A stretch of 64,000 nt of DNA from Trichoderma breve (Eukaryota > Ascomycota > Sordariomycetes > Hypocreales > Hypocreaceae). The DNA is taken from positions 1,302,001 through 1,366,000 of the forward strand of contig NC_079234.1 in assembly GCF_028502605.1 (NCBI RefSeq), read 5' to 3'. The position numbers and the translations under genes were made by a program. Under the pieces are notes generated by a model. It was given only the letters and a program-made list of their open reading frames with translations, did not search any database and was not told where the DNA came from. This document shows positions 1 to 64,000 of this stretch, one piece after another (positions within the stretch are counted from its first letter, which is position 1; each line of letters opens with the position of its first letter).

Positions 1-537
1 TTTTCATGCCAGCAAATTCCTATCATCCTACCCATTAGCAGAGTATTAAAAAACATTCAAGTCTATTCGTACCGTCATGTTAGCCTTTCCTATTATTATG
101 AGACCAGCATCTATCAGCAACTGTGCGATGGCAGAATTTTTGCTGGCTTTGGCACCGACAAAAGCCCATGATCCTGCGGTGTTGCTCATCCCAAGATTGG
201 AAGCCGTTATGAAGCTGTCCTATAGGGCAAATCAGCCTGTGTATTGCGCTAAGTAGAGAGCCAACTGTCGAAACAAACATACCTTGAGAACAATCGGGAT
301 TCCGTGAAATGCGCCACGTAAACTGCCATTGCTGCGCTCTTCATCCAAGGCTGCAGCAGCGCGCAACACTTTATCGCGGGGTGCGGGGGAGATGAGGGCA
401 TTAAGAGCTGGTTCATGGCGATCTATTTGGTCCAAGCACTGTTGGACAATCTGGACGCTGGTGATTTGGTTGTCCGCCAGAAGCCGCTGTAGATCCACGG
501 CAGTTGTGGTTAGAACATTAAATAATGAGTTGGCCAT
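1..537 (-). CDS. Amidase-signature family hydrolase (partial, N-terminal part)
   Basis: Amidase-signature enzymes hydrolyse carboxylic amides with a Ser-cisSer-Lys triad. Three exons are visible: 537-283, 219-73 and 19-1, with introns 282-220 and 72-20; the gene runs off the left edge. The spliced protein begins MANSLFNVLTT, reaches HGIPIVLKDSF at residues 79-88, where the lysine is the family's catalytic Lys, and continues with TAGSWAFVGAK and GKANMTEFAGMK, typical of the family. The catalytic serines lie outside the window. The substrate is unknown; an aromatic amide would fit the neighbouring catabolic genes, but that is inference. The shared cluster motif is over 1 kb from this start, so membership in the regulon is doubtful. 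Confidence 0.85.
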
Positions 538-1873
538 TTTGGTATGCTAGATGGCAAATTTTGGAGAGAAAGGATAACAATTGATTTCACAATACGGACT
601 GTAGATCTGACAACTGCAGGCGAGATGGTTTTAAACAGATATATAACGACTAACATACATATGCAGATTAACTAATGGACCTATGGTCATCCTACACATG
701 TAGTTTAGCTTACCCCGTACATCCACTATCGCGACTGTAAAGCCAACCTGGAAATTAAGGTAATACGCCTAGGTAGCAACATTGAATCCTACCTAGGTAA
801 CAAAGATTGAAGCCTGGGCAACAAGTCTAGGTATAACAGGCCTATTATCTTTTTCCATTTGGAGTGATTAAGATTAGACCACTAGCATTGGTGTAAATTA
901 TTAGAAAGCTTTTTAGAACCGTCGCCGTCACGAATAATACAAATTATGGCTACTCAGTTCGTTGAGGGGAAAAAACTGGCTAATGGGCCAAACTCATACA
1001 GCGAAGTTTTGTTGTTACATACCTCTCTAAGTTGAAAAAAAAAAAAAAAAAAAACATCGGTCAAAATACACTTGCGTGCAGTACGCGCGGAGCGTATTCC
1101 TTCAGCCTTGCTGGATTTACTGGAATTGGTTGCTGAGGGCCTCCTTTATTTCCAAACTTGGCTGCCTGATAGCACGCTGTCGTATTTCAGATTCCTTCCG
1201 GTCCCATAGATACAGAAGTTCCGAATGAAATCCCTCAGGCAGAAATATTGGCGTGATGCGTAAGGATGAAGCGAAGCCGGAATTGCGCGCTTTTACAGGC
1301 AACTTGATGGTGCGATTGAAATGGGAAATGAACTCCAAGCCAGTGCTCAGAATTGTCAAGTTGACCCCCTTCCCCTACCGTGTTACACACATCCTAGGAC
1401 CACTATTACGACCTCTGCCATAGAGCTCATTAGTGCTGTAACAGTTGCATCATGATGCCTACCGCGGCACATGTGTAGCCCATGTGAATGAGCAGCGTAG
1501 AGGTCGCGAAGCCTGTAGAGCCGCGCAGAAAAGTGATCCAATATACCCCCGGTGTTCTAGTTACTACTAAACACTTTTCAATAACCTGGTCGATAATACT
1601 GACGAGTTCAATTATGTGGCTTCGGGGAAGAAACGGAGTGCCCGCCGAAAAGCGAGCGCCACTGCATCCGCCACGGAACGTTTACCATTGAGCTCCGAAA
1701 GCCGAAAGTCGCAATAGTGAGTGTGTCTTCAGTTCACTCAACGGTGAATTGACTTGGAATAAAGATGTTCACGACCACCTAATATGATGCGTCGAATTTC
1801 TACATTCACGTATTTCTTTTATGAACTCTAGTGTCCCTAAATCGACCATCTCATTTGCATCGCCAACCTCATC
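538..1873. other. Intergenic spacer, amidase to aldehyde dehydrogenase
   Basis: This 1.3-kb divergent spacer holds an A20 tract at 1035-1054, a perfect 10-bp palindrome TACCTAGGTA at 790-799 with further CCTAGG-like copies around it, and the cluster motif at 1623-1637. An 80-codon open frame on the minus strand (1117-1359) has no recognisable domain. I see no convincing gene. Confidence 0.5.
1623..1637 (+). promoter_or_regulatory. Candidate cluster operator, copy 1
   Basis: CGGGGAAGAAACGGA, 236 bp upstream of the aldehyde dehydrogenase start. It matches YGGGGAWRNWWCGGA, found in five other cluster promoters. The CGG-N8-CGG direct repeat is the kind of site Zn2Cys6 regulators bind; the regulator at 11551-14367 is the natural candidate. 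The function is inferred. Confidence 0.6.
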
Positions 1874-3494
1874 ATGAAGTCCAACACCGTCCCACTAATC
1901 ATTGATGGCAATGACATTGTCCTTCAAGACGAAAAGTCCATTTTCGTTTCAAATACCGACAGTGGCAGAGCATCGCAATGGAAAACTCAAGGTGTTACAC
2001 CAGAACTGTGTAAGCGAGCCTTGGAATCCTCCACCGCGGCATTCCCAAAATGGAGAAAAACGTCTGTTAGGGAGCGGCAAGTATTGTTCCAAAGAGTAGT
2101 GGAGGTAAGTTAACAAATCTTCCTTCCGCAATGACATGTTCAAAATCTCTAATTCTTGGCATACTCTAGCTTTTGAAAGAGAGGGCATCTGAGTTGTCAT
2201 CTATTGTAGCAGAAGAGCTTGGCTGTTCTTCCGTATGGGCTTCGATCAACTTTCATGCCACGCTTGAGATTATCGAACAAGTGACTGCTCTCATAACATC
2301 CGGAATCTTGTCCGGGCTGATACCAGAGACCGAATCACCAGACTCACTCGCTCTGGTCTTCAAAGATCCGCTTGGTGTCGTGCTAGGTATTGCACCTTGG
2401 AACGCGCCAGCTATGCTGGGAATGCGATCTATTGCTGCTGCTGTTGCAGCTGGGAACTGCGCGATACTCAAGGTAATACTAATTCTGATGTACATAACAA
2501 ATTATCGTCATGGACTGACTTTGTCAACTAAGGGATCCGAGCTTAGCCCTAGAACACATTACTTCATCGCCAACCTCTTCCGAGATGCTGGATTCCCGCC
2601 CGGAGTGGTCAACTTTCTTGTGCACAAGCCTGAAGACGCATCAGACACGTTTAATTCTCTTATTTCACATCCGTCGGTGAGAAAGTGCAACTTTACCGGG
2701 TCAACGGCCGTGGGTAGACACATTGCCTCCCAAGCAGGCCATTTCTTGAAGCCTGTACTTCTGGAATTAGGCGGCAAAAACTTCAGTTTGGTACTAGAAG
2801 ATGCCGACTTGGAAACCACGGCTTCTACAATTCTAGATGCAGCTTTTATCAATGTACGTGAAAGCAACTTTACATTTCTTCAGATGAAGATGTATGCTAA
2901 TCCATGACTTTTGGGCTATAGAGCGGTCAAATTTGTATGTCTACGGATATCGTCTTAGTGCCTAGGAAATTGAAATCGGCATTCTGCAGTCTTGTCCGAC
3001 AGCGACTCGAATCTGCTTCTGCTGTTCAAGTCAAGCACGTCATTAATAGACGAAGCACTACTCGAATTTTAGGGCTTCTGGATGACGCCGCCCGCAAAGG
3101 TGCCACGGTAATCACCGCTTCATCCTTGGACGGAGAACACAGTCCACTGTATGGCACTGTGATTGAAGGCCTTACTAAAGATATGGAATTCTGGCAAAAT
3201 GAATCCTTCGGCCCTGTTGTTGGAATTGCAATATACGACACTGTAGATGAAGCGGTCGAGATGATTAATGAGTGTGAATATGGCTTGTCTGGGGCGATAT
3301 ATACTGCGTCGAGTCTGCAAGCGATACCTCTGGCAAGAAGATTGGACAGTGGAGCAGTTCATATCAACGGACCGACTTTCCATGACGGATTTACCTTGCC
3401 GCATGGAGGGCATAAGAATAGCGGGTTTGGGAGATTTGGTAGCCACTGGGCGTTTGAGGAGTTTTTGCAGACAAAGACTGTGATTGCAAATTAG
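1874..3494 (+). CDS. NAD(P)-dependent aldehyde dehydrogenase, aromatic type
   Basis: This enzyme oxidises an aldehyde to its acid. The exons are 1874-2104, 2170-2472, 2533-2853 and 2922-3494, giving 475 residues, a normal ALDH length. Visible family features are APWNAPAML near residue 155, NFTGSTAVG near 230, LELGGK with general-base Glu256, GQICMS with catalytic Cys290, and ESFGPVVGI. The overall pattern resembles salicylaldehyde and vanillin dehydrogenases. Introns 2 and 3 lack frame-breaking signals, but splicing there restores the conserved AILKGSELSPRTH and FINSGQICMS joints. The neighbouring alcohol dehydrogenase and FAD monooxygenase suggest that the substrate is a hydroxybenzaldehyde. 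A cluster motif lies 236 bp upstream. Confidence 0.93.
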
Positions 3495-3870
3495 ATAGCC
3501 ATCGAATGTATTATGGACGAACTATGATAGACAATGATGATCAAATCCTCCACCGCACGCACACGTTTACAGAATGAGATGCATCTTCATCTACCTAGGT
3601 ATGAAATGACTTGGTAACAACTATATACATTTATATGGAATAACAGTTCCTATTGTGTTACACTTCACGTTTGTATTTCCGCTTCGTCAGATTGAACATA
3701 AGTTCATGACTTAAGATCGCATGACTTAAGATCGCTAAAATGTGAAAGGTACAGTACTGTACGGACTGGATCATATGTAATGGGATGAAAATAATAATGA
3801 TAATAATGTATTATACCTGAGAATCAATTACAAGATAGTATGTAGCCGATCGCTACTGTTTAACAGCTAT
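3495..3870. other. Convergent 3' spacer
   Basis: This is the region between the convergent stop codons of the aldehyde dehydrogenase and the FAD monooxygenase. It holds a second TACCTAGGTA palindrome (3592-3601), a short duplicated stretch (ATGACTTAAGATCGC, twice around 3709-3736) and AT-rich DNA. No gene is seen. Confidence 0.5.
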
Positions 3871-5573
3871 TTACTTCGACTGCTTCCATCGCTTCTCAAT
3901 TTCTTCCTCAGCATCATACCCATATGCCCATGCTTGCGTTACTGGATCGCTCCACTGGTTAGGACTCTGAATGAAATGCCTTCCTTCAACCTCCGGTCTC
4001 ATCGCTTCATCCCTAGCTTGTTGCTCAGGCCCGTCTTCGAAATGCCATAGCTTTCCATTCACTAGACTGGCTTCCTGCATCTGGCCACTGCGTTTCATGC
4101 GCTCAGTCTCGAAGATAGAGAGCGCCTTTGGCAATTCTGAGAGGTCTGTAACATGGGATAATGATGTTGCCAGAGCAGCTCCATCCTCAACAGCCATGGC
4201 AGCTCCTTGCGACATGTACGGGACCATTGCATGTGCAGCATCGCCGAGCATTAAAAGCTTGCCAGATTGAGCCACCCAACGTGAGATAGAAGCATCCCCG
4301 GACATAAGAGGCCACTTGAGCGTCTTATTAATCTTACTGATAACCTTGAACAGCCTGTAATAAAATGCGTTAGACCAATGTTAAGAAAGGTAAACGACTA
4401 GATCTTTCATGACTTACTTTGGATCCCATCCCTCGAAATAAGCTCTCATATCATCAATGGCCGTCTCTGGACGCCAAGTACTGGGATCAGAATGATCAAT
4501 ATGAGACAGTACCATGTTGAAAGATTTGCCAGAAGCAATTGTGTATGTCATGACATGCCGCTCATGGCCGATCCAGATATTGAGAGCGGGTTTCTCTAGG
4601 AGCCATGCGGTATCAGGATCATCGCGCATCTTTTCAACATCCACAGTTGCCCGATAGGCAGCAAAGCCTGTGCAAATGGGCTCCTTTTTCTCGTGACGCA
4701 GGATGTGGTTGCGTGCTAAAGACTTGACGCCTAGGGCAGAGTTAGAACGGATAGTATACAAAAAGAGGAGGGAATAAAGGGTTTACCGTCGGCGGCAATT
4801 ATGAGGTCGGCTGAAAGTATGGTTCCATCCTCGATTTTGACAGAAGGATTTTCTTCATTGTATTCAATGACTTTGTGGTTGACTCTGACATCTACTCCGA
4901 GCTGTAGCGCCAGTTGGTGCAATGCATCATGGAGATGGGCTCTGTGTACCACATAATAAGGCGCCCCGAATGAGCTTCGAAAGTCCGGTTGAAGCTTGGT
5001 ATAACCAATGGGCTTTCCATTGCTCCATCGCCGAAAGGTAATACCCTCAGGCTCGACGACTCTTTTTCCAAGGAGTGGCCCAAGGCCCCATTTCAAGAGC
5101 AGCCTAGCAGAATTGGGCGGAACTTGGATACCAGCTCCAACCTACGCACATCTTGTTACTCACCGTGCTCGATAAATTCAGACGGGAAAGGATAATAGCC
5201 TACCTCGCCAAGTGCTGGGGCTTGCTCAAGCACTGTAACAGCGTGACCTTTCCGTGCTAGGGCAATTGCTGTGGCGAGACCGCCAAGTCCAGCGCCCACA
5301 ATGATCACCTTGAAAAGCAAAGGTGATGATTTCGATCCTCCATTGAGGTGCGATGAGCCGTTGTGAAGCCCATGAGAAGCGGTTGTTTGATCCAATTTTT
5401 GGAGAAACTCCAAGCTGCGCGTAGGATATGATGCGGTCTGCAGCTGCATTAGAGAATGGTTCAAGGCTTACTGCTATCGAACTTCTAACCTTTATGGATG
5501 ATATAGAAAAAGTTGCCTTTTTGGTGACAACTCCCTCTGAATTGGCAATAGAATCGGTAGTGCTTGGAGCCAT
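3871..5573 (-). CDS. FAD-dependent aromatic monooxygenase (salicylate hydroxylase / 3-hydroxybenzoate 6-hydroxylase type)
   Basis: Flavoprotein monooxygenases of this group hydroxylate phenolic acids with NAD(P)H and O2. The proposed exons are 5573-5490, 5443-5204, 5141-4787, 4730-4418 and 4354-3871 (491 residues). The Rossmann motif VIIVGAGLGGLATA covers about residues 74-87, and the second FAD motif LGDAAHAMVPYMSQGAAMA begins near 367. The first exon is a choice: ATG 5573 has a strong context (CACAATGGC) and needs a 46-bp intron, whereas ATG 5449 opens directly in the second exon with a weak context. The gene is divergent from gentisate dioxygenase across 439 bp. Because the next enzyme uses gentisate, a 5- or 6-hydroxylation product is likely; decarboxylating hydroxylation to catechol is the alternative. 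Confidence 0.88.
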
Positions 5574-6012
5574 TGTGGTCGATCTTGATTGTGATGATCG
5601 TTTCACTTTTCGAGCTGAGGCATCTTCTTATTCATCACGGGCAAAGCAGACAATCTTGCTGCTCCATATACATCATGACACCACTTCACGCACCATAAAA
5701 GCGTAAAACAAGTTCCATCGTTCCATATCCCCTGCCCCGATAGTGCGAATACCCCCCCTTCTCAGCGTTCCGGCCCACCCCCGGGCAGATGAGCTGCGTC
5801 GGGGATGCATCGGAACGCCACAAACTATCAGCTACTCCATTCATTCGAAACCTCAAGATGACTGCAAGAAGCCGTCTTGCCACTGCTGTGCATCAAATGG
5901 AAAGATACAAATACAAAGAAACCGAGAACATCTCAGAATTGATCAACATTGTTGTCAACAGAAAAACATCTTCTATAGCATCTAACGAAGAACATCTAAA
6001 CTCTCCCCCGAC
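5574..6012. other. Divergent promoter, monooxygenase / gentisate dioxygenase
   Basis: This is a 439-bp bidirectional promoter region. It contains the clearest cluster motif (5800-5814) and C-rich runs (5752-5758 and around 5776). Nothing coding is seen. Confidence 0.6.
5800..5814 (+). promoter_or_regulatory. Candidate cluster operator, copy 2
   Basis: CGGGGATGCATCGGA lies 198 bp from the dioxygenase start and 226 bp from the monooxygenase start. It fits YGGGGAWRNWWCGGA exactly and is placed to serve both divergent genes. Confidence 0.65.
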
Positions 6013-7172
6013 ATGGCTATCCTAACTGAAGTCAAGACAGAAGTTGCGCCACAGCAGCTGACTGGGGACGGAAAAACAAAAGAACAGCAGACAAATGAGC
6101 TTCTATCTCAGTTACAGTCAACCAATACTTTACCACTATGGGCGCAAATGTCCAAGCTTAATCCCCCGGCCCCCAACCCAACCTGCATCCCGCATATCTG
6201 GAAGTATGATGAGATTAAGCCGTACTTGCTCCGTGCAGGAGAGCTTATCACGGAGAAACAAGCTGAGCGAAGAGTGCTTATGCTGGTAAATCCAGCCAGA
6301 GGTAAGCCGTCTCAAGTCGTTGTGTTTAAGATAGTCGATGTCTTTAAGGTAGTTCTGTTGACTAACACATCCTCGAACAGATGCGCCTTACACTACAGAT
6401 ACTGTGTATGCTGGTCTTCAGTTGGTTATGCCCAATGAAACCGCTCCTGCCCACAGACACACAGCATTTGCCATGCGATTCATCATTGAAGGCAACGGTG
6501 GCTTCACCGCCGTTCATGGCCGCCGTATCAAGATGAACCGCGGCGACGTTATCCTCACGCCAACCTGGAATTGGCATGACCATGGCAAGGATGGGTCTGG
6601 GCCAATGATTTGGCTTGATGGTCTCGACTTGCCTAATTTCCGACACTTCCCCGTGCATTTTGTAGAGCACTATGACAAGCCTAGATACCCTGCTGAGGAT
6701 GTCGACACGGACAATAGCCCCATTGTATTCCCTTGGGCTAAAATGCAGGCTCGCCTAGATGCCGAAAATGGCGACTGGGTGACCAAGCCATACCTTAAGG
6801 AAAATGGTAGCGAAGGTTTGTCTATCTGTTAATCATGTAACCATTACCTAGCTAACTTGTGATTCAGTGTCAAAGATTCTCGGTGGTTCAGCAGAGAGAT
6901 TGAACGCTGGTACTAGCTCCCCAGAAATCCGCGAGACGGCATCGTCCGTATATCACATCGTGGAAGGCAGCGGCCACTCCGTCATTGATGGTAAGATGTT
7001 CAAGTGGAAGAAGGGAGACACTTTCTGTATCCCGGCATGGAACAAGTACCAGCATTTTGCGAATGATGAAAGCACGGCATATTTGTATCGGTTTGATGAT
7101 AAGCCCATGCTGAGAGCTTTGGGATTTTTGCGGACTGAGGGCGTTGATGTTGAGACTTTGGTGTCCGAGTGA
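6013..7172 (+). CDS. Gentisate 1,2-dioxygenase (bicupin)
   Basis: This non-heme iron enzyme opens gentisate between C1 and C2 to give maleylpyruvate, in the cytosol. The exons are 6013-6301, 6381-6815 and 6868-7172, giving 342 residues, a usual length. The N-terminal cupin has APAHRHTAFAMRFIIEG with iron ligands His121 and His123, then PTWNWHDHG with ligand His162. A second cupin (VYHIVEGSGHSVIDGK, then IPAWNKYQHF) fills the C-terminus, as in bacterial gentisate dioxygenases. It sits divergently with the FAD monooxygenase that probably makes its substrate, and the cluster motif is 198 bp upstream. Related 1-hydroxy-2-naphthoate dioxygenases share this fold, but gentisate is the better call given the neighbours. 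Confidence 0.92.
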
Positions 7173-7519
7173 CGATATAATATGTATTAATGTTAGGCTA
7201 GATACTTATACTTACTCTTTGACTAATACAACGTGAAATTGAATCAGATAATCCTTGACAACACCATCTCTCAATTGTATCAGGTTTAAGTAGCTGCGCC
7301 CATGCCTCAAGCATACAATTTAAGATACCGACCCTCTTTGTCTTCTTTTTTTTCTAGCCCAACAGACACACGTATTAAGAACAGTTGTTATTTTGTTCAA
7401 CATAGGTAACTTACAACACATACTAACAGACTTGATGAGCGGCACAGACATTTTTGTAAAGTATGGCTATGAAGTGTATTCATGTGTTCATCTATTGTAT
7501 CTATCTTATTGCAGACAAA
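7173..7519. other. Convergent 3' spacer
   Basis: An AT-rich stretch between the dioxygenase stop and the amidohydrolase stop, with T-rich runs near 7349. No gene is seen. Confidence 0.5.
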
Positions 7520-8546
7520 CTAAAGCTTTAACAATCTCTTCGCATGTCCAGAGTAAATACCCTTGATGGTTTCCTCATCAAATAACTCTCTAAGTCCACT
7601 ATCCATGGTCCGGCCTTGAAATTCTATCAAGTGTGCTGGCGTATATGGGAAATCGGTACCATACAGCAACCGAGACTCATCACAGACGCGAAGATATCCA
7701 TGAATAAGGTCAGGAAATGGAAACCCGGCAAGATCAAAAAAGAATCTAGTCTTGAACAGTTCTTTAACCTGATCTGAGTTGAGCGTTGAAGGTGCGTTGA
7801 TAATGGCTGCAAAGCTTGTGAAACGCTCCACAAGTGGTGGAAGAGTAGCTCCGCAATGAGAGACGAGGAATGAGATGTTGGGATTTCGTTCCACAGTTCC
7901 AGACAGTAGTAGATTTGTTACTGCGCGCGTAGTGTCAAAGAAGAACTCCAGCATTGGAGAAGGATACTGGTTCATGGGCTTGACAGCGCCAGGATCGCTT
8001 CCACAGCAAGTAGTGGGATGCATGAACAAGATGGCGTTGACTTCATTAAGCTTGTGGAAGACAGCATCTAGAGTAGAATCTCCGAGATATTGGCCGTGGG
8101 CATTGGTCATTACAGCAAAACCAGATGCGCCAAGCTTGAGGGCGTGGTCAATCTCGGCCAGAGACCCCTCGATATCGGGCAGAGGTAATGATGCAAAGAA
8201 GCCAAAGCGAGAAGGGTACTTTGCGCAAATTTCCGCCAATTCCTCATTGGTCTCGCGAGTGATCTTGCGCGCAAGGGCATCATCACCAGGCTTGAGATAA
8301 GTGCCAGGGGATGTGATGCTGAGAATGGATTTGCTAACTCCCAGTTTATCCATCAGCGCAATATGCGCTTCTGGTGTCCATTCCTACATAGGCTACCGTT
8401 AATTGAGTGAGCTATACAATTAAAGCTTGGAAGTTTCCACATACTGGAATTGCTGGCATTCCGTCAGGCTTTCCAAACCCATGCTCTTCGCAGTACTTCC
8501 TCCAGACAGGAGGGACAACATGCGCGTGTGTGTCGATTTTCTCCAT
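7520..8546 (-). CDS. Amidohydrolase_2 family decarboxylase (ACMSD / 6-methylsalicylate decarboxylase-like)
   Basis: Zinc- or manganese-dependent decarboxylases of this group remove CO2 from aromatic acids such as 6-methylsalicylate, gamma-resorcylate or salicylate. Exons 8546-8445 and 8383-7520 give 321 residues. The metal site is intact: DTHAHV with His7 and His9, LFMHPTT with His156, SHCGAT with His209 and YGTDFPY with Asp277. The start MEKIDTHAHVVPP is typical of fungal 6-methylsalicylate decarboxylases. The gene is divergent from the MFS transporter, with a cluster motif 198 bp upstream. In the pathway it may make a cresol or phenol, or divert acid from hydroxylation. The exact substrate cannot be read from sequence. 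Confidence 0.88.
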
Positions 8547-9295
8547 GATGTTCAAGTAGATTGTCGATGATGTTGATACAGTTTGGTAACAGAGCTTTGC
8601 GGTAAATAAATCTCTCGATTGTCAGTTGTGTCTCGGTTGCTCAGGTGACTAGGAGAGACTTTGTACTACGTGTGCTCTCCAAAGTGAGACAGCATATTCC
8701 ACCATAATTAGGCATCTGAAACAAAAAGTTATACATTTGCCCGTGGGGAAATTTCGGAGCGGATATCCTGGATGGACTTTCGGATCTACTCAAATCGATG
8801 GTCATGACTCTTGGGTCTCGATAATTCCGTAGACTATTTTAGCCTGTGGAGTTCTTCTCACGAAAGTGGCATCTTCCCCACGGGGAACTTGTCGAGACCC
8901 TTCCCCGCGTCTTCGCGGGCAGGTCGGAACTGCATTTGGCGATGGACTTGAACTTTCTTCTAATCAAATAGAGAGAAAGAACCCCATGCAAAACTAGGCT
9001 TGAAGCCACCAGCTTGGCAACCAATGGTAGCTTTGGTAACGCATTGCGGCTGGGTTTCGCTAGCCCCGGCGAGTAATTCTGCTAGATAATTGAGTGAATG
9101 TGTAAAAGGGGATAGCAATGGTAACGATTTCATACAACTACCTACTATAACGAGAAAGATATAAAGATGGCGAAGCGGTGATAAAAGTTGTCATTGATTA
9201 GATCTCAAGACTATCGCGAGTCTCATTAAATTTCCCTTCAAGAATTACCTTCTTCCTTGAATACTATCCCATCAACCTTCACCACCTAAGCAATT
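8547..9295. other. Divergent promoter, decarboxylase / MFS transporter
   Basis: This 749-bp bidirectional promoter holds the cluster motif (8744-8758), a perfect TTCCCC-AC-GGGGAA palindrome (8874-8887) whose left arm mirrors the motif's GGGGAA, and a GC hairpin CCCGCG-TCTT-CGCGGG (8904-8919). An additional CGGA half-site lies at about 8778. No gene is seen. Confidence 0.55.
8744..8758 (+). promoter_or_regulatory. Candidate cluster operator, copy 3
   Basis: TGGGGAAATTTCGGA lies 198 bp from the decarboxylase start and 537 bp from the MFS start. It fits YGGGGAWRNWWCGGA. Confidence 0.55.
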
Positions 9296-10958
9296 ATGGC
9301 TACCGCACACTCTTCTGAGGACATCGAGAAGATGGACTCTCCCATCCATGCTTCTGTCCAAGATGAAAATCTTCCTGTGGTCGAACCCAAACTCTCGCGG
9401 AGGGGCCTGCCGCTTATTCCTCAACCTAGCGACGACCCATTCGACCCTCTCAACTTTGCCAGTTGGCGGAAGTTCCTTATTCTACTGGTTATGTGTATAT
9501 GGACAATCATCGGACCCCTTAACATGATTTCCGTGGCTGCTGCCTTCTTCCCAATTTCGGAAGACCTACACATGAGTCTCAGCTCAGTCACTTACCTAGT
9601 CGGAGCTCCTTTGCTCTCTTACGGAGTTGCTTCCCTGATCTGGGTTTCTGTGGGAAATCGCTTTGGTGTCCGCCTTGTGTTTGTACTCACAAGTCTGGCC
9701 ACAGGATTATTCTGCATCTGGGGAGCAGTAGCCAAATCATCAGGATCACTCATTGCTGCCAGGACGTTGGCCTCCATCTTCTCGGCGTCTCCAGAAACAC
9801 TCGGACCCCAGGCCATAGCGGACGTGTTCTTTCTCCATGATCGTGCCAAGTGTATGGGACTCTATGTCTTGTTCCAGGCTTCGGGTTTCGCAGTGGGCTC
9901 TCTTATTGGAGGTTACATTACGGCTGACCTGGGCTGGCGCTGGATTCAATGGACTGTATCCTTTTTGTCGCTTGGATCTTGTGGCCTCCTTTTCCTTTTC
10001 TTCCCGGAGACACAATACACAAGACAGTCCGGAAATCTCCATCACCGCCAACCCAAGCTCATCGACAACTTCAGATTTTGGGCCGTGTCAGGAGGTGGTC
10101 GCAGCAAGGTGGACAGGTAAGCATCATATACTTGGGTAGCCAAAAGCTACGGTGTTACTAACGTAACATTTTTTCTTCGTAATAGCCTCTGGAAGTCTTT
10201 TTGTTATCCCTTCAAGTACTTGCCGCATCCCGCCGTCATCGCCATGACCATTCACTTCAGTATCATGTTAATGGCAACCAATTATATGCTTACATCCAAC
10301 ACTTTCATCTACACGAGCGTATACAACTTCGATATCAAGCAAATTGCCTTGACTGGCTTTGCACCGTTGATTGCGGTATGGATCGCCATTCCGTACTGTG
10401 GTATCCTAAACGACGTTGTAATCTCAAGACTCCGAAAACGCGCAAACTTCTTGCCGGAATGGCGACTCATGTTCTTTGTACCCACTTGTATAATTGGACC
10501 TGTTGGATGTATCGTCGTGGGAGTCTGCGCTCAAAACAAAAGCCCTTGGATTGCTCCTCTCATTGGCGAAGCCTTAGGTACGTCTCATCAAACAATGCGG
10601 GAAGACACAAAGAGACATGATTGCTGACTATGTGGTTTCTGGTTTAGTTATGTTCTGCTTCGTCACTGCCAATAACCTCACGCAAACATACCTGGTAGAT
10701 ATTTACGAAGCCCGAGCAGACGCGACACTGGTCGTCTTGAACGGATTCAAGAACTTTGCTGCCTTTGGCATTTCATATGCAGTAGTGCCATGGAATACCT
10801 CGGCAGGCTATGCAGAACCCTTTGGAGTTTTGGCGGCGCTTATTTTCGTTGCACATATTCCCATTTTCATCTTTTGGTGGCGAGGCAAAGAGATTCGCGA
10901 ATGGAGCGCAAAGCACTGGAAAGAGGCCAAGCCATCACATCATGGTGATGCTTTCTAG
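9296..10958 (+). CDS. MFS transporter, DHA1-like
   Basis: A plasma-membrane major facilitator protein, 507 residues from exons 9296-10116, 10186-10577 and 10648-10958. The hydrophilic N-terminus carries the fungal signature RRGLPLIPQPSDDPFDPLNF just before the first membrane helix. About twelve hydrophobic segments follow, split by a central loop near residues 245-280. Within the catabolic cluster it most likely moves the aromatic substrate or exports a toxic phenol; direction and substrate are inference. Intron 1 ends in a long T tract and TAATAG, and the frame after splicing (VDSLWKSFCYPFKYLPHP) is clean. Confidence 0.88.
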
Positions 10959-11550
10959 TTTTTCATATATAAGATATATTGGCAATTACTGCAAATTTAT
11001 ATGTTCAGACTTATACCAAAGTGCTAGAATCTCGTGAAATATCCTCATGTGGTCGCCAACACTTTGTAGAAATTATGCTTGAGGGCATCGCAAAGCCATC
11101 AACTCAAATGTACATGTGATGCACATGTACAAAGCCAACCCCAATTATACTACAAATCTTGAGTCGTAATAATTATTATCTTCACAGCGACTGACACATT
11201 ACCACTAAGCCCAAAACATAAATGTGTGCCTGCAGAAAACCAGCTGAACTGAAATCCGGGGGACCCGGAAAATAAAATGCTGAGGTGTGCCACACATCTT
11301 ACCCCGGTTTTTGTTGGCACCAAAAGCTGTTCGTTCTATGGCTTTTTTTCTCCACGGTATAAAAGATCCGTGATAGCCCCGGTCTAGCTCGCCTCCCACC
11401 TAGATCTTGCATCGTTCTCGCATTGTTTTCTACACACGAAGTGATCTTATCATGATCAATTAAGTGTCGGTCGAAAATACGAATATCCGGGATCGCTTAG
11501 GATTTGATAAGCGCAACATTCATGGGCCGATTGTTTTTAAACCACACACA
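10959..11550. other. Spacer and promoter of the zinc-cluster regulator
   Basis: Contains the transporter 3' end, a CGG-rich near-palindrome at about 11255-11270, a TATA box (TATAAAA, 11358-11364) and, directly after it, cluster motif copy 4 (11367-11381). No gene is seen. Confidence 0.5.
11367..11381 (-). promoter_or_regulatory. Candidate cluster operator, copy 4 (autoregulation)
   Basis: Read on the minus strand it is CGGGGCTATCACGGA, 169 bp upstream of the regulator. It keeps CGGGG and CGGA with the 8-bp spacing but departs from the consensus at two inner positions, so it is the weakest copy. It abuts the TATA box, which would suit autoregulation. Confidence 0.45.
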
Positions 11551-14367
11551 ATGAGTCCAAACACCAGCGGGGGTAAGAATGGCGAGAGGAAACGATCCGC
11601 CCCCTCAGATGATGCTGCTCCTCAGCAGACATTTTTCAAGCGTCAAAGAACAGCACTAGCTTGTAACAGTTGCCGGTAATAGAACACCCTATCTTTGATG
11701 CCATGTTCCTATGTGAAGATGAAACACTCAACTTAAATGAATTGAGAGACCGAAATCATCATACGGGATATGGCTGAAATAAATAGTTTGCTGACCTTAT
11801 ACTGCATATAGTTCCCGAAAAACACGGGTATGTACCGGGTAATAGTATCATACTATCATTCGATTTGTCTGACCATCATTCAGTGTGACGGATCGCGTCC
11901 CCGGTGCACAATGTGTGTCGAGATGGGCCTAGAGTGCTTCTATCAGCAGCCAGCAGGGGCGCCGGGGAAACAGTATGACTCGGGTTCTCTTTGTTCTTCA
12001 CGTTGCCTTGCTATCTCATGGCCTTATCATTGCATACTGACTCCACTTTGATCTAGATACTCTACAGAGCTCGAGGGAAGGCTGCACTCTATTGAAGAGA
12101 CTCTACGTCTACTGGTGGGGAGACAAGAAGCAGCTGCCCCCCCTTCATTAAACGCTAGAAGTGTACTGGATTCAGAAGATGCCGAAGAGTCAATTAGAGA
12201 TGACTCTCAAGCTCAAATCCAATTTGAAGACACGGTGGACGGAATGGGGGCCATTACCTTTGCAGATGAACAGGAATCTGGTTTCTTCGGTAACGCCATC
12301 TCATTGTCTGCCGATTGCGCATTTCTAATGTTTTTTGAACACAGGACCTTCTTCCAACATTGCCTTCATTGGACAGATCACACACGCCATGGCTACCGCT
12401 GCAAACGCGGACCCCACACGAGCTCTCCCAGTTGATGCAAGGATGGAGGGTGCAATGATGAGCATCTCTCGACCAGCATCACCAATCGCCGGAGCACAAA
12501 GTCTAGACCATAGTCTTTCGGCGGCAGTGGATGTTTACAGCCTTCCACCCGAAGCAGACATGTTACACCTTATCCGACTATTCTTTGCCGACACAGGGAT
12601 GCTATTTCCATACGTGCACGAGGGCTCTCTGCTGGAGGAGTTTGCTGCGGCAAAACAAAACAATTTCACATCAATCAGGCGCTCATGGTTATGCCTATTA
12701 AACATGATCCTAGCGTTTGCCACTTGTGTCAGCGCCCGACCCGACTTGCCTGTCGAACGAAATGCGGCAGAGTCAGATGTCTTCTTCAAGCGCGCCCAAG
12801 CTTTGTCTGGAAAGATGGCATTCAGAACGGCAAATGTCGAGATAGGTAAGGAAGATTGGATCAAACAGTGGCATCAATTAACGCATTATAGTTCAATATC
12901 TATTGTTGATGACGCAATTCCTTCAAGGAACACAGCGCTCTGCTCAAACATGGAATCTGCATGGGCTCACAGTAAAAGCGGCACTCCAGTTGGGGCTCCA
13001 TACCTCTAGTTCGTACACCAAATTTACGCCTCTTGAGCGAGAGATAAGGAAACGCACTTGGTATGGCTGTGTAGTTCTTGATCGGTGAGTGGCTAGATTA
13101 TCTTTAAAGGTACCATACATATCAACTCATCATACATCTAGGACGCTGAGCATGACATTTGGTCGTCCCCCAGCGATACCAGTTGAGTACGTTCAGATGG
13201 CACTTCCTTTAGATGTCGAATTTGATGGAATCAATGCCGTCACTGGCCCACACATGGAAATGCTGGGCAGCCCATCAACAGTATCATTTTATATCTTCAC
13301 AATGTGAGAGCCTCTTATCCAATGTTATAAGCTTTCTTTTTTGCTAATGATAGCACAGAAAGCTCTACTCGATCCTAGGTGATGTAATTGCCGACCAATA
13401 TGGCCAAAATCTCGGTTGTGCTCCACAGCCCTCAATCTCTCTGATGCTTGAGAGCGTAATCAGGTTGGAGAGTAAGCTACTGCAATGGAGACGCGATCTG
13501 CCGTTGCAGCTCAGGGCCCGACCGTGGGACGATACACTATCTGAATCTACTCAGAACATAATTTTTGATCGTCTCTCGATCATCCTCTCACTGCGCTATC
13601 TTAATACTCGAATTCTGCTCCACCGGCAAGTCCTGGCAAGATTTTTAGAGCAGATCAACAACGGCGATAGAAACTCTGAAGAGGGGCTTTTCTTACGTCA
13701 ATTTGGACATGGAAGCCTTCACGTCTGCTTAGAATCTGCTTCTGAAATCATCTCTATTGTTCACAAGATGGGAAAGAAGCCGTCTCTTCTTGGAGCTTGG
13801 TGGTTCTCAACCTACTATAGTAAGTTGTAGTTGTACTACGAATGACGAAGCGAAATTAGTACTAACCAATTTAGCTTTCAACGCTGCTCTTGCGGTGTTT
13901 TCTGGTCTTTTGATTCAGGCGAATGGAATAGCAGGCCCTATGACTGCTGGATTGGAGACCGAAGACCTTCGGACAAGCTTGTATCTAGCCGTCGAGGCAC
14001 TGCAAAATCTTGGTGGCGGCGCGCGACTAGTACAGAGATGCCGTAAATATCTCGAAACACTCGTGCGGGTCGCTGCAACAACAAAAGGTAAATTTCTAAT
14101 TCCATTTTTACATACTCGTAGTCACTTACAACGATTTCAGGTGGAGGCAATGCTCAAGCAAATTGGTTCAACATTCTCCAGCCGGGCGAGTTGGACTCTT
14201 CTCAAATGCCAGGCTTCCCCTCCGCACCGTCTCGCTCTGACACGGAATTATCTCCTCTTGGATTAGATCTTGGAGAATTTTTGACTGAGGATAATCTTGA
14301 ATTTCTTACTGGGCTCATGGATTCATCGCAACAGGTTGTAATGGAGGTTCCTATACAAAGTTATTGA
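11551..14367 (+). CDS. Zn2Cys6 fungal transcription factor, likely cluster regulator
   Basis: A nuclear DNA-binding activator or repressor of 739 residues from ten exons: 11551-11675, 11812-11827, 11884-11972, 12057-12289, 12345-12845, 12892-13084, 13142-13303, 13359-13819, 13875-14087 and 14141-14367. The zinc cluster has Cys38, 41, 48, 55, 58 and 65 (C-x2-C-x6-C-x6-C-x2-C-x6-C) with the basic run RSRKTR encoded by a 16-nt microexon. A short linker and coil (ELEGRLHSIEETLRLL) follow, then a Fungal_trans domain with YLLLMTQFLQGTQRS, AALQLGLH, RKRTWYGCVVLDR and FGRPPAIP. The acidic C-terminus (about residues 690-730) could activate transcription. Its position in the middle of the catabolic genes, and a cluster motif in its own promoter, make it the prime candidate regulator. 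Confidence 0.9.
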
Positions 14368-14537
14368 CCAAAGAGGAAGGGCTTGATCAATGCGGGGAAG
14401 CATATGGGATTTTGTCGTCGACTACCTACACAGGGTAGGAATAATGATACCATGAAAGCAATAGCAATGCCATAATATTAAATCTATCTCTAATCCCACC
14501 TTCACTAACAATGCTGAACAAATGAAGTGATTCATGT

Positions 14538-15888
14538 TCATTGGGGCAATCTCAATACCGCCCTGCCTTTTACCTGGAATTTTGCCAATTTACCCATCAC
14601 ATCATTGATATCGTTAAAATCGTACACCTCGATTTGTGGCTTTATCTTTCCTTCAGCAGTCAGTTTTAAGAGTTCTTGAACATCGCTTTCCGTGCCGACG
14701 GATGTTCCCACAATTTTCAAGCCTAAATCCTCATCAGCATTCTTTGCTCACGCAAACATGCCTTCTCATGGGCAGCTTGGCTCACCTCGAACAATAATCT
14801 CAAAGGGTGAAATTGGAACGTGGAAGTCTAATCTTGGAATTCCAACGCATACCAAGACACCGAGATTTCTTAGCAGCTTCGGCACAGATTCGTAGGCTTT
14901 CTCGGAACCAGCAGTCACCATGACTGCGTGAGCTCCAATCCCACCTGTCAATCCCTTGACGGTTTGCTCCACCTGAATAAGTCAGTATATAATTCGTACA
15001 GTATGCGAATTTTAAACAGTACACACGTCTTGCTTCAAAAAGTCCACGAATTCAGTGGCACCGCTTGTCATGCAAACATCAGCTTTATCGCCACTGTCGA
15101 CGGCGATGACACGATATCCAGAGACACTAGCAACTTGAACAGCAAGATGGCCAAGGCCACCACCTGCTCCTAGGATGACGATTGAGTCCCCTTTTGTGAT
15201 GAATTTGGAAGCCTGTGTAACTCCTGCGTATACGGTGACCCCAGCTGCATTATTGTATCAGCCACTTAGACTCCATTCATGTATACCACTAGACGCAGTG
15301 AAGCTTACCACAAAGCAATGGAGCTACTATTTCTGGCTCTAAGCCCTCGGGGACAATAGTTGTGTATTTCAGCGGTGAAACAACATATTGCTGAAAAGTC
15401 CCTGGTACATTCTAGTGTGTCTGTCAACATTGGTTCAACGTTTGATTCAGATAACAGGGCGAACTTACTCTCCCAGAATTGCTCTGATGTGGGCAGTGCA
15501 CGTATCTCACTTTGCAGGTCTCACACTCTCCGCAGGCACTATAGACCCATTTTACGCCCACCAACTTCCCCATTACATCGCTTGATACACCCTTGCCAAC
15601 TAATGCATATTGATTAGCACAATATGGACTTTTTAGGCAAAATTTATTATTGATGTACTCACGTTTGACAACACGCCCCACGCCCTCGTGCCCCGCGATG
15701 TTCGTCTCCATGGGTGTTTCTCCATAGATGCTGTGCACATCAGAATGGCAGAAACCAGAGCATTCTAATTTCACCAGAACCTCTCCCTCTGATGGTTCAG
15801 GAATAAGAATGTCATTTCTTAGTGTAAGAGTCGCGCCATGATGGGGATGGTCCAGCCAGGCCGCAGTTTGTGTGTTGGTCAATAACAT
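14538..15888 (-). CDS. Zinc-dependent alcohol dehydrogenase
   Basis: This medium-chain dehydrogenase interconverts alcohols and aldehydes with NAD(P). Six exons, 15888-15663, 15599-15469, 15411-15309, 15244-15027, 14972-14786 and 14722-14538, give 349 residues. The catalytic zinc site is visible as CSGFCHSD (Cys47) and GHEGVG (His67). The structural zinc has Cys98, 101, 104 and 111 (SACGECETCKVRYVHC). The nucleotide fold has VILGAGGGLGHLAVQ. It resembles fungal ADH1-type enzymes. Beside the aldehyde dehydrogenase it could form a benzyl-alcohol to benzoate pair; that pairing is inferred. A cluster motif lies 255 bp upstream of its start. Confidence 0.9.
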
Positions 15889-16886
15889 AATTACAGTTAG
15901 ATTGGTAGCGTGCTGACAAGATCTGACAGGGAGACAATGGCGAGCAAGACAGCTAAAATCGAGTTATGACATGCCGCCTAAAAAGGTCAACCCAACGTTC
16001 CCTGAACTAGCCATTGCTGGTATACGTCGGAGATGGACTTGTGAGAACTCAATAATTCCGATGGCTGAGCTAGCTCGGAACGAACCAGAGGGGGGATCCC
16101 GCCCGACAGACCCGGCGCGTGTGACCTGGAGTTTGAGCAGCGTTCCGATATATCCCCAGAAATGAAATTGGAAAACATACTCCGCAAGTAGCGAACGGGA
16201 AGCAAATTTCCAAACAACAAGTCTCGTAGTAAAGTAGCCAGCCAGTGATATGAAGTGTTCGTAGTTGTGAACCGTCGCTGTTAACAAGAGTTTGGATACT
16301 TTAACAGTAGTCGTATGGCTTAAATTAGGCGCTAAGGGGGTGTAATGAGTAGCAGGAGACTGCACTTTGTAGGGCGTCTTGGATATTATAATCACTATCT
16401 TGTTGTTATCTTTCTGGTACTGTTTTTGAGTTTATTGAATCTGTTCTCTTTGTAAGCGCCGATGTCTTACAACGGTGCCTTTGAAGCTGTCTATTGGCAA
16501 CTCCAGTTAACAACAGAGCAGGTGGAGAAGTCACAACAGGATTCGACTTCTAGAAGCGACTAATAATTGACTGTGAGCACTCAATAACATTATCTAAATA
16601 CAATTCTTAATAATACAAGCATCATTGTGTTCGCATTTGGAATATCCATGGGCTAGGATGTCCTTTTGTTGTCTTTTATTGAACCAACAAAGGTTCCTCG
16701 TGAACAACTTGGTTGCGTTTCCTTCCTGTTTGGGCCTAAAAATGTTGATCCCACGCTGGTGCCTACTGGCTGAGATTTTGACTCACGACAACTTTGACAA
16801 CAGCATCTCAAGTCCAAGTATTTAAGTTTCCTGGATAACCAATCTCACATCAATCTACACAATTACTAGTAACCGTGTCTAACAAA
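15889..16886. other. Divergent promoter, alcohol dehydrogenase / methyltransferase
   Basis: A 998-bp spacer with the cluster motif (16144-16158) on the dehydrogenase side. A 143-codon minus-strand frame (15964-16395) covers the motif and has no recognisable domain, so it is not called. Confidence 0.5.
16144..16158 (-). promoter_or_regulatory. Candidate cluster operator, copy 5
   Basis: Read on the minus strand it is TGGGGATATATCGGA, an exact fit to YGGGGAWRNWWCGGA, 255 bp upstream of the alcohol dehydrogenase and 728 bp from the methyltransferase. Confidence 0.6.
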
Positions 16887-17827
16887 ATGAGTCCCCCAAA
16901 TGGAGAAAATCCATACGAAACCTACGATCTTGACTCGGGGTTAAAGCTGCTGCGCGAGTACAGCGGAATTCCAGATGAGGATGTCAAGAACCATGTTGAG
17001 TTGATTGTAAATTTGGCGTCAACTTCCAACAAGTTATAACTTTAGCTAACATTGGAACAGAAAGAAAAAGCTATGGAAGTGGTAAATAATCTCATACCAA
17101 TCGCAATCTCTCCCTTACCACATATACTGACTTGTCGCAGCGACATTACCCCTGTATTAGACGGTACCGTTTCCTGGATCTGATCATGATGAATACAGAA
17201 GTTTATCAAGAAGTTCTGGAGCGAGTGAAAAATGGCGAGAAATTTATGGATCTGGGCTGTTGCTTTGGCCAAGAGATCCGTAAACTTGTCCATGATGGCG
17301 CACCTTCTGCCAACACATATGGCTCTGATCTTTGGGGTGAATACCTCTCTATGGGCTATGAGCTTTTCAAGGATAAAGATCGACTCCAGACTACATTCAT
17401 AGCAGCGGATATCTTTGACAATTCTTCGCCGCTTGCGAAGCTATCCGGACAAATGAACATCATTTATGTGGGCGATTTCTTTCACCTGTTCAATCTTGAA
17501 GAACAAGAAGAAATTGCTACAAGAATCGTTCATTTACTAGCTCCACAATCGGGCTCATTGGTTATTGGAAGACAATCAGGCGGTGAGACTGCGATAGAAT
17601 ATTCGCGAGCTGGCGATGTGAGTGGGAGAAAGCAATTTCAGCACAACCCTCAGAGCTGGAAGGGGCTATGGGACCGTGTTGGAGATAAAACTGGAAGCAA
17701 GTGGTCAGCAGATGTAGAACTCTGCCAAGAGTTCAAGTTCAACCCGTCTGTGACAGTCGATACATCAAGCGAAGTTCAACGGCTTATAAACGCAAAGGGG
17801 TTGAGATTTACTATTAGGAGGCTCTAA
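16887..17827 (+). CDS. SAM-dependent methyltransferase
   Basis: Exons 16887-17006, 17061-17081 (only 21 nt) and 17141-17827 give 275 residues. The nucleotide-binding motif I is KFMDLGCCFGQEIRKL at about residues 81-96, followed by the acidic post-motif TYGSDLWGEY and AADIFD. The segment HYPCIRRYRFLDL is a hallmark of a fungal family of small methyltransferases often placed beside secondary-metabolite or catabolic genes. The acceptor is unknown; O-methylation of a phenolic intermediate is one guess. It is divergent from the alcohol dehydrogenase, but its start is far from the shared motif, so co-regulation is uncertain. Confidence 0.85.
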
Positions 17828-18074
17828 AGGAATTTTAAGAAGATATAACTGAAATGGTATATGGTTGTTATTCAAGCTAATGGATTAGGGGTATGTCTAG
17901 GTTCAAATATGGGATTGTTGCACACTAGATGATCACTTCCATCAAGGCATAGCTTTAGACTCTACCACCAAGCTGATTTCACCCCATGGCGCGAAAACCA
18001 CCAGTGGCTAGGCAATTGTATACCAAAGTAGAGGACAAGGAAATATGTGTGCCGTATTTGGTTCGGAGTTACCT

Positions 18075-19190
18075 TCAATATTGCGGATTCCACCACAGGT
18101 TTGTGGCGTGATGATCGGGAAATTGTTCTCCTGTATAGCATTTGCGAGTACAATATCGCACGACGATTTGTGGCCGCAGCCTGGGTGCCTTCTCTCTGGC
18201 TTGCTTTACCCATGGGTGATCTTCGTTGGGCAAATACTCAAGCATTGAGAAATAAAAACATTCTTCCAGCTGAGGCGTCCATGCCGAGGACGGATCTGCA
18301 CCCAGGATATCGTCGTAACGTTCCGATTCTCGTGCGTAGTGCCACAGATTAGCCATGATGATCCAGTCAGCTTGTCTCGTCCATGTATCCACTGCTTTGC
18401 GGAATCGAGAGCTCAAGAATAACTCGAACAGTGTTTGCACGGCCGGTTCCTCATCCAGTGCATTTTCCTTAAATAAAGTGTAGAATTGCCTCAAGCGAGC
18501 TTCGTCGTCAAAATCAACCAGTTGGACAGGCGCATCGCCTAGTAATCCGAACAAGCCAGAATCCAGAGCTGCTTCCGCGGTGATATGCAGAGATACTGCG
18601 GCCATTGCTATGCCCAAGACTATCTTTTGCAGTTGGATGCATTCTGCATAACCCGCGATGTCACCTGAATCGCCACTGTCTGCTTGTTCATACATAATAC
18701 GAGGGTTTTCGGAAGCAGCATCGCCATCTAGCAGCGTCTTCAAATTAAAATCGTGAAGAACCTTTGCGACGATGCAAGGCTGCATCTTGTGCTCCTCGGC
18801 TCGCCATAAGAACATAACTACTACACTCGAGGTGGCGTCGATGGTTCCGTACATAACAAGGTCACATGTCCTTGTATAGTTGAGAAGCAGCGCATCTCTA
18901 TTCGGTTGCACCCATATCGACTCCAAGCTGTGAGGGTCCGGTGGCTCCCAAATTTGTCCGTGCTCTAGCACGACTTGGCGAGATTCTCTATTCACAAACG
19001 CGATGACGGGCTTCTGGGAGTTTTGATATGTTGAGCTTTTGGCCCAGCAAGCTTGACGAGATTCATTGCCATCGAGAAGGAGATAAGGAAAGTCTTCTTC
19101 AGCTATGCGATGTGGTAGGCAGTATTGCCAGATGTGCCGCCGGATTTCGGGAGGAAATTTCGAAAAGTAGTGGAATGAGTCGTTATTCAT
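18075..19190 (-). CDS. 2EXR-domain protein
   Basis: A single-exon 371-residue protein. It opens with FHYFSKFPPEIRRHIWQYCL at residues 6-25, the diagnostic start of the fungal 2EXR domain, followed by the second part (VNRESRQVVLEHG) near residue 65. The rest is acidic and has no other recognised domain. The family is large and expanded in filamentous ascomycetes. Its biochemical role is unknown, although it often accompanies HET-type genes. No signal peptide or membrane segment is seen. Confidence 0.8.
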   Translation of the reverse strand: MNNDSFHYFSKFPPEIRRHIWQYCLPHRIAEEDFPYLLLDGNESRQACWAKSSTYQNSQKPVIAFVNRESRQVVLEHGQIWEPPDPHSLESIWVQPNRDALLLNYTRTCDLVMYGTIDATSSVVVMFLWRAEEHKMQPCIVAKVLHDFNLKTLLDGDAASENPRIMYEQADSGDSGDIAGYAECIQLQKIVLGIAMAAVSLHITAEAALDSGLFGLLGDAPVQLVDFDDEARLRQFYTLFKENALDEEPAVQTLFELFLSSRFRKAVDTWTRQADWIIMANLWHYARESERYDDILGADPSSAWTPQLEECFYFSMLEYLPNEDHPWVKQAREKAPRLRPQIVVRYCTRKCYTGEQFPDHHATNLWWNPQY

Positions 19191-21319
19191 TTCGTATCTA
19201 GGTTATCGCAAAACGGGGCGTTTCCATGGAGAGGAAGAAGTTCGTGTTATTGACAGAGAGATTGCCTAATGCCTTGTGGTAAACAGCACAGCTCCTCAAC
19301 ATCATAAGCATATGGTTGATCACAAGCGCATTCCTGACATTATGGTGGTAAGTGCCGATTACCTGTAAGATCGAATCGTTGTGCTGCAAAAGTGCTCAGA
19401 ACAATTGACGCTAACGTGAGGAGACGCGGCTGAGGTAACCCGTGATATTTTGGTAGCACTATGGAATTAACCCATGTAGGTGATACAGCTGAGCATATCT
19501 TTCAGCATCCAATAGACAACTACTGGTCGTGCTTTGGCAATGCAATACTCTGATTTGCTGAGTCGATTGACAAATAGGAGAAACAAAGACATGTATAAGG
19601 TCTTCTGACTGATTGTCCTAGCAAAGAAAGAAGGCATTACCACCGTACACTTGTTGCGGCAGCATCTAAGAAACAATAGCAAAGGTATGCTGATGTGGTC
19701 TTCGATCTATTGCATGAAGTGCTTGGGTTGGCAACTAGCCCTCTTCCAATATTCTGCCACTAGAGAATCCGATGCTCCTCAAGAAGTATATTTACTTGCA
19801 TTACAAAGTCAGGTGTCTGCCACCAGAGGAACAGCCCATGTGAACTTCTCGTTCATCACGATTGTATAAATGGAAAAGACTTTTGCAAGACCTCTGTGTG
19901 CAAATAATAAAAAGCCTCCAGAGCTTGTATTGGTTGTCATTACCAAGATGACACCCATCAAATTATTTCTCTGTATCCTAGTCGTTCGCTCGGTACTCTT
20001 GTGATCCGTCGTCGGCCGGCCGTCGTGTACGTCGTTTCATCGATATTATTGATATCAGCATCAGTAAAGGTGTTGCAGTCGTCTTTTTGGATACTTCTAA
20101 GAGTAGATATATCAATGCTTTCTCGGGCAGGGAGCAGATACTGATATTTGAGTGGTAAAGTTATCAATAACAACCCGATGTAAAAGTAACTCTTTGTTGA
20201 TTTAGTTGGCAATGGACTATAGTCCAAACTGCTATCTCGACAAAGAGATACTCCTGTTGAATCCGATGTATGGCTCGTTCTTTGGTGATTGTATGAGAGG
20301 ATTCTTTCAATCCCCGATGAGCCACTGCAGGGCACAAGAAGACCGGGGGGTTACACCTGCTGTAATCCTAACGATCCTACTACTGCATAGTGCAAGAGGC
20401 CATTACGAAAGCGTCATATAAGCACTCCACATAATTTTTATCTCGCTCCCTAGCCCCTTTTCGGTTCATGATTCCACAGATAGTTTCATGCTAAGACAGC
20501 ACGACACTTGATCGGAGCAAGAATTCATATCGAGTCGACTTTGCAGCATCAATTGATTAGAAATGCGGATTCTCTACCGAGTGGGATATGGGGGATATGG
20601 AGCTGCAAATCTTATTGATGCCGTTCATTGCCTTCCGATTGAATCCATACGTGTTGTGTAAACTTCTCTAGTGATTCAATCCTATCCGTTCGTAGCAATA
20701 GGTGTTTACAACAATGCGTTTCTATCTTGTTCGTCGCATTTTCTTGCCATTTTTCGCCGTAGTTTTCTAGCCAATCAGACATTGTAACTCACTAAAACCC
20801 CCTAGACGGCGCAAGTTTTTGCGACGGCTGAAAGTGGCAAGGTTTCTGGTCTTCCACCAATAGAATCCGCTTCGCAAAAACTTACCTCGCGCTAGATTCT
20901 TTAGCAAACGAGTTGGCCTATAGAAAACTGGGCTGCAGACAATAGTCCAGTGACGTCGTACTACAGAGCTAAGCGCTATCCGTGTAAGTGAGTTGTAAGC
21001 CAAATATCGAAGGAATGGGCTTGTGGGCATTTCTCATCGATCCACAACAGTGACCGGAAACAGAAACAGCACGATATTCACCAATGTGCATTACGAAGCG
21101 CTTCCTGACAAATTCGAATAACATACCATTTTATTTCAATCTATCAATGGCAAAAGATGTATATATTGATGGAAATGTTGTCGTGGAAGTTGAAGTTTTG
21201 TTTCGATATCATCACACACACATACAACACATCTTAGAAAACACTCTACTACAACACCCTCAACAACTACAACAATTTCTTCACTTTTATCCTTCATCTC
21301 TTACTTCAAACATCCAAAA
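19191..21319. other. Gene-poor spacer (2.1 kb)
   Basis: No supported gene. Notable features are an inverted repeat (20813-20823 against 20873-20883) and CA/CT-rich DNA just before the peroxiredoxin-like gene, which looks like its 5' leader (21225-21319). Confidence 0.45.
20813..20883. repeat. Inverted repeat, 11-bp arms
   Basis: AAGTTTTTGCG (20813-20823) is the exact reverse complement of CGCAAAAACTT (20873-20883), with 49 bp between. Both arms are flanked on the outer side by CTAG within about 15 bp. It could be a decayed miniature element or a chance hairpin. Confidence 0.4.
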
Positions 21320-21967
21320 ATGGCTACCCTTGCTGCTCAGTTGTCCGCCACTCACCAAGGTGTTATCGACAACGCCCCTGCTCCTATCTACGCCGCCATC
21401 AAGGAGTCCATTGACGGGATCAAGTCCACCTTCGACAAGAGCGCTGCTATCCAGGCCGGAACAACTCTCCCCAGCTTTAAGCTTCCCAATGCCCTCGGCC
21501 AGGAGGTCACCAGCGAGAGCCTCCTCGCCAAGGGCCCCATCCTGATTACCTTTTACCGTGGTGACTGGTGCCCCTTCTGCAATCTGGCTCTGCGCTCTCT
21601 GCAAACGCACTTGGATGCCTTCAAGGCCAAGGGTGTCACCGTCGTTGCCATCTCTCCTGAACTTCCCAACACCTCTCTGACAACTACTGAGAAGAACGAG
21701 CTCAAGTTCGAGGTCTTGTCCGATGTTGGCAACAAGTTCGCTCGCCAGCTCGGCATCGTCTGGGACCAGCCCCAGGTTGTCCAGACTGTCTTGGACGCCT
21801 TTTCCGTTGACCTGAAGGCTCGCAATGGCGACGACTCAAGAGCTGTCCCTGTTCCCACCACTCTCCTAGTCGACACAAAGGGAGTTGTCAGGAACGTCCA
21901 CACCGACCCCGACTACATGCAGCGCCTCGAGCCCACCATCGCGCTCGAATGGGCTGATGCTTTGTAA
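21320..21967 (+). CDS. Peroxiredoxin-like (AhpC/TSA family) protein
   Basis: A thioredoxin-fold protein of 215 residues in one exon. TFYRGDWCPFCNLALRSLQ spans the active site with Cys84 and Cys87 in a CPFC arrangement, and VVAISPELPNTS and FEVLSDVGNKFARQLGI follow as in the AhpC/TSA group. The probable role is thiol-dependent reduction of peroxides in the cytosol. The codon pattern is strongly biased to C at third positions (GCC, CTC, AAG), unlike its neighbours, which suggests high expression. No signal peptide is seen. Confidence 0.87.
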   Translation: MATLAAQLSATHQGVIDNAPAPIYAAIKESIDGIKSTFDKSAAIQAGTTLPSFKLPNALGQEVTSESLLAKGPILITFYRGDWCPFCNLALRSLQTHLDAFKAKGVTVVAISPELPNTSLTTTEKNELKFEVLSDVGNKFARQLGIVWDQPQVVQTVLDAFSVDLKARNGDDSRAVPVPTTLLVDTKGVVRNVHTDPDYMQRLEPTIALEWADAL

Positions 21968-22405
21968 CTGAACATTCTACCCTGAGTCAGAAGATCGCAA
22001 GCACCGGATTTTTCTTTTTTCTCTGTGAGATCTTGGACCTAGCATCATTAGCCTCATAGATCATGTCTAAATCAAGTTTTGCATTTTTCTTGAATTCTTG
22101 CGCTTACCTGTCAAATTAATTGTGAAATGTACAAGTTCTCACTTTCCAGTACCGAGTTTATGCAAGCCAATTCTTGACTAATTACTTGTATGGAACAAAG
22201 TTTTTGAAGCAGCGACTTGATTGGCCAATGCGATAATATAGCTGTATACTGCGGAGTTTGGCAGATGCATACCCATACTATACATCGTAAGGACAATAGA
22301 TTATGGAGTTGCTTTTCTAAAAAAAACTCATTTATTTTATACAGCCATATGGCCGAGGTTCGCAATAAGTAACTAAAAGGAGGAGCGGAACTACAGCGCA
22401 TGACA

Positions 22406-22447
22406 CGACACAGCCCTAGCAATACGCCTAGCAATACGACTGTGTCG
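22406..22447. repeat. Hairpin enclosing two tandem 12-mers
   Basis: CGACACAG (22406-22413) and CTGTGTCG (22440-22447) are perfect inverted arms. Between them CCTAGCAATACG occurs twice head to tail (22415-22426 and 22427-22438). Confidence 0.6.
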
Positions 22448-22455
22448 CGAAGCCC

Positions 22456-22656
22456 GAATTAGGAAATTAATCTCTTATTGGCTGTTCATAGGTTTGGCGG
22501 TGCCGCTGTACCACATTAGGCAACAAGTCTCTCATTGGCTCACAGACTGCACCGCGGAGAATCAAGGAGTTTACAATATACAACAAGTATCAATTTGCGG
22601 AGTTTGTGTATAATGTCCTTCTCTTCCGAATTAGGCATCGAGTCTCTTATTCGCTG
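22456..22656 (+). repeat. Three dispersed 29-bp direct repeats in a promoter
   Basis: Copies at 22456-22484, 22513-22541 and 22628-22656 share an ATTAGG block followed by TCTCTTATTGGCT or a close variant. Start spacings are 57 and 115 bp, close to one and two units of 57. In two copies the ATTGGCT end is an inverted CCAAT box; the third reads ATTCGCT. Confidence 0.6.
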
Positions 22657-22844
22657 TCAAGGCCGTAGTCGAAAGCCAACGAGGTAATCAACAGAGGACA
22701 AGTCCGCCTCAACAGAATATAAAATGCCTGGAGTTGTTCTGGCATTCTTCATTCAAGAAACACAACGCAATCTCCTCAGTCTTCAAGTGCATTTCATTGT
22801 TCCTGCCAACCAATCTCTGCAATTTTTCAACTTCTTCTTACAAA

Positions 22845-23981
22845 ATGGCTACATCACACCCAGAGTTCAGCAAGGAGACCGAGGGTCTCGACGTGGCCAA
22901 GGCTTTCTCGGATGGAATCCGCAATAAAACCATCATAGTTACTGGCGCCAATCGTAATGGAATTGGGTTCTCTACTTGCCACGCTTTTGTAAGTTGCTAT
23001 ATCATGTGTCAGGTTTCGGTCTGTTTTGCTGATTAACAAGTTATAAAGGCCTCTCAGTCCCCAGCTTGTCTGATCCTAGCTGGACGCAACGTGGATAGAA
23101 TCCAAGAGTGCATCGATGCTATCAAGCAGGACTTCCCCGATGTCAACTGTCGTGCGCTAAAGGTTGATCTTTCCAGCCAAAAGTCTGTTCGTGCAGCAGC
23201 TGCGGAGGTCTTGGCCTGGTCTGATGTGCCTGCTATTGATATCTTGGTGAATAGCGCCGGCGTGATGTGCCCCCCAGAGCGAACACTTAGTGTTGACGGA
23301 CTGGAGATGCATTTTGCGACTAACCACATCGGACATTGGCTGTTCACATGCCTGATCATGCCAAAGCTGATCAAGTCAGCCGAGGGCAAGCCCAAGGGAA
23401 CCACTCGAATTGTCAACGTCACTTCCCTGTCGCCTACCGTTGCGACTATGCGTTGGAGTGACATCAATTTTGACAAGCCAAACAAAGAGCTGCCCGAAGT
23501 AGAACAGCCGCCCTATCCGATCCTAGAGGCATGGGGGTTTAAGGACTGTGAAGATAAAGCATACGTGCCTATCGATGGCTACAACCGCAGTAAAGTAGCC
23601 AATGTGCTTTTCAGCATCGGAGCAACCAAGAGACTGTACGAGAAGTATGGTATCCTCTCCTTGGCCGTGCATCCTGGTGTCATGCCAACGGATTTGGGCA
23701 GGGCCTTTACTGAGGAACAACGGGCAGCCTTGGACGTCATGAGAGCAAAAGGCATGTTCCTCTACCAAACCCTCGGCTCGGGGGCTTCAACTTCGCTGGT
23801 AGCTGCCTTAGACCCCAAACTGAAAGCTGGCGAGACCGTCGATGGCAAAGAGAATTACGGATCGTTCCTGGTGGATTGTCAAATTAGTAATGCCGCACAC
23901 CCCCTTGCTGTATCCAGCAGTGAGGCCGAGAGGCTCTGGGCGCTATCGGAAGATCTGGTGAAGGAAAAGTTCTCTTGGTGA
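22845..23981 (+). CDS. Short-chain dehydrogenase/reductase
   Basis: An NAD(P)-dependent oxidoreductase of 358 residues from exons 22845-22988 and 23049-23981. The cofactor motif TGANRNGIG is at residues 33-41, NSAGVM near 117, catalytic Ser in NVTSLS near 174 and YNRSK with Tyr226 and Lys230. It is longer than classical SDRs and resembles the retinol-dehydrogenase/WW-domain-oxidoreductase-like group common in fungi. The substrate is unknown. A promoter with three 29-bp repeats lies 190-390 bp upstream. It converges on the Fungal_trans_2 regulator. Confidence 0.88.
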
Positions 23982-24103
23982 GGTTATTCAAGATTATGGT
24001 CTTTTGGGCTCCTTGTCCATAGAGTCGAGTAAAGAGAGGCTTAGTACAATTGAAGATGAAATACTAGGATTCACAACATTATCCCTCTGGGAATTAGCTC
24101 GTT

Positions 24104-25710
24104 TTAATGTGCTTGATCCCATAATGCATGGCCTGGGCCATCGTGCAGGGCGTGAATCCAGGGGAAACGACCAAGGATGGTGTATGCTTCATCCCAGTTG
24201 TGAATATTAAGTCTCATTGCCATTGGCCGTATCATTGGTGGAAGCCAGTGCTCATCGTAGCCATCTGACACCCAAACACCACCAAGAATTAAAAGCCAGA
24301 GGGCGAGTTCAGGATGGTAATCTTCTAGATCACTGTCAAGGATGTCCTTCAATCGACAATCTAAGCGCTCGTAGTCCAAGATTTGGCGGCGTCCACCATG
24401 TAGAAAGATAGTCATTGTCAATATTGTCAGGCCGGTGTGATAGGCGTCTTGTAGCTGCCATAGCCTTCGTTCTTCTTCTAAAGGGCGGAACTTTGTGAGG
24501 CGATATCCGATCGAGAATATCATCTCTTGAAGAGTTTCCAAATCGAGTTTCACACCATTGTTGAACAGCGACGTCGCCCCCATCATATCCGCCAATATGT
24601 CGTGAAGATATGGTTCTAGCAAATCGTGCTGCGGGCACAATCTGGCAGCATTGACATTGAAGTCTATCTTTTTCCGCGCCAGGATATCTCGTACTTTCGC
24701 CATGCTATCTCTGAAGAATAAGGGCGGCCCACCATGCTGAATTGCAAGCATAATGTCCACTCTTTGAGACTGCATGTAAGCTAGAGTAGCTACACGAGCG
24801 GTTGTATTATTATGATATCGGGACTTACTTGCATAGTTTCATTAATAGTCCAACACTTCCTTCAAGTTTGGGCAAGCCACCACGAAGCTGAATCATTCTC
24901 TGCAGGCCGTCGAGATGGACTCTGAGGTTCCCGTATCCCTTTCTGATCAGCTCTTGACTGACAAGAGTCACCACGATCATGATTGCAGCATCTGATAGGG
25001 CATTGGGGCCGGCAAGTAGATTCGTAACATAATTGAACGTCTCTGATAAATGGTATAATGCTTTGGGCGAGGAGTCTCCATTGTCGGAGTAAATCTCGTT
25101 GCACGTTTGCATTAAGGCGATGTTGCAATGGTAAGCTGAAGATTATGATAGGTTAGAGTGATGGCATGGCTTCGGCAGACACGCTCAAACATACCCGGTT
25201 GATTGGCAAAAATGAGAGGGAGCCACATTCTCCTAACCTCATCCATTGAAAGCCATGGATTAAAGCGATACAACCTATTCATGATGCGGGTAAAATCTGG
25301 TATGAGTTATCAGCAGTGGCTTTAAAAGTCGGGTTATAAGAAGTCGCAACGAATGGTAGAGCCTCACACTCGTTCATTATTTCCATTGAATGATTCGTGA
25401 TGTTCACCGGCAGACCTGCCAATATTGCATTGCGAGGATATTCCATGATGGCCATAAGCTTAGCGTATTCTTCATCGCTGTAATGGAACTCTTTTTGCGA
25501 TTTGTCCAGATCCCGCCGCAAGATGATTGCTCGTTCACCGGCATTGACCCTTGGCGGTGCGAGTTGGAGCCTCGATCGCCGGTGGAATTTCTTGCCAGCA
25601 TTCTTGCCCATCATGACATGGCTCCGGGCCAGCTTCTTGGCCGCTCTGTTGGTTTGAGCGCCATCGACGAAATAGAATTTTGTTCCTGCCATTTGCTTCA
25701 GATTGTTCAT
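24104..25710 (-). CDS. Fungal_trans_2-type regulator without a zinc cluster
   Basis: Exons 25710-25368, 25296-25195, 25135-24829 and 24761-24104 give 469 residues. The N-terminus has KFYFVDGAQTNRAAKKLARS followed by HVMMGKNAGKKFHRRSR, the basic RSHVM motif that opens a large class of fungal proteins with a C-terminal Fungal_trans_2 domain and no Zn2Cys6 cluster. The body (RFNPWLSMDEVRRMWLPLIF, AYHCNIALMQ, LRVHLDGLQRMIQLRGGL) fits that domain. Exon joints were chosen to keep EIMNEYFTRIMNRLYRFNPW; the last acceptor (CAAAG) is less certain. A regulatory role is inferred from the family; the target may be the adjacent dehydrogenase. Confidence 0.78.
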
Positions 25711-26190
25711 GTTGAGAACATGTATCGAAAGTGTAAATTAAAATGTCTGGTCGGGAATTGCCCCTACGGTATTCGGAGTTAGGGTTGGGGAATCTCCGCA
25801 ATCATCAGTCTAAGAATAGGAGGACGACTATCTAATATGCGTTAGGTATAGGTACCAATGAGTACTTTTATTAAAATACTAAATGGCTTTTTAAATCACT
25901 ATCTTACGGTGCTAGGCATATACAGCAATTAAAAACAAGTCCGACGTGCTTTTTAACAGCTCGATACTACAAGGGCCGATTAATACAGCAGAACGCGCCA
26001 ACCAAGTTCGGCGGCCATAACAGCGCACGCACTCTTCCTAGCCATTTCCTTACAAGACTATCACATCTAGGACGCCCTCCGATGAAGAAGGTCACTCTGA
26101 TTATTTCCAAATTAGCTTGATAGAAGTCAACTTGATTTGTTAGAACATGATATACCTTGGTAGTCTAGTGTACTTCTTATCCCCGACCTG
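25711..26190. other. Spacer
   Basis: A 480-bp AT-rich spacer between the regulator promoter and the 3' end of the metallo-beta-lactamase gene. No gene and no cluster motif seen. Confidence 0.45.
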
Positions 26191-27194
26191 CTAGGAGTAC
26201 ATCTGCTCAACTATGTCATCTATATCCTGTTTCCACTGCGCTCCTTTCCATCCATTGAGCTTCTCCGGATATAGAGGCATCAGTCCTTCCAAAATAGCAT
26301 CGTGAGCCAATGCAGCCATTACATCCCCCCGGCTCTGTAACAAATTTACTTTCGCAATAGTAGAGATTGCCGTTAGGGGATCTTTATGAAAGCTTGGTGT
26401 CCCATTTGGACCAACAGTGGTACTGACTGGTCGCGCTCCTACTAGCAATGCGCGATGATGGCAACAATCACCACCCAAGAACACCCATTCATCCGTATCT
26501 GTGTGTGCCAATGCACCTAGATGGCCAGGCATATGACCAGGTGTGTCAAGAAGGTAGAATGAACCATCGGAAAAATAATCGTATGCGCGCTCAAAGGGTC
26601 CGATCGGAACCCACGGATCTGTCTCAAATGAAAGCTCTCGATACTTTTTGTGTTCAATGACGACAGATAAAAATGGCGATTTAGCTGCTCTAGGATATCC
26701 TGGAGTGGTTGCCGCAGAAGATCCTGGGCCAGTCACAAAAGTGGCATGAGAAAACTTGGCTGGATCTCCGGTGTGGTCAAAGTGAAGGTGTGAAAACACA
26801 ACAGTTGAGATATCAGAAGATTTTACCGGGCCTTCATCAAGAAGATCGGTGGCATCTTTTGGTACGACTGGTGAAATGTAAGGATAGTCAGCCCGGATGA
26901 CGTCCGGATTGTTCTCTAGTTCCTATCATGGAGGAGCTGTCAGTACGGCAGCACCGCTTCATGGAAAGACTAATAATAATAACACACTTTTCTCATTCCA
27001 AGATCGAACAGAATGTGTTCGCCAGATGGATGACTAATTAGGAAGCTAAAATCGGGAGAGAATTGTCTTGCTTTCCGCATATCACTGTCGCCATCTTCAA
27101 AGAGCCATCGATCGGGTAAGTAGAGTTTGCCAGTGGGGAGCGCAGAAACGTCAACTGTCGCTGATGGAGAAGGCAGCTTCCCCTTCACGGTCAT
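26191..27194 (-). CDS. Metallo-beta-lactamase-fold hydrolase (lactonase-like)
   Basis: Exons 27194-26988 and 26922-26191 give 312 residues. The zinc motif HxHxDH is SHLHFDHTGDP with His114, His116, Asp118 and His119. DTPGHMPGHLG (a further His ligand) and FLGGDCCHH (bridging Asp) follow, as in AiiA-type N-acyl-homoserine lactonases and related fungal hydrolases. There is no signal peptide, so it is probably cytosolic. It is divergent from the fumarylacetoacetate-hydrolase-family gene over 479 bp that contain a cluster motif, so it may hydrolyse a lactone or thioester intermediate of the same pathway. That link is inference. Confidence 0.85.
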
Positions 27195-27673
27195 GGTGAC
27201 AAGTCAGATAATGCTAGCAAATGATGCTATTTTACAGAGGTTTGCATGTGTTGGTAAAGTTAAGACGGTTCAAATAAATAATGAAGTTGTGCGATTTGAT
27301 AGAAGCTTATAAGTATTTGATGAGGATTAAAGCTGTCATAGAAAGATCTTATGACGGCGTCAACTAACCAAACGATCGGGACTTGGGACTAAGCACCTTA
27401 TGCAAGAAGATCGCATATCTAGCGCCACCCCAGGCTCTAAAGCCGTGTAAAGGCAAATAAACCCGAAAGTTCATGTTAACTGCCCCCGCCGGAAACGCGT
27501 CCGAAACATCCCCGGAATGTGGCTTACACTCATCGAACCCATTCGGATACCGTCCCCAGATCCCCGGATTGTTAGTAGTAGTGTTTCATGAAATAAACAA
27601 TGATTTAAATTAATCTCCGTCATCGAATAGCTTGATTAGTTAGCATTGTATACTTGTATCTAAATCTACGAAG
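27195..27673. other. Divergent promoter, lactonase-like / FAH-family hydrolase
   Basis: A 479-bp spacer with the cluster motif at 27500-27514 and further CGGA and TCCCC half-sites between 27490 and 27575. No gene is seen. Confidence 0.55.
27500..27514 (-). promoter_or_regulatory. Candidate cluster operator, copy 6
   Basis: Read on the minus strand it is CGGGGATGTTTCGGA, an exact fit to YGGGGAWRNWWCGGA. It lies 159 bp from the FAH-family start and 305 bp from the lactonase-like start, more than 11 kb from the nearest other copy. Confidence 0.62.
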
Positions 27674-28680
27674 ATGAAGGTTGTTTGGCAGCGTCTCATT
27701 CGCTTCGTGGCGACCGATGGTCGGATTCTTCGTGGAGAGCCCATCCTCCCATCGCCAAATTTTGATATAGGCTCTACCACAGAAGAAACGAAACTAAAGG
27801 CCAAGATCATTGTCGGGGATGACATATACGATACCACAGGAGAGACTAAAGTGACTGAAGAAGTTGTCACAGTCAAGAAACTGCTTGGACCGCTTGCGCA
27901 AAATGAAGTGCCAGTACTGAGATGCGTAGGGCTTAATTATGCCAAACACAGTCAGTGGCTATATGTACGTTTCCAAAACCAGAAGCTGACTTATTTCACA
28001 GTTAGAGAAGCCAACAGAACAGTTCCACCATACCCTTTCATTTTCTTCAAGCCATCAACTTGTGTCATCGGCCATGATGAACTCGTCCATATTCCAAAGA
28101 TTGCGCAAGATGAACAGGCAGATTACGAGGGCGAGCTTTGTTTTGTGATTGGAAAGCCAGCCAAGAACGTATCTCGAGAAGATGCACTTTCTTACATCGC
28201 AGCGTATACTTGCGGCAACGATATTTCGTCACGCAAGCTGCAGCGAGACAAAACTCTGGCAGGTCCTGTACCTCAGTGGGGCTTCAGCAAAGGATTCGAT
28301 ACCTACGCTCCGTTAGGCCCTTGCTTGGTGTCTTCTGAGCTGATTGGCGATCCATCAAAGCTTCAATTGAAGACGATTGTCGATGGAGAAGTCCGCCAAG
28401 ATGAAGGAGTTTCCGACCTTTTATTTGACTGCGCTGAGCTTGTAAGCTATCTAAGTCAAGGAACAACACTTGAGGCCGGAAGCGTTATCATGACTGGAAC
28501 GCCTGGTGGTGAGTCTTATGTGATACCCAGGTAACGCATTTTACATATCAACTAACTCTTGGTTCTCAATTAGGAGTGGGTGTAGGCTTCAACCCACCCA
28601 AATGGCTGCAGCCAGGAACTCAAATGGAGGTAAACATTTCTGGCATTGGGACGCTGAGGAACGGCGTTGTTTTTGACTAA
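27674..28680 (+). CDS. Fumarylacetoacetate hydrolase family protein (probable fumaryl/maleylpyruvate hydrolase)
   Basis: This enzyme would split an acylpyruvate C-C bond, giving pyruvate and fumarate or maleate. Exons 27674-27950, 28002-28508 and 28574-28680 give 296 residues. Family signatures are LRCVGLNYAKH near residue 85, PPYPFIFFKPSTCVIG, the metal-binding run QADYEGELCFVIGKPAKNVS and CGNDISSRKLQRD, then GSVIMTGTPGGVGVGFNPPK. This arrangement is typical of gentisate-pathway hydrolases and related fungal enzymes. It supplies the step after gentisate dioxygenase, although it lies 20 kb away, and it shares the cluster motif. Oxaloacetate decarboxylase activity, known in the same family, is the main alternative. 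Confidence 0.87.
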
Positions 28681-29077
28681 GATTTGTGTCTTGGGAGCAA
28701 GTTCCGTAATCACGCATTGAACCTAGACTCATAGACCAAAGCGGAAGGCTTGGACAAAAGGCTATGGTATAAGGAAGCATGTTGGTAGAATATAAGTCGA
28801 ACCAGGAGATGATGGTTCTTTCGCTTAGAATTCACCTGTCTTGATTGAGTTGCAACGTATCCGTTCTTTGCGTCCGTTTATTCTTTCCTTTGACTGACGA
28901 GAGTGGTGGAGCAACGATTGGCAATTCGTTATGTGTCGAATAACATGTGATGAAAATTATTTGAAGAAAAATTATTATGCGAGGACAAAGAAGTCTCACA
29001 TGGTCAATTTTCAATGAAAGAAACTGAAGCACTCCAAACAAATGGCGGCAGAAGCAAAAAGAGAAGTTGAAGGGTAT
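28681..29077. other. Spacer before tRNA
   Basis: A 397-bp 3' spacer of the hydrolase gene, T/A-rich towards the tRNA 3' end. No gene is seen. Confidence 0.45.
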
Positions 29078-29158
29078 TGAACCCAACCCGATTCGAACGG
29101 ATAACCTTCAGGAGATTCCGAGCTGGAATCTGACGCGCTACCGTTGCGCCATGGGTCC
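29078..29158 (-). tRNA. tRNA-Trp (CCA) with a 9-nt intron
   Basis: The minus strand folds into a complete cloverleaf. The acceptor GGACCCA pairs with TGGGTTC and is followed by discriminator A. The D-arm is GCGC/GCGC, and the T-arm ATCCG/CGGGT carries loop TTCGAAT. The anticodon at 34-36 is CCA, tryptophan. A 9-nt intron follows position 37, and its GG pairs with the anticodon in an extended GATTCC/GGAATC helix, as pre-tRNA introns usually do. The mature anticodon stem has one mismatch (A31-C39). Confidence 0.9.
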
Positions 29159-31311
29159 TGTTGATTGGCTAACCAAAATATTTGCACTTATAGAGCCCTG
29201 CTGCACACCGAACAATATTCATGGAAATCTAGAAGAAAGGAGTGTTGCGAATTGCGAGACTGAAACTGGATCAATCACTCAGGATATGTTTTGTTTTATT
29301 AAATTGTGTTGGCCGTTAAGTTTTGATGATCAGCCCATGTGGAATCACTTCTTTTGGTGTAGATGAATGTCTTGTCGGACTACGATCACCTCTTGACTCT
29401 AAATTGCCTAATTTATACTTCAAGTGAGCACAAAGAATGAAACACATCAGTACATCCCCATGCGAAACAAACAATGAAATCAGGCGTATCACACTAGCTA
29501 GAACAAATTGGCTTCAATCTTGCTCATTATTCTATCGAAACAAGAATTTTATACTATGTTTATGGCGAGGCAGCTATCGTTATAGCATCAACGAAAGGAC
29601 GTCACAGGAGACCAAGCCTCTACCCTGGATAAGCAGTTCTTTATGGCAAATGCTACTTTTCGCGGAGATCTCATTCATCTGAAGACGGATAGAGCAGTGA
29701 CATAGGATGATTGGCAATTTTTGCATCGACACGTGAAATCTCAGCGCATAACTAGATACGAACAGAAATACAATGGAGTCACAAGGAGTTCTCGCGAATA
29801 CTTGTGTTCGCATCCAGGTTGAATCACACATCGGAAATGACGGTAAAGTAGAGTCGGTGTACTCGTAATGACCAGTAAAGGTTTGTGGGCCCGGCTCTTC
29901 ATTTGTTGTCAATAAAAGAGGCAAGAATATTGCCTAAACTTCACAAATGCCGGTTCAATGGCATTTCCAGATGAAGTTAATAATCACGTTTCATGCCAAG
30001 TCATCTACAGCGAATCAAGCAAGATTCACATCCGCGCTCTAATGTCCAGTCATTCAAACCTTAAGTCAGGCTTCGGGTGGTCGCGACTGACCTTGCAGAT
30101 CTGGGGTGCGTCCGGCTAAGTAATTGCAATTAGCCTACCAATTAGATGCCCAAGAACTAATGCTCCCACGTTGAAAAATATACCGAAAGGTTGCATCATG
30201 GTATCTCTATGCACCCTCACTCACAATAAGCATCCGACCCCAGTGTGGGGTTGAAACGCCTTTCCGCCCCCGTTTCTCGGTCTATTTAGTAACACTTGCA
30301 TGAGATGACCTGCAATTGGACAGTATGGAGGTATGGGGAGAGAAGGCTAGAATGTTGGATGCAGATTAACCGGCACATAGGGCTTTTTTTAAAGTTAACA
30401 TATTAATATAAGAAATCTTGGCAAATGGACACCTAATCAACATTGATCTTGCCTCATATAGCTAATGTTTAAGAATGGGCCGTAGCTAAAGGGCGTCTAA
30501 ATTTATGAGAAAGTGATCTGTGAGTTGTTGCGAGCGAAGAACGATACTTCTGTCGAACCTTTAACTCTGGCAGTCTATGAAATGGTAACTACCTAAGATT
30601 ATGGCTACGGCATAGCAAGTGTGACTATTTAGGGCAAAGTCAAGCCTGGTTCGTATGACTGAGCAACTTACCCGCTGGTCGTATCAAGCATTACGCATTC
30701 TCCATGCAGAAGATTGGGGTCGTACAATGACCCACGAATATGCGGTTGAGCCCGGCAAAAGAGGAAACTGACCTTTGTCCAAGGAGCCGCGTAATTGAGA
30801 TACTGCATGTCGGCTCCTCGGTCCAAAGGGTTTGGGCAAAACAATTTATGTGAGATTTCTGACAATTTTGGTACATACGATGACAAGCTAACTGACGATC
30901 TCCGTTAACATATTATCCCATGTGCAGTGATGAGAATGCCAGACACGTTTCGCTAGCAATGAATAATAATAGAGCATCCAATCGGTGTTCATGGCTGCAA
31001 TGGAACTGATTTAGCCTAAACCTCAGCATCATCTGGACGGCCGGCTGGGGAAAAGGAATACAACGGTAACTAGAACGAATTGGGGCTTTGGCATGGAAGT
31101 GGAATAAGCGGCTGGTGAAGACAAACACCTTGACACTGTGAATAAAAATGATCATCAATATCATCAAATTACCTCTCTATACAAGTACTCGTTTCTATAT
31201 AATCTCCCAATTTCTCTAGGCAAAGTCATGTCTTTGAACAACCAGCATCTTACCATTCATTCAACCCACGCAATTGACTTACACCCATAAAGAACTTCCC
31301 CTCAAGATAAA
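29159..31311. other. Gene-poor spacer (2.2 kb) with esterase promoter
   Basis: No convincing coding frame. A TATA box (31196-31202) lies about 110 bp upstream of the esterase start, followed by a CA-rich leader. Nothing else is supported. Confidence 0.45.
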
Positions 31312-32145
31312 ATGCCATCAGTCAAAAGCACCATTACTTTCTTGTTGAGCCAGGCTCTTCTCGCCACGGCCAGCCCAGTAGAGTTGGAGAAGCGTCAATG
31401 CCCCGGAATCCACGTTTTCGGCGCCCGTGAAACCACAGCACCACCAGGATATGGCTCTTCTGGTACTGTTGTGAACCTCATTGTCAACTCTCATCCCGGC
31501 ACGACAGCTGAGGCCATCAACTACCCAGCTTGCGGTGGTCAGAGCCAATGCGGTGGTATTAGCTATGCTAACTCTGTGGTGGCTGGCATCAATGCTGTTG
31601 TCCAGGCAGTGAACAACTATCACAACCAATGCCCCAACACAAAGCTTGTGTTAGTTGGATACTCGCAGGTCTGTGTCCCTTGAGTGTATTGACGGAATGA
31701 AATACATGTACTTACATGTTGCACAGGGTGGCCAAATCATGGATGACGCGCTATGTGGAGGAGGTGACCCTGGAAATGGCTACCCAAACACTGCTGTCCC
31801 TCTCTCTGCGGGAGCAGTCAGTGCTATCCGGGCCGCAATCTTCATGGGAGACCCTCGCTATGTCCGTGGACTGGCGTACAATGTTGGATCTTGCCAAGCC
31901 CAGGGTGTACGTATTCGAACTCTTTCAAAAGATTGTCTTCTTACAAGTGCTGTCTCTAATGTGTCGTGTATCAGTTTGCTGCCCGCCCTTCTGGCTTTGT
32001 CTGCCCCAGTGGATCAAAGGTCAAGTCGTACTGCGATGCTTCAGACCCCTACTGCTGCAATGGAAACAATGCAAACACTCACCAAGGTTATGGTCAAGAG
32101 TACGGGCAGCAGGCTCTCTCCTTTGTCAACAGCAAACTCGCTTAA
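31312..32145 (+). CDS. axe1: Secreted acetyl xylan esterase, CE5 (cutinase-like fold), no CBM
   Basis: This enzyme removes acetyl groups from xylan outside the cell. Exons 31312-31668, 31727-31906 and 31975-32145 give 235 residues. The signal peptide (about residues 1-21) and pro-segment end at a Kex2-type KR (27-28) before QCPGIHVFGARETT. Catalytic Ser118 sits in GYSQGGQ. Asp in YCDASDPYCC and His in HQGYGQEYGQQAL complete the triad, and the many cysteines match known CE5 disulfides. It closely resembles Trichoderma reesei AXE1 over the catalytic domain but stops at NSKLA, where AXE1 continues into a Ser/Thr linker and a cellulose-binding module. No linker or CBM is seen in frame downstream. 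Confidence 0.92.
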
Positions 32146-32366
32146 GACGGTGGTCGCATCTGAGAACCGGGGTTTGTTTTGGGCCAATCGGACAATGGAA
32201 TGGATGCAGTTGAGCAGCAAGATGTTGCTCTTTATTTATGCACGCCCTTGTTCCTGGAGCAGTTGATCTTATGGCTACTAAATGTAAAAGAATGAACGTA
32301 TTTCTATGCAAATCTTGCTATTGTTATAAATCACGGATGCCTCATAGTTCCCCTAAGCGCTCTTGC

Positions 32367-33419
32367 CTAATTGCTACCAATCGCCATAGTTGCTTTTGCC
32401 TGTTTGATCCTCTCTATAAGAAGTTTGGGGAGCTGTTTAATCTGGCCCGGCTCGGATCTCAACACCTCAGCGCTTGAGACCATGAATCGCTCTTCAAATA
32501 TTGTCCAAAGCCTCTGGTTCTCTGTATTCGAACTACCAGGTCGCGGATAAAATGGATCGTTGCGCCAAAACGCCTTACAGGCTTGCTCAATGCCTTTTTC
32601 ATCGAGGGTCAAATCTCTGCAGAAGTCAAAATCCAATATCCACAATTCATGAGGACCTAGTATGCTGCTATTATTCGAGCGTCGCTCATCGAGCTGACCC
32701 TGAGTTGAGGCAGTATCGGATTGGTTTCGAGGCTGTGCGAGCACAAATTCGACATCATTGCCGTCTACCTTGGCAATCCAGTGCAGGAGAGCAAGAGCAT
32801 CTGCCATTCCTATTGCATAATCTCGTGCATCAATCCCAAGTTGTTCCATCTGGTCCAAATGTAATGGGAAATTTCGCAGACTAAATGCTCGTAATCGTTG
32901 TCTTGGCTGTCCCGTAACTGCCTCGGCCTCACTGCGACGGTATCTTCGGCGACCAAGATACGGTCGAATGAGACAATGCTCGTTGCTCTGGCTGGTTATG
33001 ACCTCTTCCACGTTGACATCAGGTCGAAGATTTTGCACAAGAAGCCTCCTAATGGAAGTTGAAACTGGCATAATCTTCTCGCTAATAATGGCGTTGCATC
33101 CTGTGTAGTTCTCAGGCAGCCTTGGAAGAATGCCGGACCAAGTCGCGCTGTCCTGAGAAGCCAAGTATCCAAAGGATCCAGGTATGGCGAAAGAGGTAAA
33201 TCGAGATGATAGGGAAGCTTTTAGTATTTTTTGATGCATTTGGTATTCGAGAGTGATTGATCTCCCAGGGGCGCCATCCTCACGCTTCATGGCCATGTGA
33301 TGATGCCCAGCACAATCCGAACAACGAACTGCCCACACAGTCCCGCAGTGGCCTTGGCCGATTCTTTCTAATTGAGTCGATCCCAGTGTGACAGTGAGTT
33401 CTTCAATTTCCAATTCCAT
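32367..33419 (-). CDS. DUF3669 protein
   Basis: A single exon of 350 residues. RIGQGHCGTVWAV near residue 19 and MAMKREDG near 43 resemble a degenerate kinase glycine loop and lysine. LWILDFDFCRDLTLDEKGIE and ACKAFWRNDPFYPRP near the C-terminus are the hallmark of the fungal DUF3669 domain (annotated as a zinc-finger protein family in databases). The D-F-D resembles a kinase DFG-like metal site, so an atypical kinase or phosphotransferase fold is possible. The function is unknown. It lies tail-to-tail with the esterase and next to a HET gene. Confidence 0.82.
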   Translation of the reverse strand: MELEIEELTVTLGSTQLERIGQGHCGTVWAVRCSDCAGHHHMAMKREDGAPGRSITLEYQMHQKILKASLSSRFTSFAIPGSFGYLASQDSATWSGILPRLPENYTGCNAIISEKIMPVSTSIRRLLVQNLRPDVNVEEVITSQSNEHCLIRPYLGRRRYRRSEAEAVTGQPRQRLRAFSLRNFPLHLDQMEQLGIDARDYAIGMADALALLHWIAKVDGNDVEFVLAQPRNQSDTASTQGQLDERRSNNSSILGPHELWILDFDFCRDLTLDEKGIEQACKAFWRNDPFYPRPGSSNTENQRLWTIFEERFMVSSAEVLRSEPGQIKQLPKLLIERIKQAKATMAIGSN

Positions 33420-34183
33420 ATTGACACTCTTTGTTAGTTGCTTTCATATAAGTGTTCAATGCGTGTATAATCGAGAGGACGTTGTGGTTTGCAATATTCG
33501 TTATGACATTTGACGTAACAAGATGTAGCCTTTGGAAGGGTTGTTTTGTTTATTTTATAGTCGAGAGATTCCTGGCCTCCAAAGTATAAGAAAAATGCAC
33601 AGAGTCTATGGCCCTTTTGGTGGTGGCGTTGCGGTCTGGCTTTTGTGGCTGTCTGCTAGTAAACGATAGTTTAAGCGCAGGCAAGCGGAGGACAGAAAAG
33701 CCGAGACTGAGAAGATTTCGAACACCTATGCGTTGAGTTATACGCCTTCTTTAAATATCTGCTACTATAGCTATATTTCTTTAATAACTGCTACTACAGC
33801 TATATTTCTTTAATGCCTGCTATTATAACTGTATTTTTCTAGTGCTTAGTATCAAGCTGATTGGGTATTGCTATTGCTGAATGCATGCACTTATTTATTT
33901 TACGGTTTCGGACCTCCACTTGGTAGGCTACCTAGTCATAGTAGGAAGTTATCCTTTTCTTGTCTCATGACTCACCTGATGCTCTGCGTAGAAGTTTACT
34001 ATTTTCGCCTGGCATGTTCAAGGTTTTATGCTCCAGCCTTAGTGTCCGTTGGTAAGCATGTTTCTTCCGAGCTATCGCGTTCCTTTTAGACGAGCCGACT
34101 TCACTCAACCCACATTAACGCTACTGGAGCATCGGAATCTAACTTTGTCGCTATTCTACTTCTAATGGGTATCAAAATCCTTT
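33420..34183. other. Spacer with tandem repeats
   Basis: A 764-bp spacer with three ~29-bp tandem repeats (33747-33834). No gene is seen. Confidence 0.5.
33747..33834. repeat. Three ~29-bp tandem repeats
   Basis: Units 33747-33776, 33777-33805 and 33806-33834 each begin TTCTTTAA and contain a CTGCTA core followed by a TATAT- or GTAT-type end. The third is the most diverged, mostly by C/T and A/G changes. Confidence 0.75.
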
Positions 34184-35728
34184 TCACGTTAGTAACCTAC
34201 TATATGAAGCCTTCGGTCTCCGTCGAATCTTCATTGATCTAAGAAATTGGGTCAGTAAATGTACATCTTCAATCGTCCAGAAGAGAAAAACTCACATCTT
34301 CTCCAATAAATGCCGTTGTTTGTTGTGAAACCTAAGCAACAGCGGTCTATCAGCATCCGAAAATGCGTCATCGTCCAGTTCATCATCGATGATCATATGA
34401 GTAAAGGCGCGATAGTGAACGGCATCCGCCCCTCTCCAGCCATAGTTGATATCCCACTGTTCCTGAAAGAGGACATCCTCCATTCGTGTCTTGAAATCGA
34501 GTTCGCGATATACTTGGCGGAATATCCGTACGCTGATTTCATCCCCCATATTGAAAGCGTCTCGTACCTCGCAGAAATACGAAATCCAGGAGTCCCCAAG
34601 TCCCCGAGCAGAGACGCCATAGCCTGGGCATAGCTCCGACAATCCAAATTTCAGCGCCTGATAAAAGGCATACTCAACACTCCTGTTGTAATCTGGATTC
34701 AACTTTTGGCGGCTCCTCTCATCAAGTAGACCGATGAAGCCGTATAACCGGTCTCGTATGTCTGTGCATTGTAGGCGGCCGAATTTGCGCATGATGCTAT
34801 GGAGCTCATCCGAAACCCGAGACTGATATGGTTCAAAGCTCATTGAAGGCTTTTGAAGATCAGACACCATGTCTTCCAGAGTCCCAATAGCACATCCTTC
34901 CGGAGCAGTGTCCTTCTTCATCCGGGGAACAAGTCTCATTCTGTGCGCAAGAATGGCCTCTGATGGGCAGCGTAGTCGGCTTGTATCGCTTCTCGAAACA
35001 CTTGGCCTGCCGTCTGCACTAAATTTCGTGTAAACAGCTTCTCTGACCTGTGGTGTCCTGCCCAGGAGCGTGGGTGAGAATGTAAAAGGCCCGCACCATA
35101 TCGTCAAGTGAGAAGCCAGCAAAACCTCCTGTACAACCCAGACACGTGTCCAATACGGCGCATAGCTGAGATACTTGAGCGCTTTCCATTCTCTTTCTGA
35201 CCACCTTGCACAAGACACTTCTGATGCTTGGCTCAGAGCTCGACAGCCCTCGTCATACTCCTGTGGCAATGTTCCAAGCCAGGAAATGACGCATGTTGCG
35301 CGGCTGTAGACCAAAGCCATTGCTTGAACTTGCGCTTGCCGCTCGTCATAATCGAGCTGATTTATGCACACGGCGTCGACGAAGAAAAGTCCACATTCTT
35401 CCTTGGCTGTTGCTGAAGCAAGAAAGTCGAAGAGGTTCTGTCGCACAAAGAACTCCTGATTGCCGACTCGTATTGATCGGAGGTCATCTGCTGAAGTCGC
35501 CTTACCCCATGTATAAGATAGAGCTCTATAAGAGGTAGAAGACAAGTCTTCCAGCGATACCACAACTAAATCGTATTGCCAACTTTGATCCGTAGGGTTT
35601 CGTGATATCTGCAGTAGTCGAGTTTCTGTTGCACTTTGGATAGTGGGATGTCGAAATCCTGACTTGCGATTTAAGTTATTGTCGATGCTGTCGTTCATGC
35701 TCGTTGATGCGTCTTCGTGGCTATTCAT
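34184..35728 (-). CDS. HET (heterokaryon incompatibility) domain protein
   Basis: HET proteins trigger cell death or incompatibility reactions in filamentous fungi. The domain motifs are clear: YRALSYTWG at residues 67-75, GLFFVDAVCINQ at 113-124, then ATCVISWLG and YAPYWTRVWVVQEVLLA. The start is placed at ATG 35728; the open frame extends upstream only from non-ATG codons. Exons 35728-34296 and 34238-34184 are proposed because GTGAGT, TTACTGAC and TTCTTAG define a 57-bp intron just before an in-frame stop. This gives 495 residues ending in a basic tail; without splicing the protein stops at 34292 (478 residues). There is no NACHT or repeat domain. Confidence 0.83.
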
Positions 35729-37617
35729 AACACAGCAGGGATATATATATATCTTTAATGCACGAGTAATGATGCATATAAATCTGCTGCCCTCTCTCGT
35801 CAATCGATGCAAATCTCGATCGTGACACCAGGCTGCGACCAAATATGATTGGGTCAACCAACAAGTGTGCCTTACGGCTTATTTTCTGCCCAACCAAGTC
35901 TTTGGGAGGCCTACTTGTATGATGGGCATCATGCGCAGCGCGGCGGAGCCGATGCTGGACTTTTATTGGCTTATTGCCGCCGGCGATGCATCCCACTGAG
36001 CAGGACTATTTGTTTCTCAAGGCGCAGTGAAGATCTAACAAACCCTTAGTGTTGAACAGCCACAATAGTAACTGCTCGTACATCTCATTCGACATTTGGA
36101 GGCCAAGAAATATTGTAATTGTTTGCTTTTCGAGAAATCTGGTTGCGAAAATAGCTGATGATTTGTTCATCAATTGAGATCTGTATCACCGCTTCATGAC
36201 GATGCTCAACGTTGATCTTCCATTCCTCTAAGTACATGTAGTTGGCAACACCACCATAGATTTGATTAACTACAGACAAATGACAAAATTGCTCAAGGCG
36301 ACAACAGAGAACTCATAAATCGAATAATCGAGTAATCGGTCCTCCAGCATCTTCAGGATGTTATGACGTCCAAGAATTCAACCTACCTAGGTACTGTGAG
36401 ATTCTAGATGAATCTAATGCGGTTCGTCTAGCTTTCTGTTACCATGAAGTTTATCTGCGCCACACGGGTACTCCCGGCTGTTTAGGTGTATCTCAGATCT
36501 TGAAGTCTTGCCCTGGCCGTCGCCCTGCGGCGCATCCGGGACAAGGGGGGGAATTTAACTTTATAGCATTAGAAGTCTCGTTCAAAATACAAAATAGATG
36601 TCTTCAAATTAAACCGCTCCTGTACATGTTCTTCAACCTTGTCCGTGAGATAGGCACTCTGCTAACACGTCTTTCTTGACATGCGTCCCCTGTATCATCC
36701 CTAGTTGAGTGTTGAATAATAAAAGCCGAAATTCCGCACAAGGCACATTGCCGGAAATCCGTTTGGATAGGATGAGATTATGAGAGTTGTGATAAACACG
36801 CAAAGCGTATTTCGTATCCGAGTTCAATGCTGCTCATCTTACGTACGCTGTGCCATTCCTATGCCGTAGATAGCAACTGGTTATTTATACGGTCGATTTA
36901 TTCGGGAATACGGACTGACGGGATCCCCAAGTGTCAGCTTCACACATGCCAGTAAAGGCTAGCCAGACGCTGACTTCTCGATGCCCAAGCAAATATGGTT
37001 CGATGCATCCGGAAGCCGGGCGAGAGTTCACAAGGCAATGGTGGATCGTTGAACCACTATAATTCTCTTCTTAAGAGCCCCGTATGCTAAAATCTCACCC
37101 AACTCTAAGTTTTTCAGATCAGAGGGATCCTAGCTTACAGCAGTCCCTTGTTTATAACACGCACTTGCCTTGTCCTTACTTGAACCATAGATCTTGCTTT
37201 ATAGGCAGGTCGTATTGGCCCTTGCATGATTGCCAGCGCTACGGGCTGACCGCTGCGCGAGGCACCCAATGGCATTTGCCGAATTATACACAGGAGGATG
37301 CCAATTTTGCAACCACGGGAGACTTTCTTTGCTCTTTATATTACGTCCGCGATTCAGGGTATATCTTATTCAATGCGCTCCCAGTACGTCTTAAGAGGAA
37401 GGTGACCAAAATTTGGGAATGCTTGCCTTCAGGAACCAGGGACGGGCTTTGGCCAAGAACATGGGCACAACGTTGCTCTCAGTTCCGGCGTCGTACCATA
37501 TGCGACAGGTGGATTCTATATAAGATGCCTCTGTGTTGTTGAAACCTCCGTAACAGGGGCGACAAACTCCTAGCTCACGAAAATTCCATAGGTGTAACAC
37601 GCTTCTAAACTGTCACC
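35729..37617. other. Gene-poor spacer (1.9 kb)
   Basis: Divergent spacer between the HET and peroxidase genes. It contains the third TACCTAGGTA palindrome (36384-36393). An open frame at 37084-37542 shows no domain. No gene is called. Confidence 0.45.
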
Positions 37618-39574
37618 ATGGTGTTGTCAAATCGTTTCCTCTCTGCTGTCGCTAAGCTCGGCTTGGTAGCTGGCTCAGCATATGCCGAGAAGGAACAAAT
37701 CTGGCCATCCAAAACTGATCTGCTGGAGACTATGCTCTTTGAGCAACAGGGCTTCAACTCCGGCAACTCTCCTGCAACCTTTATTGTCCCCTGCGAGAAG
37801 GTTACCTTTGGCACCGGCCGCAACGGCGCCGCAGAATGGCTGCGTACAGCATATCACGACATGGCAACTGCGGATGTTGAGAATGGAATAGGAGGTATCG
37901 ACGCGTCGATTGGATTTGAAGTCAACCGTGACGAGAACCCGGGTATTGGATTCAACGAGACGCTGATGAACCTGGCTGCCTTTCTGACACCGCGGTCGTC
38001 GATGGCGGATCTTATTGCTATGGGGGCACTGTTTGCGGCAAATGGTTGCTCAAATGGAAGCGTTGAGATTCCTTTCAGAGCCGGTAGAATTGATGCCACT
38101 GGCCCGGGTCCGACAGGCGTGCCCAGACCAGAACAGCCCTTGGATGAACACATTACCAGCTTCCAGAAACAGGGATTCACTCCACAGGAAATGATCGGGC
38201 TCGTTGCGTGCGGTCATACCCTTGGAGGAGTTCACGGGGTGGACTTTCCGGAGATTGTCGACGTCGTAAATGACCCGGTAAGATGCTCTTTTGGTTACGT
38301 CAACATGGCTATGGGACTGGGGGCTGCCTACTCGAAATCGAAGATGGGCTAATGGTTACGCGCAGGCCACGGATGACAACACACAGACATTTGACACGAC
38401 CAACTCAGGATTCACTGCCTTCGACAACACCGTGTAAGATATCAGCACTTGCTTGAGAAAGACTCCCAGCTAATATGAAGCAAGTGCTGTGCAATATGTG
38501 AACAACGTCACACAGAACCCCCTCGCCTTTGGCCACAATGAGACCACTAGATCCGATGGGCGAATCTTTGCTTCAGATGGAGGCATCGAAATTGGGCGCA
38601 TGGCAACTTCTCCCGCTTACTTCTACAAGACGTGCCAAGATCTGCTCGAGCGAATGATTAACACAGTTCCCAAGGGTGTGACTCTTACCGAGCCTCTCCA
38701 GCCTTATCCTGTGAAGCCATCGCGTCTGTTTGCTACCGTCAACTCTAATGGAACGATGACCTTGACTGGCTACATCCGAGTTAGTTCTTTTTTCTTCACA
38801 GATGATGCATAAAATAAGATTCACTAACGGAGTTCACCGCAGCTTATTGGTTCTGTCGAAGCCAACCCCAACCGCTCCATCAAGCTTCACATTCATCCTC
38901 GTGCCGGAGTGACATGCACACCGGCTAAGCCTTGCACTGTTAGCAACAACATCGCAGCATTCGCTTCCGGCCACGTCATGTACGGAAACCCGCCGCTTAC
39001 CTTCTGGACGTATCCCTTCACGGTTGAGGTGCCTCTTGCTCAGGGCATCTCCGGATTTGACGTCGAGGTTATCGACAACATCAACGGAGTGACTAACAGC
39101 ACTCTTCATACAAATGGCGGCCATGGATTCCCATTCGATGACACTCTTCTCACGCAACCGCAGCTCTCGTGCACCGAGACACACACTGAGGGACTAATGA
39201 ACTTGACTGTTGCGGTAAGCTCACCCACTCTCGCCCGGCGTTTGGGAATATCATCTAACACTATGGAATAGATTCGCGACGACTCCTATCTCAACACACT
39301 AAAGGCCATCGTGCATGTCCCAGAACCCCTATTGTCTCTAACTCCTGCCGTTGGGTCTGTTCCCCTCGACTTTGTCAAGGCTGGACCCATCAGTGGATCA
39401 GGATACACTCTCTACAACGCCTCCATTGCCACGGGAGTCATTCCCCAAGATTTTCCGAACAACCAAGCTGGCACGTACATCCGAACATATGACTTGATTG
39501 CCTCAAACGGTACACATACAGTGGAACGAGAGTTCAACATGATGGATGGACTTAAATCCTGTCCCGGGTTCTAA
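37618..39574 (+). CDS. Secreted heme peroxidase (plant/fungal peroxidase superfamily)
   Basis: Exons 37618-38277, 38366-38433, 38485-38779, 38843-39214 and 39272-39574 give 565 residues. A signal peptide (about 1-23, ending AYA) is followed by a peroxidase domain. Distal Arg76 and His80 lie in WLRTAYHDMAT, and proximal His200 in MIGLVACGHTLGGVHG. The C-terminal half (HIHPRAGVTCTP and beyond) is a long extension not found in classical class II peroxidases; it fits an ascomycete secreted peroxidase family of similar length. It probably uses H2O2 to oxidise phenolics outside the cell. It is unlikely to be a ligninase, since no manganese or tryptophan site is evident. The third exon's acceptor (GCAAG) is unusual. 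Confidence 0.82.
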
Positions 39575-40327
39575 AACAAAGAAGGCTTAAGCTGACTTGA
39601 CCTCTGTACATATTACACATGCGTATATACAACCATTAGATATACTAGACTCAGAATAGAACATGCCTGACGATTTCACAAAGTGTCTGTTCGAAAACGT
39701 AGAGGGAGATAAATATTAACTGCTACAAGGTCGTTGGAAGACAGGAGAGATTATGTGTATCTCGCATTCCAATTTATTAGCATAGATTACTTTCTAATCT
39801 CTTGCCTATAGAGTTTAGGTGGTGGAGTGTATTACCTATGGATGCAGCAGGAGATTCGACAGCCGACACCAGAACCTAGCCGTTTGGTCATAAAACATTT
39901 AGTCAAGCATAACATAAAAATAATAGGGCTGTTAAGGTGCCTTTGAGTGCCATCTTCAGGTTCTAGTATGCGAGGCTTCCAGGGAATAAGTGTATGCGTC
40001 TCTTGGCCACTTGCCCAGGTTAGTACAACCGCATTCTGAGTCACCATGAGAACAATAATCGATAGAACGTGTAAATATTTCCCTAAATCTGAAGAGTTTT
40101 CTCTTCTTTGAGCAAGTGAGCCCTATCAGCCTAAGCAAGAAAAGAATGCGTGACTCCTTTGAGCACAACGAAAGAGCTATTGAGTAGACGCGTACGACGA
40201 GCAGCCCAGTATAAATTCCCAAGGTATATATGTGAAGCAAATTCCATTGCGGCAATTCAAAGCTTTCTTTCCTCTTCCAAATGAGACATTATTATCCCGA
40301 GATCATCTTGATCTCAACCACAAGTTC
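39575..40327. other. Convergent spacer
   Basis: A 753-bp AT-rich spacer between the peroxidase and 2EXR stop codons. No gene or repeat is seen. Confidence 0.45.
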
Positions 40328-41407
40328 TCATGTGCTCTCTTCGCACATCAACACACGAATCTCGCCATGGACATACGGAAGCCCATGATGATAAGATCGA
40401 TTATCACCGCACAAATAGCATCTGCCTGCGCCATTTATGTGATGCACACAGTGACTGATATTGGTGCCACGAAGCAGCCTATAGAGGCTACTGAGAAATT
40501 CCGGCGCCGAGCTGTATTCAGACGAAAAGTTACGTCTGGATATGTACCGGTCGACCTCCACAAAAGTCTGGTTGTTGCTGTAAAATACTTTTCTCCCCTT
40601 TTTCCTTTTAACGCCGCGGATTTGTTTTAGATTGTAGTCGATGAGCCAAAAAGTTCTGTTTTTAATGTAGTGTCCATAAAGGCGAGAATCCTCGTCGATA
40701 GTGGCAATAGTGCGTAGGAAAAACCCTCGGGCGCTTGGCTCTTTGTAGAGACTGCGGAGATCACACCGATCGATGTTCTCATCGAAGTTGTTCCAACTTG
40801 GATCATACGCTATCGCAACGTTGCTGAAGTTAAAGAAGCTTGCGCTATTATCACCGAAGCAAATCTGGTTTCTGTCCATACTGGCCCACCAGTGGATCGT
40901 ATTTAGATCAAACGCTTGTAGACAAACAAGGTCCCGCTTTGGATCAAAAACAAAGTTCCATTCCCGATCATTACTTTGTAAGATGATCGGAGCGGGAGGT
41001 CGAGTATCACGGCGAGACCATCTGCAAGACCATGTGCGAGACTCTGGGCGCGTTATAGTCCAACCTCGTGTCTTGTAATGTGCCTTGATAACCTGCCTGG
41101 ACTCTTTGCACGCGGTCCACATGCCAAAGTCCCAGAGATACGTAGATGGGTTATTGCTGGTCCATGAATGGCTTCCTTTGCTGGGATCAAGCTTGGGTGC
41201 AGCAAGGTGATAGCCGGAACAATATCCGTTACCGCAGCCTTTACATCGCGTACTGATTCTTGCTGCCTGGTCGCCATCTCCTTTGTGAACCAAGGAGAAG
41301 AAGTGGACGCCAGGGATAGAAGAATCCAGTGGCCGTAAGGCATACATCCAAATTAGAATCCTAACCTCGGAAGGCAAGTCCATAAATTCAGGAGCGCGCG
41401 ACTGCAT
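40328..41407 (-). CDS. 2EXR-domain protein (second in window)
   Basis: A single exon of 359 residues from ATG 41407; upstream in-frame codons give no ATG. EFMDLPSEVRILIWMYALRP at residues 7-26 opens the 2EXR domain, and WTACKESRQVIKAHY near residue 95 is its second half. A Cys-rich run, RCKGCGNGYCSGYH, lies between. It differs strongly from the 2EXR protein at 18075-19190, so the two are not a recent duplication. The function is unknown. A 12-bp minisatellite lies 110-230 bp upstream. Confidence 0.8.
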   Translation of the reverse strand: MQSRAPEFMDLPSEVRILIWMYALRPLDSSIPGVHFFSLVHKGDGDQAARISTRCKGCGNGYCSGYHLAAPKLDPSKGSHSWTSNNPSTYLWDFGMWTACKESRQVIKAHYKTRGWTITRPESRTWSCRWSRRDTRPPAPIILQSNDREWNFVFDPKRDLVCLQAFDLNTIHWWASMDRNQICFGDNSASFFNFSNVAIAYDPSWNNFDENIDRCDLRSLYKEPSARGFFLRTIATIDEDSRLYGHYIKNRTFWLIDYNLKQIRGVKRKKGRKVFYSNNQTFVEVDRYISRRNFSSEYSSAPEFLSSLYRLLRGTNISHCVHHINGAGRCYLCGDNRSYHHGLPYVHGEIRVLMCEEST

Positions 41408-41982
41408 CTTGCGTAGCTGATGGGAGATGTCGAGATGGGGAGGCTGGTTTGATGATGATTCTAGACACAATCATGTGAGCTTGATGAAGAATCTCGGTTG
41501 GCTGTAGATGGATGAATACCTTGGTTGAGTGTTTGATCGAGTTTCTGGTCGAGTGTTTGGTTGAGTGTTTGGTTGATTTCTGGTTGAGTGTTTGATTGAG
41601 TGTTTGGTTGAGTTTCTGGTTGAGTGTTTGAGAGAGATGGAGGTGGGGGAGAATGTTTGAGGAGAGTATAAAATGAATGGAAGCAGTTCCCTTTTCTCGA
41701 GTTGGAGAGACCTTTGGCGGTGAAATGATCTGCCGTTCAACTAATTGGAGAGGTAGTGTCAGAACAGAGTCCAATATCGAGCAAACGTGTTGCCATGTTG
41801 CCAATGTTAATATTAATCGGCGTCGGTTGGCACCAGCTGCTCGCAGGCACACAATGTTAGAACGATATACGAACAGTCCCAGCAGTGATGGTCAAGATCA
41901 ACAATCACAAACAGCTACAACTGTAATATCTGTGAGCAAAATTGGCCAATTTCCTTGTTGCTGTTTGATATCATCCTGTCTT
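41408..41982. other. Spacer with minisatellite
   Basis: Promoter side of the 2EXR gene and 3' end of ureG. It holds the 12-bp minisatellite at 41521-41632. Two open frames that run through the repeat are low-complexity artefacts. Confidence 0.5.
41521..41632. repeat. 12-bp minisatellite
   Basis: About nine units of GTTGAGTGTTTG alternating with a GTTGAGTTTCTG variant; a few units carry G-to-C or G-to-A changes. One unit (near 41573) is truncated. It can be read as Asn-Gln-Thr-Leu repeats on the minus strand, but no gene context supports translation. Confidence 0.8.
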
Positions 41983-42887
41983 CTATGCCTCCTTCTTCAG
42001 CCCCTCAATACCCTCCGTCGGCCTCGGCCCTCCACGACTCCTCCTCTCCTCCTCGGCACCACTCGCCTTCCACGCGCTCAAAATGAGATTCACAATGTGA
42101 TCCACACCAACATCCTTCTTCACCTGCGCGAACACCGTAGGTCCTCCCTCCCGCATCTTTCTCGCATCCCTCTCCATAACGCCCAAATCAGCACCCACAG
42201 CCTCCGCCAAATCCGTCTTGTTCACCACCAGCAGATCACTCTGTGTGATACCAGGGCCACCTTTCCTAGGCACCTTGTCGCCGCCACTCACGTCAATGAC
42301 ATAGATGATAAAGTCAGCAAGCTCGCGGCTGTAGTTGGCGGCCAGGTTGTCGCCTCCCGACTCGATGAGCAACAGATCTGAATCGAACTCGGCGTGGAGA
42401 TCCTCCAGGGCGGCAAGGTTGGCAGAGATATCCTCGCGGACGGCGGCGTGAGGGCAGCCACCGGTTTCAATGGCACGGATGCGCTGCGGGGGGAGAGCAG
42501 CGTGGCGAGTGAGGAATTCGGCATCTTCTCTAGTGAAGATGTCGTTTGTGACGGCGGCGAGAGAGTATTTCTCTCGGAGGGCGAGGCACAGCGCCAGCAT
42601 CAGGGCTGTCTTACCTGAACCAACAGGGCTAAAGATGTCTCTCGGATTAGTTATCTACATTACATGTACTGAGGTTGAAAAGGCGTGAAGCTAGGACTGG
42701 GGATTACTGTAACTTACCCGCCGATTCCAATTGTGAATGCGCGATCTGACCAGGTGCGGCCCTCGACGATGGGCATCTCACGGCCTATGTAGCTGCCGGG
42801 ACCATCGAGAATCTCGTGAGAGTGGCCGTGCTCTTGCGCAGACACGCCGCCGTGGGAATGCGAAACACCGTCGTGAGAATGCGACAT
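41983..42887 (-). CDS. ureG: Urease accessory GTPase UreG
   Basis: UreG delivers nickel to urease using GTP. Exons 42887-42718 and 42628-41983 give 271 residues. The His-rich start [16 protein letters not shown] with GHSHE can bind metal, as in fungal and plant homologues. Splicing restores the P-loop GPVGSGKT at residues 57-64. [32 protein letters not shown] (the Cys-Pro-His nickel site), [14 protein letters not shown] and VVNKTDLA (guanine recognition) are all present. It is a core gene; no other urease gene lies in the window. Confidence 0.96.
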
Positions 42888-43398
42888 GTTGGGCGATGAC
42901 GTTTCTGTTCTATCTTATAGCCTGTTGTGATTTACTGAAAAAGAGGAGGACTGAAATGAGATGAGAAAAAGAGCGAAAAAGAAACGAGGCTGGGATATAA
43001 AATAACAGGCTGAGAGAACGTCATGTTCGTTGCGCCTTAGTGAATAGCCAACGCTTTAGGCGGGGGAGGGGTTGATCAGATAGAGGGTGGGTGGAGCCAA
43101 GAGATTGAGGGCAATTATCAATTGCTCTGATGCTTATCTTTAGTTTATAGCACGCAGGACGATAGTCTCCCGTCCTTCTTACACATAGAGATGACATTGA
43201 TTTAGTTCATGGATGGATACGTGAGTTGATGAGTCAATGTCTTCATTTTTGCTCCGTCATAATGTACTGTACAGCTTGTACACACAAGGTCTAGTATATA
43301 TAATTACACATGCCATGCCAATTGGTGCTCGTCCCGTTGGCGTGGGTTTTTGTTCATCCCTCCTTTTTCGCCTTCCCATTCACCATCATCCACATGCC
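42888..43398. other. Spacer
   Basis: 511 bp between the ureG promoter and the mitochondrial ribosomal protein stop. No gene is seen. Confidence 0.45.
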
Positions 43399-44617
43399 TC
43401 AAGGACTAGCAGTTGGTGACGGCGCGTTGGGATTGTCTTGTGGAGGAACTGGTGCTGCCGCCACTTCCGCCGCGCCAGCATTTTCCAGAGCCGTCGACTT
43501 CTTCTTTGCCATGAACTCGCCAATCTTGGCCAGCAGCTCCTCCGAGAGCTCTGGCTCTCCAGCCTCTGCGCGGGCTTCCCGGTTCTTCTCGTGGAACTCA
43601 TCCAATGGCGTCTGCATAGCCTTGATAGCCTCTCGTCGTCCCTTCTTCAAAGCCTCCTCCGTTTCCTTCTTTTCGATATACCATGCCTCGTGTCGTGTTC
43701 TGAATTTAGAGAATTTGTTTCTCAGCTCGTCCACAACCTGCTCTGGCATCGGTGGTGACAATAGGCCGTAGTAAAATGATCTGTCCTCAACTTGCTCTCG
43801 AACAGTGTCTGCGGCCATGGTTTCGAACTCGGGTACTTCAACTTGAGGCCAGGGGATGACAACATTGAGTCCGGGGACCACGCGATCCCACTTCTTTCCG
43901 TACTGCCATCGGTCGAGAGACATGTTACGGGACTGCATGTTCGGGGGCACAGCCTTGAGCTGGTTGATGACGACGTCTCGGGTGACTCCTGTCTCGGGGT
44001 TCGTAATGGGATAGACCAGGCGGACGGATCCGATGGATATCGGCATTGGCTGCGGTCGACTGGGGTTGCCAAACATGCCTTGGACAACAGCCTGTGCACA
44101 AGTCCATGATTAGTACGAATATTGCGTGAAATGCTGTAAAGAATCTCCAAGCACAACATACCTGATGACGGTGCTCCAGGGTCACAGTTCCAACCTGGGG
44201 CTGAACCGATCTGATGCGATCAATCTTCCCCTTGTCCGGACCATCCTGAATCACCACTCGATCTCCAGGCGCAAGGTTCAGCTGCTTGACACCTCCAGCC
44301 CAAGCGCAACGCTGCTCAACAACCTTTGGGTTTGGCTGGTGCAGGCCATAGTTTGACCAGTCCTGTCGCACGTTCTCCTTGAAGGCGCCGTAGTCATTGA
44401 AGCCCAGATCTCGCTTAGGGGCCAGGGGTCCCAGCTCCCAATCCTCTTTCCGGGCCTGTCTCGCGTCCTTGAGATTCTGTCGGACTTCCTCCACGGCTGA
44501 TCGCAGCGCCAGTCGACTTCGAAGCTTGCCGTCGATATTTTCTTGCTCCATCTGTAGTCTCGTGCGGCGGGATGCCTGGCGCTGGGCCTGTGCCGCTCGC
44601 TTCGCCAGCTTCTGCAT
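43399..44617 (-). CDS. mrpl40: Mitochondrial large-subunit ribosomal protein uL24m
   Basis: A component of the mitochondrial ribosome near the exit tunnel. Exons 44617-44162 and 44091-43399 give 382 residues. The KOW motif is LNLAPGDRVVIQDGPDKGKI near residue 116, continuing into IRSVQPQVGTVTLEHRHQ. The N-terminus MQKLAKRAAQAQRQASRRT is basic and amphipathic, as expected for mitochondrial import. The C-terminal part (RHEAWYIEKKETEEALKKGR and an Ala/Pro-rich tail) matches the extended fungal Mrpl40 form. Bacterial L24 is much shorter. Confidence 0.92.
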
Positions 44618-47600
44618 GGTGGGTGAAGAGGAAGAGATTCAGAGGGATGTCCAAGATTCCAAACCGCAGCCCATTGACCGCAAATGGACGCTGCCCGCAC
44701 CGCTTGCAATTGATGGTGATATCGACTGATGACCAGATGGCTCGGAAAATCTTCGACCCAGCAATTGGCCTAGCGCGGGACACACCGGTGCGGCACTGAT
44801 AAGCTGATAGGGTCCAGCGCTCTGTGGGTGCGAGATATGTGTTTTCACACTGTACGGTTCACCCGCAAATCTGTGCTCATCATACTGAGCTTTAAGCATG
44901 CACGACACAGTGTGGGCTGCAATAGGCTTAGGTCGAGTGCTGGCCTAAACGCTTTAGTACGGGGTACTTCGCTTGGCAGCACGCTAACAATGGGTAAACA
45001 ACATTGTGATGCTACAAGCGGCGCCACGGAGTTATGGAGCGACGAGAGTCGTGAAATAAAGGAGAGCCGGAATGAACAAGAAAAAAGCAAAAATAAAGAT
45101 AAAAAATGAAATAGAAAATAGGAGAGGCTACTAGTATCCCAGGGTAAGGAGCCGGAACTGGTGGTGACACGACGCTGTGACGGAACACGGAGTGTACGAA
45201 TGCTCCGTGCAATGAGGTCTCACATCACAGAACTGCCTACCGGACCTCTTAGCTCACGCAGCTTGTTGCTGCAGAGGCGGCAATGCCCCAGCGCTTGCAC
45301 CGTCACAGAGACTGATACGAGTTCTTGACAAAGATGTATACAGCCCACGAATGACATGTAAACACAGGGGACTGCATGCACTGCTGGCGGCATCCACGCA
45401 TGCTGGTCAATGAGCGTGTGAATGAATGAATGTACTCGTACATGTCTAGGAGTCGATTCCGTGGAAGCCTCGGAACCGTCAGTCATCCTCGGGAGCAATG
45501 GCGAGAGCGCTGTGCAGTCAACAGTATTACAGTACTCCGTAGAGCAGCCGCCAAACAAGGAAATGCGTCGTCTGGTGAGCACGTCGATCATGTGATTGCT
45601 TAATTTGAGGTGCATCAGCTTGGTTCACTAATGCAGCAGCTCCCACAGCTGCGTGAATGTGCATTTGCTGCTAAATTATGACAGCTTCCGGCGTGCAAGT
45701 CCTAGATGCGTAGGACTTTGCCACCAGGATTCACCGTGTCAGGAGGCACACAAGCCGTGTCACCCTGCCTAGGCTTCGGGAAGCGGTCTGACCTGGGGGA
45801 AAACAAGACACTGGACCAGACCAGACCAGACAAGCACCGCGGTGAGATTTTGTTGGCAGAGACAAAGAGCGCGCATCTGGTTGGTGGCACCAAATACGAA
45901 GTACCGGTACTGGACTGGCGCCCATTCTGATACATCATCCAGAGCACCAGAGCACCAGACTTGATATTAAGGTCTAAGGTCGGGACTCCAGACGCCATGC
46001 ATCGTCATCCCAATCAAGAGTAAATTGGACGGGTGGATACGAATTGGAGGTTAGCACTTGGTGCTACCGCTAGGTACTGAGCTCCGTTCAGACAGGCCCT
46101 ACCTACTTAATGAGATAAGGTCATGTCGTGAAATTTGCACGCTGCTGCGGCTTGTGGACAGCCTCGTGGCGCTGAGGCAGAGCTGATGAGTGAGGTCTGG
46201 ACCTTGGTGGATGAGGTCCTGGATGAGGTACTTGGGGGAATGAATCTATCCCTACTCCCTAGGCCTAGCAAATGAATTGAACGGCAAACAGCCTCAATGC
46301 ACGCATATCATGTACATGTACCTTGGCCCTTTGCAGACTCGAAACAGACCGCCAGATGATTCACAAGCCGAGCATCATCTGGGGATCAAATTAAAAGTGG
46401 TCGTCATCTCAGCCTCTTCCATCATCAACCGCGCTGCAGTACGTACCGTGGTTCTCGGCGCTCGTACTCTGCACAGGCGGCAGTGCAGGCAGCGCTACCT
46501 GGTTTCGTAACGCGCTGCTATTAATGTTGCTGAGGTGCCTCGTACTTGTACTTGTCTTACATACACTGGTAGCGCCTTTTGCCTCACATTTGACTTGTAG
46601 AGGTACGCAGGTTGACTCAGCGGTGGAGTTTCGTAATATAAAGGATCACGTACTTCCAGACTCTGCGCAGTACGGAGCGCCGAGTAGCGTGTACCTGGCT
46701 CTAGCGCTGCGGTTGTACTTGGCCGCATGTATCTGGCCTTATCTCCCAGCGTCTCAGCCACCTCCCGCTGCCGCTTCCAGGCAACGCAACGCGTCCAGCC
46801 CCGGGATATTCTGTTTGCTACCTATGGATGTTCAGCTTTTTCTTGCTGGTACTCGTACTGCATGTAGTAGCGGTCAGGTACGAACTGCACTCGTAGCTTT
46901 TGAACACGCATCAGCGGCTAATACCGATGATTCAAGCTGGACCGCCAAGGCAAAAAGAAGGAAAAAAAGAGGCTGAACAAATCCGTACCGAGTATCGAGT
47001 ACGCGCACACCCGTGCTCGTGCATGTACATGTACCTGCCTGACCTGCGCCTACATGTGAGAGTGCCTGGTACGGTAGGCCACTAAACCGCAGCTGGGGGA
47101 TGCCTGGAACTCGGGCTGGCTCAATCTCAATCTCCCTCTGAAAGCTCGGTGGCTGGAGGGCTCACAGCACCCAGAGCTGCTCCCCGGGCTCAAGCCGCCC
47201 CTCCTTTCTGCCCTGGAACATGGAACAGAGCAATCAAGCCATTGGCGAGTCCCCAGAAATTGTTGGCTGCCTCAGGACACGCTAGCCAAGGTACGGAGGA
47301 CAACGCAGCTCAAGAAAAGGCCATTGACTGACTGATCGTCGCCATGTTCTCCTTCACCTAAACTGCACCGGTGGGTACATGGCCGCTACCTGACAGTCCT
47401 AATCTTTTTGCTGCTCCCCTTCAGCTTGGACCCCCCAAAGTCCCAAAGTCCTCGTAGTCACTCGCCCCGAAACAAAAAGCCAGGCTGCTCTCACTGCTCT
47501 CTGATTCTTCCCCCTCTCCCCACCCAGTCACCTGTACTAAGCACTGCTAGCACCAAGTACCCAGTACTTTGCGTCTGCAAAAGCCAAAAGCCCCAGCAGG

Positions 47601-47774
47601 CCAAACCCAGACAGACCCAGACCAGCTCTCTTCCGTCACAATCCCCCTTCTGACGTCCGTCTTTCTTCCTTTCATTCCATCCCAACCGCCATCGCCAAAA
47701 CCGCCTGAGACGCTCTGCCTTCATCCTTTCCAGCCGACTTCTCATCTTCCACTCCGCAACACTACACAGACACC
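44618..47774. other. Long spacer (3.2 kb) upstream of the Rho GTPase, GTAC-rich
   Basis: No supported gene. From about 45430 to 47570 the tetramer GTAC is strikingly frequent (about 32 by eye). The last ~350 bp are C-rich with CT and CCAAC runs, typical of a leader of a highly expressed fungal gene. Several open frames here look like random products of biased composition. Confidence 0.5.
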
Positions 47775-49086
47775 ATGGCTGAGATCCGCCGAAAGCTCGT
47801 CATCGTCGGCGACGGTGCCTGCGGTAAAACCTGTTTGTTGATGTGAGTTGCTCCAACGCCCATTTTCATTTTCGGCGGCACGCTCCAAGGCAGCCGTGGC
47901 CTCAACACCGAAGCAACGCATCGCCGTCTGGAGCCCGCCAGAGCAACGAGTCGAGCTAACCGCGCCGTTCTGCAGTGTCTTCTCCAAGGGCGCTTTCCCT
48001 GAGGTACGCATTGAGCGCAGCATCTGCCATCCCCTATTTTGCCCTATGCCGCGTTTTCATTAGCCGCCGCCGTTTTATTTTCCCGCCCAAGAGACCACAA
48101 CAACACCACCATTGAGGGTTTGATGGCGGGCTCGATGCCTTGCGGGCGCCGTCATTCGTTTTTCTCTTGACGGTGATGCACTGCAGAACAGAGATTGGGT
48201 GCTGCGTGACGTTGGCATCGGCCCCAGAGCGCGGCGAGAAATCCCTGACGTGTCAAATCTGGGCCGGGGGGCTATGGCTTCATTTCAGCCTATAGCCCAT
48301 CAGCATCTCCATCAAACTGCTCCTCATCATCTAACCCACCATCATAATCGATCCATCTCGCACAGAAAAATGGCAAAACGCCGTCGGCACCTTTTACGTG
48401 CTGCTTAATAAACAACACTGTGCTGACATGTTATATCATTTCTAGGTCTACGTCCCCACCGTTTTCGAGAACTACGTCGCCGACGTCCAGGTTGACAACA
48501 AGCACGTCGAGCTGGCCCTCTGGGATACGGCTGGCCAGGAAGATTATGACCGTCTCCGACCTCTCTCCTACCCCGACTCTCACGTCATCCTGATCTGCTT
48601 CGCCATTGATTCTCCTGACTCTCTGGACAACGTTCTTGAGAAGGTATGTCACCCTTGCATTTGCACCCCCCTGCATGTGCCCATCTAGATAAGGAAACAA
48701 AAACATCTAACGCGTATCACTCTTGATAGTGGATCTCTGAGGTCGTGCACTTCTGCTCAGGCCTTCCCATCATCTTGGTCGGCTGCAAGGCCGATCTGCG
48801 AGACGACCCCAACACCATCGAGGCCTTGAGGGCAACCAACCAGAAGCCGGTTTCCTCTTCGGACGTGAGTGCACTCTGCCTGGACGCTTGATTTACTCTG
48901 ACGAAACTGACATTCCTATCCATACAGGCTGAGGCTGTTGCCAAGAAGATCGGTGCGTACAAGTACTTGGAGTGCTCTGCTCGAACTGGCAGCGGTGTTC
49001 GCGAGGTCTTTGAGCACGCCACTCGCGCTGCTCTCATGTCTCGCTCCACCCGCAAGAGCAGCCACAAGAAGTGCCTTGTTCTGTAA
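47775..49086 (+). CDS. rho1: Rho1-type small GTPase
   Basis: Rho1 controls cell-wall glucan synthesis, the PKC pathway and actin polarity at the plasma membrane. Exons 47775-47842, 47976-48003, 48446-48643, 48730-48864 and 48928-49086 give 195 residues. Visible features are the P-loop GDGACGKT (12-19), the effector loop [53 protein letters not shown] and a basic tail ending in CAAX box CLVL, whose final Leu predicts geranylgeranylation. The second exon is only 28 nt, and intron 2 is 442 bp, long for this genome. The middle ([20 protein letters not shown]) departs from the usual fungal Rho1 sequence, so a Rho1 paralogue is possible. Confidence 0.93.
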
Positions 49087-50322
49087 ACGTGTTTTATCCT
49101 TATACCCGTCTATCCCGAGTACACCCGTTTCCATTCGCGGCTCGATTCCCCCCTTTTGTAATCCGATGCGTTTCTTCCGTACTTCACAAGCCAACTCATA
49201 CAAACAATACGCGGCTGGTTGTGTGAGGAAGGATGGGTGTCGGCCACCATGGTTTGCCGGTCGTCTGCGGGCATAGTTTTTCTTCTCGGGGATTTGGAAT
49301 TTGATTGTCTCGTTTTGCGTGTCTTGCGTCTTCACTTTGCGGACACGGCGAGAAAGGGTTACTTGGTTGCGTGCATGGTTCTACAGTCCCATCACCGTCA
49401 TGGAGTAAGGATTCTCTAGGGAAAGAGAGATGATTGCGAAAGAAGGTAAACCAGATGTTTTCCCCCATATGCCTCTGTCATAATGCCGGCGGGCAAGCCG
49501 GTCTTGCTTTACTGTATCTTCCCAGTGGTGCGAAACGGGGTCGACGGGCCTAATGTTGGAGCTGGCTTTCTTTTTTTCTGAGCTACGAGCGGTCGATGGT
49601 TGATTCGGGAGCGTACAGATGGAATAGAGGGCTTGCAGTTTGTCTAGCTATGAGGAGAGAGATGGGTGTGTAAGTAGGTAGCTGTGGATTTGTCGCACTT
49701 TGGAAGTTGGCGGGACTCTCGCGAGCGGTCTCTACAACAGGTTATCATACATTTGTTTCGGTTTTTTTTTTCTTTTTCAACTTGTTTCAGTCCAATGGTT
49801 CGAGGATCTGTGCAGTGTGTGTTTTTTTGTCTTGTATTATCCTGGCTTTTTTTTTTTTTTAACTTGGCTTTGGTTGTAATATCGCTTTTGTCTTTACACA
49901 CTCAACATGTTAGATTGCGGGTAAACTCTATCGTGAATCTCGAGGCAGTGAACCCCCTTGAAACATGTCGTGCTGTGGGGATTGTAGGCCTGTTACTGCA
50001 TGGATATCAAATGGATCCGTGTAGTTGCAGTACACGTCATGTCATGCCATTGCCATTGCCATTCTAGATTCCTTCCATTATGAGGAACTATCCTAGCCGC
50101 CCGTACTGAGCCTGACTTATAACTTAGAATGTTAAAGACATACATAATTGCTTCTCTTCTTCATCAACGCCTTGTCTCAGTGTCCCATGCCCTACTGAGG
50201 TATATCATTCCTTCATCTATTCATTCACTCATCCGTGTGTCCACCCAATCCCCCGCACCTCAGTATATTCTCGTCATGTTGTTGCGATGATTGAGGTTGA
50301 TGGCGGGTGGAGCTGAGGCAGC
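49087..50322. other. 3' spacer of the Rho gene
   Basis: 1.2 kb with T-rich tracts (around 49766-49774 and 49846-49860), probably the Rho 3' UTR followed by intergenic DNA. No gene is seen. Confidence 0.45.
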
Positions 50323-50511
50323 TTAGACGGGGCAAGTCTATCATTCAAGGTAGTTAGATGAATATCCCAAGGAGTATTTAGGTTACAATAAGAACAAGGG
50401 AAAGGGAAGAAGAAAACGTACAGCGCCGCAGCTCGAGCAAGTCTTGGACTCGGAGGTGAGAGTGGCAGAGCACTTGGGGCAGGTCTTGTGGTTGTAGTTG
50501 ACGAGTTCCAT
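50323..50511 (-). CDS. 34-residue cysteine-rich (metallothionein/zinc-ribbon-like) protein
   Basis: A very small gene of two exons, 50511-50422 and 50337-50323, split by an 84-bp GT-AG intron. The protein starts MELVNYNHKTCPKCSATLTS and ends in KTCSSCGATCPV. Its five cysteines form CPKC-x10-CSSC-x3-C, a knuckle arrangement able to bind one zinc or copper ion. Clean splice sites, a good start context and the cysteine spacing argue that it is real. It resembles tiny conserved fungal proteins I have seen, but I cannot name a family. It is probably cytosolic, since no signal peptide is seen. Confidence 0.72.
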
Positions 50512-52016
50512 GATGATGTTTTTTGTAGCTTGATAGCTCAGAGAGAGTGATGTAAGTTGAGATAAATAAAAAAAAAGCTGTGTCTTAATATTGTTGTTGT
50601 TTTGAGGAAGAAGAGATTCAGGGACTTCAAAAGCTGGGGCGGGGTCAGTCCAGTCTGGACCCTTTTATATTTTTACTACTCGTCAGAGAGGCATGACATG
50701 GGACGACGCGCCGGGCATGTGTCGGTTCCTTAGGCCAAGGGGTAGCAGCTGTCGTTTTTTTGCCCGGCTTGGGTTTTGCTGCTAAGCTTTTTGGCAGGCT
50801 GAGTGGACAAGTTTCTTATTGGTTTTGGGGGTTCTGGGATGGGGGATGGAGGTTGACACCATTAGTTTTGGGTGCGTTAGCACTATTGGGGGAGGTTGTC
50901 TAGTTTGAGGGAAACTACAACTACCGATATCTCTACAATGTATAAACCAGCTTTATTTTTTAGTAAGACAGTCTTCTATCTTTGCTCTCTTGCTTTATCA
51001 AAGACAGGTATTAGTGAATTCCTCGGGATTTCTAACGATGCGAGAAGGAGGAAAACGGGAGGGGTGGGAAGCTTTTGCTATCGTGGGAGAATGGCTGTCA
51101 GTGGATTGGCGGCCGGTTTGCGGTTTTAGTGCAGCGGGGAATTTCTGCAGGAAGAGGGTGGGCGGCTAATCTAGATGGATTTATCGGGGACTGTTGGTTT
51201 CTTGAGTAATGAGCGAGAGGCTATTGGCTGTTGGAGATTATTGGGGGTTTTGATGGTTGCTGTGTTGTGACCTATTGAGCGCCTTGGGGAAATAGGCAGA
51301 CATCTGGTATCTACAGCAGTGAGAACGCTTGGATTGCTCTTGTCGTTATCACTGTTATGAACTGCCGTGTATCGTACCTCTCTTACTGGCAAAACTGTCG
51401 GTCAGATTTCAGTGGCTGAAAGGATCCTTGTTTGAAATGATGATCATGTGTCCTTGGGGACTCGTGACGAGCTGTTTTGGGGAAAGGAGAGACCACGCGG
51501 GATGGTGCACAGGGAGGGGGGCAAAGGGTCATGAAGTGAGGCGAAATGAGGCTGTTGTGTGTTTTGAGTAGAGTGAGGCTGGTATGAAGAACCTTGAACA
51601 GAGATAGCGAGTGACAGCTTTAAGTCAGTTGATACATGGGGTTTGGCTACCCGGGAGAGATGAGGTTTGTCGCGAAACTGCGTATTGCTGACAGCATCAT
51701 GTAAGTACATGACATTTATGATGATACATTCGTGCTACAGTTGTGAAAGTATGAAGTTGTTTTGACATGTATTGTATTCTTCTGACAATATACTCTGTAT
51801 ATCTGCCTCTGTATGGTGGACAACGCTCCTGTATAGTCCAAAAAAGCATAACCGCATAAACGCAGCATCCCATATTCATAGCTCCCCTTATCGTACAGTC
51901 CCATCCAGAGCCCTTCTCTCTCCATCAAAGGGCAGTATGCTTATCCGTTCCATGCTCTCTATATATAGTCATACAATTAAATTTTCTAAAATCGATTCGT
52001 CGGCGTCAGCCTTGTT
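50512..52016. other. Spacer (1.5 kb)
   Basis: G/T-rich DNA upstream of the small cysteine-rich gene and the 3' end of the transporter. No supported gene or repeat. Confidence 0.45.
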
Positions 52017-53879
52017 CTACGTGCATTTCGCTGCGGCATCTGAACCTGTTGACACATCACCGTGTTAGCCAAAGGAATGCGCTCCTCGAGAGAGGAAGAG
52101 ATAACAACAGACTTACCATGTATCAATTTATCTATCGCTTGAATCACACTAATGATCATGACGACAACTCCAAACACCACCACCGCCGCGGCCACGTATG
52201 TGCGCCAGCTTCGCGTCGTCAGCTTGATGTAGCACATGGGCGGCAGGATGTACGCCATGGCCACGGCGCTGGTTGCGCCCACGAGCTCAAAGACGATGCC
52301 CAGGTCGCACGTCAACATGCTCAAAGTCGTAGCACCTGCGACCAGTGCCGTGCTGATGATGAGATGCCGCCGGATATCAAACGGCTCGTCGGGGTAAAAG
52401 TAGGTAATCATGACCTCGCGGCAGACAAACGCCTCCAGAGGCAGAGTCGTCAGCATGTTGAGGCCAAAGCACAGCCGCGCAACATTGACCATGGAGTTGT
52501 CTGACGAAAAGTTGTTGAGCACGTTGCCCAGCGTCTTGTCGCCAAAGGTGAGAAAGCCGCCGAGGGCCATGATCAGGCAGGCGAACATGGAAACGCCGGT
52601 GGAATAGTGTGTGACGCGGGAGAAGTTGTCGATCGTGGGGGTCTTGAGCGAGCCGTAGATGAGGAGGGAGTTGTGGTGACAGACGAATGCTGCATAGATA
52701 TACGTTAGCCATGAACCAGATATTATGTATAATTGGCTATTGGAATCGAGGTGTCCATACCAAATGATATAACGCCAATGGCTTGGAATATACCGCTGTT
52801 GACGGTCAACAGCGGCATGCTAAAGGAGCCTCGATCGGCCGATGGAACGAGCACGCCTTGAACCAGCACCGTAACGACAATGACCAGCATGCCGATAAGG
52901 GCCAATGTGCTTGCCTTGGCCAGCTGTATCGTAGAGCACCATTAGCAAAGCGTCCTTTTGCTCGCAACAAGTTAAAGTAAGCAGCCCTCACCTTTGCAAT
53001 GTCCCTGTATAGTGTCAGAGGATAGCTTATTCCCATGCAAAACACAGCAATGGAGACTCTTCTATCCGTCAACAGCCCCAGCACCGGCACATTCGCCAGG
53101 TCGGTCCAGATGGCTGTCAACACGTGTGGAATCGTATCGCCGACAATGACTCCAAAGGCCACCATGCCGCCAAAGGCAAACACCCATTGCGCAACGCTGA
53201 TGGCAATGAGTCCCGGCCGCCCAAAGCAATGCTGCACCGTGCCCTGAAAGCTGCTGGTGCCGCTCAGCTTGCTGTTGATGACGATGAGGCAGATGGTCCA
53301 GTCCACCACAATCGTCAGGGCAATGAGGAGCAGCGTGCCCGCCAGCAGGCCCGCTTGCCGCATTGCATATGGCTGGCCGATGATGCCGGCGCCGATGATG
53401 GAATTGGCCATGTTCATAAAGGCAGACTTGAGCCCAGACTTGGGCCGCCGCAGCTCGGCCTCGGCCGCGTTCTCCTCGTCGCCCTCGCCAGCATCATCCC
53501 ACTCTCGGGCCACGGTTATACTCGGCGCCTCGAGGTCCGTCAGCAGCGGCACGCGGTGCGAGTCGTGGCCGGAGCCGGAGTCGTCGAAGTCGAATCGATC
53601 GGCCGACGAAAAGGACGACGAGGTCGAGGGCCGGCCGTTGGGAGCGTCGCTGAAGTTGAGGATGCGCGGCGTCAGATCGAACTGGACTCTGCCGGGGGTC
53701 CGCGGCGTCTTGACTTCGGGCTCGAAATCGGGGCGCGACGACTTGAGGACGCTGGTGATGATGCCGAGGTCGCCGCCATTGCCATTGCGCTCTGTCTCTG
53801 GCTCGGGATATTGGGCGAGCAGGCCGCGGTCTTCGTCGTGCAAGCTGATCTCGCCGTGGTTCTTCTTGGCCATGGTCAT
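52017..53879 (-). CDS. Vacuolar amino acid transporter (AVT/SLC38 type)
   Basis: An AAAP-family amino acid transporter, probably of the vacuolar membrane. Exons 53879-52992, 52923-52761, 52689-52117 and 52045-52017 give 550 residues. A hydrophilic N-terminus of about 150 residues, rich in Ser and acidic residues, precedes SAFMNMANSIIGAGIIGQPY, the signature of membrane helix 1. About ten further hydrophobic segments follow. The last intron (GTAAGT, GGCTAAC, CAACAG, 71 bp) was inferred; if it is retained the frame stays open and the protein ends at 51986 with a different, basic tail. Similar to yeast Avt2 and SLC38 proteins. The exact substrate is unknown. Confidence 0.87.
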
Positions 53880-55313
53880 TGTAAGGCGGCGTCTTGCCCG
53901 GCCACCATTTTCGCCCGGGCAGCAGCGATTAATAAAAGCAAAGCGCAGCAAAGCAAAACAGGACGAAGTAAAATGACAATTTCCGTTCTGTGTCTGCCTA
54001 GTCGGACAGCTGAGAAATCCGAAATCCAGCAGGAAAAAAAGTCCGTCGAAAATAAACAAATGGCAAATATCGCGGCGACAGATTCAGGGGCTGCAGGGCC
54101 AGAATCGTGTTTGTTGAAATGCGCTGGAGCTGCATGCAATTCGATCATTACGGAGTTTGGAGGTACGCAATGGACGATCCCGTAGGGGGACTAGCGCGGC
54201 TGACAGATGATGAAAGTGGTTCCCGACTAGGATAAGCGGCGCAGCGGGCTGGCGGAGCGTAGTCGCTGGAATTAGTGGACAATAGGCCTAGAAGCCCCCG
54301 TAACTCCATTAACGGGTCTGGTGGCATTTTCTAGCTGCTCGCGGAATAATTGGAAGCTTGTTGTCATCGGGCTGTTGATTTAGAATCAATAGACGGACGG
54401 TGAGTGAATAAGAATTAAAGTAAATGACGGAAAATTGGCATTGTCTTAATAGCAGAAGGAAAAACCGGGGAAAGATTCTAGTGCTAAAACAGAATGAATG
54501 CAATTGGAGCATCTAGCATTGTAATTGCAATTGGCGTGCGAGTGACAAGATACGGCAAAGCCATGAACTCGACTTACACCCACCACTTGGTAGACGTCTT
54601 GAACAGACATGATAGGATGACTTATTAAGTACTCTGTGTGATCTTTTCGCCAATGAATAATGGAATATGTATAAACTAAGACATCTCATCATAGTTGCAT
54701 AGCTGGAGATTAGGTACATAGAGGCACCGTTATGTATTCTTATCTGTTTAATCGACCGATTCGGAGTCTCCCATAACAGAGTCTAGGCCTCTGTTGGAGG
54801 TTCACGTTAGCAATGTGATTTGGAAAGTTCCAGAAAACGCACCTGGTATTTGAAATCGTCTTTCAGCTAAAAATCTGGCGTCAAAATAGACAATCTTTTG
54901 GGCAACAAACAGTTACACTTAGTACTACGGTTTGTTATAGGGTGGGCAAGAGGCAGCACAAGTATCGGCATCAGCAGATGCCCTTTATCGAAATAATGTG
55001 TGGATACCTAAATGAACATTCGCCTGCTCATATTATATCTAGAATACAGTGGATTGCTCATATGTACTCTCGGGGTGATACAATCTGTTCTCCGTCGGAT
55101 TTTCTAGCTGTGTCATCTACAGACAAACTTCTATACTTTGCCTGGACAATGATGCCGACACCAAAGTATAACACACGCTTCACGAAGCTTCAAACTGTGA
55201 TGGCTTTTCTCGGAATCTTCTGCCCTCTCTTTCGTAAAAGCTTGTCCAACGCCTTCTCTGTTTGATTCGAATCGGATCTGTAGGCAGCACATAAAAGATG
55301 CGCTCCCCGTGCC

Positions 55314-55345
<32 letters not shown>

Positions 55346-55432
55346 CCTCGTCTTCGTCACCTTGACATCTTCAAATTCCTTCAACTACACTACGTATATT
55401 CAGTTGCGGTATTCTAAATACATCAAAGCAAA
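53880..55432. other. Spacer with A25 tract
   Basis: 1.55-kb divergent spacer. An A25 tract (55314-55338) lies 95 bp upstream of the next start codon. No gene is seen; a 353-codon frame at 53124-54185 that enters this region is the antisense shadow of the transporter. Confidence 0.5.
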
Positions 55433-56947
55433 ATGGCTCAGTTGTTCGATTTACCTCTTCAGGTGAAACACAGGATCTTGGCCTACCTAGATACCTCTGC
55501 TCCCCCCAATCCCACCAAATTTCCCTCGCAAAGCAGGCGATCTGAGCTCGGCCTCTATGCCTCCGTCTCGCACGAATGGCAACTCTTCTTCGAAGATCGA
55601 CTATATGCCCATTTGGTATTGACACAACATTGTCTACGCTACTTCAACAAGCTAGTCCCTCGCCAGAGACAGTTGGTCCGTTATATATGGCTTCGCATCC
55701 TCCTCGGAAATTATTATTGCTCGAAATGCCTAGGCCCTCAAAATCAGGAAGTGACATCTTCAGACTCAGAGGTTTTTTCAAAATCCATTTCCTATCTTTT
55801 CTGGCTCCTCAACCCATTGGACGCAAGTCCGGAAAACGACCTAACCTTGGAAATCGGCGCCTATTCGCCTTGCGATGTGACACATGCCGTCAAAGGAGAC
55901 GAATATCTCAGCTCAGACTTAGTTGAGATGCAAGACATGGTGCACAGTAAAGGACTGCCAGTTGACGATCTTGCTCACGGATGGAAAGGCGGTCAACTGG
56001 TACAGAGCCATGATGCAAACGATTTCTATGACATAAGGAGTGTTCTGAGCTACGATTTACCCCCTACACACTCTATACTGTCAGCCGCCCACGGGGTCAC
56101 CCACTTGATCATTCGTCGGACGATGCGACGGTTTATCACGGTTCCTCTGATTCGATGGATCCTAGAACGGCTACCTGACCTTCGCCATTTCATTTATGAA
56201 CCTTGGCGACCACTTACAAGTCCCAGTCAAGGCTTCGTTGACTTAAACCATGAGAAGATAATCTCAGAGTTTCTCCCAAAGACATTGAAGAAATTCAACT
56301 GGTTCGAAGACTTCAACGAAGAAGCCATTCGAGTCTGCCGCAAAGACGGCCCATCGAATGAGCTTTGGCGTATCGGGACCGACTGCCATGCTTCTAGCGT
56401 CGCTCTGGCTCGCAAGAGTATCTCATTCGAACAACTCACTGGATGTTACTCCGTTGACGCAGTGCCATTCTTCCAAGCCCTCGACTTTCGTTGGACTTGG
56501 CCCAGCCTCACCACGCTCTCACTGACGTGTAGCCTTTTCGCCATGCCCGAGAAATGTGATGAAATAGTAACCCTTCTGGAAAGAGTGGGAATGGCGGCGC
56601 AAAGAATGCCCCAACTCCAAACTCTCGATATTTGGTATGGAATGAGGCATCACGCCGCGGCGTTTAGGCACCGGGTTACTGACAGCCTAATCATAATCTC
56701 ATGGCTCGGAACATGGGACCTGAATTTGGAAGCTCAAGAGGATGGAGTCGTCGCAACGGCGTGGAAAGCCCTCGCAAGGCTGCAGGGCAACCGAATTCTC
56801 TATATTGCCACTTATCGACCAGTGAAGATGGAAGATGTTACATCCCACGCGGCGGCGATTCGTCTGCTCGAAATTGGTCGAAGTGTCATTCACCCGGCAT
56901 CTTTGGAGGAGATTTCCAGGGAGACTAAGTATTACTTTCCTACTTGA
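55433..56947 (+). CDS. F-box-like/DUF6546-type fungal protein
   Basis: A single exon of 504 residues. MAQLFDLPLQVKHRILAYLD resembles an F-box-like start, followed by SVSHEWQLFFEDRLYAHLVL (the tryptophan-containing second half). The body has LRHFIYEPWRP, KTLKKFNWFEDF, SVDAVPFFQ and a C-terminal MPQLQTLDIWYG. The same blocks occur in the gene at 61281-62867, so the two are paralogues. I assign the DUF6546-type family tentatively. If the F-box is functional, it would bind Skp1 and recruit a substrate for ubiquitination. Confidence 0.75.
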   Translation: MAQLFDLPLQVKHRILAYLDTSAPPNPTKFPSQSRRSELGLYASVSHEWQLFFEDRLYAHLVLTQHCLRYFNKLVPRQRQLVRYIWLRILLGNYYCSKCLGPQNQEVTSSDSEVFSKSISYLFWLLNPLDASPENDLTLEIGAYSPCDVTHAVKGDEYLSSDLVEMQDMVHSKGLPVDDLAHGWKGGQLVQSHDANDFYDIRSVLSYDLPPTHSILSAAHGVTHLIIRRTMRRFITVPLIRWILERLPDLRHFIYEPWRPLTSPSQGFVDLNHEKIISEFLPKTLKKFNWFEDFNEEAIRVCRKDGPSNELWRIGTDCHASSVALARKSISFEQLTGCYSVDAVPFFQALDFRWTWPSLTTLSLTCSLFAMPEKCDEIVTLLERVGMAAQRMPQLQTLDIWYGMRHHAAAFRHRVTDSLIIISWLGTWDLNLEAQEDGVVATAWKALARLQGNRILYIATYRPVKMEDVTSHAAAIRLLEIGRSVIHPASLEEISRETKYYFPT

Positions 56948-59102
56948 TACTCGCTCTTGGAAACGGTATTTTCGCTGGTAATTTTGCTGTTTCTTGAGAG
57001 TAATTATAATCCCACTGCGAGGAGTCAGGCCTTGGTGGATATCGTGAGAGAGGTTGCGTTTTTGTTTTAAACTATTACAATGTGGTTACATGTATCTATT
57101 ACCATGTAAACTGCTACTATAATGACAATGTATTTGCATCAGAAAGTTTTCCTGTCTCTACTGCTGTAACATCGTTGAAGTGGACCATGCTACGCCCTTT
57201 CTATATCTTCTAGTTGGAGTGTGATTCCTGTCATTCTTATTACAACAAATGTGATCTTACAATGCATTAGGTAGGTACTTGTTATTACACATAGCAAATT
57301 GTGCAAGAAGAGCTAGCTATCTGAATAACTGTTCTAGTGTTCGCCACTGCCACATCTACCTCAAGTGCCGATATAGCTACCCAAAGATGTTATAGAGCAA
57401 CGGTTAGCGGCATCTCTCCGCATGTTATGCACTCTGCACTACTGATATAAATCCAGGATGCATGTTACGGAGCAGGCCATATGTTTTAATTTTACAACTG
57501 TGTCTCCATTGTCGTGATATGCGCTGACCGTACAAGGATCGAGTGCAGCTCTGCATCTAATCTCCGCAACTTGGTGAATCGAAAAACTGTTACCAAGTAA
57601 GATCTTTATTCTATTTTAATAACCTACAGTCCCACAACTAGTCTCTGGTGATAGAATCAACATCTCGTTGTCATCTTGCTACTGTCATAAGCTATGTAAA
57701 TAAAAGACTTCGCCTCCACAAGTCAACGATAGACTTTTGTATCGGGCATGCTGACCTCGAGTCTTGGCGAACATCATGCTGTGGAGGCGGAGCCAATAAG
57801 CCACGATAACCACCTACGCCCTGATCCTCCTACCAAACCACACGTCACACACAGGTAGTTGCGTCAAAAGCTGCCAGTGACGGAGGCAACCCATCTGTGG
57901 GACCGGGCGGGTAAGGCTAGACATGCACATAACCGCGACTCGGGCGAGATTTGCATGCTGACGGCATATTCCGTGCAGGCGCTGATTCATCAGAGAATAT
58001 ACCGGCGAACGAAGCTCCGGGGACGCGGGTGTGGTTTGCCGACCGAGTACGGGGCATCGTTTGCCGGCGAATTCCTTGCTGCTTGCAAATCTAATCTACT
58101 ACGGACATTCACGCACATGGAGATACGAGTAATCACACGCCTTGGAATTACGAATGTGTCTCAGAGAAACAAGAGCGGAGAACTTCTTGGTATTCCCGCA
58201 AGAATCCTTGCAATTCTTTCCGCAACAGGCGGATGGCACAATCCGGCGTAGCCACGGGGACAAGACAAAGTCCCGGCTAAGACCAGAGGAGCCAACTTGG
58301 CGAGGGGAGGAAGAGAACCTTGGAAAAAAAAGGCAGAGAAAATTGCTGAAGAACTTTTATTGATTACGGATCCCTCCCTCGCACGGAATAGGCAGAAATG
58401 CGTAACCCGGCCCACTCGGACCTAGGGCTGTGTGTCTCTCTCTATCTACGAAGAGTGAACCATGACTCTGACTCTAATCTCGAAACCAGCCAATGGCCGG
58501 CGGGCGCGGATTGCGTTTTAGTCCAAGGTTTTTGGTTCTTGTCTGCGCCATTGGATTGGCGTGAACAAGCCGGAACTAGCAAAGAGTCGTTAGCCTGCTC
58601 ACAAACTCAACGCCCGAGCACGGAGCAAATCTAGATTTGCAAAGTCCCTGCCCCTCCCGTCTGCACGGGTTTGCTCTCCACACATTGCAAGCATCCCTCG
58701 TGATCACCAACAATCCGGCATATGCTTGTTGCTTGGTGCTCGTGCCTCGTGCTTTTTGTCCTTACCATCTCGAGTATACCCGAGACGTTGCGGCCCGCAA
58801 GCTGACGAGCCGACAACCGGCATCACGGAGCCTTCCTGAGACGGCCAAGTTACAAGTACATGGAGCTGCTACATAATAAGCGTCGTCTGTCGTCTCCCTC
58901 TTCGGCTGTGGCCGACCTTGCTCTCGCTTCTCCTTCGTCTTCTTCCTCTTCCTCTTCCTCCATCTCTACCTCACTCTCTTCCCCTCGCTCTGTTTCTGTC
59001 TCTCTCGTCAACCAACAAATTCAGAACCATAACCACAACCACAACCGCAACTACACTCACACCCATAACAAAATTCACAACCATCCGCCGAATCCCACAA
59101 CC
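56948..59102. other. Spacer (2.2 kb) and leader of NMN adenylyltransferase
   Basis: The first half is AT-rich 3' DNA. From about 57800 it is GC-rich with many CCGG and CGGG sites. From 58860 the DNA is open in frame with the NMNAT gene and encodes Ser-rich and Asn/His-rich repeats; it looks like a CT/CA-rich leader. A 130-codon frame at 57859 has no ATG and no domain. Confidence 0.45.
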
Positions 59103-60123
59103 ATGGGCGGCATCGCAGCAGACGTATTTGCGTCGTCTCCTCCACGACCGACGAATCTCCCGACTGGAACTCCGACTCCCCCTCCCGAGCCCATGTCAGA
59201 GCCGTATCACGGCTATTCTTTCCCCCACAACAGACTCAAGCGCCGCCTGACGCATCCCAACAAGACGCCGCTGGTCCTGGTGTCGTGCGGCAGCTTTTCG
59301 CCGCCCACTTCCTTGCACATGTCCATGTTTTCCGTCGCCGAGAGTTACGCGGAGCGCACCGGCTTCGAGCTGGTCGGCAGCTACATGAGCCCTTGCAGCG
59401 ACACCTACGGCAAAAGTTCTCTGGTCCCTGCTCACCATCGCATTAACATGTAAGTCTCCGGTCAACTCAACCCCTCTTTTTGGAAGACGAGAGAAGGCCG
59501 AGGTCGAGTCTTACTAATGCTCTTTTTTGTCGCAATGCAGGTGCCGTTTAGCCATTGAGCAGACAAACAGCAACGCCATGATCGACGACTGGGAGACTCT
59601 GCGCCGCGACGAGGCCGGCCGCCCAGTTTACACACGCACTGCCGATGTCCTCAAGCGCCTGGACGAGCAGCTCAACGACGTGCTGGGCGGCATCCAGACC
59701 CTGGACGGCACATTTGTAAGAGCAAGGGTCATGCTGCTTATCGGGGCCGACTTGGCCCTCACCATGAGCGATCCCAAGGTGTGGGCGCCGGCCGATATTG
59801 ACGTGCTCCTGGGCTACTATGGCGCCTTCATCGTTGAGCGGCCTGCTCTGTGTGCGACCCAGGACGCCATCCAGCCCTTGAAGAAGTATCACGGCAACAT
59901 CATGGTCGTCCCGTCCTTTCAAAACGACGTCTCGTCGACCAAGGCCCGAGCCCAGATCCGGAACGGCGAGGTCGCACAGGATTTGCCGAGATCCGTCTAC
60001 GACTACATCAAGCTGCATCATCTGTACGGGAGCGCGCCCCCCAAGGACCGGCATGTGGACAAGAATGGGAAGCCAGACCTGGAAATGGTCTCGCCCCGTC
60101 TGCCCGTCGCATCGCACAGATGA
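59103..60123 (+). CDS. Nicotinamide-nucleotide adenylyltransferase (NMNAT)
   Basis: Makes NAD from NMN and ATP, in the nucleus or cytosol. Exons 59103-59449 and 59541-60123 give 309 residues. The nucleotidyltransferase motif is SCGSFSPPTSLHMSMF at 61-76 (the GxFxPxT..H form), followed by VGSYMSPCSDTYGKSSLVPA. VMLLIGADLALTM and SSTKARAQIRNG (the second ATP motif) lie in exon 2. The start at 59103 (ACCATGGGC) has an excellent context and gives a length close to yeast Nma1 and Nma2. The frame is open to an ATG at 58860, which would add 81 low-complexity residues. Confidence 0.93.
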
Positions 60124-61280
60124 CACTGGTGAAACCCTGAGAAACCATGTTTGCCATGACACACAGGAAACTGAAAGTTTCAAGGCAACATGCCCCTTCA
60201 TTTGTACGCTTGGCAGGGCAAATTCTTTGGAGTTTTTTGTCCGCCTAGCCTATGTACCACCTTTCATCAGCGTCAGCCCTTGTTTCGCGAAAGATGAGCG
60301 ATGATAGATGCTAGATCGTAGTGTCTCACTTCCTTGTCTCATTTTCATTTTCATTTTCTTTTTGTTTCATCTAGGGTACGGAGTTTATTTTTCTTCTTCT
60401 TTGATATCACGCGAGCATTGTTTAGCTGCATGTACGCTCTTTGCTCTGCCATGTATCTGGTGCCGCAAGCCTCTATCATCATGAGGACTGGCCGCCTCTA
60501 GCATCTAACAAGATGGGAATGCTCTTATATGGGCTGTCTGGGATTTAAACTGGGCTCAATAATGCAGTTGATGGAACTGGGCTTGGGTATATAATCACTT
60601 GGATATGATGGCGGCCATGTCTGCCACGAGGGAATCACGCGACAGGGTTTGACGATTAGAACGAGTCTTTAACACAACCTCTGGGAAACAGCGATAAACG
60701 GACCAAGGCGAAAGCTATTGTGATAGAGTTTTCGGACTGATGAGATTTTGGGATGGACATTTGATGATTTTAGAAGTTGTACGCCCTGTTTTCTATTGAT
60801 CATGACCTTGGTTTCATGTCGGGCGTCGAGCATCTTACATGCTCTCTGCATTACGTGTACTTTGTACATTCTTACCTACTCGTACTCTCATTTCAGAAAT
60901 CCCGGGCAAATGGATAAAAAGGCCCGGATGAACGGACAGTTCAAGCAGCTCTAGGGTATCTTGCTGCTTTCTACCCTCCTTTCCTCCTTTCCTCCCTTTC
61001 CCATTAAAGGGCCAGGAATTGTGAAACTCGTAAATCTCTGAACTGCGTTCCATGTCGCCGGATTCGTGTTGTGGAACGTAATGTTGACGCTGTGTGGGTT
61101 TCAGAGCCGTATCGTGACTGTTTGCGGACATGTCTCGGCTTTCGGCGTCTTACATCGTGTATATGTTGAGGGTTGGCATAGCGATATCGCATGGTTTTAG
61201 TCATCTTTTGGACAAGATAATGACAAACAGAATAATTAGTTGAGGAAGTAGATAATTTAGTAAAGGCAGCGGATTCCATG
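60124..61280. other. Convergent spacer (1.2 kb)
   Basis: 3' regions of NMNAT and the downstream paralogue gene. T-rich tracts near 60345-60368 and pyrimidine repeats near 60975-61000. No gene is seen. Confidence 0.45.
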
Positions 61281-62867
61281 TTACATAAAATTACGTCCAT
61301 CCATCATGTTGCCGTATGTTATAGGATGGACTACAGTTGTCTTTGTACGAAGCAACGACATGATATCTCCACTCCATCCTCGCCTGTTTTTACCTGTTGA
61401 CCTGATCCGGTTCTCCTCATGTTCAAACACTTTTGTGCCGTGGACATCTGCAACTTTCTTCCATACAGATATGACCTCGGGCGGGAAATTCCACTTCCAG
61501 GTGCTGTCCCAACACAATATGCTGCCAGTGCTATCGTGAATGTAGGTGAATATGGCTCCGTAATTCCACTTTTTATAATATAGTTCCATGATTTCCAATC
61601 TGGGCATACGTCGCGCAGCTCGGGCAGCTGATATTAACAGAGGAGGGATTTCGGCTGTTCTCCACGGCGATATGACGGCGGATGTCAAGACGATCGAGGT
61701 GAGATTGAGCCATCCCAGCTTCCAATGAGGCCGGCTGATCTGTGGGGTTTGGAAGTCGGAGAAGAAATTAACGGCGTCGATGATGAAGGACATAGATATC
61801 ACCTCTGGTTCTTTGTCTTGACTGATTTCCGCCACAAGCCGACCCAGTGAGCCGTCTCTATCACTCACGTATCCTGACGGTATCCCATCTCCGTAAACGT
61901 CAGGGCTATCCTCAAACACCTGAAGTCTTCTGATGGATGAGGGCATCTTGGTTATGATATTTTTTACAGCCTCTTCATTTTCGCCCCCCAACGCCGTGAA
62001 GAAGTTGAGAGCAAGAGGCTCGTAAGTTACAAACTCAAGATTCGGGAGCGAGTCCACCATGCAGTTGACATAATGGGTAAAGAAACTGATGTGCATCTGC
62101 CGGCGAATAGTGAGATCTGTTATCAATCTTACCACAGGAAGTCGCAACGTTGTTAGACTGGGATGTCTCCGAGGGACATAGAAGGGGTGTAATTCGAATT
62201 GCTGGCTTCCCTCATGGTCTGTTAATGTGCGCCTGGCGCTGGGCTCCTTTTCATAAATGGCGTCCAAGGGCTCACTGTCCACCGTGAGATCTACTCCTTT
62301 GAGCTCGTCTGGAACAGTGTCTTTCATGGAATGGTCGGGGTCCGCAGCCGAAAATGCTGTTAATTCTAGGGCAATACCCGGTTGGCCTACAATTCTCTCT
62401 GGCCATTCCGACAAGATCTGAAAGAGTTGGAATATCGTCGCATTAAAGCGCAAGGCATCCAATTCATGACGGAATTTGACGCCTGTTACACCAGATTGGA
62501 CCGATCTCTCAAACCGTAGCCATATATGTTGGACGAAGTGGCATCGAGATCCTGTAATAATGGCTTCTAACTCGCTGAGCCGCTTTATGGACAGCGTCAG
62601 ACGCCGGAAGATGTATGGCTCGAAATAGTCATACCACTCTTGGCAGACGGTAGCGTATACCGATGCTCTTGCTTTCCCGCTCTGTATCGAGTCCTCTAGA
62701 TGTTCGAAAATTAGTCCTTTCAGTTCTTGTGGCAGGATTCCCCAGGGAGAATGTGAACATGGTTGCCCTTGCCCTTGCTCTTCCTCGGGCTGTTGACTTG
62801 GATATGGACCACCTCGACCTCTACCTCGACCTCTACCTCGGCCTCGATTTCGCCCATGGCGTGCCAT
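61281..62867 (-). CDS. F-box-like/DUF6546-type protein with N-terminal RG repeats
   Basis: A single exon of 528 residues and a distant paralogue of 55433-56947. The start MARHGRNRGRGRGRGRGRGG is a low-complexity Arg-Gly tract of the RGG type, which often binds RNA or is methylated on Arg. The F-box-like part follows as WGILPQELKGLIFEHLED and TVCQEWYDYFEPYIFRRLTL. Shared blocks with the paralogue include the IDAVNFF, RMPRLEIMELYY and WDSTWKWNF regions. The RG tract comes from a 6/12-bp repeat in the DNA (about 62807-62850) and is absent from the paralogue. The function is unknown. Confidence 0.78.
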   Translation of the reverse strand: MARHGRNRGRGRGRGRGRGGPYPSQQPEEEQGQGQPCSHSPWGILPQELKGLIFEHLEDSIQSGKARASVYATVCQEWYDYFEPYIFRRLTLSIKRLSELEAIITGSRCHFVQHIWLRFERSVQSGVTGVKFRHELDALRFNATIFQLFQILSEWPERIVGQPGIALELTAFSAADPDHSMKDTVPDELKGVDLTVDSEPLDAIYEKEPSARRTLTDHEGSQQFELHPFYVPRRHPSLTTLRLPVVRLITDLTIRRQMHISFFTHYVNCMVDSLPNLEFVTYEPLALNFFTALGGENEEAVKNIITKMPSSIRRLQVFEDSPDVYGDGIPSGYVSDRDGSLGRLVAEISQDKEPEVISMSFIIDAVNFFSDFQTPQISRPHWKLGWLNLTSIVLTSAVISPWRTAEIPPLLISAARAARRMPRLEIMELYYKKWNYGAIFTYIHDSTGSILCWDSTWKWNFPPEVISVWKKVADVHGTKVFEHEENRIRSTGKNRRGWSGDIMSLLRTKTTVVHPITYGNMMDGRNFM

Positions 62868-64000
62868 ATTCCCTTGTAAAGATATAAGGAGTTCGATGTT
62901 TGATCAAAATATGACCCATTCACGCTGCGGCGAAAGATACATGTGAAAGTGACGGAATATGAAGAATTGGCGTGAGTTTCCATGTTGTTGGTCGACATTT
63001 TATACGTGATTCCAAACCTTGATCATTACACGTACATAAGGTACATACACTATAAAAAAGGTACATGTATGAACGAATACTTCTTTGATCACGGTGTCTT
63101 GTGGTAAGCATTGATACCCTCAACAAGGCTGAAAGGGATCGCACGCTCGAATTGAAGCTCGTGCACCTATGTACTTACATATTTTATACCAGTATTTTGC
63201 ACGGATTCAAGCTGACCCAATCTTTGCTCATAAAATACGTTTGTATGATGTAGGAGTAAAGATACTCCCCATATGCATTAGTAAATGTTACTTTAGATGC
63301 AACCTAAGGCACGTCAAAACTTTATTGAAATGTGGGCAAAGATACCACAAGTCTAGTCTCAAGAAAGTAAACAGTTTCTATGTAAGAAAGATTCAAGCAA
63401 AATGTAGTTTCCAGGACTATCTTTGAAGGAGATACTGGGCTTTATACAGAATTTGCCTATTATTGTTTCCATTCGTCTATGTACCTGAGTAGACCATAGT
63501 GGGCGTGCTAAACCAGGAGAATAACTCATTGAATGAACGTTTTCATATCTTCTTGCTCCTTGTGTTTTATGTGTCGATTCTAAATGCTTGATGGCCGTAG
63601 AATAGCAGAAGCTATCTAATATCTCGGTATTTTGATGAGAAATAGAACGATTTTGACATATTTAGCAGGGTTAGGCATTTGAGTGATCAATTTTATAACC
63701 GTCGTGTAAAAGCAGGGCAAAGCCGCTGGGTGCTGCGATGAGAAGAGGTGAACTCGAGCTGATCTGTGCAATTAACACCAATGTAATAGTCACAATTACT
63801 GACCGTACTACTCGATTATGAAACGAACAGTTGCTCTCCGTACATGAATCTATGGTTGTTAGGTATCTGCAAGAGCATGGTTTCAACCCCTCTAAGAATG
63901 GCCTTCAGTCGCTGGTACACCTTTGGCTCTGAGCTATTCAGCTCTATTCCGCGACAGGGATGATGATTTTCTGCCAGTGTCAACACATGTTATATGAAGT
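62868..64000. other. Right-edge spacer (1.1 kb)
   Basis: AT-rich DNA with no supported gene, tRNA or repeat. A 71-codon minus-strand frame at 63671-63886 has no recognisable features. Confidence 0.4.

Follow-up and report, generated by a model that had tools for sequence, protein, structure and literature searches.

Do the genes of a catabolic cluster in Trichoderma breve share one operator and, if so, which protein reads it? The window—the whole stretch of 64,000 nucleotides analysed here—had been described in an earlier note as carrying a 15-bp motif in six promoters, and a direct sequence check confirmed all six 15-mers at their claimed positions and on their claimed strands. On the plus strand, CGGGGAAGAAACGGA (1623..1637) lies 236 bp upstream of the ATG of an aldehyde dehydrogenase (ALDH) gene, with a divergent amidase gene starting at 537 on the minus strand; CGGGGATGCATCGGA (5800..5814) lies 198 bp from the ATG of a gentisate 1,2-dioxygenase (GDO) gene and 350 bp from that of a divergent FAD-dependent monooxygenase (FMO) gene; and TGGGGAAATTTCGGA (8744..8758) lies 197 bp from the ATG of an amidohydrolase gene and 537 bp from that of an MFS transporter gene. 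On the minus strand, CGGGGCTATCACGGA (11367..11381) lies 1 bp past TATAAAAG (11358-11365) and has the ATG of a Zn2Cys6 regulator 169 bp downstream, TGGGGATATATCGGA (16144..16158) lies 255 bp upstream of an alcohol dehydrogenase (ADH) ATG, and CGGGGATGTTTCGGA (27500..27514) lies 159 bp from the ATG of a FAH-family hydrolase and 305 bp from a metallo-beta-lactamase-fold gene. Measured to the ATGs predicted in our own gene models, the spacings are 159, 169, 197, 198, 236 and 255 bp; neither the MFS start nor the amidase start has a site close by, the nearest being 537 bp and 1,085 bp away.

The form of the motif needs some correction. Its description as CGG-N8-CGG is exact at four of the six sites—the other two begin with TGG (TGG-N8-CGG)—and the consensus first given, YGGGGAWRNWWCGGA, fails on one of the sites from which it was drawn (11367). 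The statement that no equal match occurs elsewhere in the window is contradicted by CGGGGAAGTGTCGGA (6639..6653, minus strand), absent from the first list, which scores 19.1 with a position weight matrix (PWM) against 19.4 for 11367. This match is possibly due to chance; since it sits within GDO exon 2, the motif as such is not confined to intergenic DNA. Two further matches are a loose one with a GC-rich spacer, CGGGGGTGGGCCGGA (5769..5783, minus), oriented toward the monooxygenase, and a weak secondary one, CGGGGGTATATTGGA (1537..1551, minus; PWM score 14.3), between the amidase and ALDH genes, in which the second CGG has become TGG.

Is the sharing of this element more than an accident? YGGGGN6CGGA matches eight times in the window, all within 1623-27514, against 0.56 expected, and none of 100 dinucleotide shuffles reaches eight. 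Across the 5,016 bp of the six intergenic promoters, no dyad ranks above GGGG-N6-CGGA, which occurs 7 times against 0.15 expected; when all allowed dyads are compared (4-mer, gap of 0-12, 4-mer, excluding palindromic dyads, AAAA, TTTT and dinucleotide-repeat words), none of 400 block shuffles is as extreme. Under the same exclusions the dyad again comes first over 1-28600, coding DNA included, where one of 300 shuffles is higher; without exclusions it falls below TTTT dyads in this larger region and is not significant, the best of 60 shuffles reaching 8.9 against 7.5. The genome holds 432 matches of YGGGGN6CGGA in 38.5 Mb, so about 0.06 would be expected in roughly 5 kb; the promoters hold seven against 0.056 expected at the genome rate (Poisson P 3e-13, uncorrected for the pattern having been chosen after the sites were seen). 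When each site is left out of the matrix in turn and every position of the window is scored, five sites come first or second and 11367 comes sixth. The clustering of the sites is non-random.

The gene families beside the sites are likewise observed directly. The window opens within an amidase gene (1..537, minus; first exons, family assigned by eye from the sequence), which continues to the left, followed by the four-exon ALDH (1874..3494, plus; PF00171) and the FAD-dependent aromatic monooxygenase (3871..5449, minus; start codon uncertain). The best PDB matches of the latter are a 4-hydroxybenzoate decarboxylase (8gsm) and a decarboxylative vanillate 1-hydroxylase (8x38), and it also matches 4bjy, a 'probable salicylate monooxygenase'. 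The GDO (6013..7172, plus) is a bicupin (2d40, E 8.5e-69; 4fag, E 1.4e-55; Cupin_2 in two stretches). Next comes the amidohydrolase-2 family protein (7520..8546, minus), whose relatives are named 6-methylsalicylate decarboxylase or YanB (one of them, at 67%, is called Decarboxylase yanB, and another, at 97%, has a UniRef name that reads '6-methylsalicyl...'); these database names would fit a candidate 6-methylsalicylate decarboxylase-like enzyme. The MFS transporter (9296..10958, plus), the regulator (11551..14367, plus) and the zinc ADH (14538..15888, minus) follow. The FAH-family hydrolase (27674..28534, plus), whose best-scoring genome paralogue lies in cluster D (below), is 20 kb from the GDO; it has a site of its own and provides the final step that the pathway calls for, being probably a fumarylpyruvate hydrolase. 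For the ALDH start and the zinc cluster of the regulator, gene models were spliced by hand.

Taken together, the cluster probably degrades a small aromatic acid, and its genes are compatible with a route that leads from 6-methylsalicylate/3-hydroxybenzoate to gentisate. The pathway we infer would run from 6-methylsalicylate through m-cresol, 3-hydroxybenzyl alcohol and the aldehyde to 3-hydroxybenzoate and gentisate, and from there through maleylpyruvate/fumarylpyruvate to fumarate and pyruvate.

The regulator gene, itself preceded by one of the sites, is the natural candidate for the binder. It encodes a 739-aa protein in 10 exons, with a six-cysteine binuclear zinc cluster (PF00172, E 1.8e-10, residues 37-71) and a middle homology region (PF04082, Fungal_trans, E 6e-37, residues 232-484). 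The zinc cluster aligns with those of GAL4 and HAP1 and is related to both; HAP1 binds direct repeats. That the regulator recognizes CGG repeats is a prediction, read from what the sites contain. We consider it probable, with good confidence, that the 15-bp element serves a pathway-specific regulon as its operator, an asymmetric direct repeat bound by the Zn2Cys6 protein of the cluster. We infer the binder, dimer mode, inducer and sign of regulation as follows: the protein would dimerize through a coiled-coil-like segment following the zinc cluster, and the dimer would contact unequal half-sites, (C/T)GGGG and CGGA, in direct orientation across a 6-bp gap with a mostly A/T-rich spacer. An aromatic inducer would then lead the regulator to activate the ALDH, the GDO and divergent monooxygenase, the 6-methylsalicylate-decarboxylase-like, the ADH and the FAH genes. 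By way of the weaker 11367 site, the regulator would also act on the gene that encodes it; as this site lies directly past the TATA box, the protein may damp its own expression.

The earlier note had called this an undescribed regulon with its own binding site. There is good support for an operator common to the catabolic genes of the cluster, and no earlier description of this regulon was found in the search listings of the literature; the type of site, however, is already known, because the Aspergillus activator AmyR binds direct CGGN8CGG (PMC4943734), and the regulon is therefore of a known kind. The shared-signal control system is clear but ordinary. AmyR resembles the present case in its CGG direct repeat with an 8-bp spacer, as at four of the six sites; from what is described of it, it differs in preferring T at the fifth spacer base (T in none of the six sites here) and in its amylolytic targets, against aromatic catabolism here, and the sites here, unlike those of AmyR, have an extra GG and a final A that are fixed.

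In Candida parapsilosis, the Zn2Cys6 activator Gtf1p belongs to a gentisate cluster of MNX2, HBT1, GDX1, FPH1, GFA1 and GTF1, which includes a 3-hydroxybenzoate 6-hydroxylase and has SYGGRG sites nearby; an amidohydrolase-like gene in the same yeast carries the Gtf1p motif and is co-induced (PMC8929692). Here, too, a Zn2Cys6 gene is clustered with gentisate pathway genes, as in a Gtf1-type regulon. The Gtf1p site, in contrast, has the inverted-repeat form GGAN7TCC, for which there is gel-shift support; according to the available part of that text, it is missing upstream of GTF1 (PMC8929692). GGAN7TCC is not enriched here—of the 13 matches in the window, two lie in the promoters studied, which concerns 2 of the 6 promoters, with about one match expected from window density—and was rejected as the motif of this cluster. 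TerR of the A. terreus terrein cluster binds TCGGHHWYHCGGH, which occurs in the majority of the promoters of that cluster (PMC4360782). Points in common are the CGG direct repeat, a spacer that includes a W and a limited choice of base behind the second CGG; TerR differs in its N5 spacer (N8 here), its biosynthetic cluster and an N-terminus in which, in the portion of the source available, a coiled coil is not detected. Rss1 of Ustilago maydis, which acts in salicylate sensing and is a Zn2Cys6 homodimer by yeast two-hybrid, regulates salicylate-responsive genes, and self-regulation is thought possible (PMC5082525). It differs from the present case in that its DNA site is not determined in the available portion of PMC5082525. 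The words 'gentisate' and 'aromatic' are absent from the main text, as available, of a Trichoderma atroviride motif resource (PMC8637145).

A genuine shared operator could also be read by another protein—either a heterodimer or a paralogue such as the one in cluster D, with several gentisate clusters then co-controlled—which we judge unlikely. The genome offers many candidates, with 73 stretches matching the regulator (its own exons included). The case for the operator of the local regulator also draws on paralogue loci: of the six that score best, six being our own cut-off, five have a GDO or monooxygenase relative no more than 10.5 kb away. Cluster D (C3:6157-6174 kb) contains a Zn2Cys6 paralogue, a GDO (47%), a FAH (59% over the best stretch) and, by eye, a P450 and an ALDH. 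It has two exact YGGGGN6CGGA against 0.19 expected (P 0.015), one lying 206 bp ahead of a possible regulator ATG and the other 286 bp ahead of FAH; these exact sites also speak for the rival binder. Cluster B (C6:1602-1612 kb) contains a FAH, a Zn2Cys6 protein (38%), a GDO (61%) and, by eye, an ALDH; its ALDH/GDO promoter holds CGGGGGATAATCGG and CGGGTGTGTATCGG in the same orientation, starting 47 bp apart, a CGG-N8-CGG pair (two against 0.13 expected) without a final A in either. Regulator relatives also occur at loci C (C6:3910-3927 kb), E (C2:138-146 kb) and F (C1:2639-2648 kb), which have no YGGGGN6CGG and whose CGG-N8-CGG counts (3, 4 and 4 against 6.0, 2.8 and 3.2 expected) are not clearly above background. 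Conservation of the motif among paralogous clusters is thus partial: exact in D, as CGG-N8-CGG in B and absent in C, E and F. Clusters D and B in this way lend partial support to the operator of the local regulator. Pooled over B to F (61 kb), two exact sites against 0.67 expected are not significant (P 0.15); a pooled test of B and D (four YGGGGN6CGG in 5.5 kb against 0.31) was discounted, as its promoters were chosen after the matches were seen. Against another binder stands the local regulator, which sits among the targets, has a site ahead of its own gene, and is the simplest choice.

A broader reading, which we offer tentatively and regard as rather unlikely, is that the paralogous gentisate-cluster regulators of this genome form a family sharing a CGGGG-N6-CGG code, that clusters serving different aromatics are insulated or cross-wired by single-base changes to a common direct-repeat site, and that the regulator damps itself through the site past its TATA box. 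The codes would then differ slightly, by the final A and A/T spacer in the present cluster (A), the AGCTCGGA end in D and the missing final A in B.

Returning to the operator proposed for the local regulator, its two halves could instead belong to different factors, the YGGGG half being a carbon-repression site (SYGGRG) of CreA/CRE1 and the CGGA half that of a second factor. The pattern SYGGRG is also used for CreA. It is given for Mig1 in PMC8929692, is fully fitted by the four sites with C or G before Y, and occurs at 4.4 per kb in the six promoters (sites included) against 3.0 in the background; GGGG alone is also commoner there (9.4 against 5.7 per kb). This reading is nonetheless improbable, and CreA was rejected as the driver, since the position ahead of Y varies (T, T, G, C, C, C; S at four of six), while the 6-bp gap and the CGGA half, which CreA does not need, are fixed.

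Chance combined with selection by eye is very improbable, even though the pattern was found afterwards, was exceeded in some of the whole-region shuffles above and does match other DNA. Genome-wide, the 432 matches of YGGGGN6CGGA compare with 553 for the reversed control; YGGGGAWN3WCGGA has 30 matches (control 22), 24 of them outside the cluster and near control level; and YGGGGMWRNNWCGGA has 34 (reversed control 28), 27 of them outside. As the motif is near control frequency outside the cluster, sequence alone defines no genome-wide regulon, and such a regulon was rejected. Among 23 of these 27 outside matches, each viewed within a 3-kb context, 12 fall inside an open frame with coding-like codon use; the other 11 include the FAH site of cluster D. 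One match, at C2:3069867, differs from the 16144 site by a single base, with no catabolic neighbour recognized by eye. The density at the cluster is nevertheless exceptional: among the 34 places, no other 30 kb holds more than two. A 142-kb background (window 28601-64000, loci L038 and L039 and the flanks of 29 loci, excluding L033 and the cluster's own loci) holds no YGGGGN6CGGA against about 1.6 expected at the genome rate. The promoter and window shuffles, the leave-one-out ranks and the similar distances from six gene starts also argue against chance.

Finally, a dispersed repeat or duplicated promoter carrying the element, for which no support was found, was rejected as next to impossible, since the 40-bp flanks are at chance identity (pairwise means of 22% and 25%, against 74% in the core), as expected of a short conserved element rather than a copied promoter, and the six sites are absent from the 20 direct families (of at least 60) and 25 inverted pairs (of at least 237) examined.

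The proposed operator and its local regulator together provide a concrete candidate binding site and target list for the control of aromatic-acid catabolism in Trichoderma; they tie the distant FAH gene to the pathway and suggest the class of substrate. Among gentisate regulators of filamentous fungi, none whose site is known was found in the search listings of the literature, and the same pathway seems to be wired with different DNA codes, because the counterpart in yeast reads another site, an inverted one. In T. austrokoningii, a longest contig of 7,883 bp is given both for the protein resembling the regulator and for that resembling the decarboxylase, which suggests that the linkage of the two genes is conserved in that species.

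All six 15-mers claimed by the earlier note are present, at 1623(+), 5800(+), 8744(+), 11367(-), 16144(-), and 27500(-), and the element they share is Y-GGGG-N6-CGGA, with GGGG and CGGA constant and a gap of 6 bp. The CGG-N8-CGG direct repeat read there is found in four of the six, but the other two are TGG-N8-CGG; the printed consensus fits five of its own sites, but one fails. In the window YGGGGN6CGGA has eight matches against 0.56 expected, all inside 1623-27514. Two of these were previously unlisted: 5769(-), whose spacer is GC-rich, falls in the promoter between the monooxygenase and gentisate 1,2-dioxygenase (GDO) genes; 6639(-) falls within exon 2 of GDO, which contradicts the proposal that sites are only intergenic. 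The N6 spacer is (A/C)(A/T)(A/G)NN(A/T) in the original six and 6639, and mean identity is 74% in the core vs 22% and 25% in the 40-bp flanks.

Distances to the nearest predicted ATG, proposed to be 160-260 bp, measure 159-255 bp for the six sites: 236 bp for the aldehyde dehydrogenase (ALDH), 198 bp for GDO, 197 bp for the decarboxylase-like gene, 169 bp for the Zn2Cys6 regulator, 255 bp for the zinc alcohol dehydrogenase (ADH), and 159 bp for the FAH-family hydrolase (FAH); site orientation relative to gene direction is variable. TATAAAAG precedes the regulator-promoter site by 1 bp (window 11358-11381), possibly making this a damping position, and TATAACTT starts 10 bp past the end of the decarboxylase-like gene's site. 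The last bases of the 8744 site are shared with a GGAN7TCC (Gtf1-type inverted site) at 8756-8768.

Leave-one-out matrix scans covering both strands of the window give five of the sites rank 1 or 2 over all positions; their sole competitor is 6639(-), so the statement that no equal match exists elsewhere does not stand, and 11367 ranks sixth. All dyads of two 4-mers with gaps of 0-12 were compared, leaving out palindromic ones and those with AAAA, TTTT, or dinucleotide-repeat words; GGGG-N6-CGGA is the top dyad in the six promoters (7 vs 0.15 expected), with none as extreme in 400 block shuffles; it is also top across the whole 28.6 kb, where 1 of 300 shuffles exceeded it. With no exclusions, TTTT dyads outrank it, and its 7.5 falls short of the 8.9 reached by the most extreme of 60 shuffles.

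Gene families were assigned from our own gene models and Pfam, with PDB comparison for three. From the left the order is amidase (named by eye rather than by Pfam scan), ALDH, FAD aromatic monooxygenase, GDO, amidohydrolase-2, MFS transporter, regulator, and ADH, followed by several site-less genes, one of them encoding a short-chain dehydrogenase, and finally by a metallo-beta-lactamase-fold gene and FAH. The regulator is 98% identical to a protein of Trichoderma afarasin, a member of the harzianum clade, and the amidohydrolase, whose relatives carry the names 6-methylsalicylate decarboxylase or YanB, is 97% identical to a protein of T. harzianum CBS 226.95; these identities place the genome within Trichoderma, in the harzianum clade. 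The genes presumably serve a route from 6-methylsalicylate through m-cresol, 3-hydroxybenzyl alcohol, 3-hydroxybenzaldehyde, 3-hydroxybenzoate, and gentisate to fumarate and pyruvate; neither a methyl hydroxylase nor a maleylpyruvate isomerase was seen among the gene models made. The monooxygenase's best structural relatives in the PDB comparison include decarboxylating 1-hydroxylases, so any exact reaction assigned to it is tentative. A glutathione-transferase-like gene (by eye; L038:3280-4248, outside the window) sits to the left of the amidase, at a distance of about 15 kb.

Across the genome (38.5 Mb, 9 contigs; reversed pattern as control), YGGGGN6CGGA matches 432 times vs 553, YGGGGMWRNNWCGGA 34 vs 28, and YGGGGAWN3WCGGA 30 vs 22. 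The cluster holds 8, 7, and 6 of these matches, respectively, where about 0.3, 0.02, and 0.02 are expected—the tight patterns were built from the sites themselves, and their P values are uncorrected for this. The strong enrichment in the cluster supports the proposed regulon with its own site, but elsewhere the motif stays near control frequency, and therefore no genome-wide regulon can be defined by sequence alone.

GDO has three paralogous loci outside the window, and five of the six best-scoring regulator paralogue loci (the exception is C6:792 kb) lie <=10.5 kb from a GDO or monooxygenase relative; with 34 such relatives' loci counted, chance proximity is about 2% per regulator locus. Cluster D (C3:6157-6174 kb) holds two exact sites vs 0.19 expected (P 0.015, the FAH site having been known before the region was analysed). 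There, TGGGGTTAGCTCGGA lies upstream of the regulator, 206 bp from one in-frame ATG and 23 bp from an earlier one, the start being uncertain; CGGGGAAAGCTCGGA lies 286 bp upstream of an FAH gene whose product scores highest among the paralogues of the FAH in the window; and CGGGGGTATCACGGG and CGGAAAGTAGTCGGA lie in the interval separating a P450 gene from an ALDH gene, two genes identified by eye. Cluster B (L064, C6:1602-1612 kb; G000:C6:1602001-1612000) is a compact FAH - Zn2Cys6 - ALDH - GDO module, and among paralogues of the regulator in the window the one found here scores highest; the module's ALDH/GDO promoter carries two CGG-N8-CGG sites in the same orientation, starting 47 bp apart (0.13 expected), without the final A. 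YGGGGN6CGG is absent from loci C, E, and F, and when B to F are pooled, 2 exact sites vs 0.67 expected is not a significant excess (P 0.15); replication in paralogous clusters thus partially supports an operator. Locus C (L065-L066, G000:C6:3910001-3927000), which is without the motif, makes up a third cluster of the gentisate type and comprises GDO, monooxygenase, and a Zn2Cys6 relative; fumarase-like, glutathione-transferase/isomerase-like, and lyase-like frames were seen there by eye, and an FAH relative lies near C6:3933 kb.

Most likely, the cluster's own regulator would bind the 15-bp element and, once bound, would control the pathway genes and its own gene too, with binder, inducer, and sign of control as we infer them. 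There is precedent for Zn2Cys6 proteins that read CGG half-sites arranged as direct repeats: CGGN8CGG for AmyR (PMC4943734) and TCGGHHWYHCGGH for TerR (PMC4360782). In Candida parapsilosis, the Zn2Cys6 protein Gtf1p controls the gentisate cluster; gel shifts using cell extracts showed it binding GGAN7TCC, a motif that the DNA upstream of GTF1 itself lacks (PMC8929692). The Trichoderma cluster is predicted to work similarly, but its DNA code appears to differ, because GGAN7TCC is not enriched in it. No description of the Trichoderma regulon was found among the literature matches listed, in a scope mostly outside subscription journals; we consider the well-localised operator and regulon a genuine prediction, novel in its particulars and of a familiar type. 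Elsewhere in the window, seven GTAC-N2-GTAC palindromes fall within 3.5 kb (45432-48966), and this is the top non-homopolymer dyad of 28601-64000, both strands counted.
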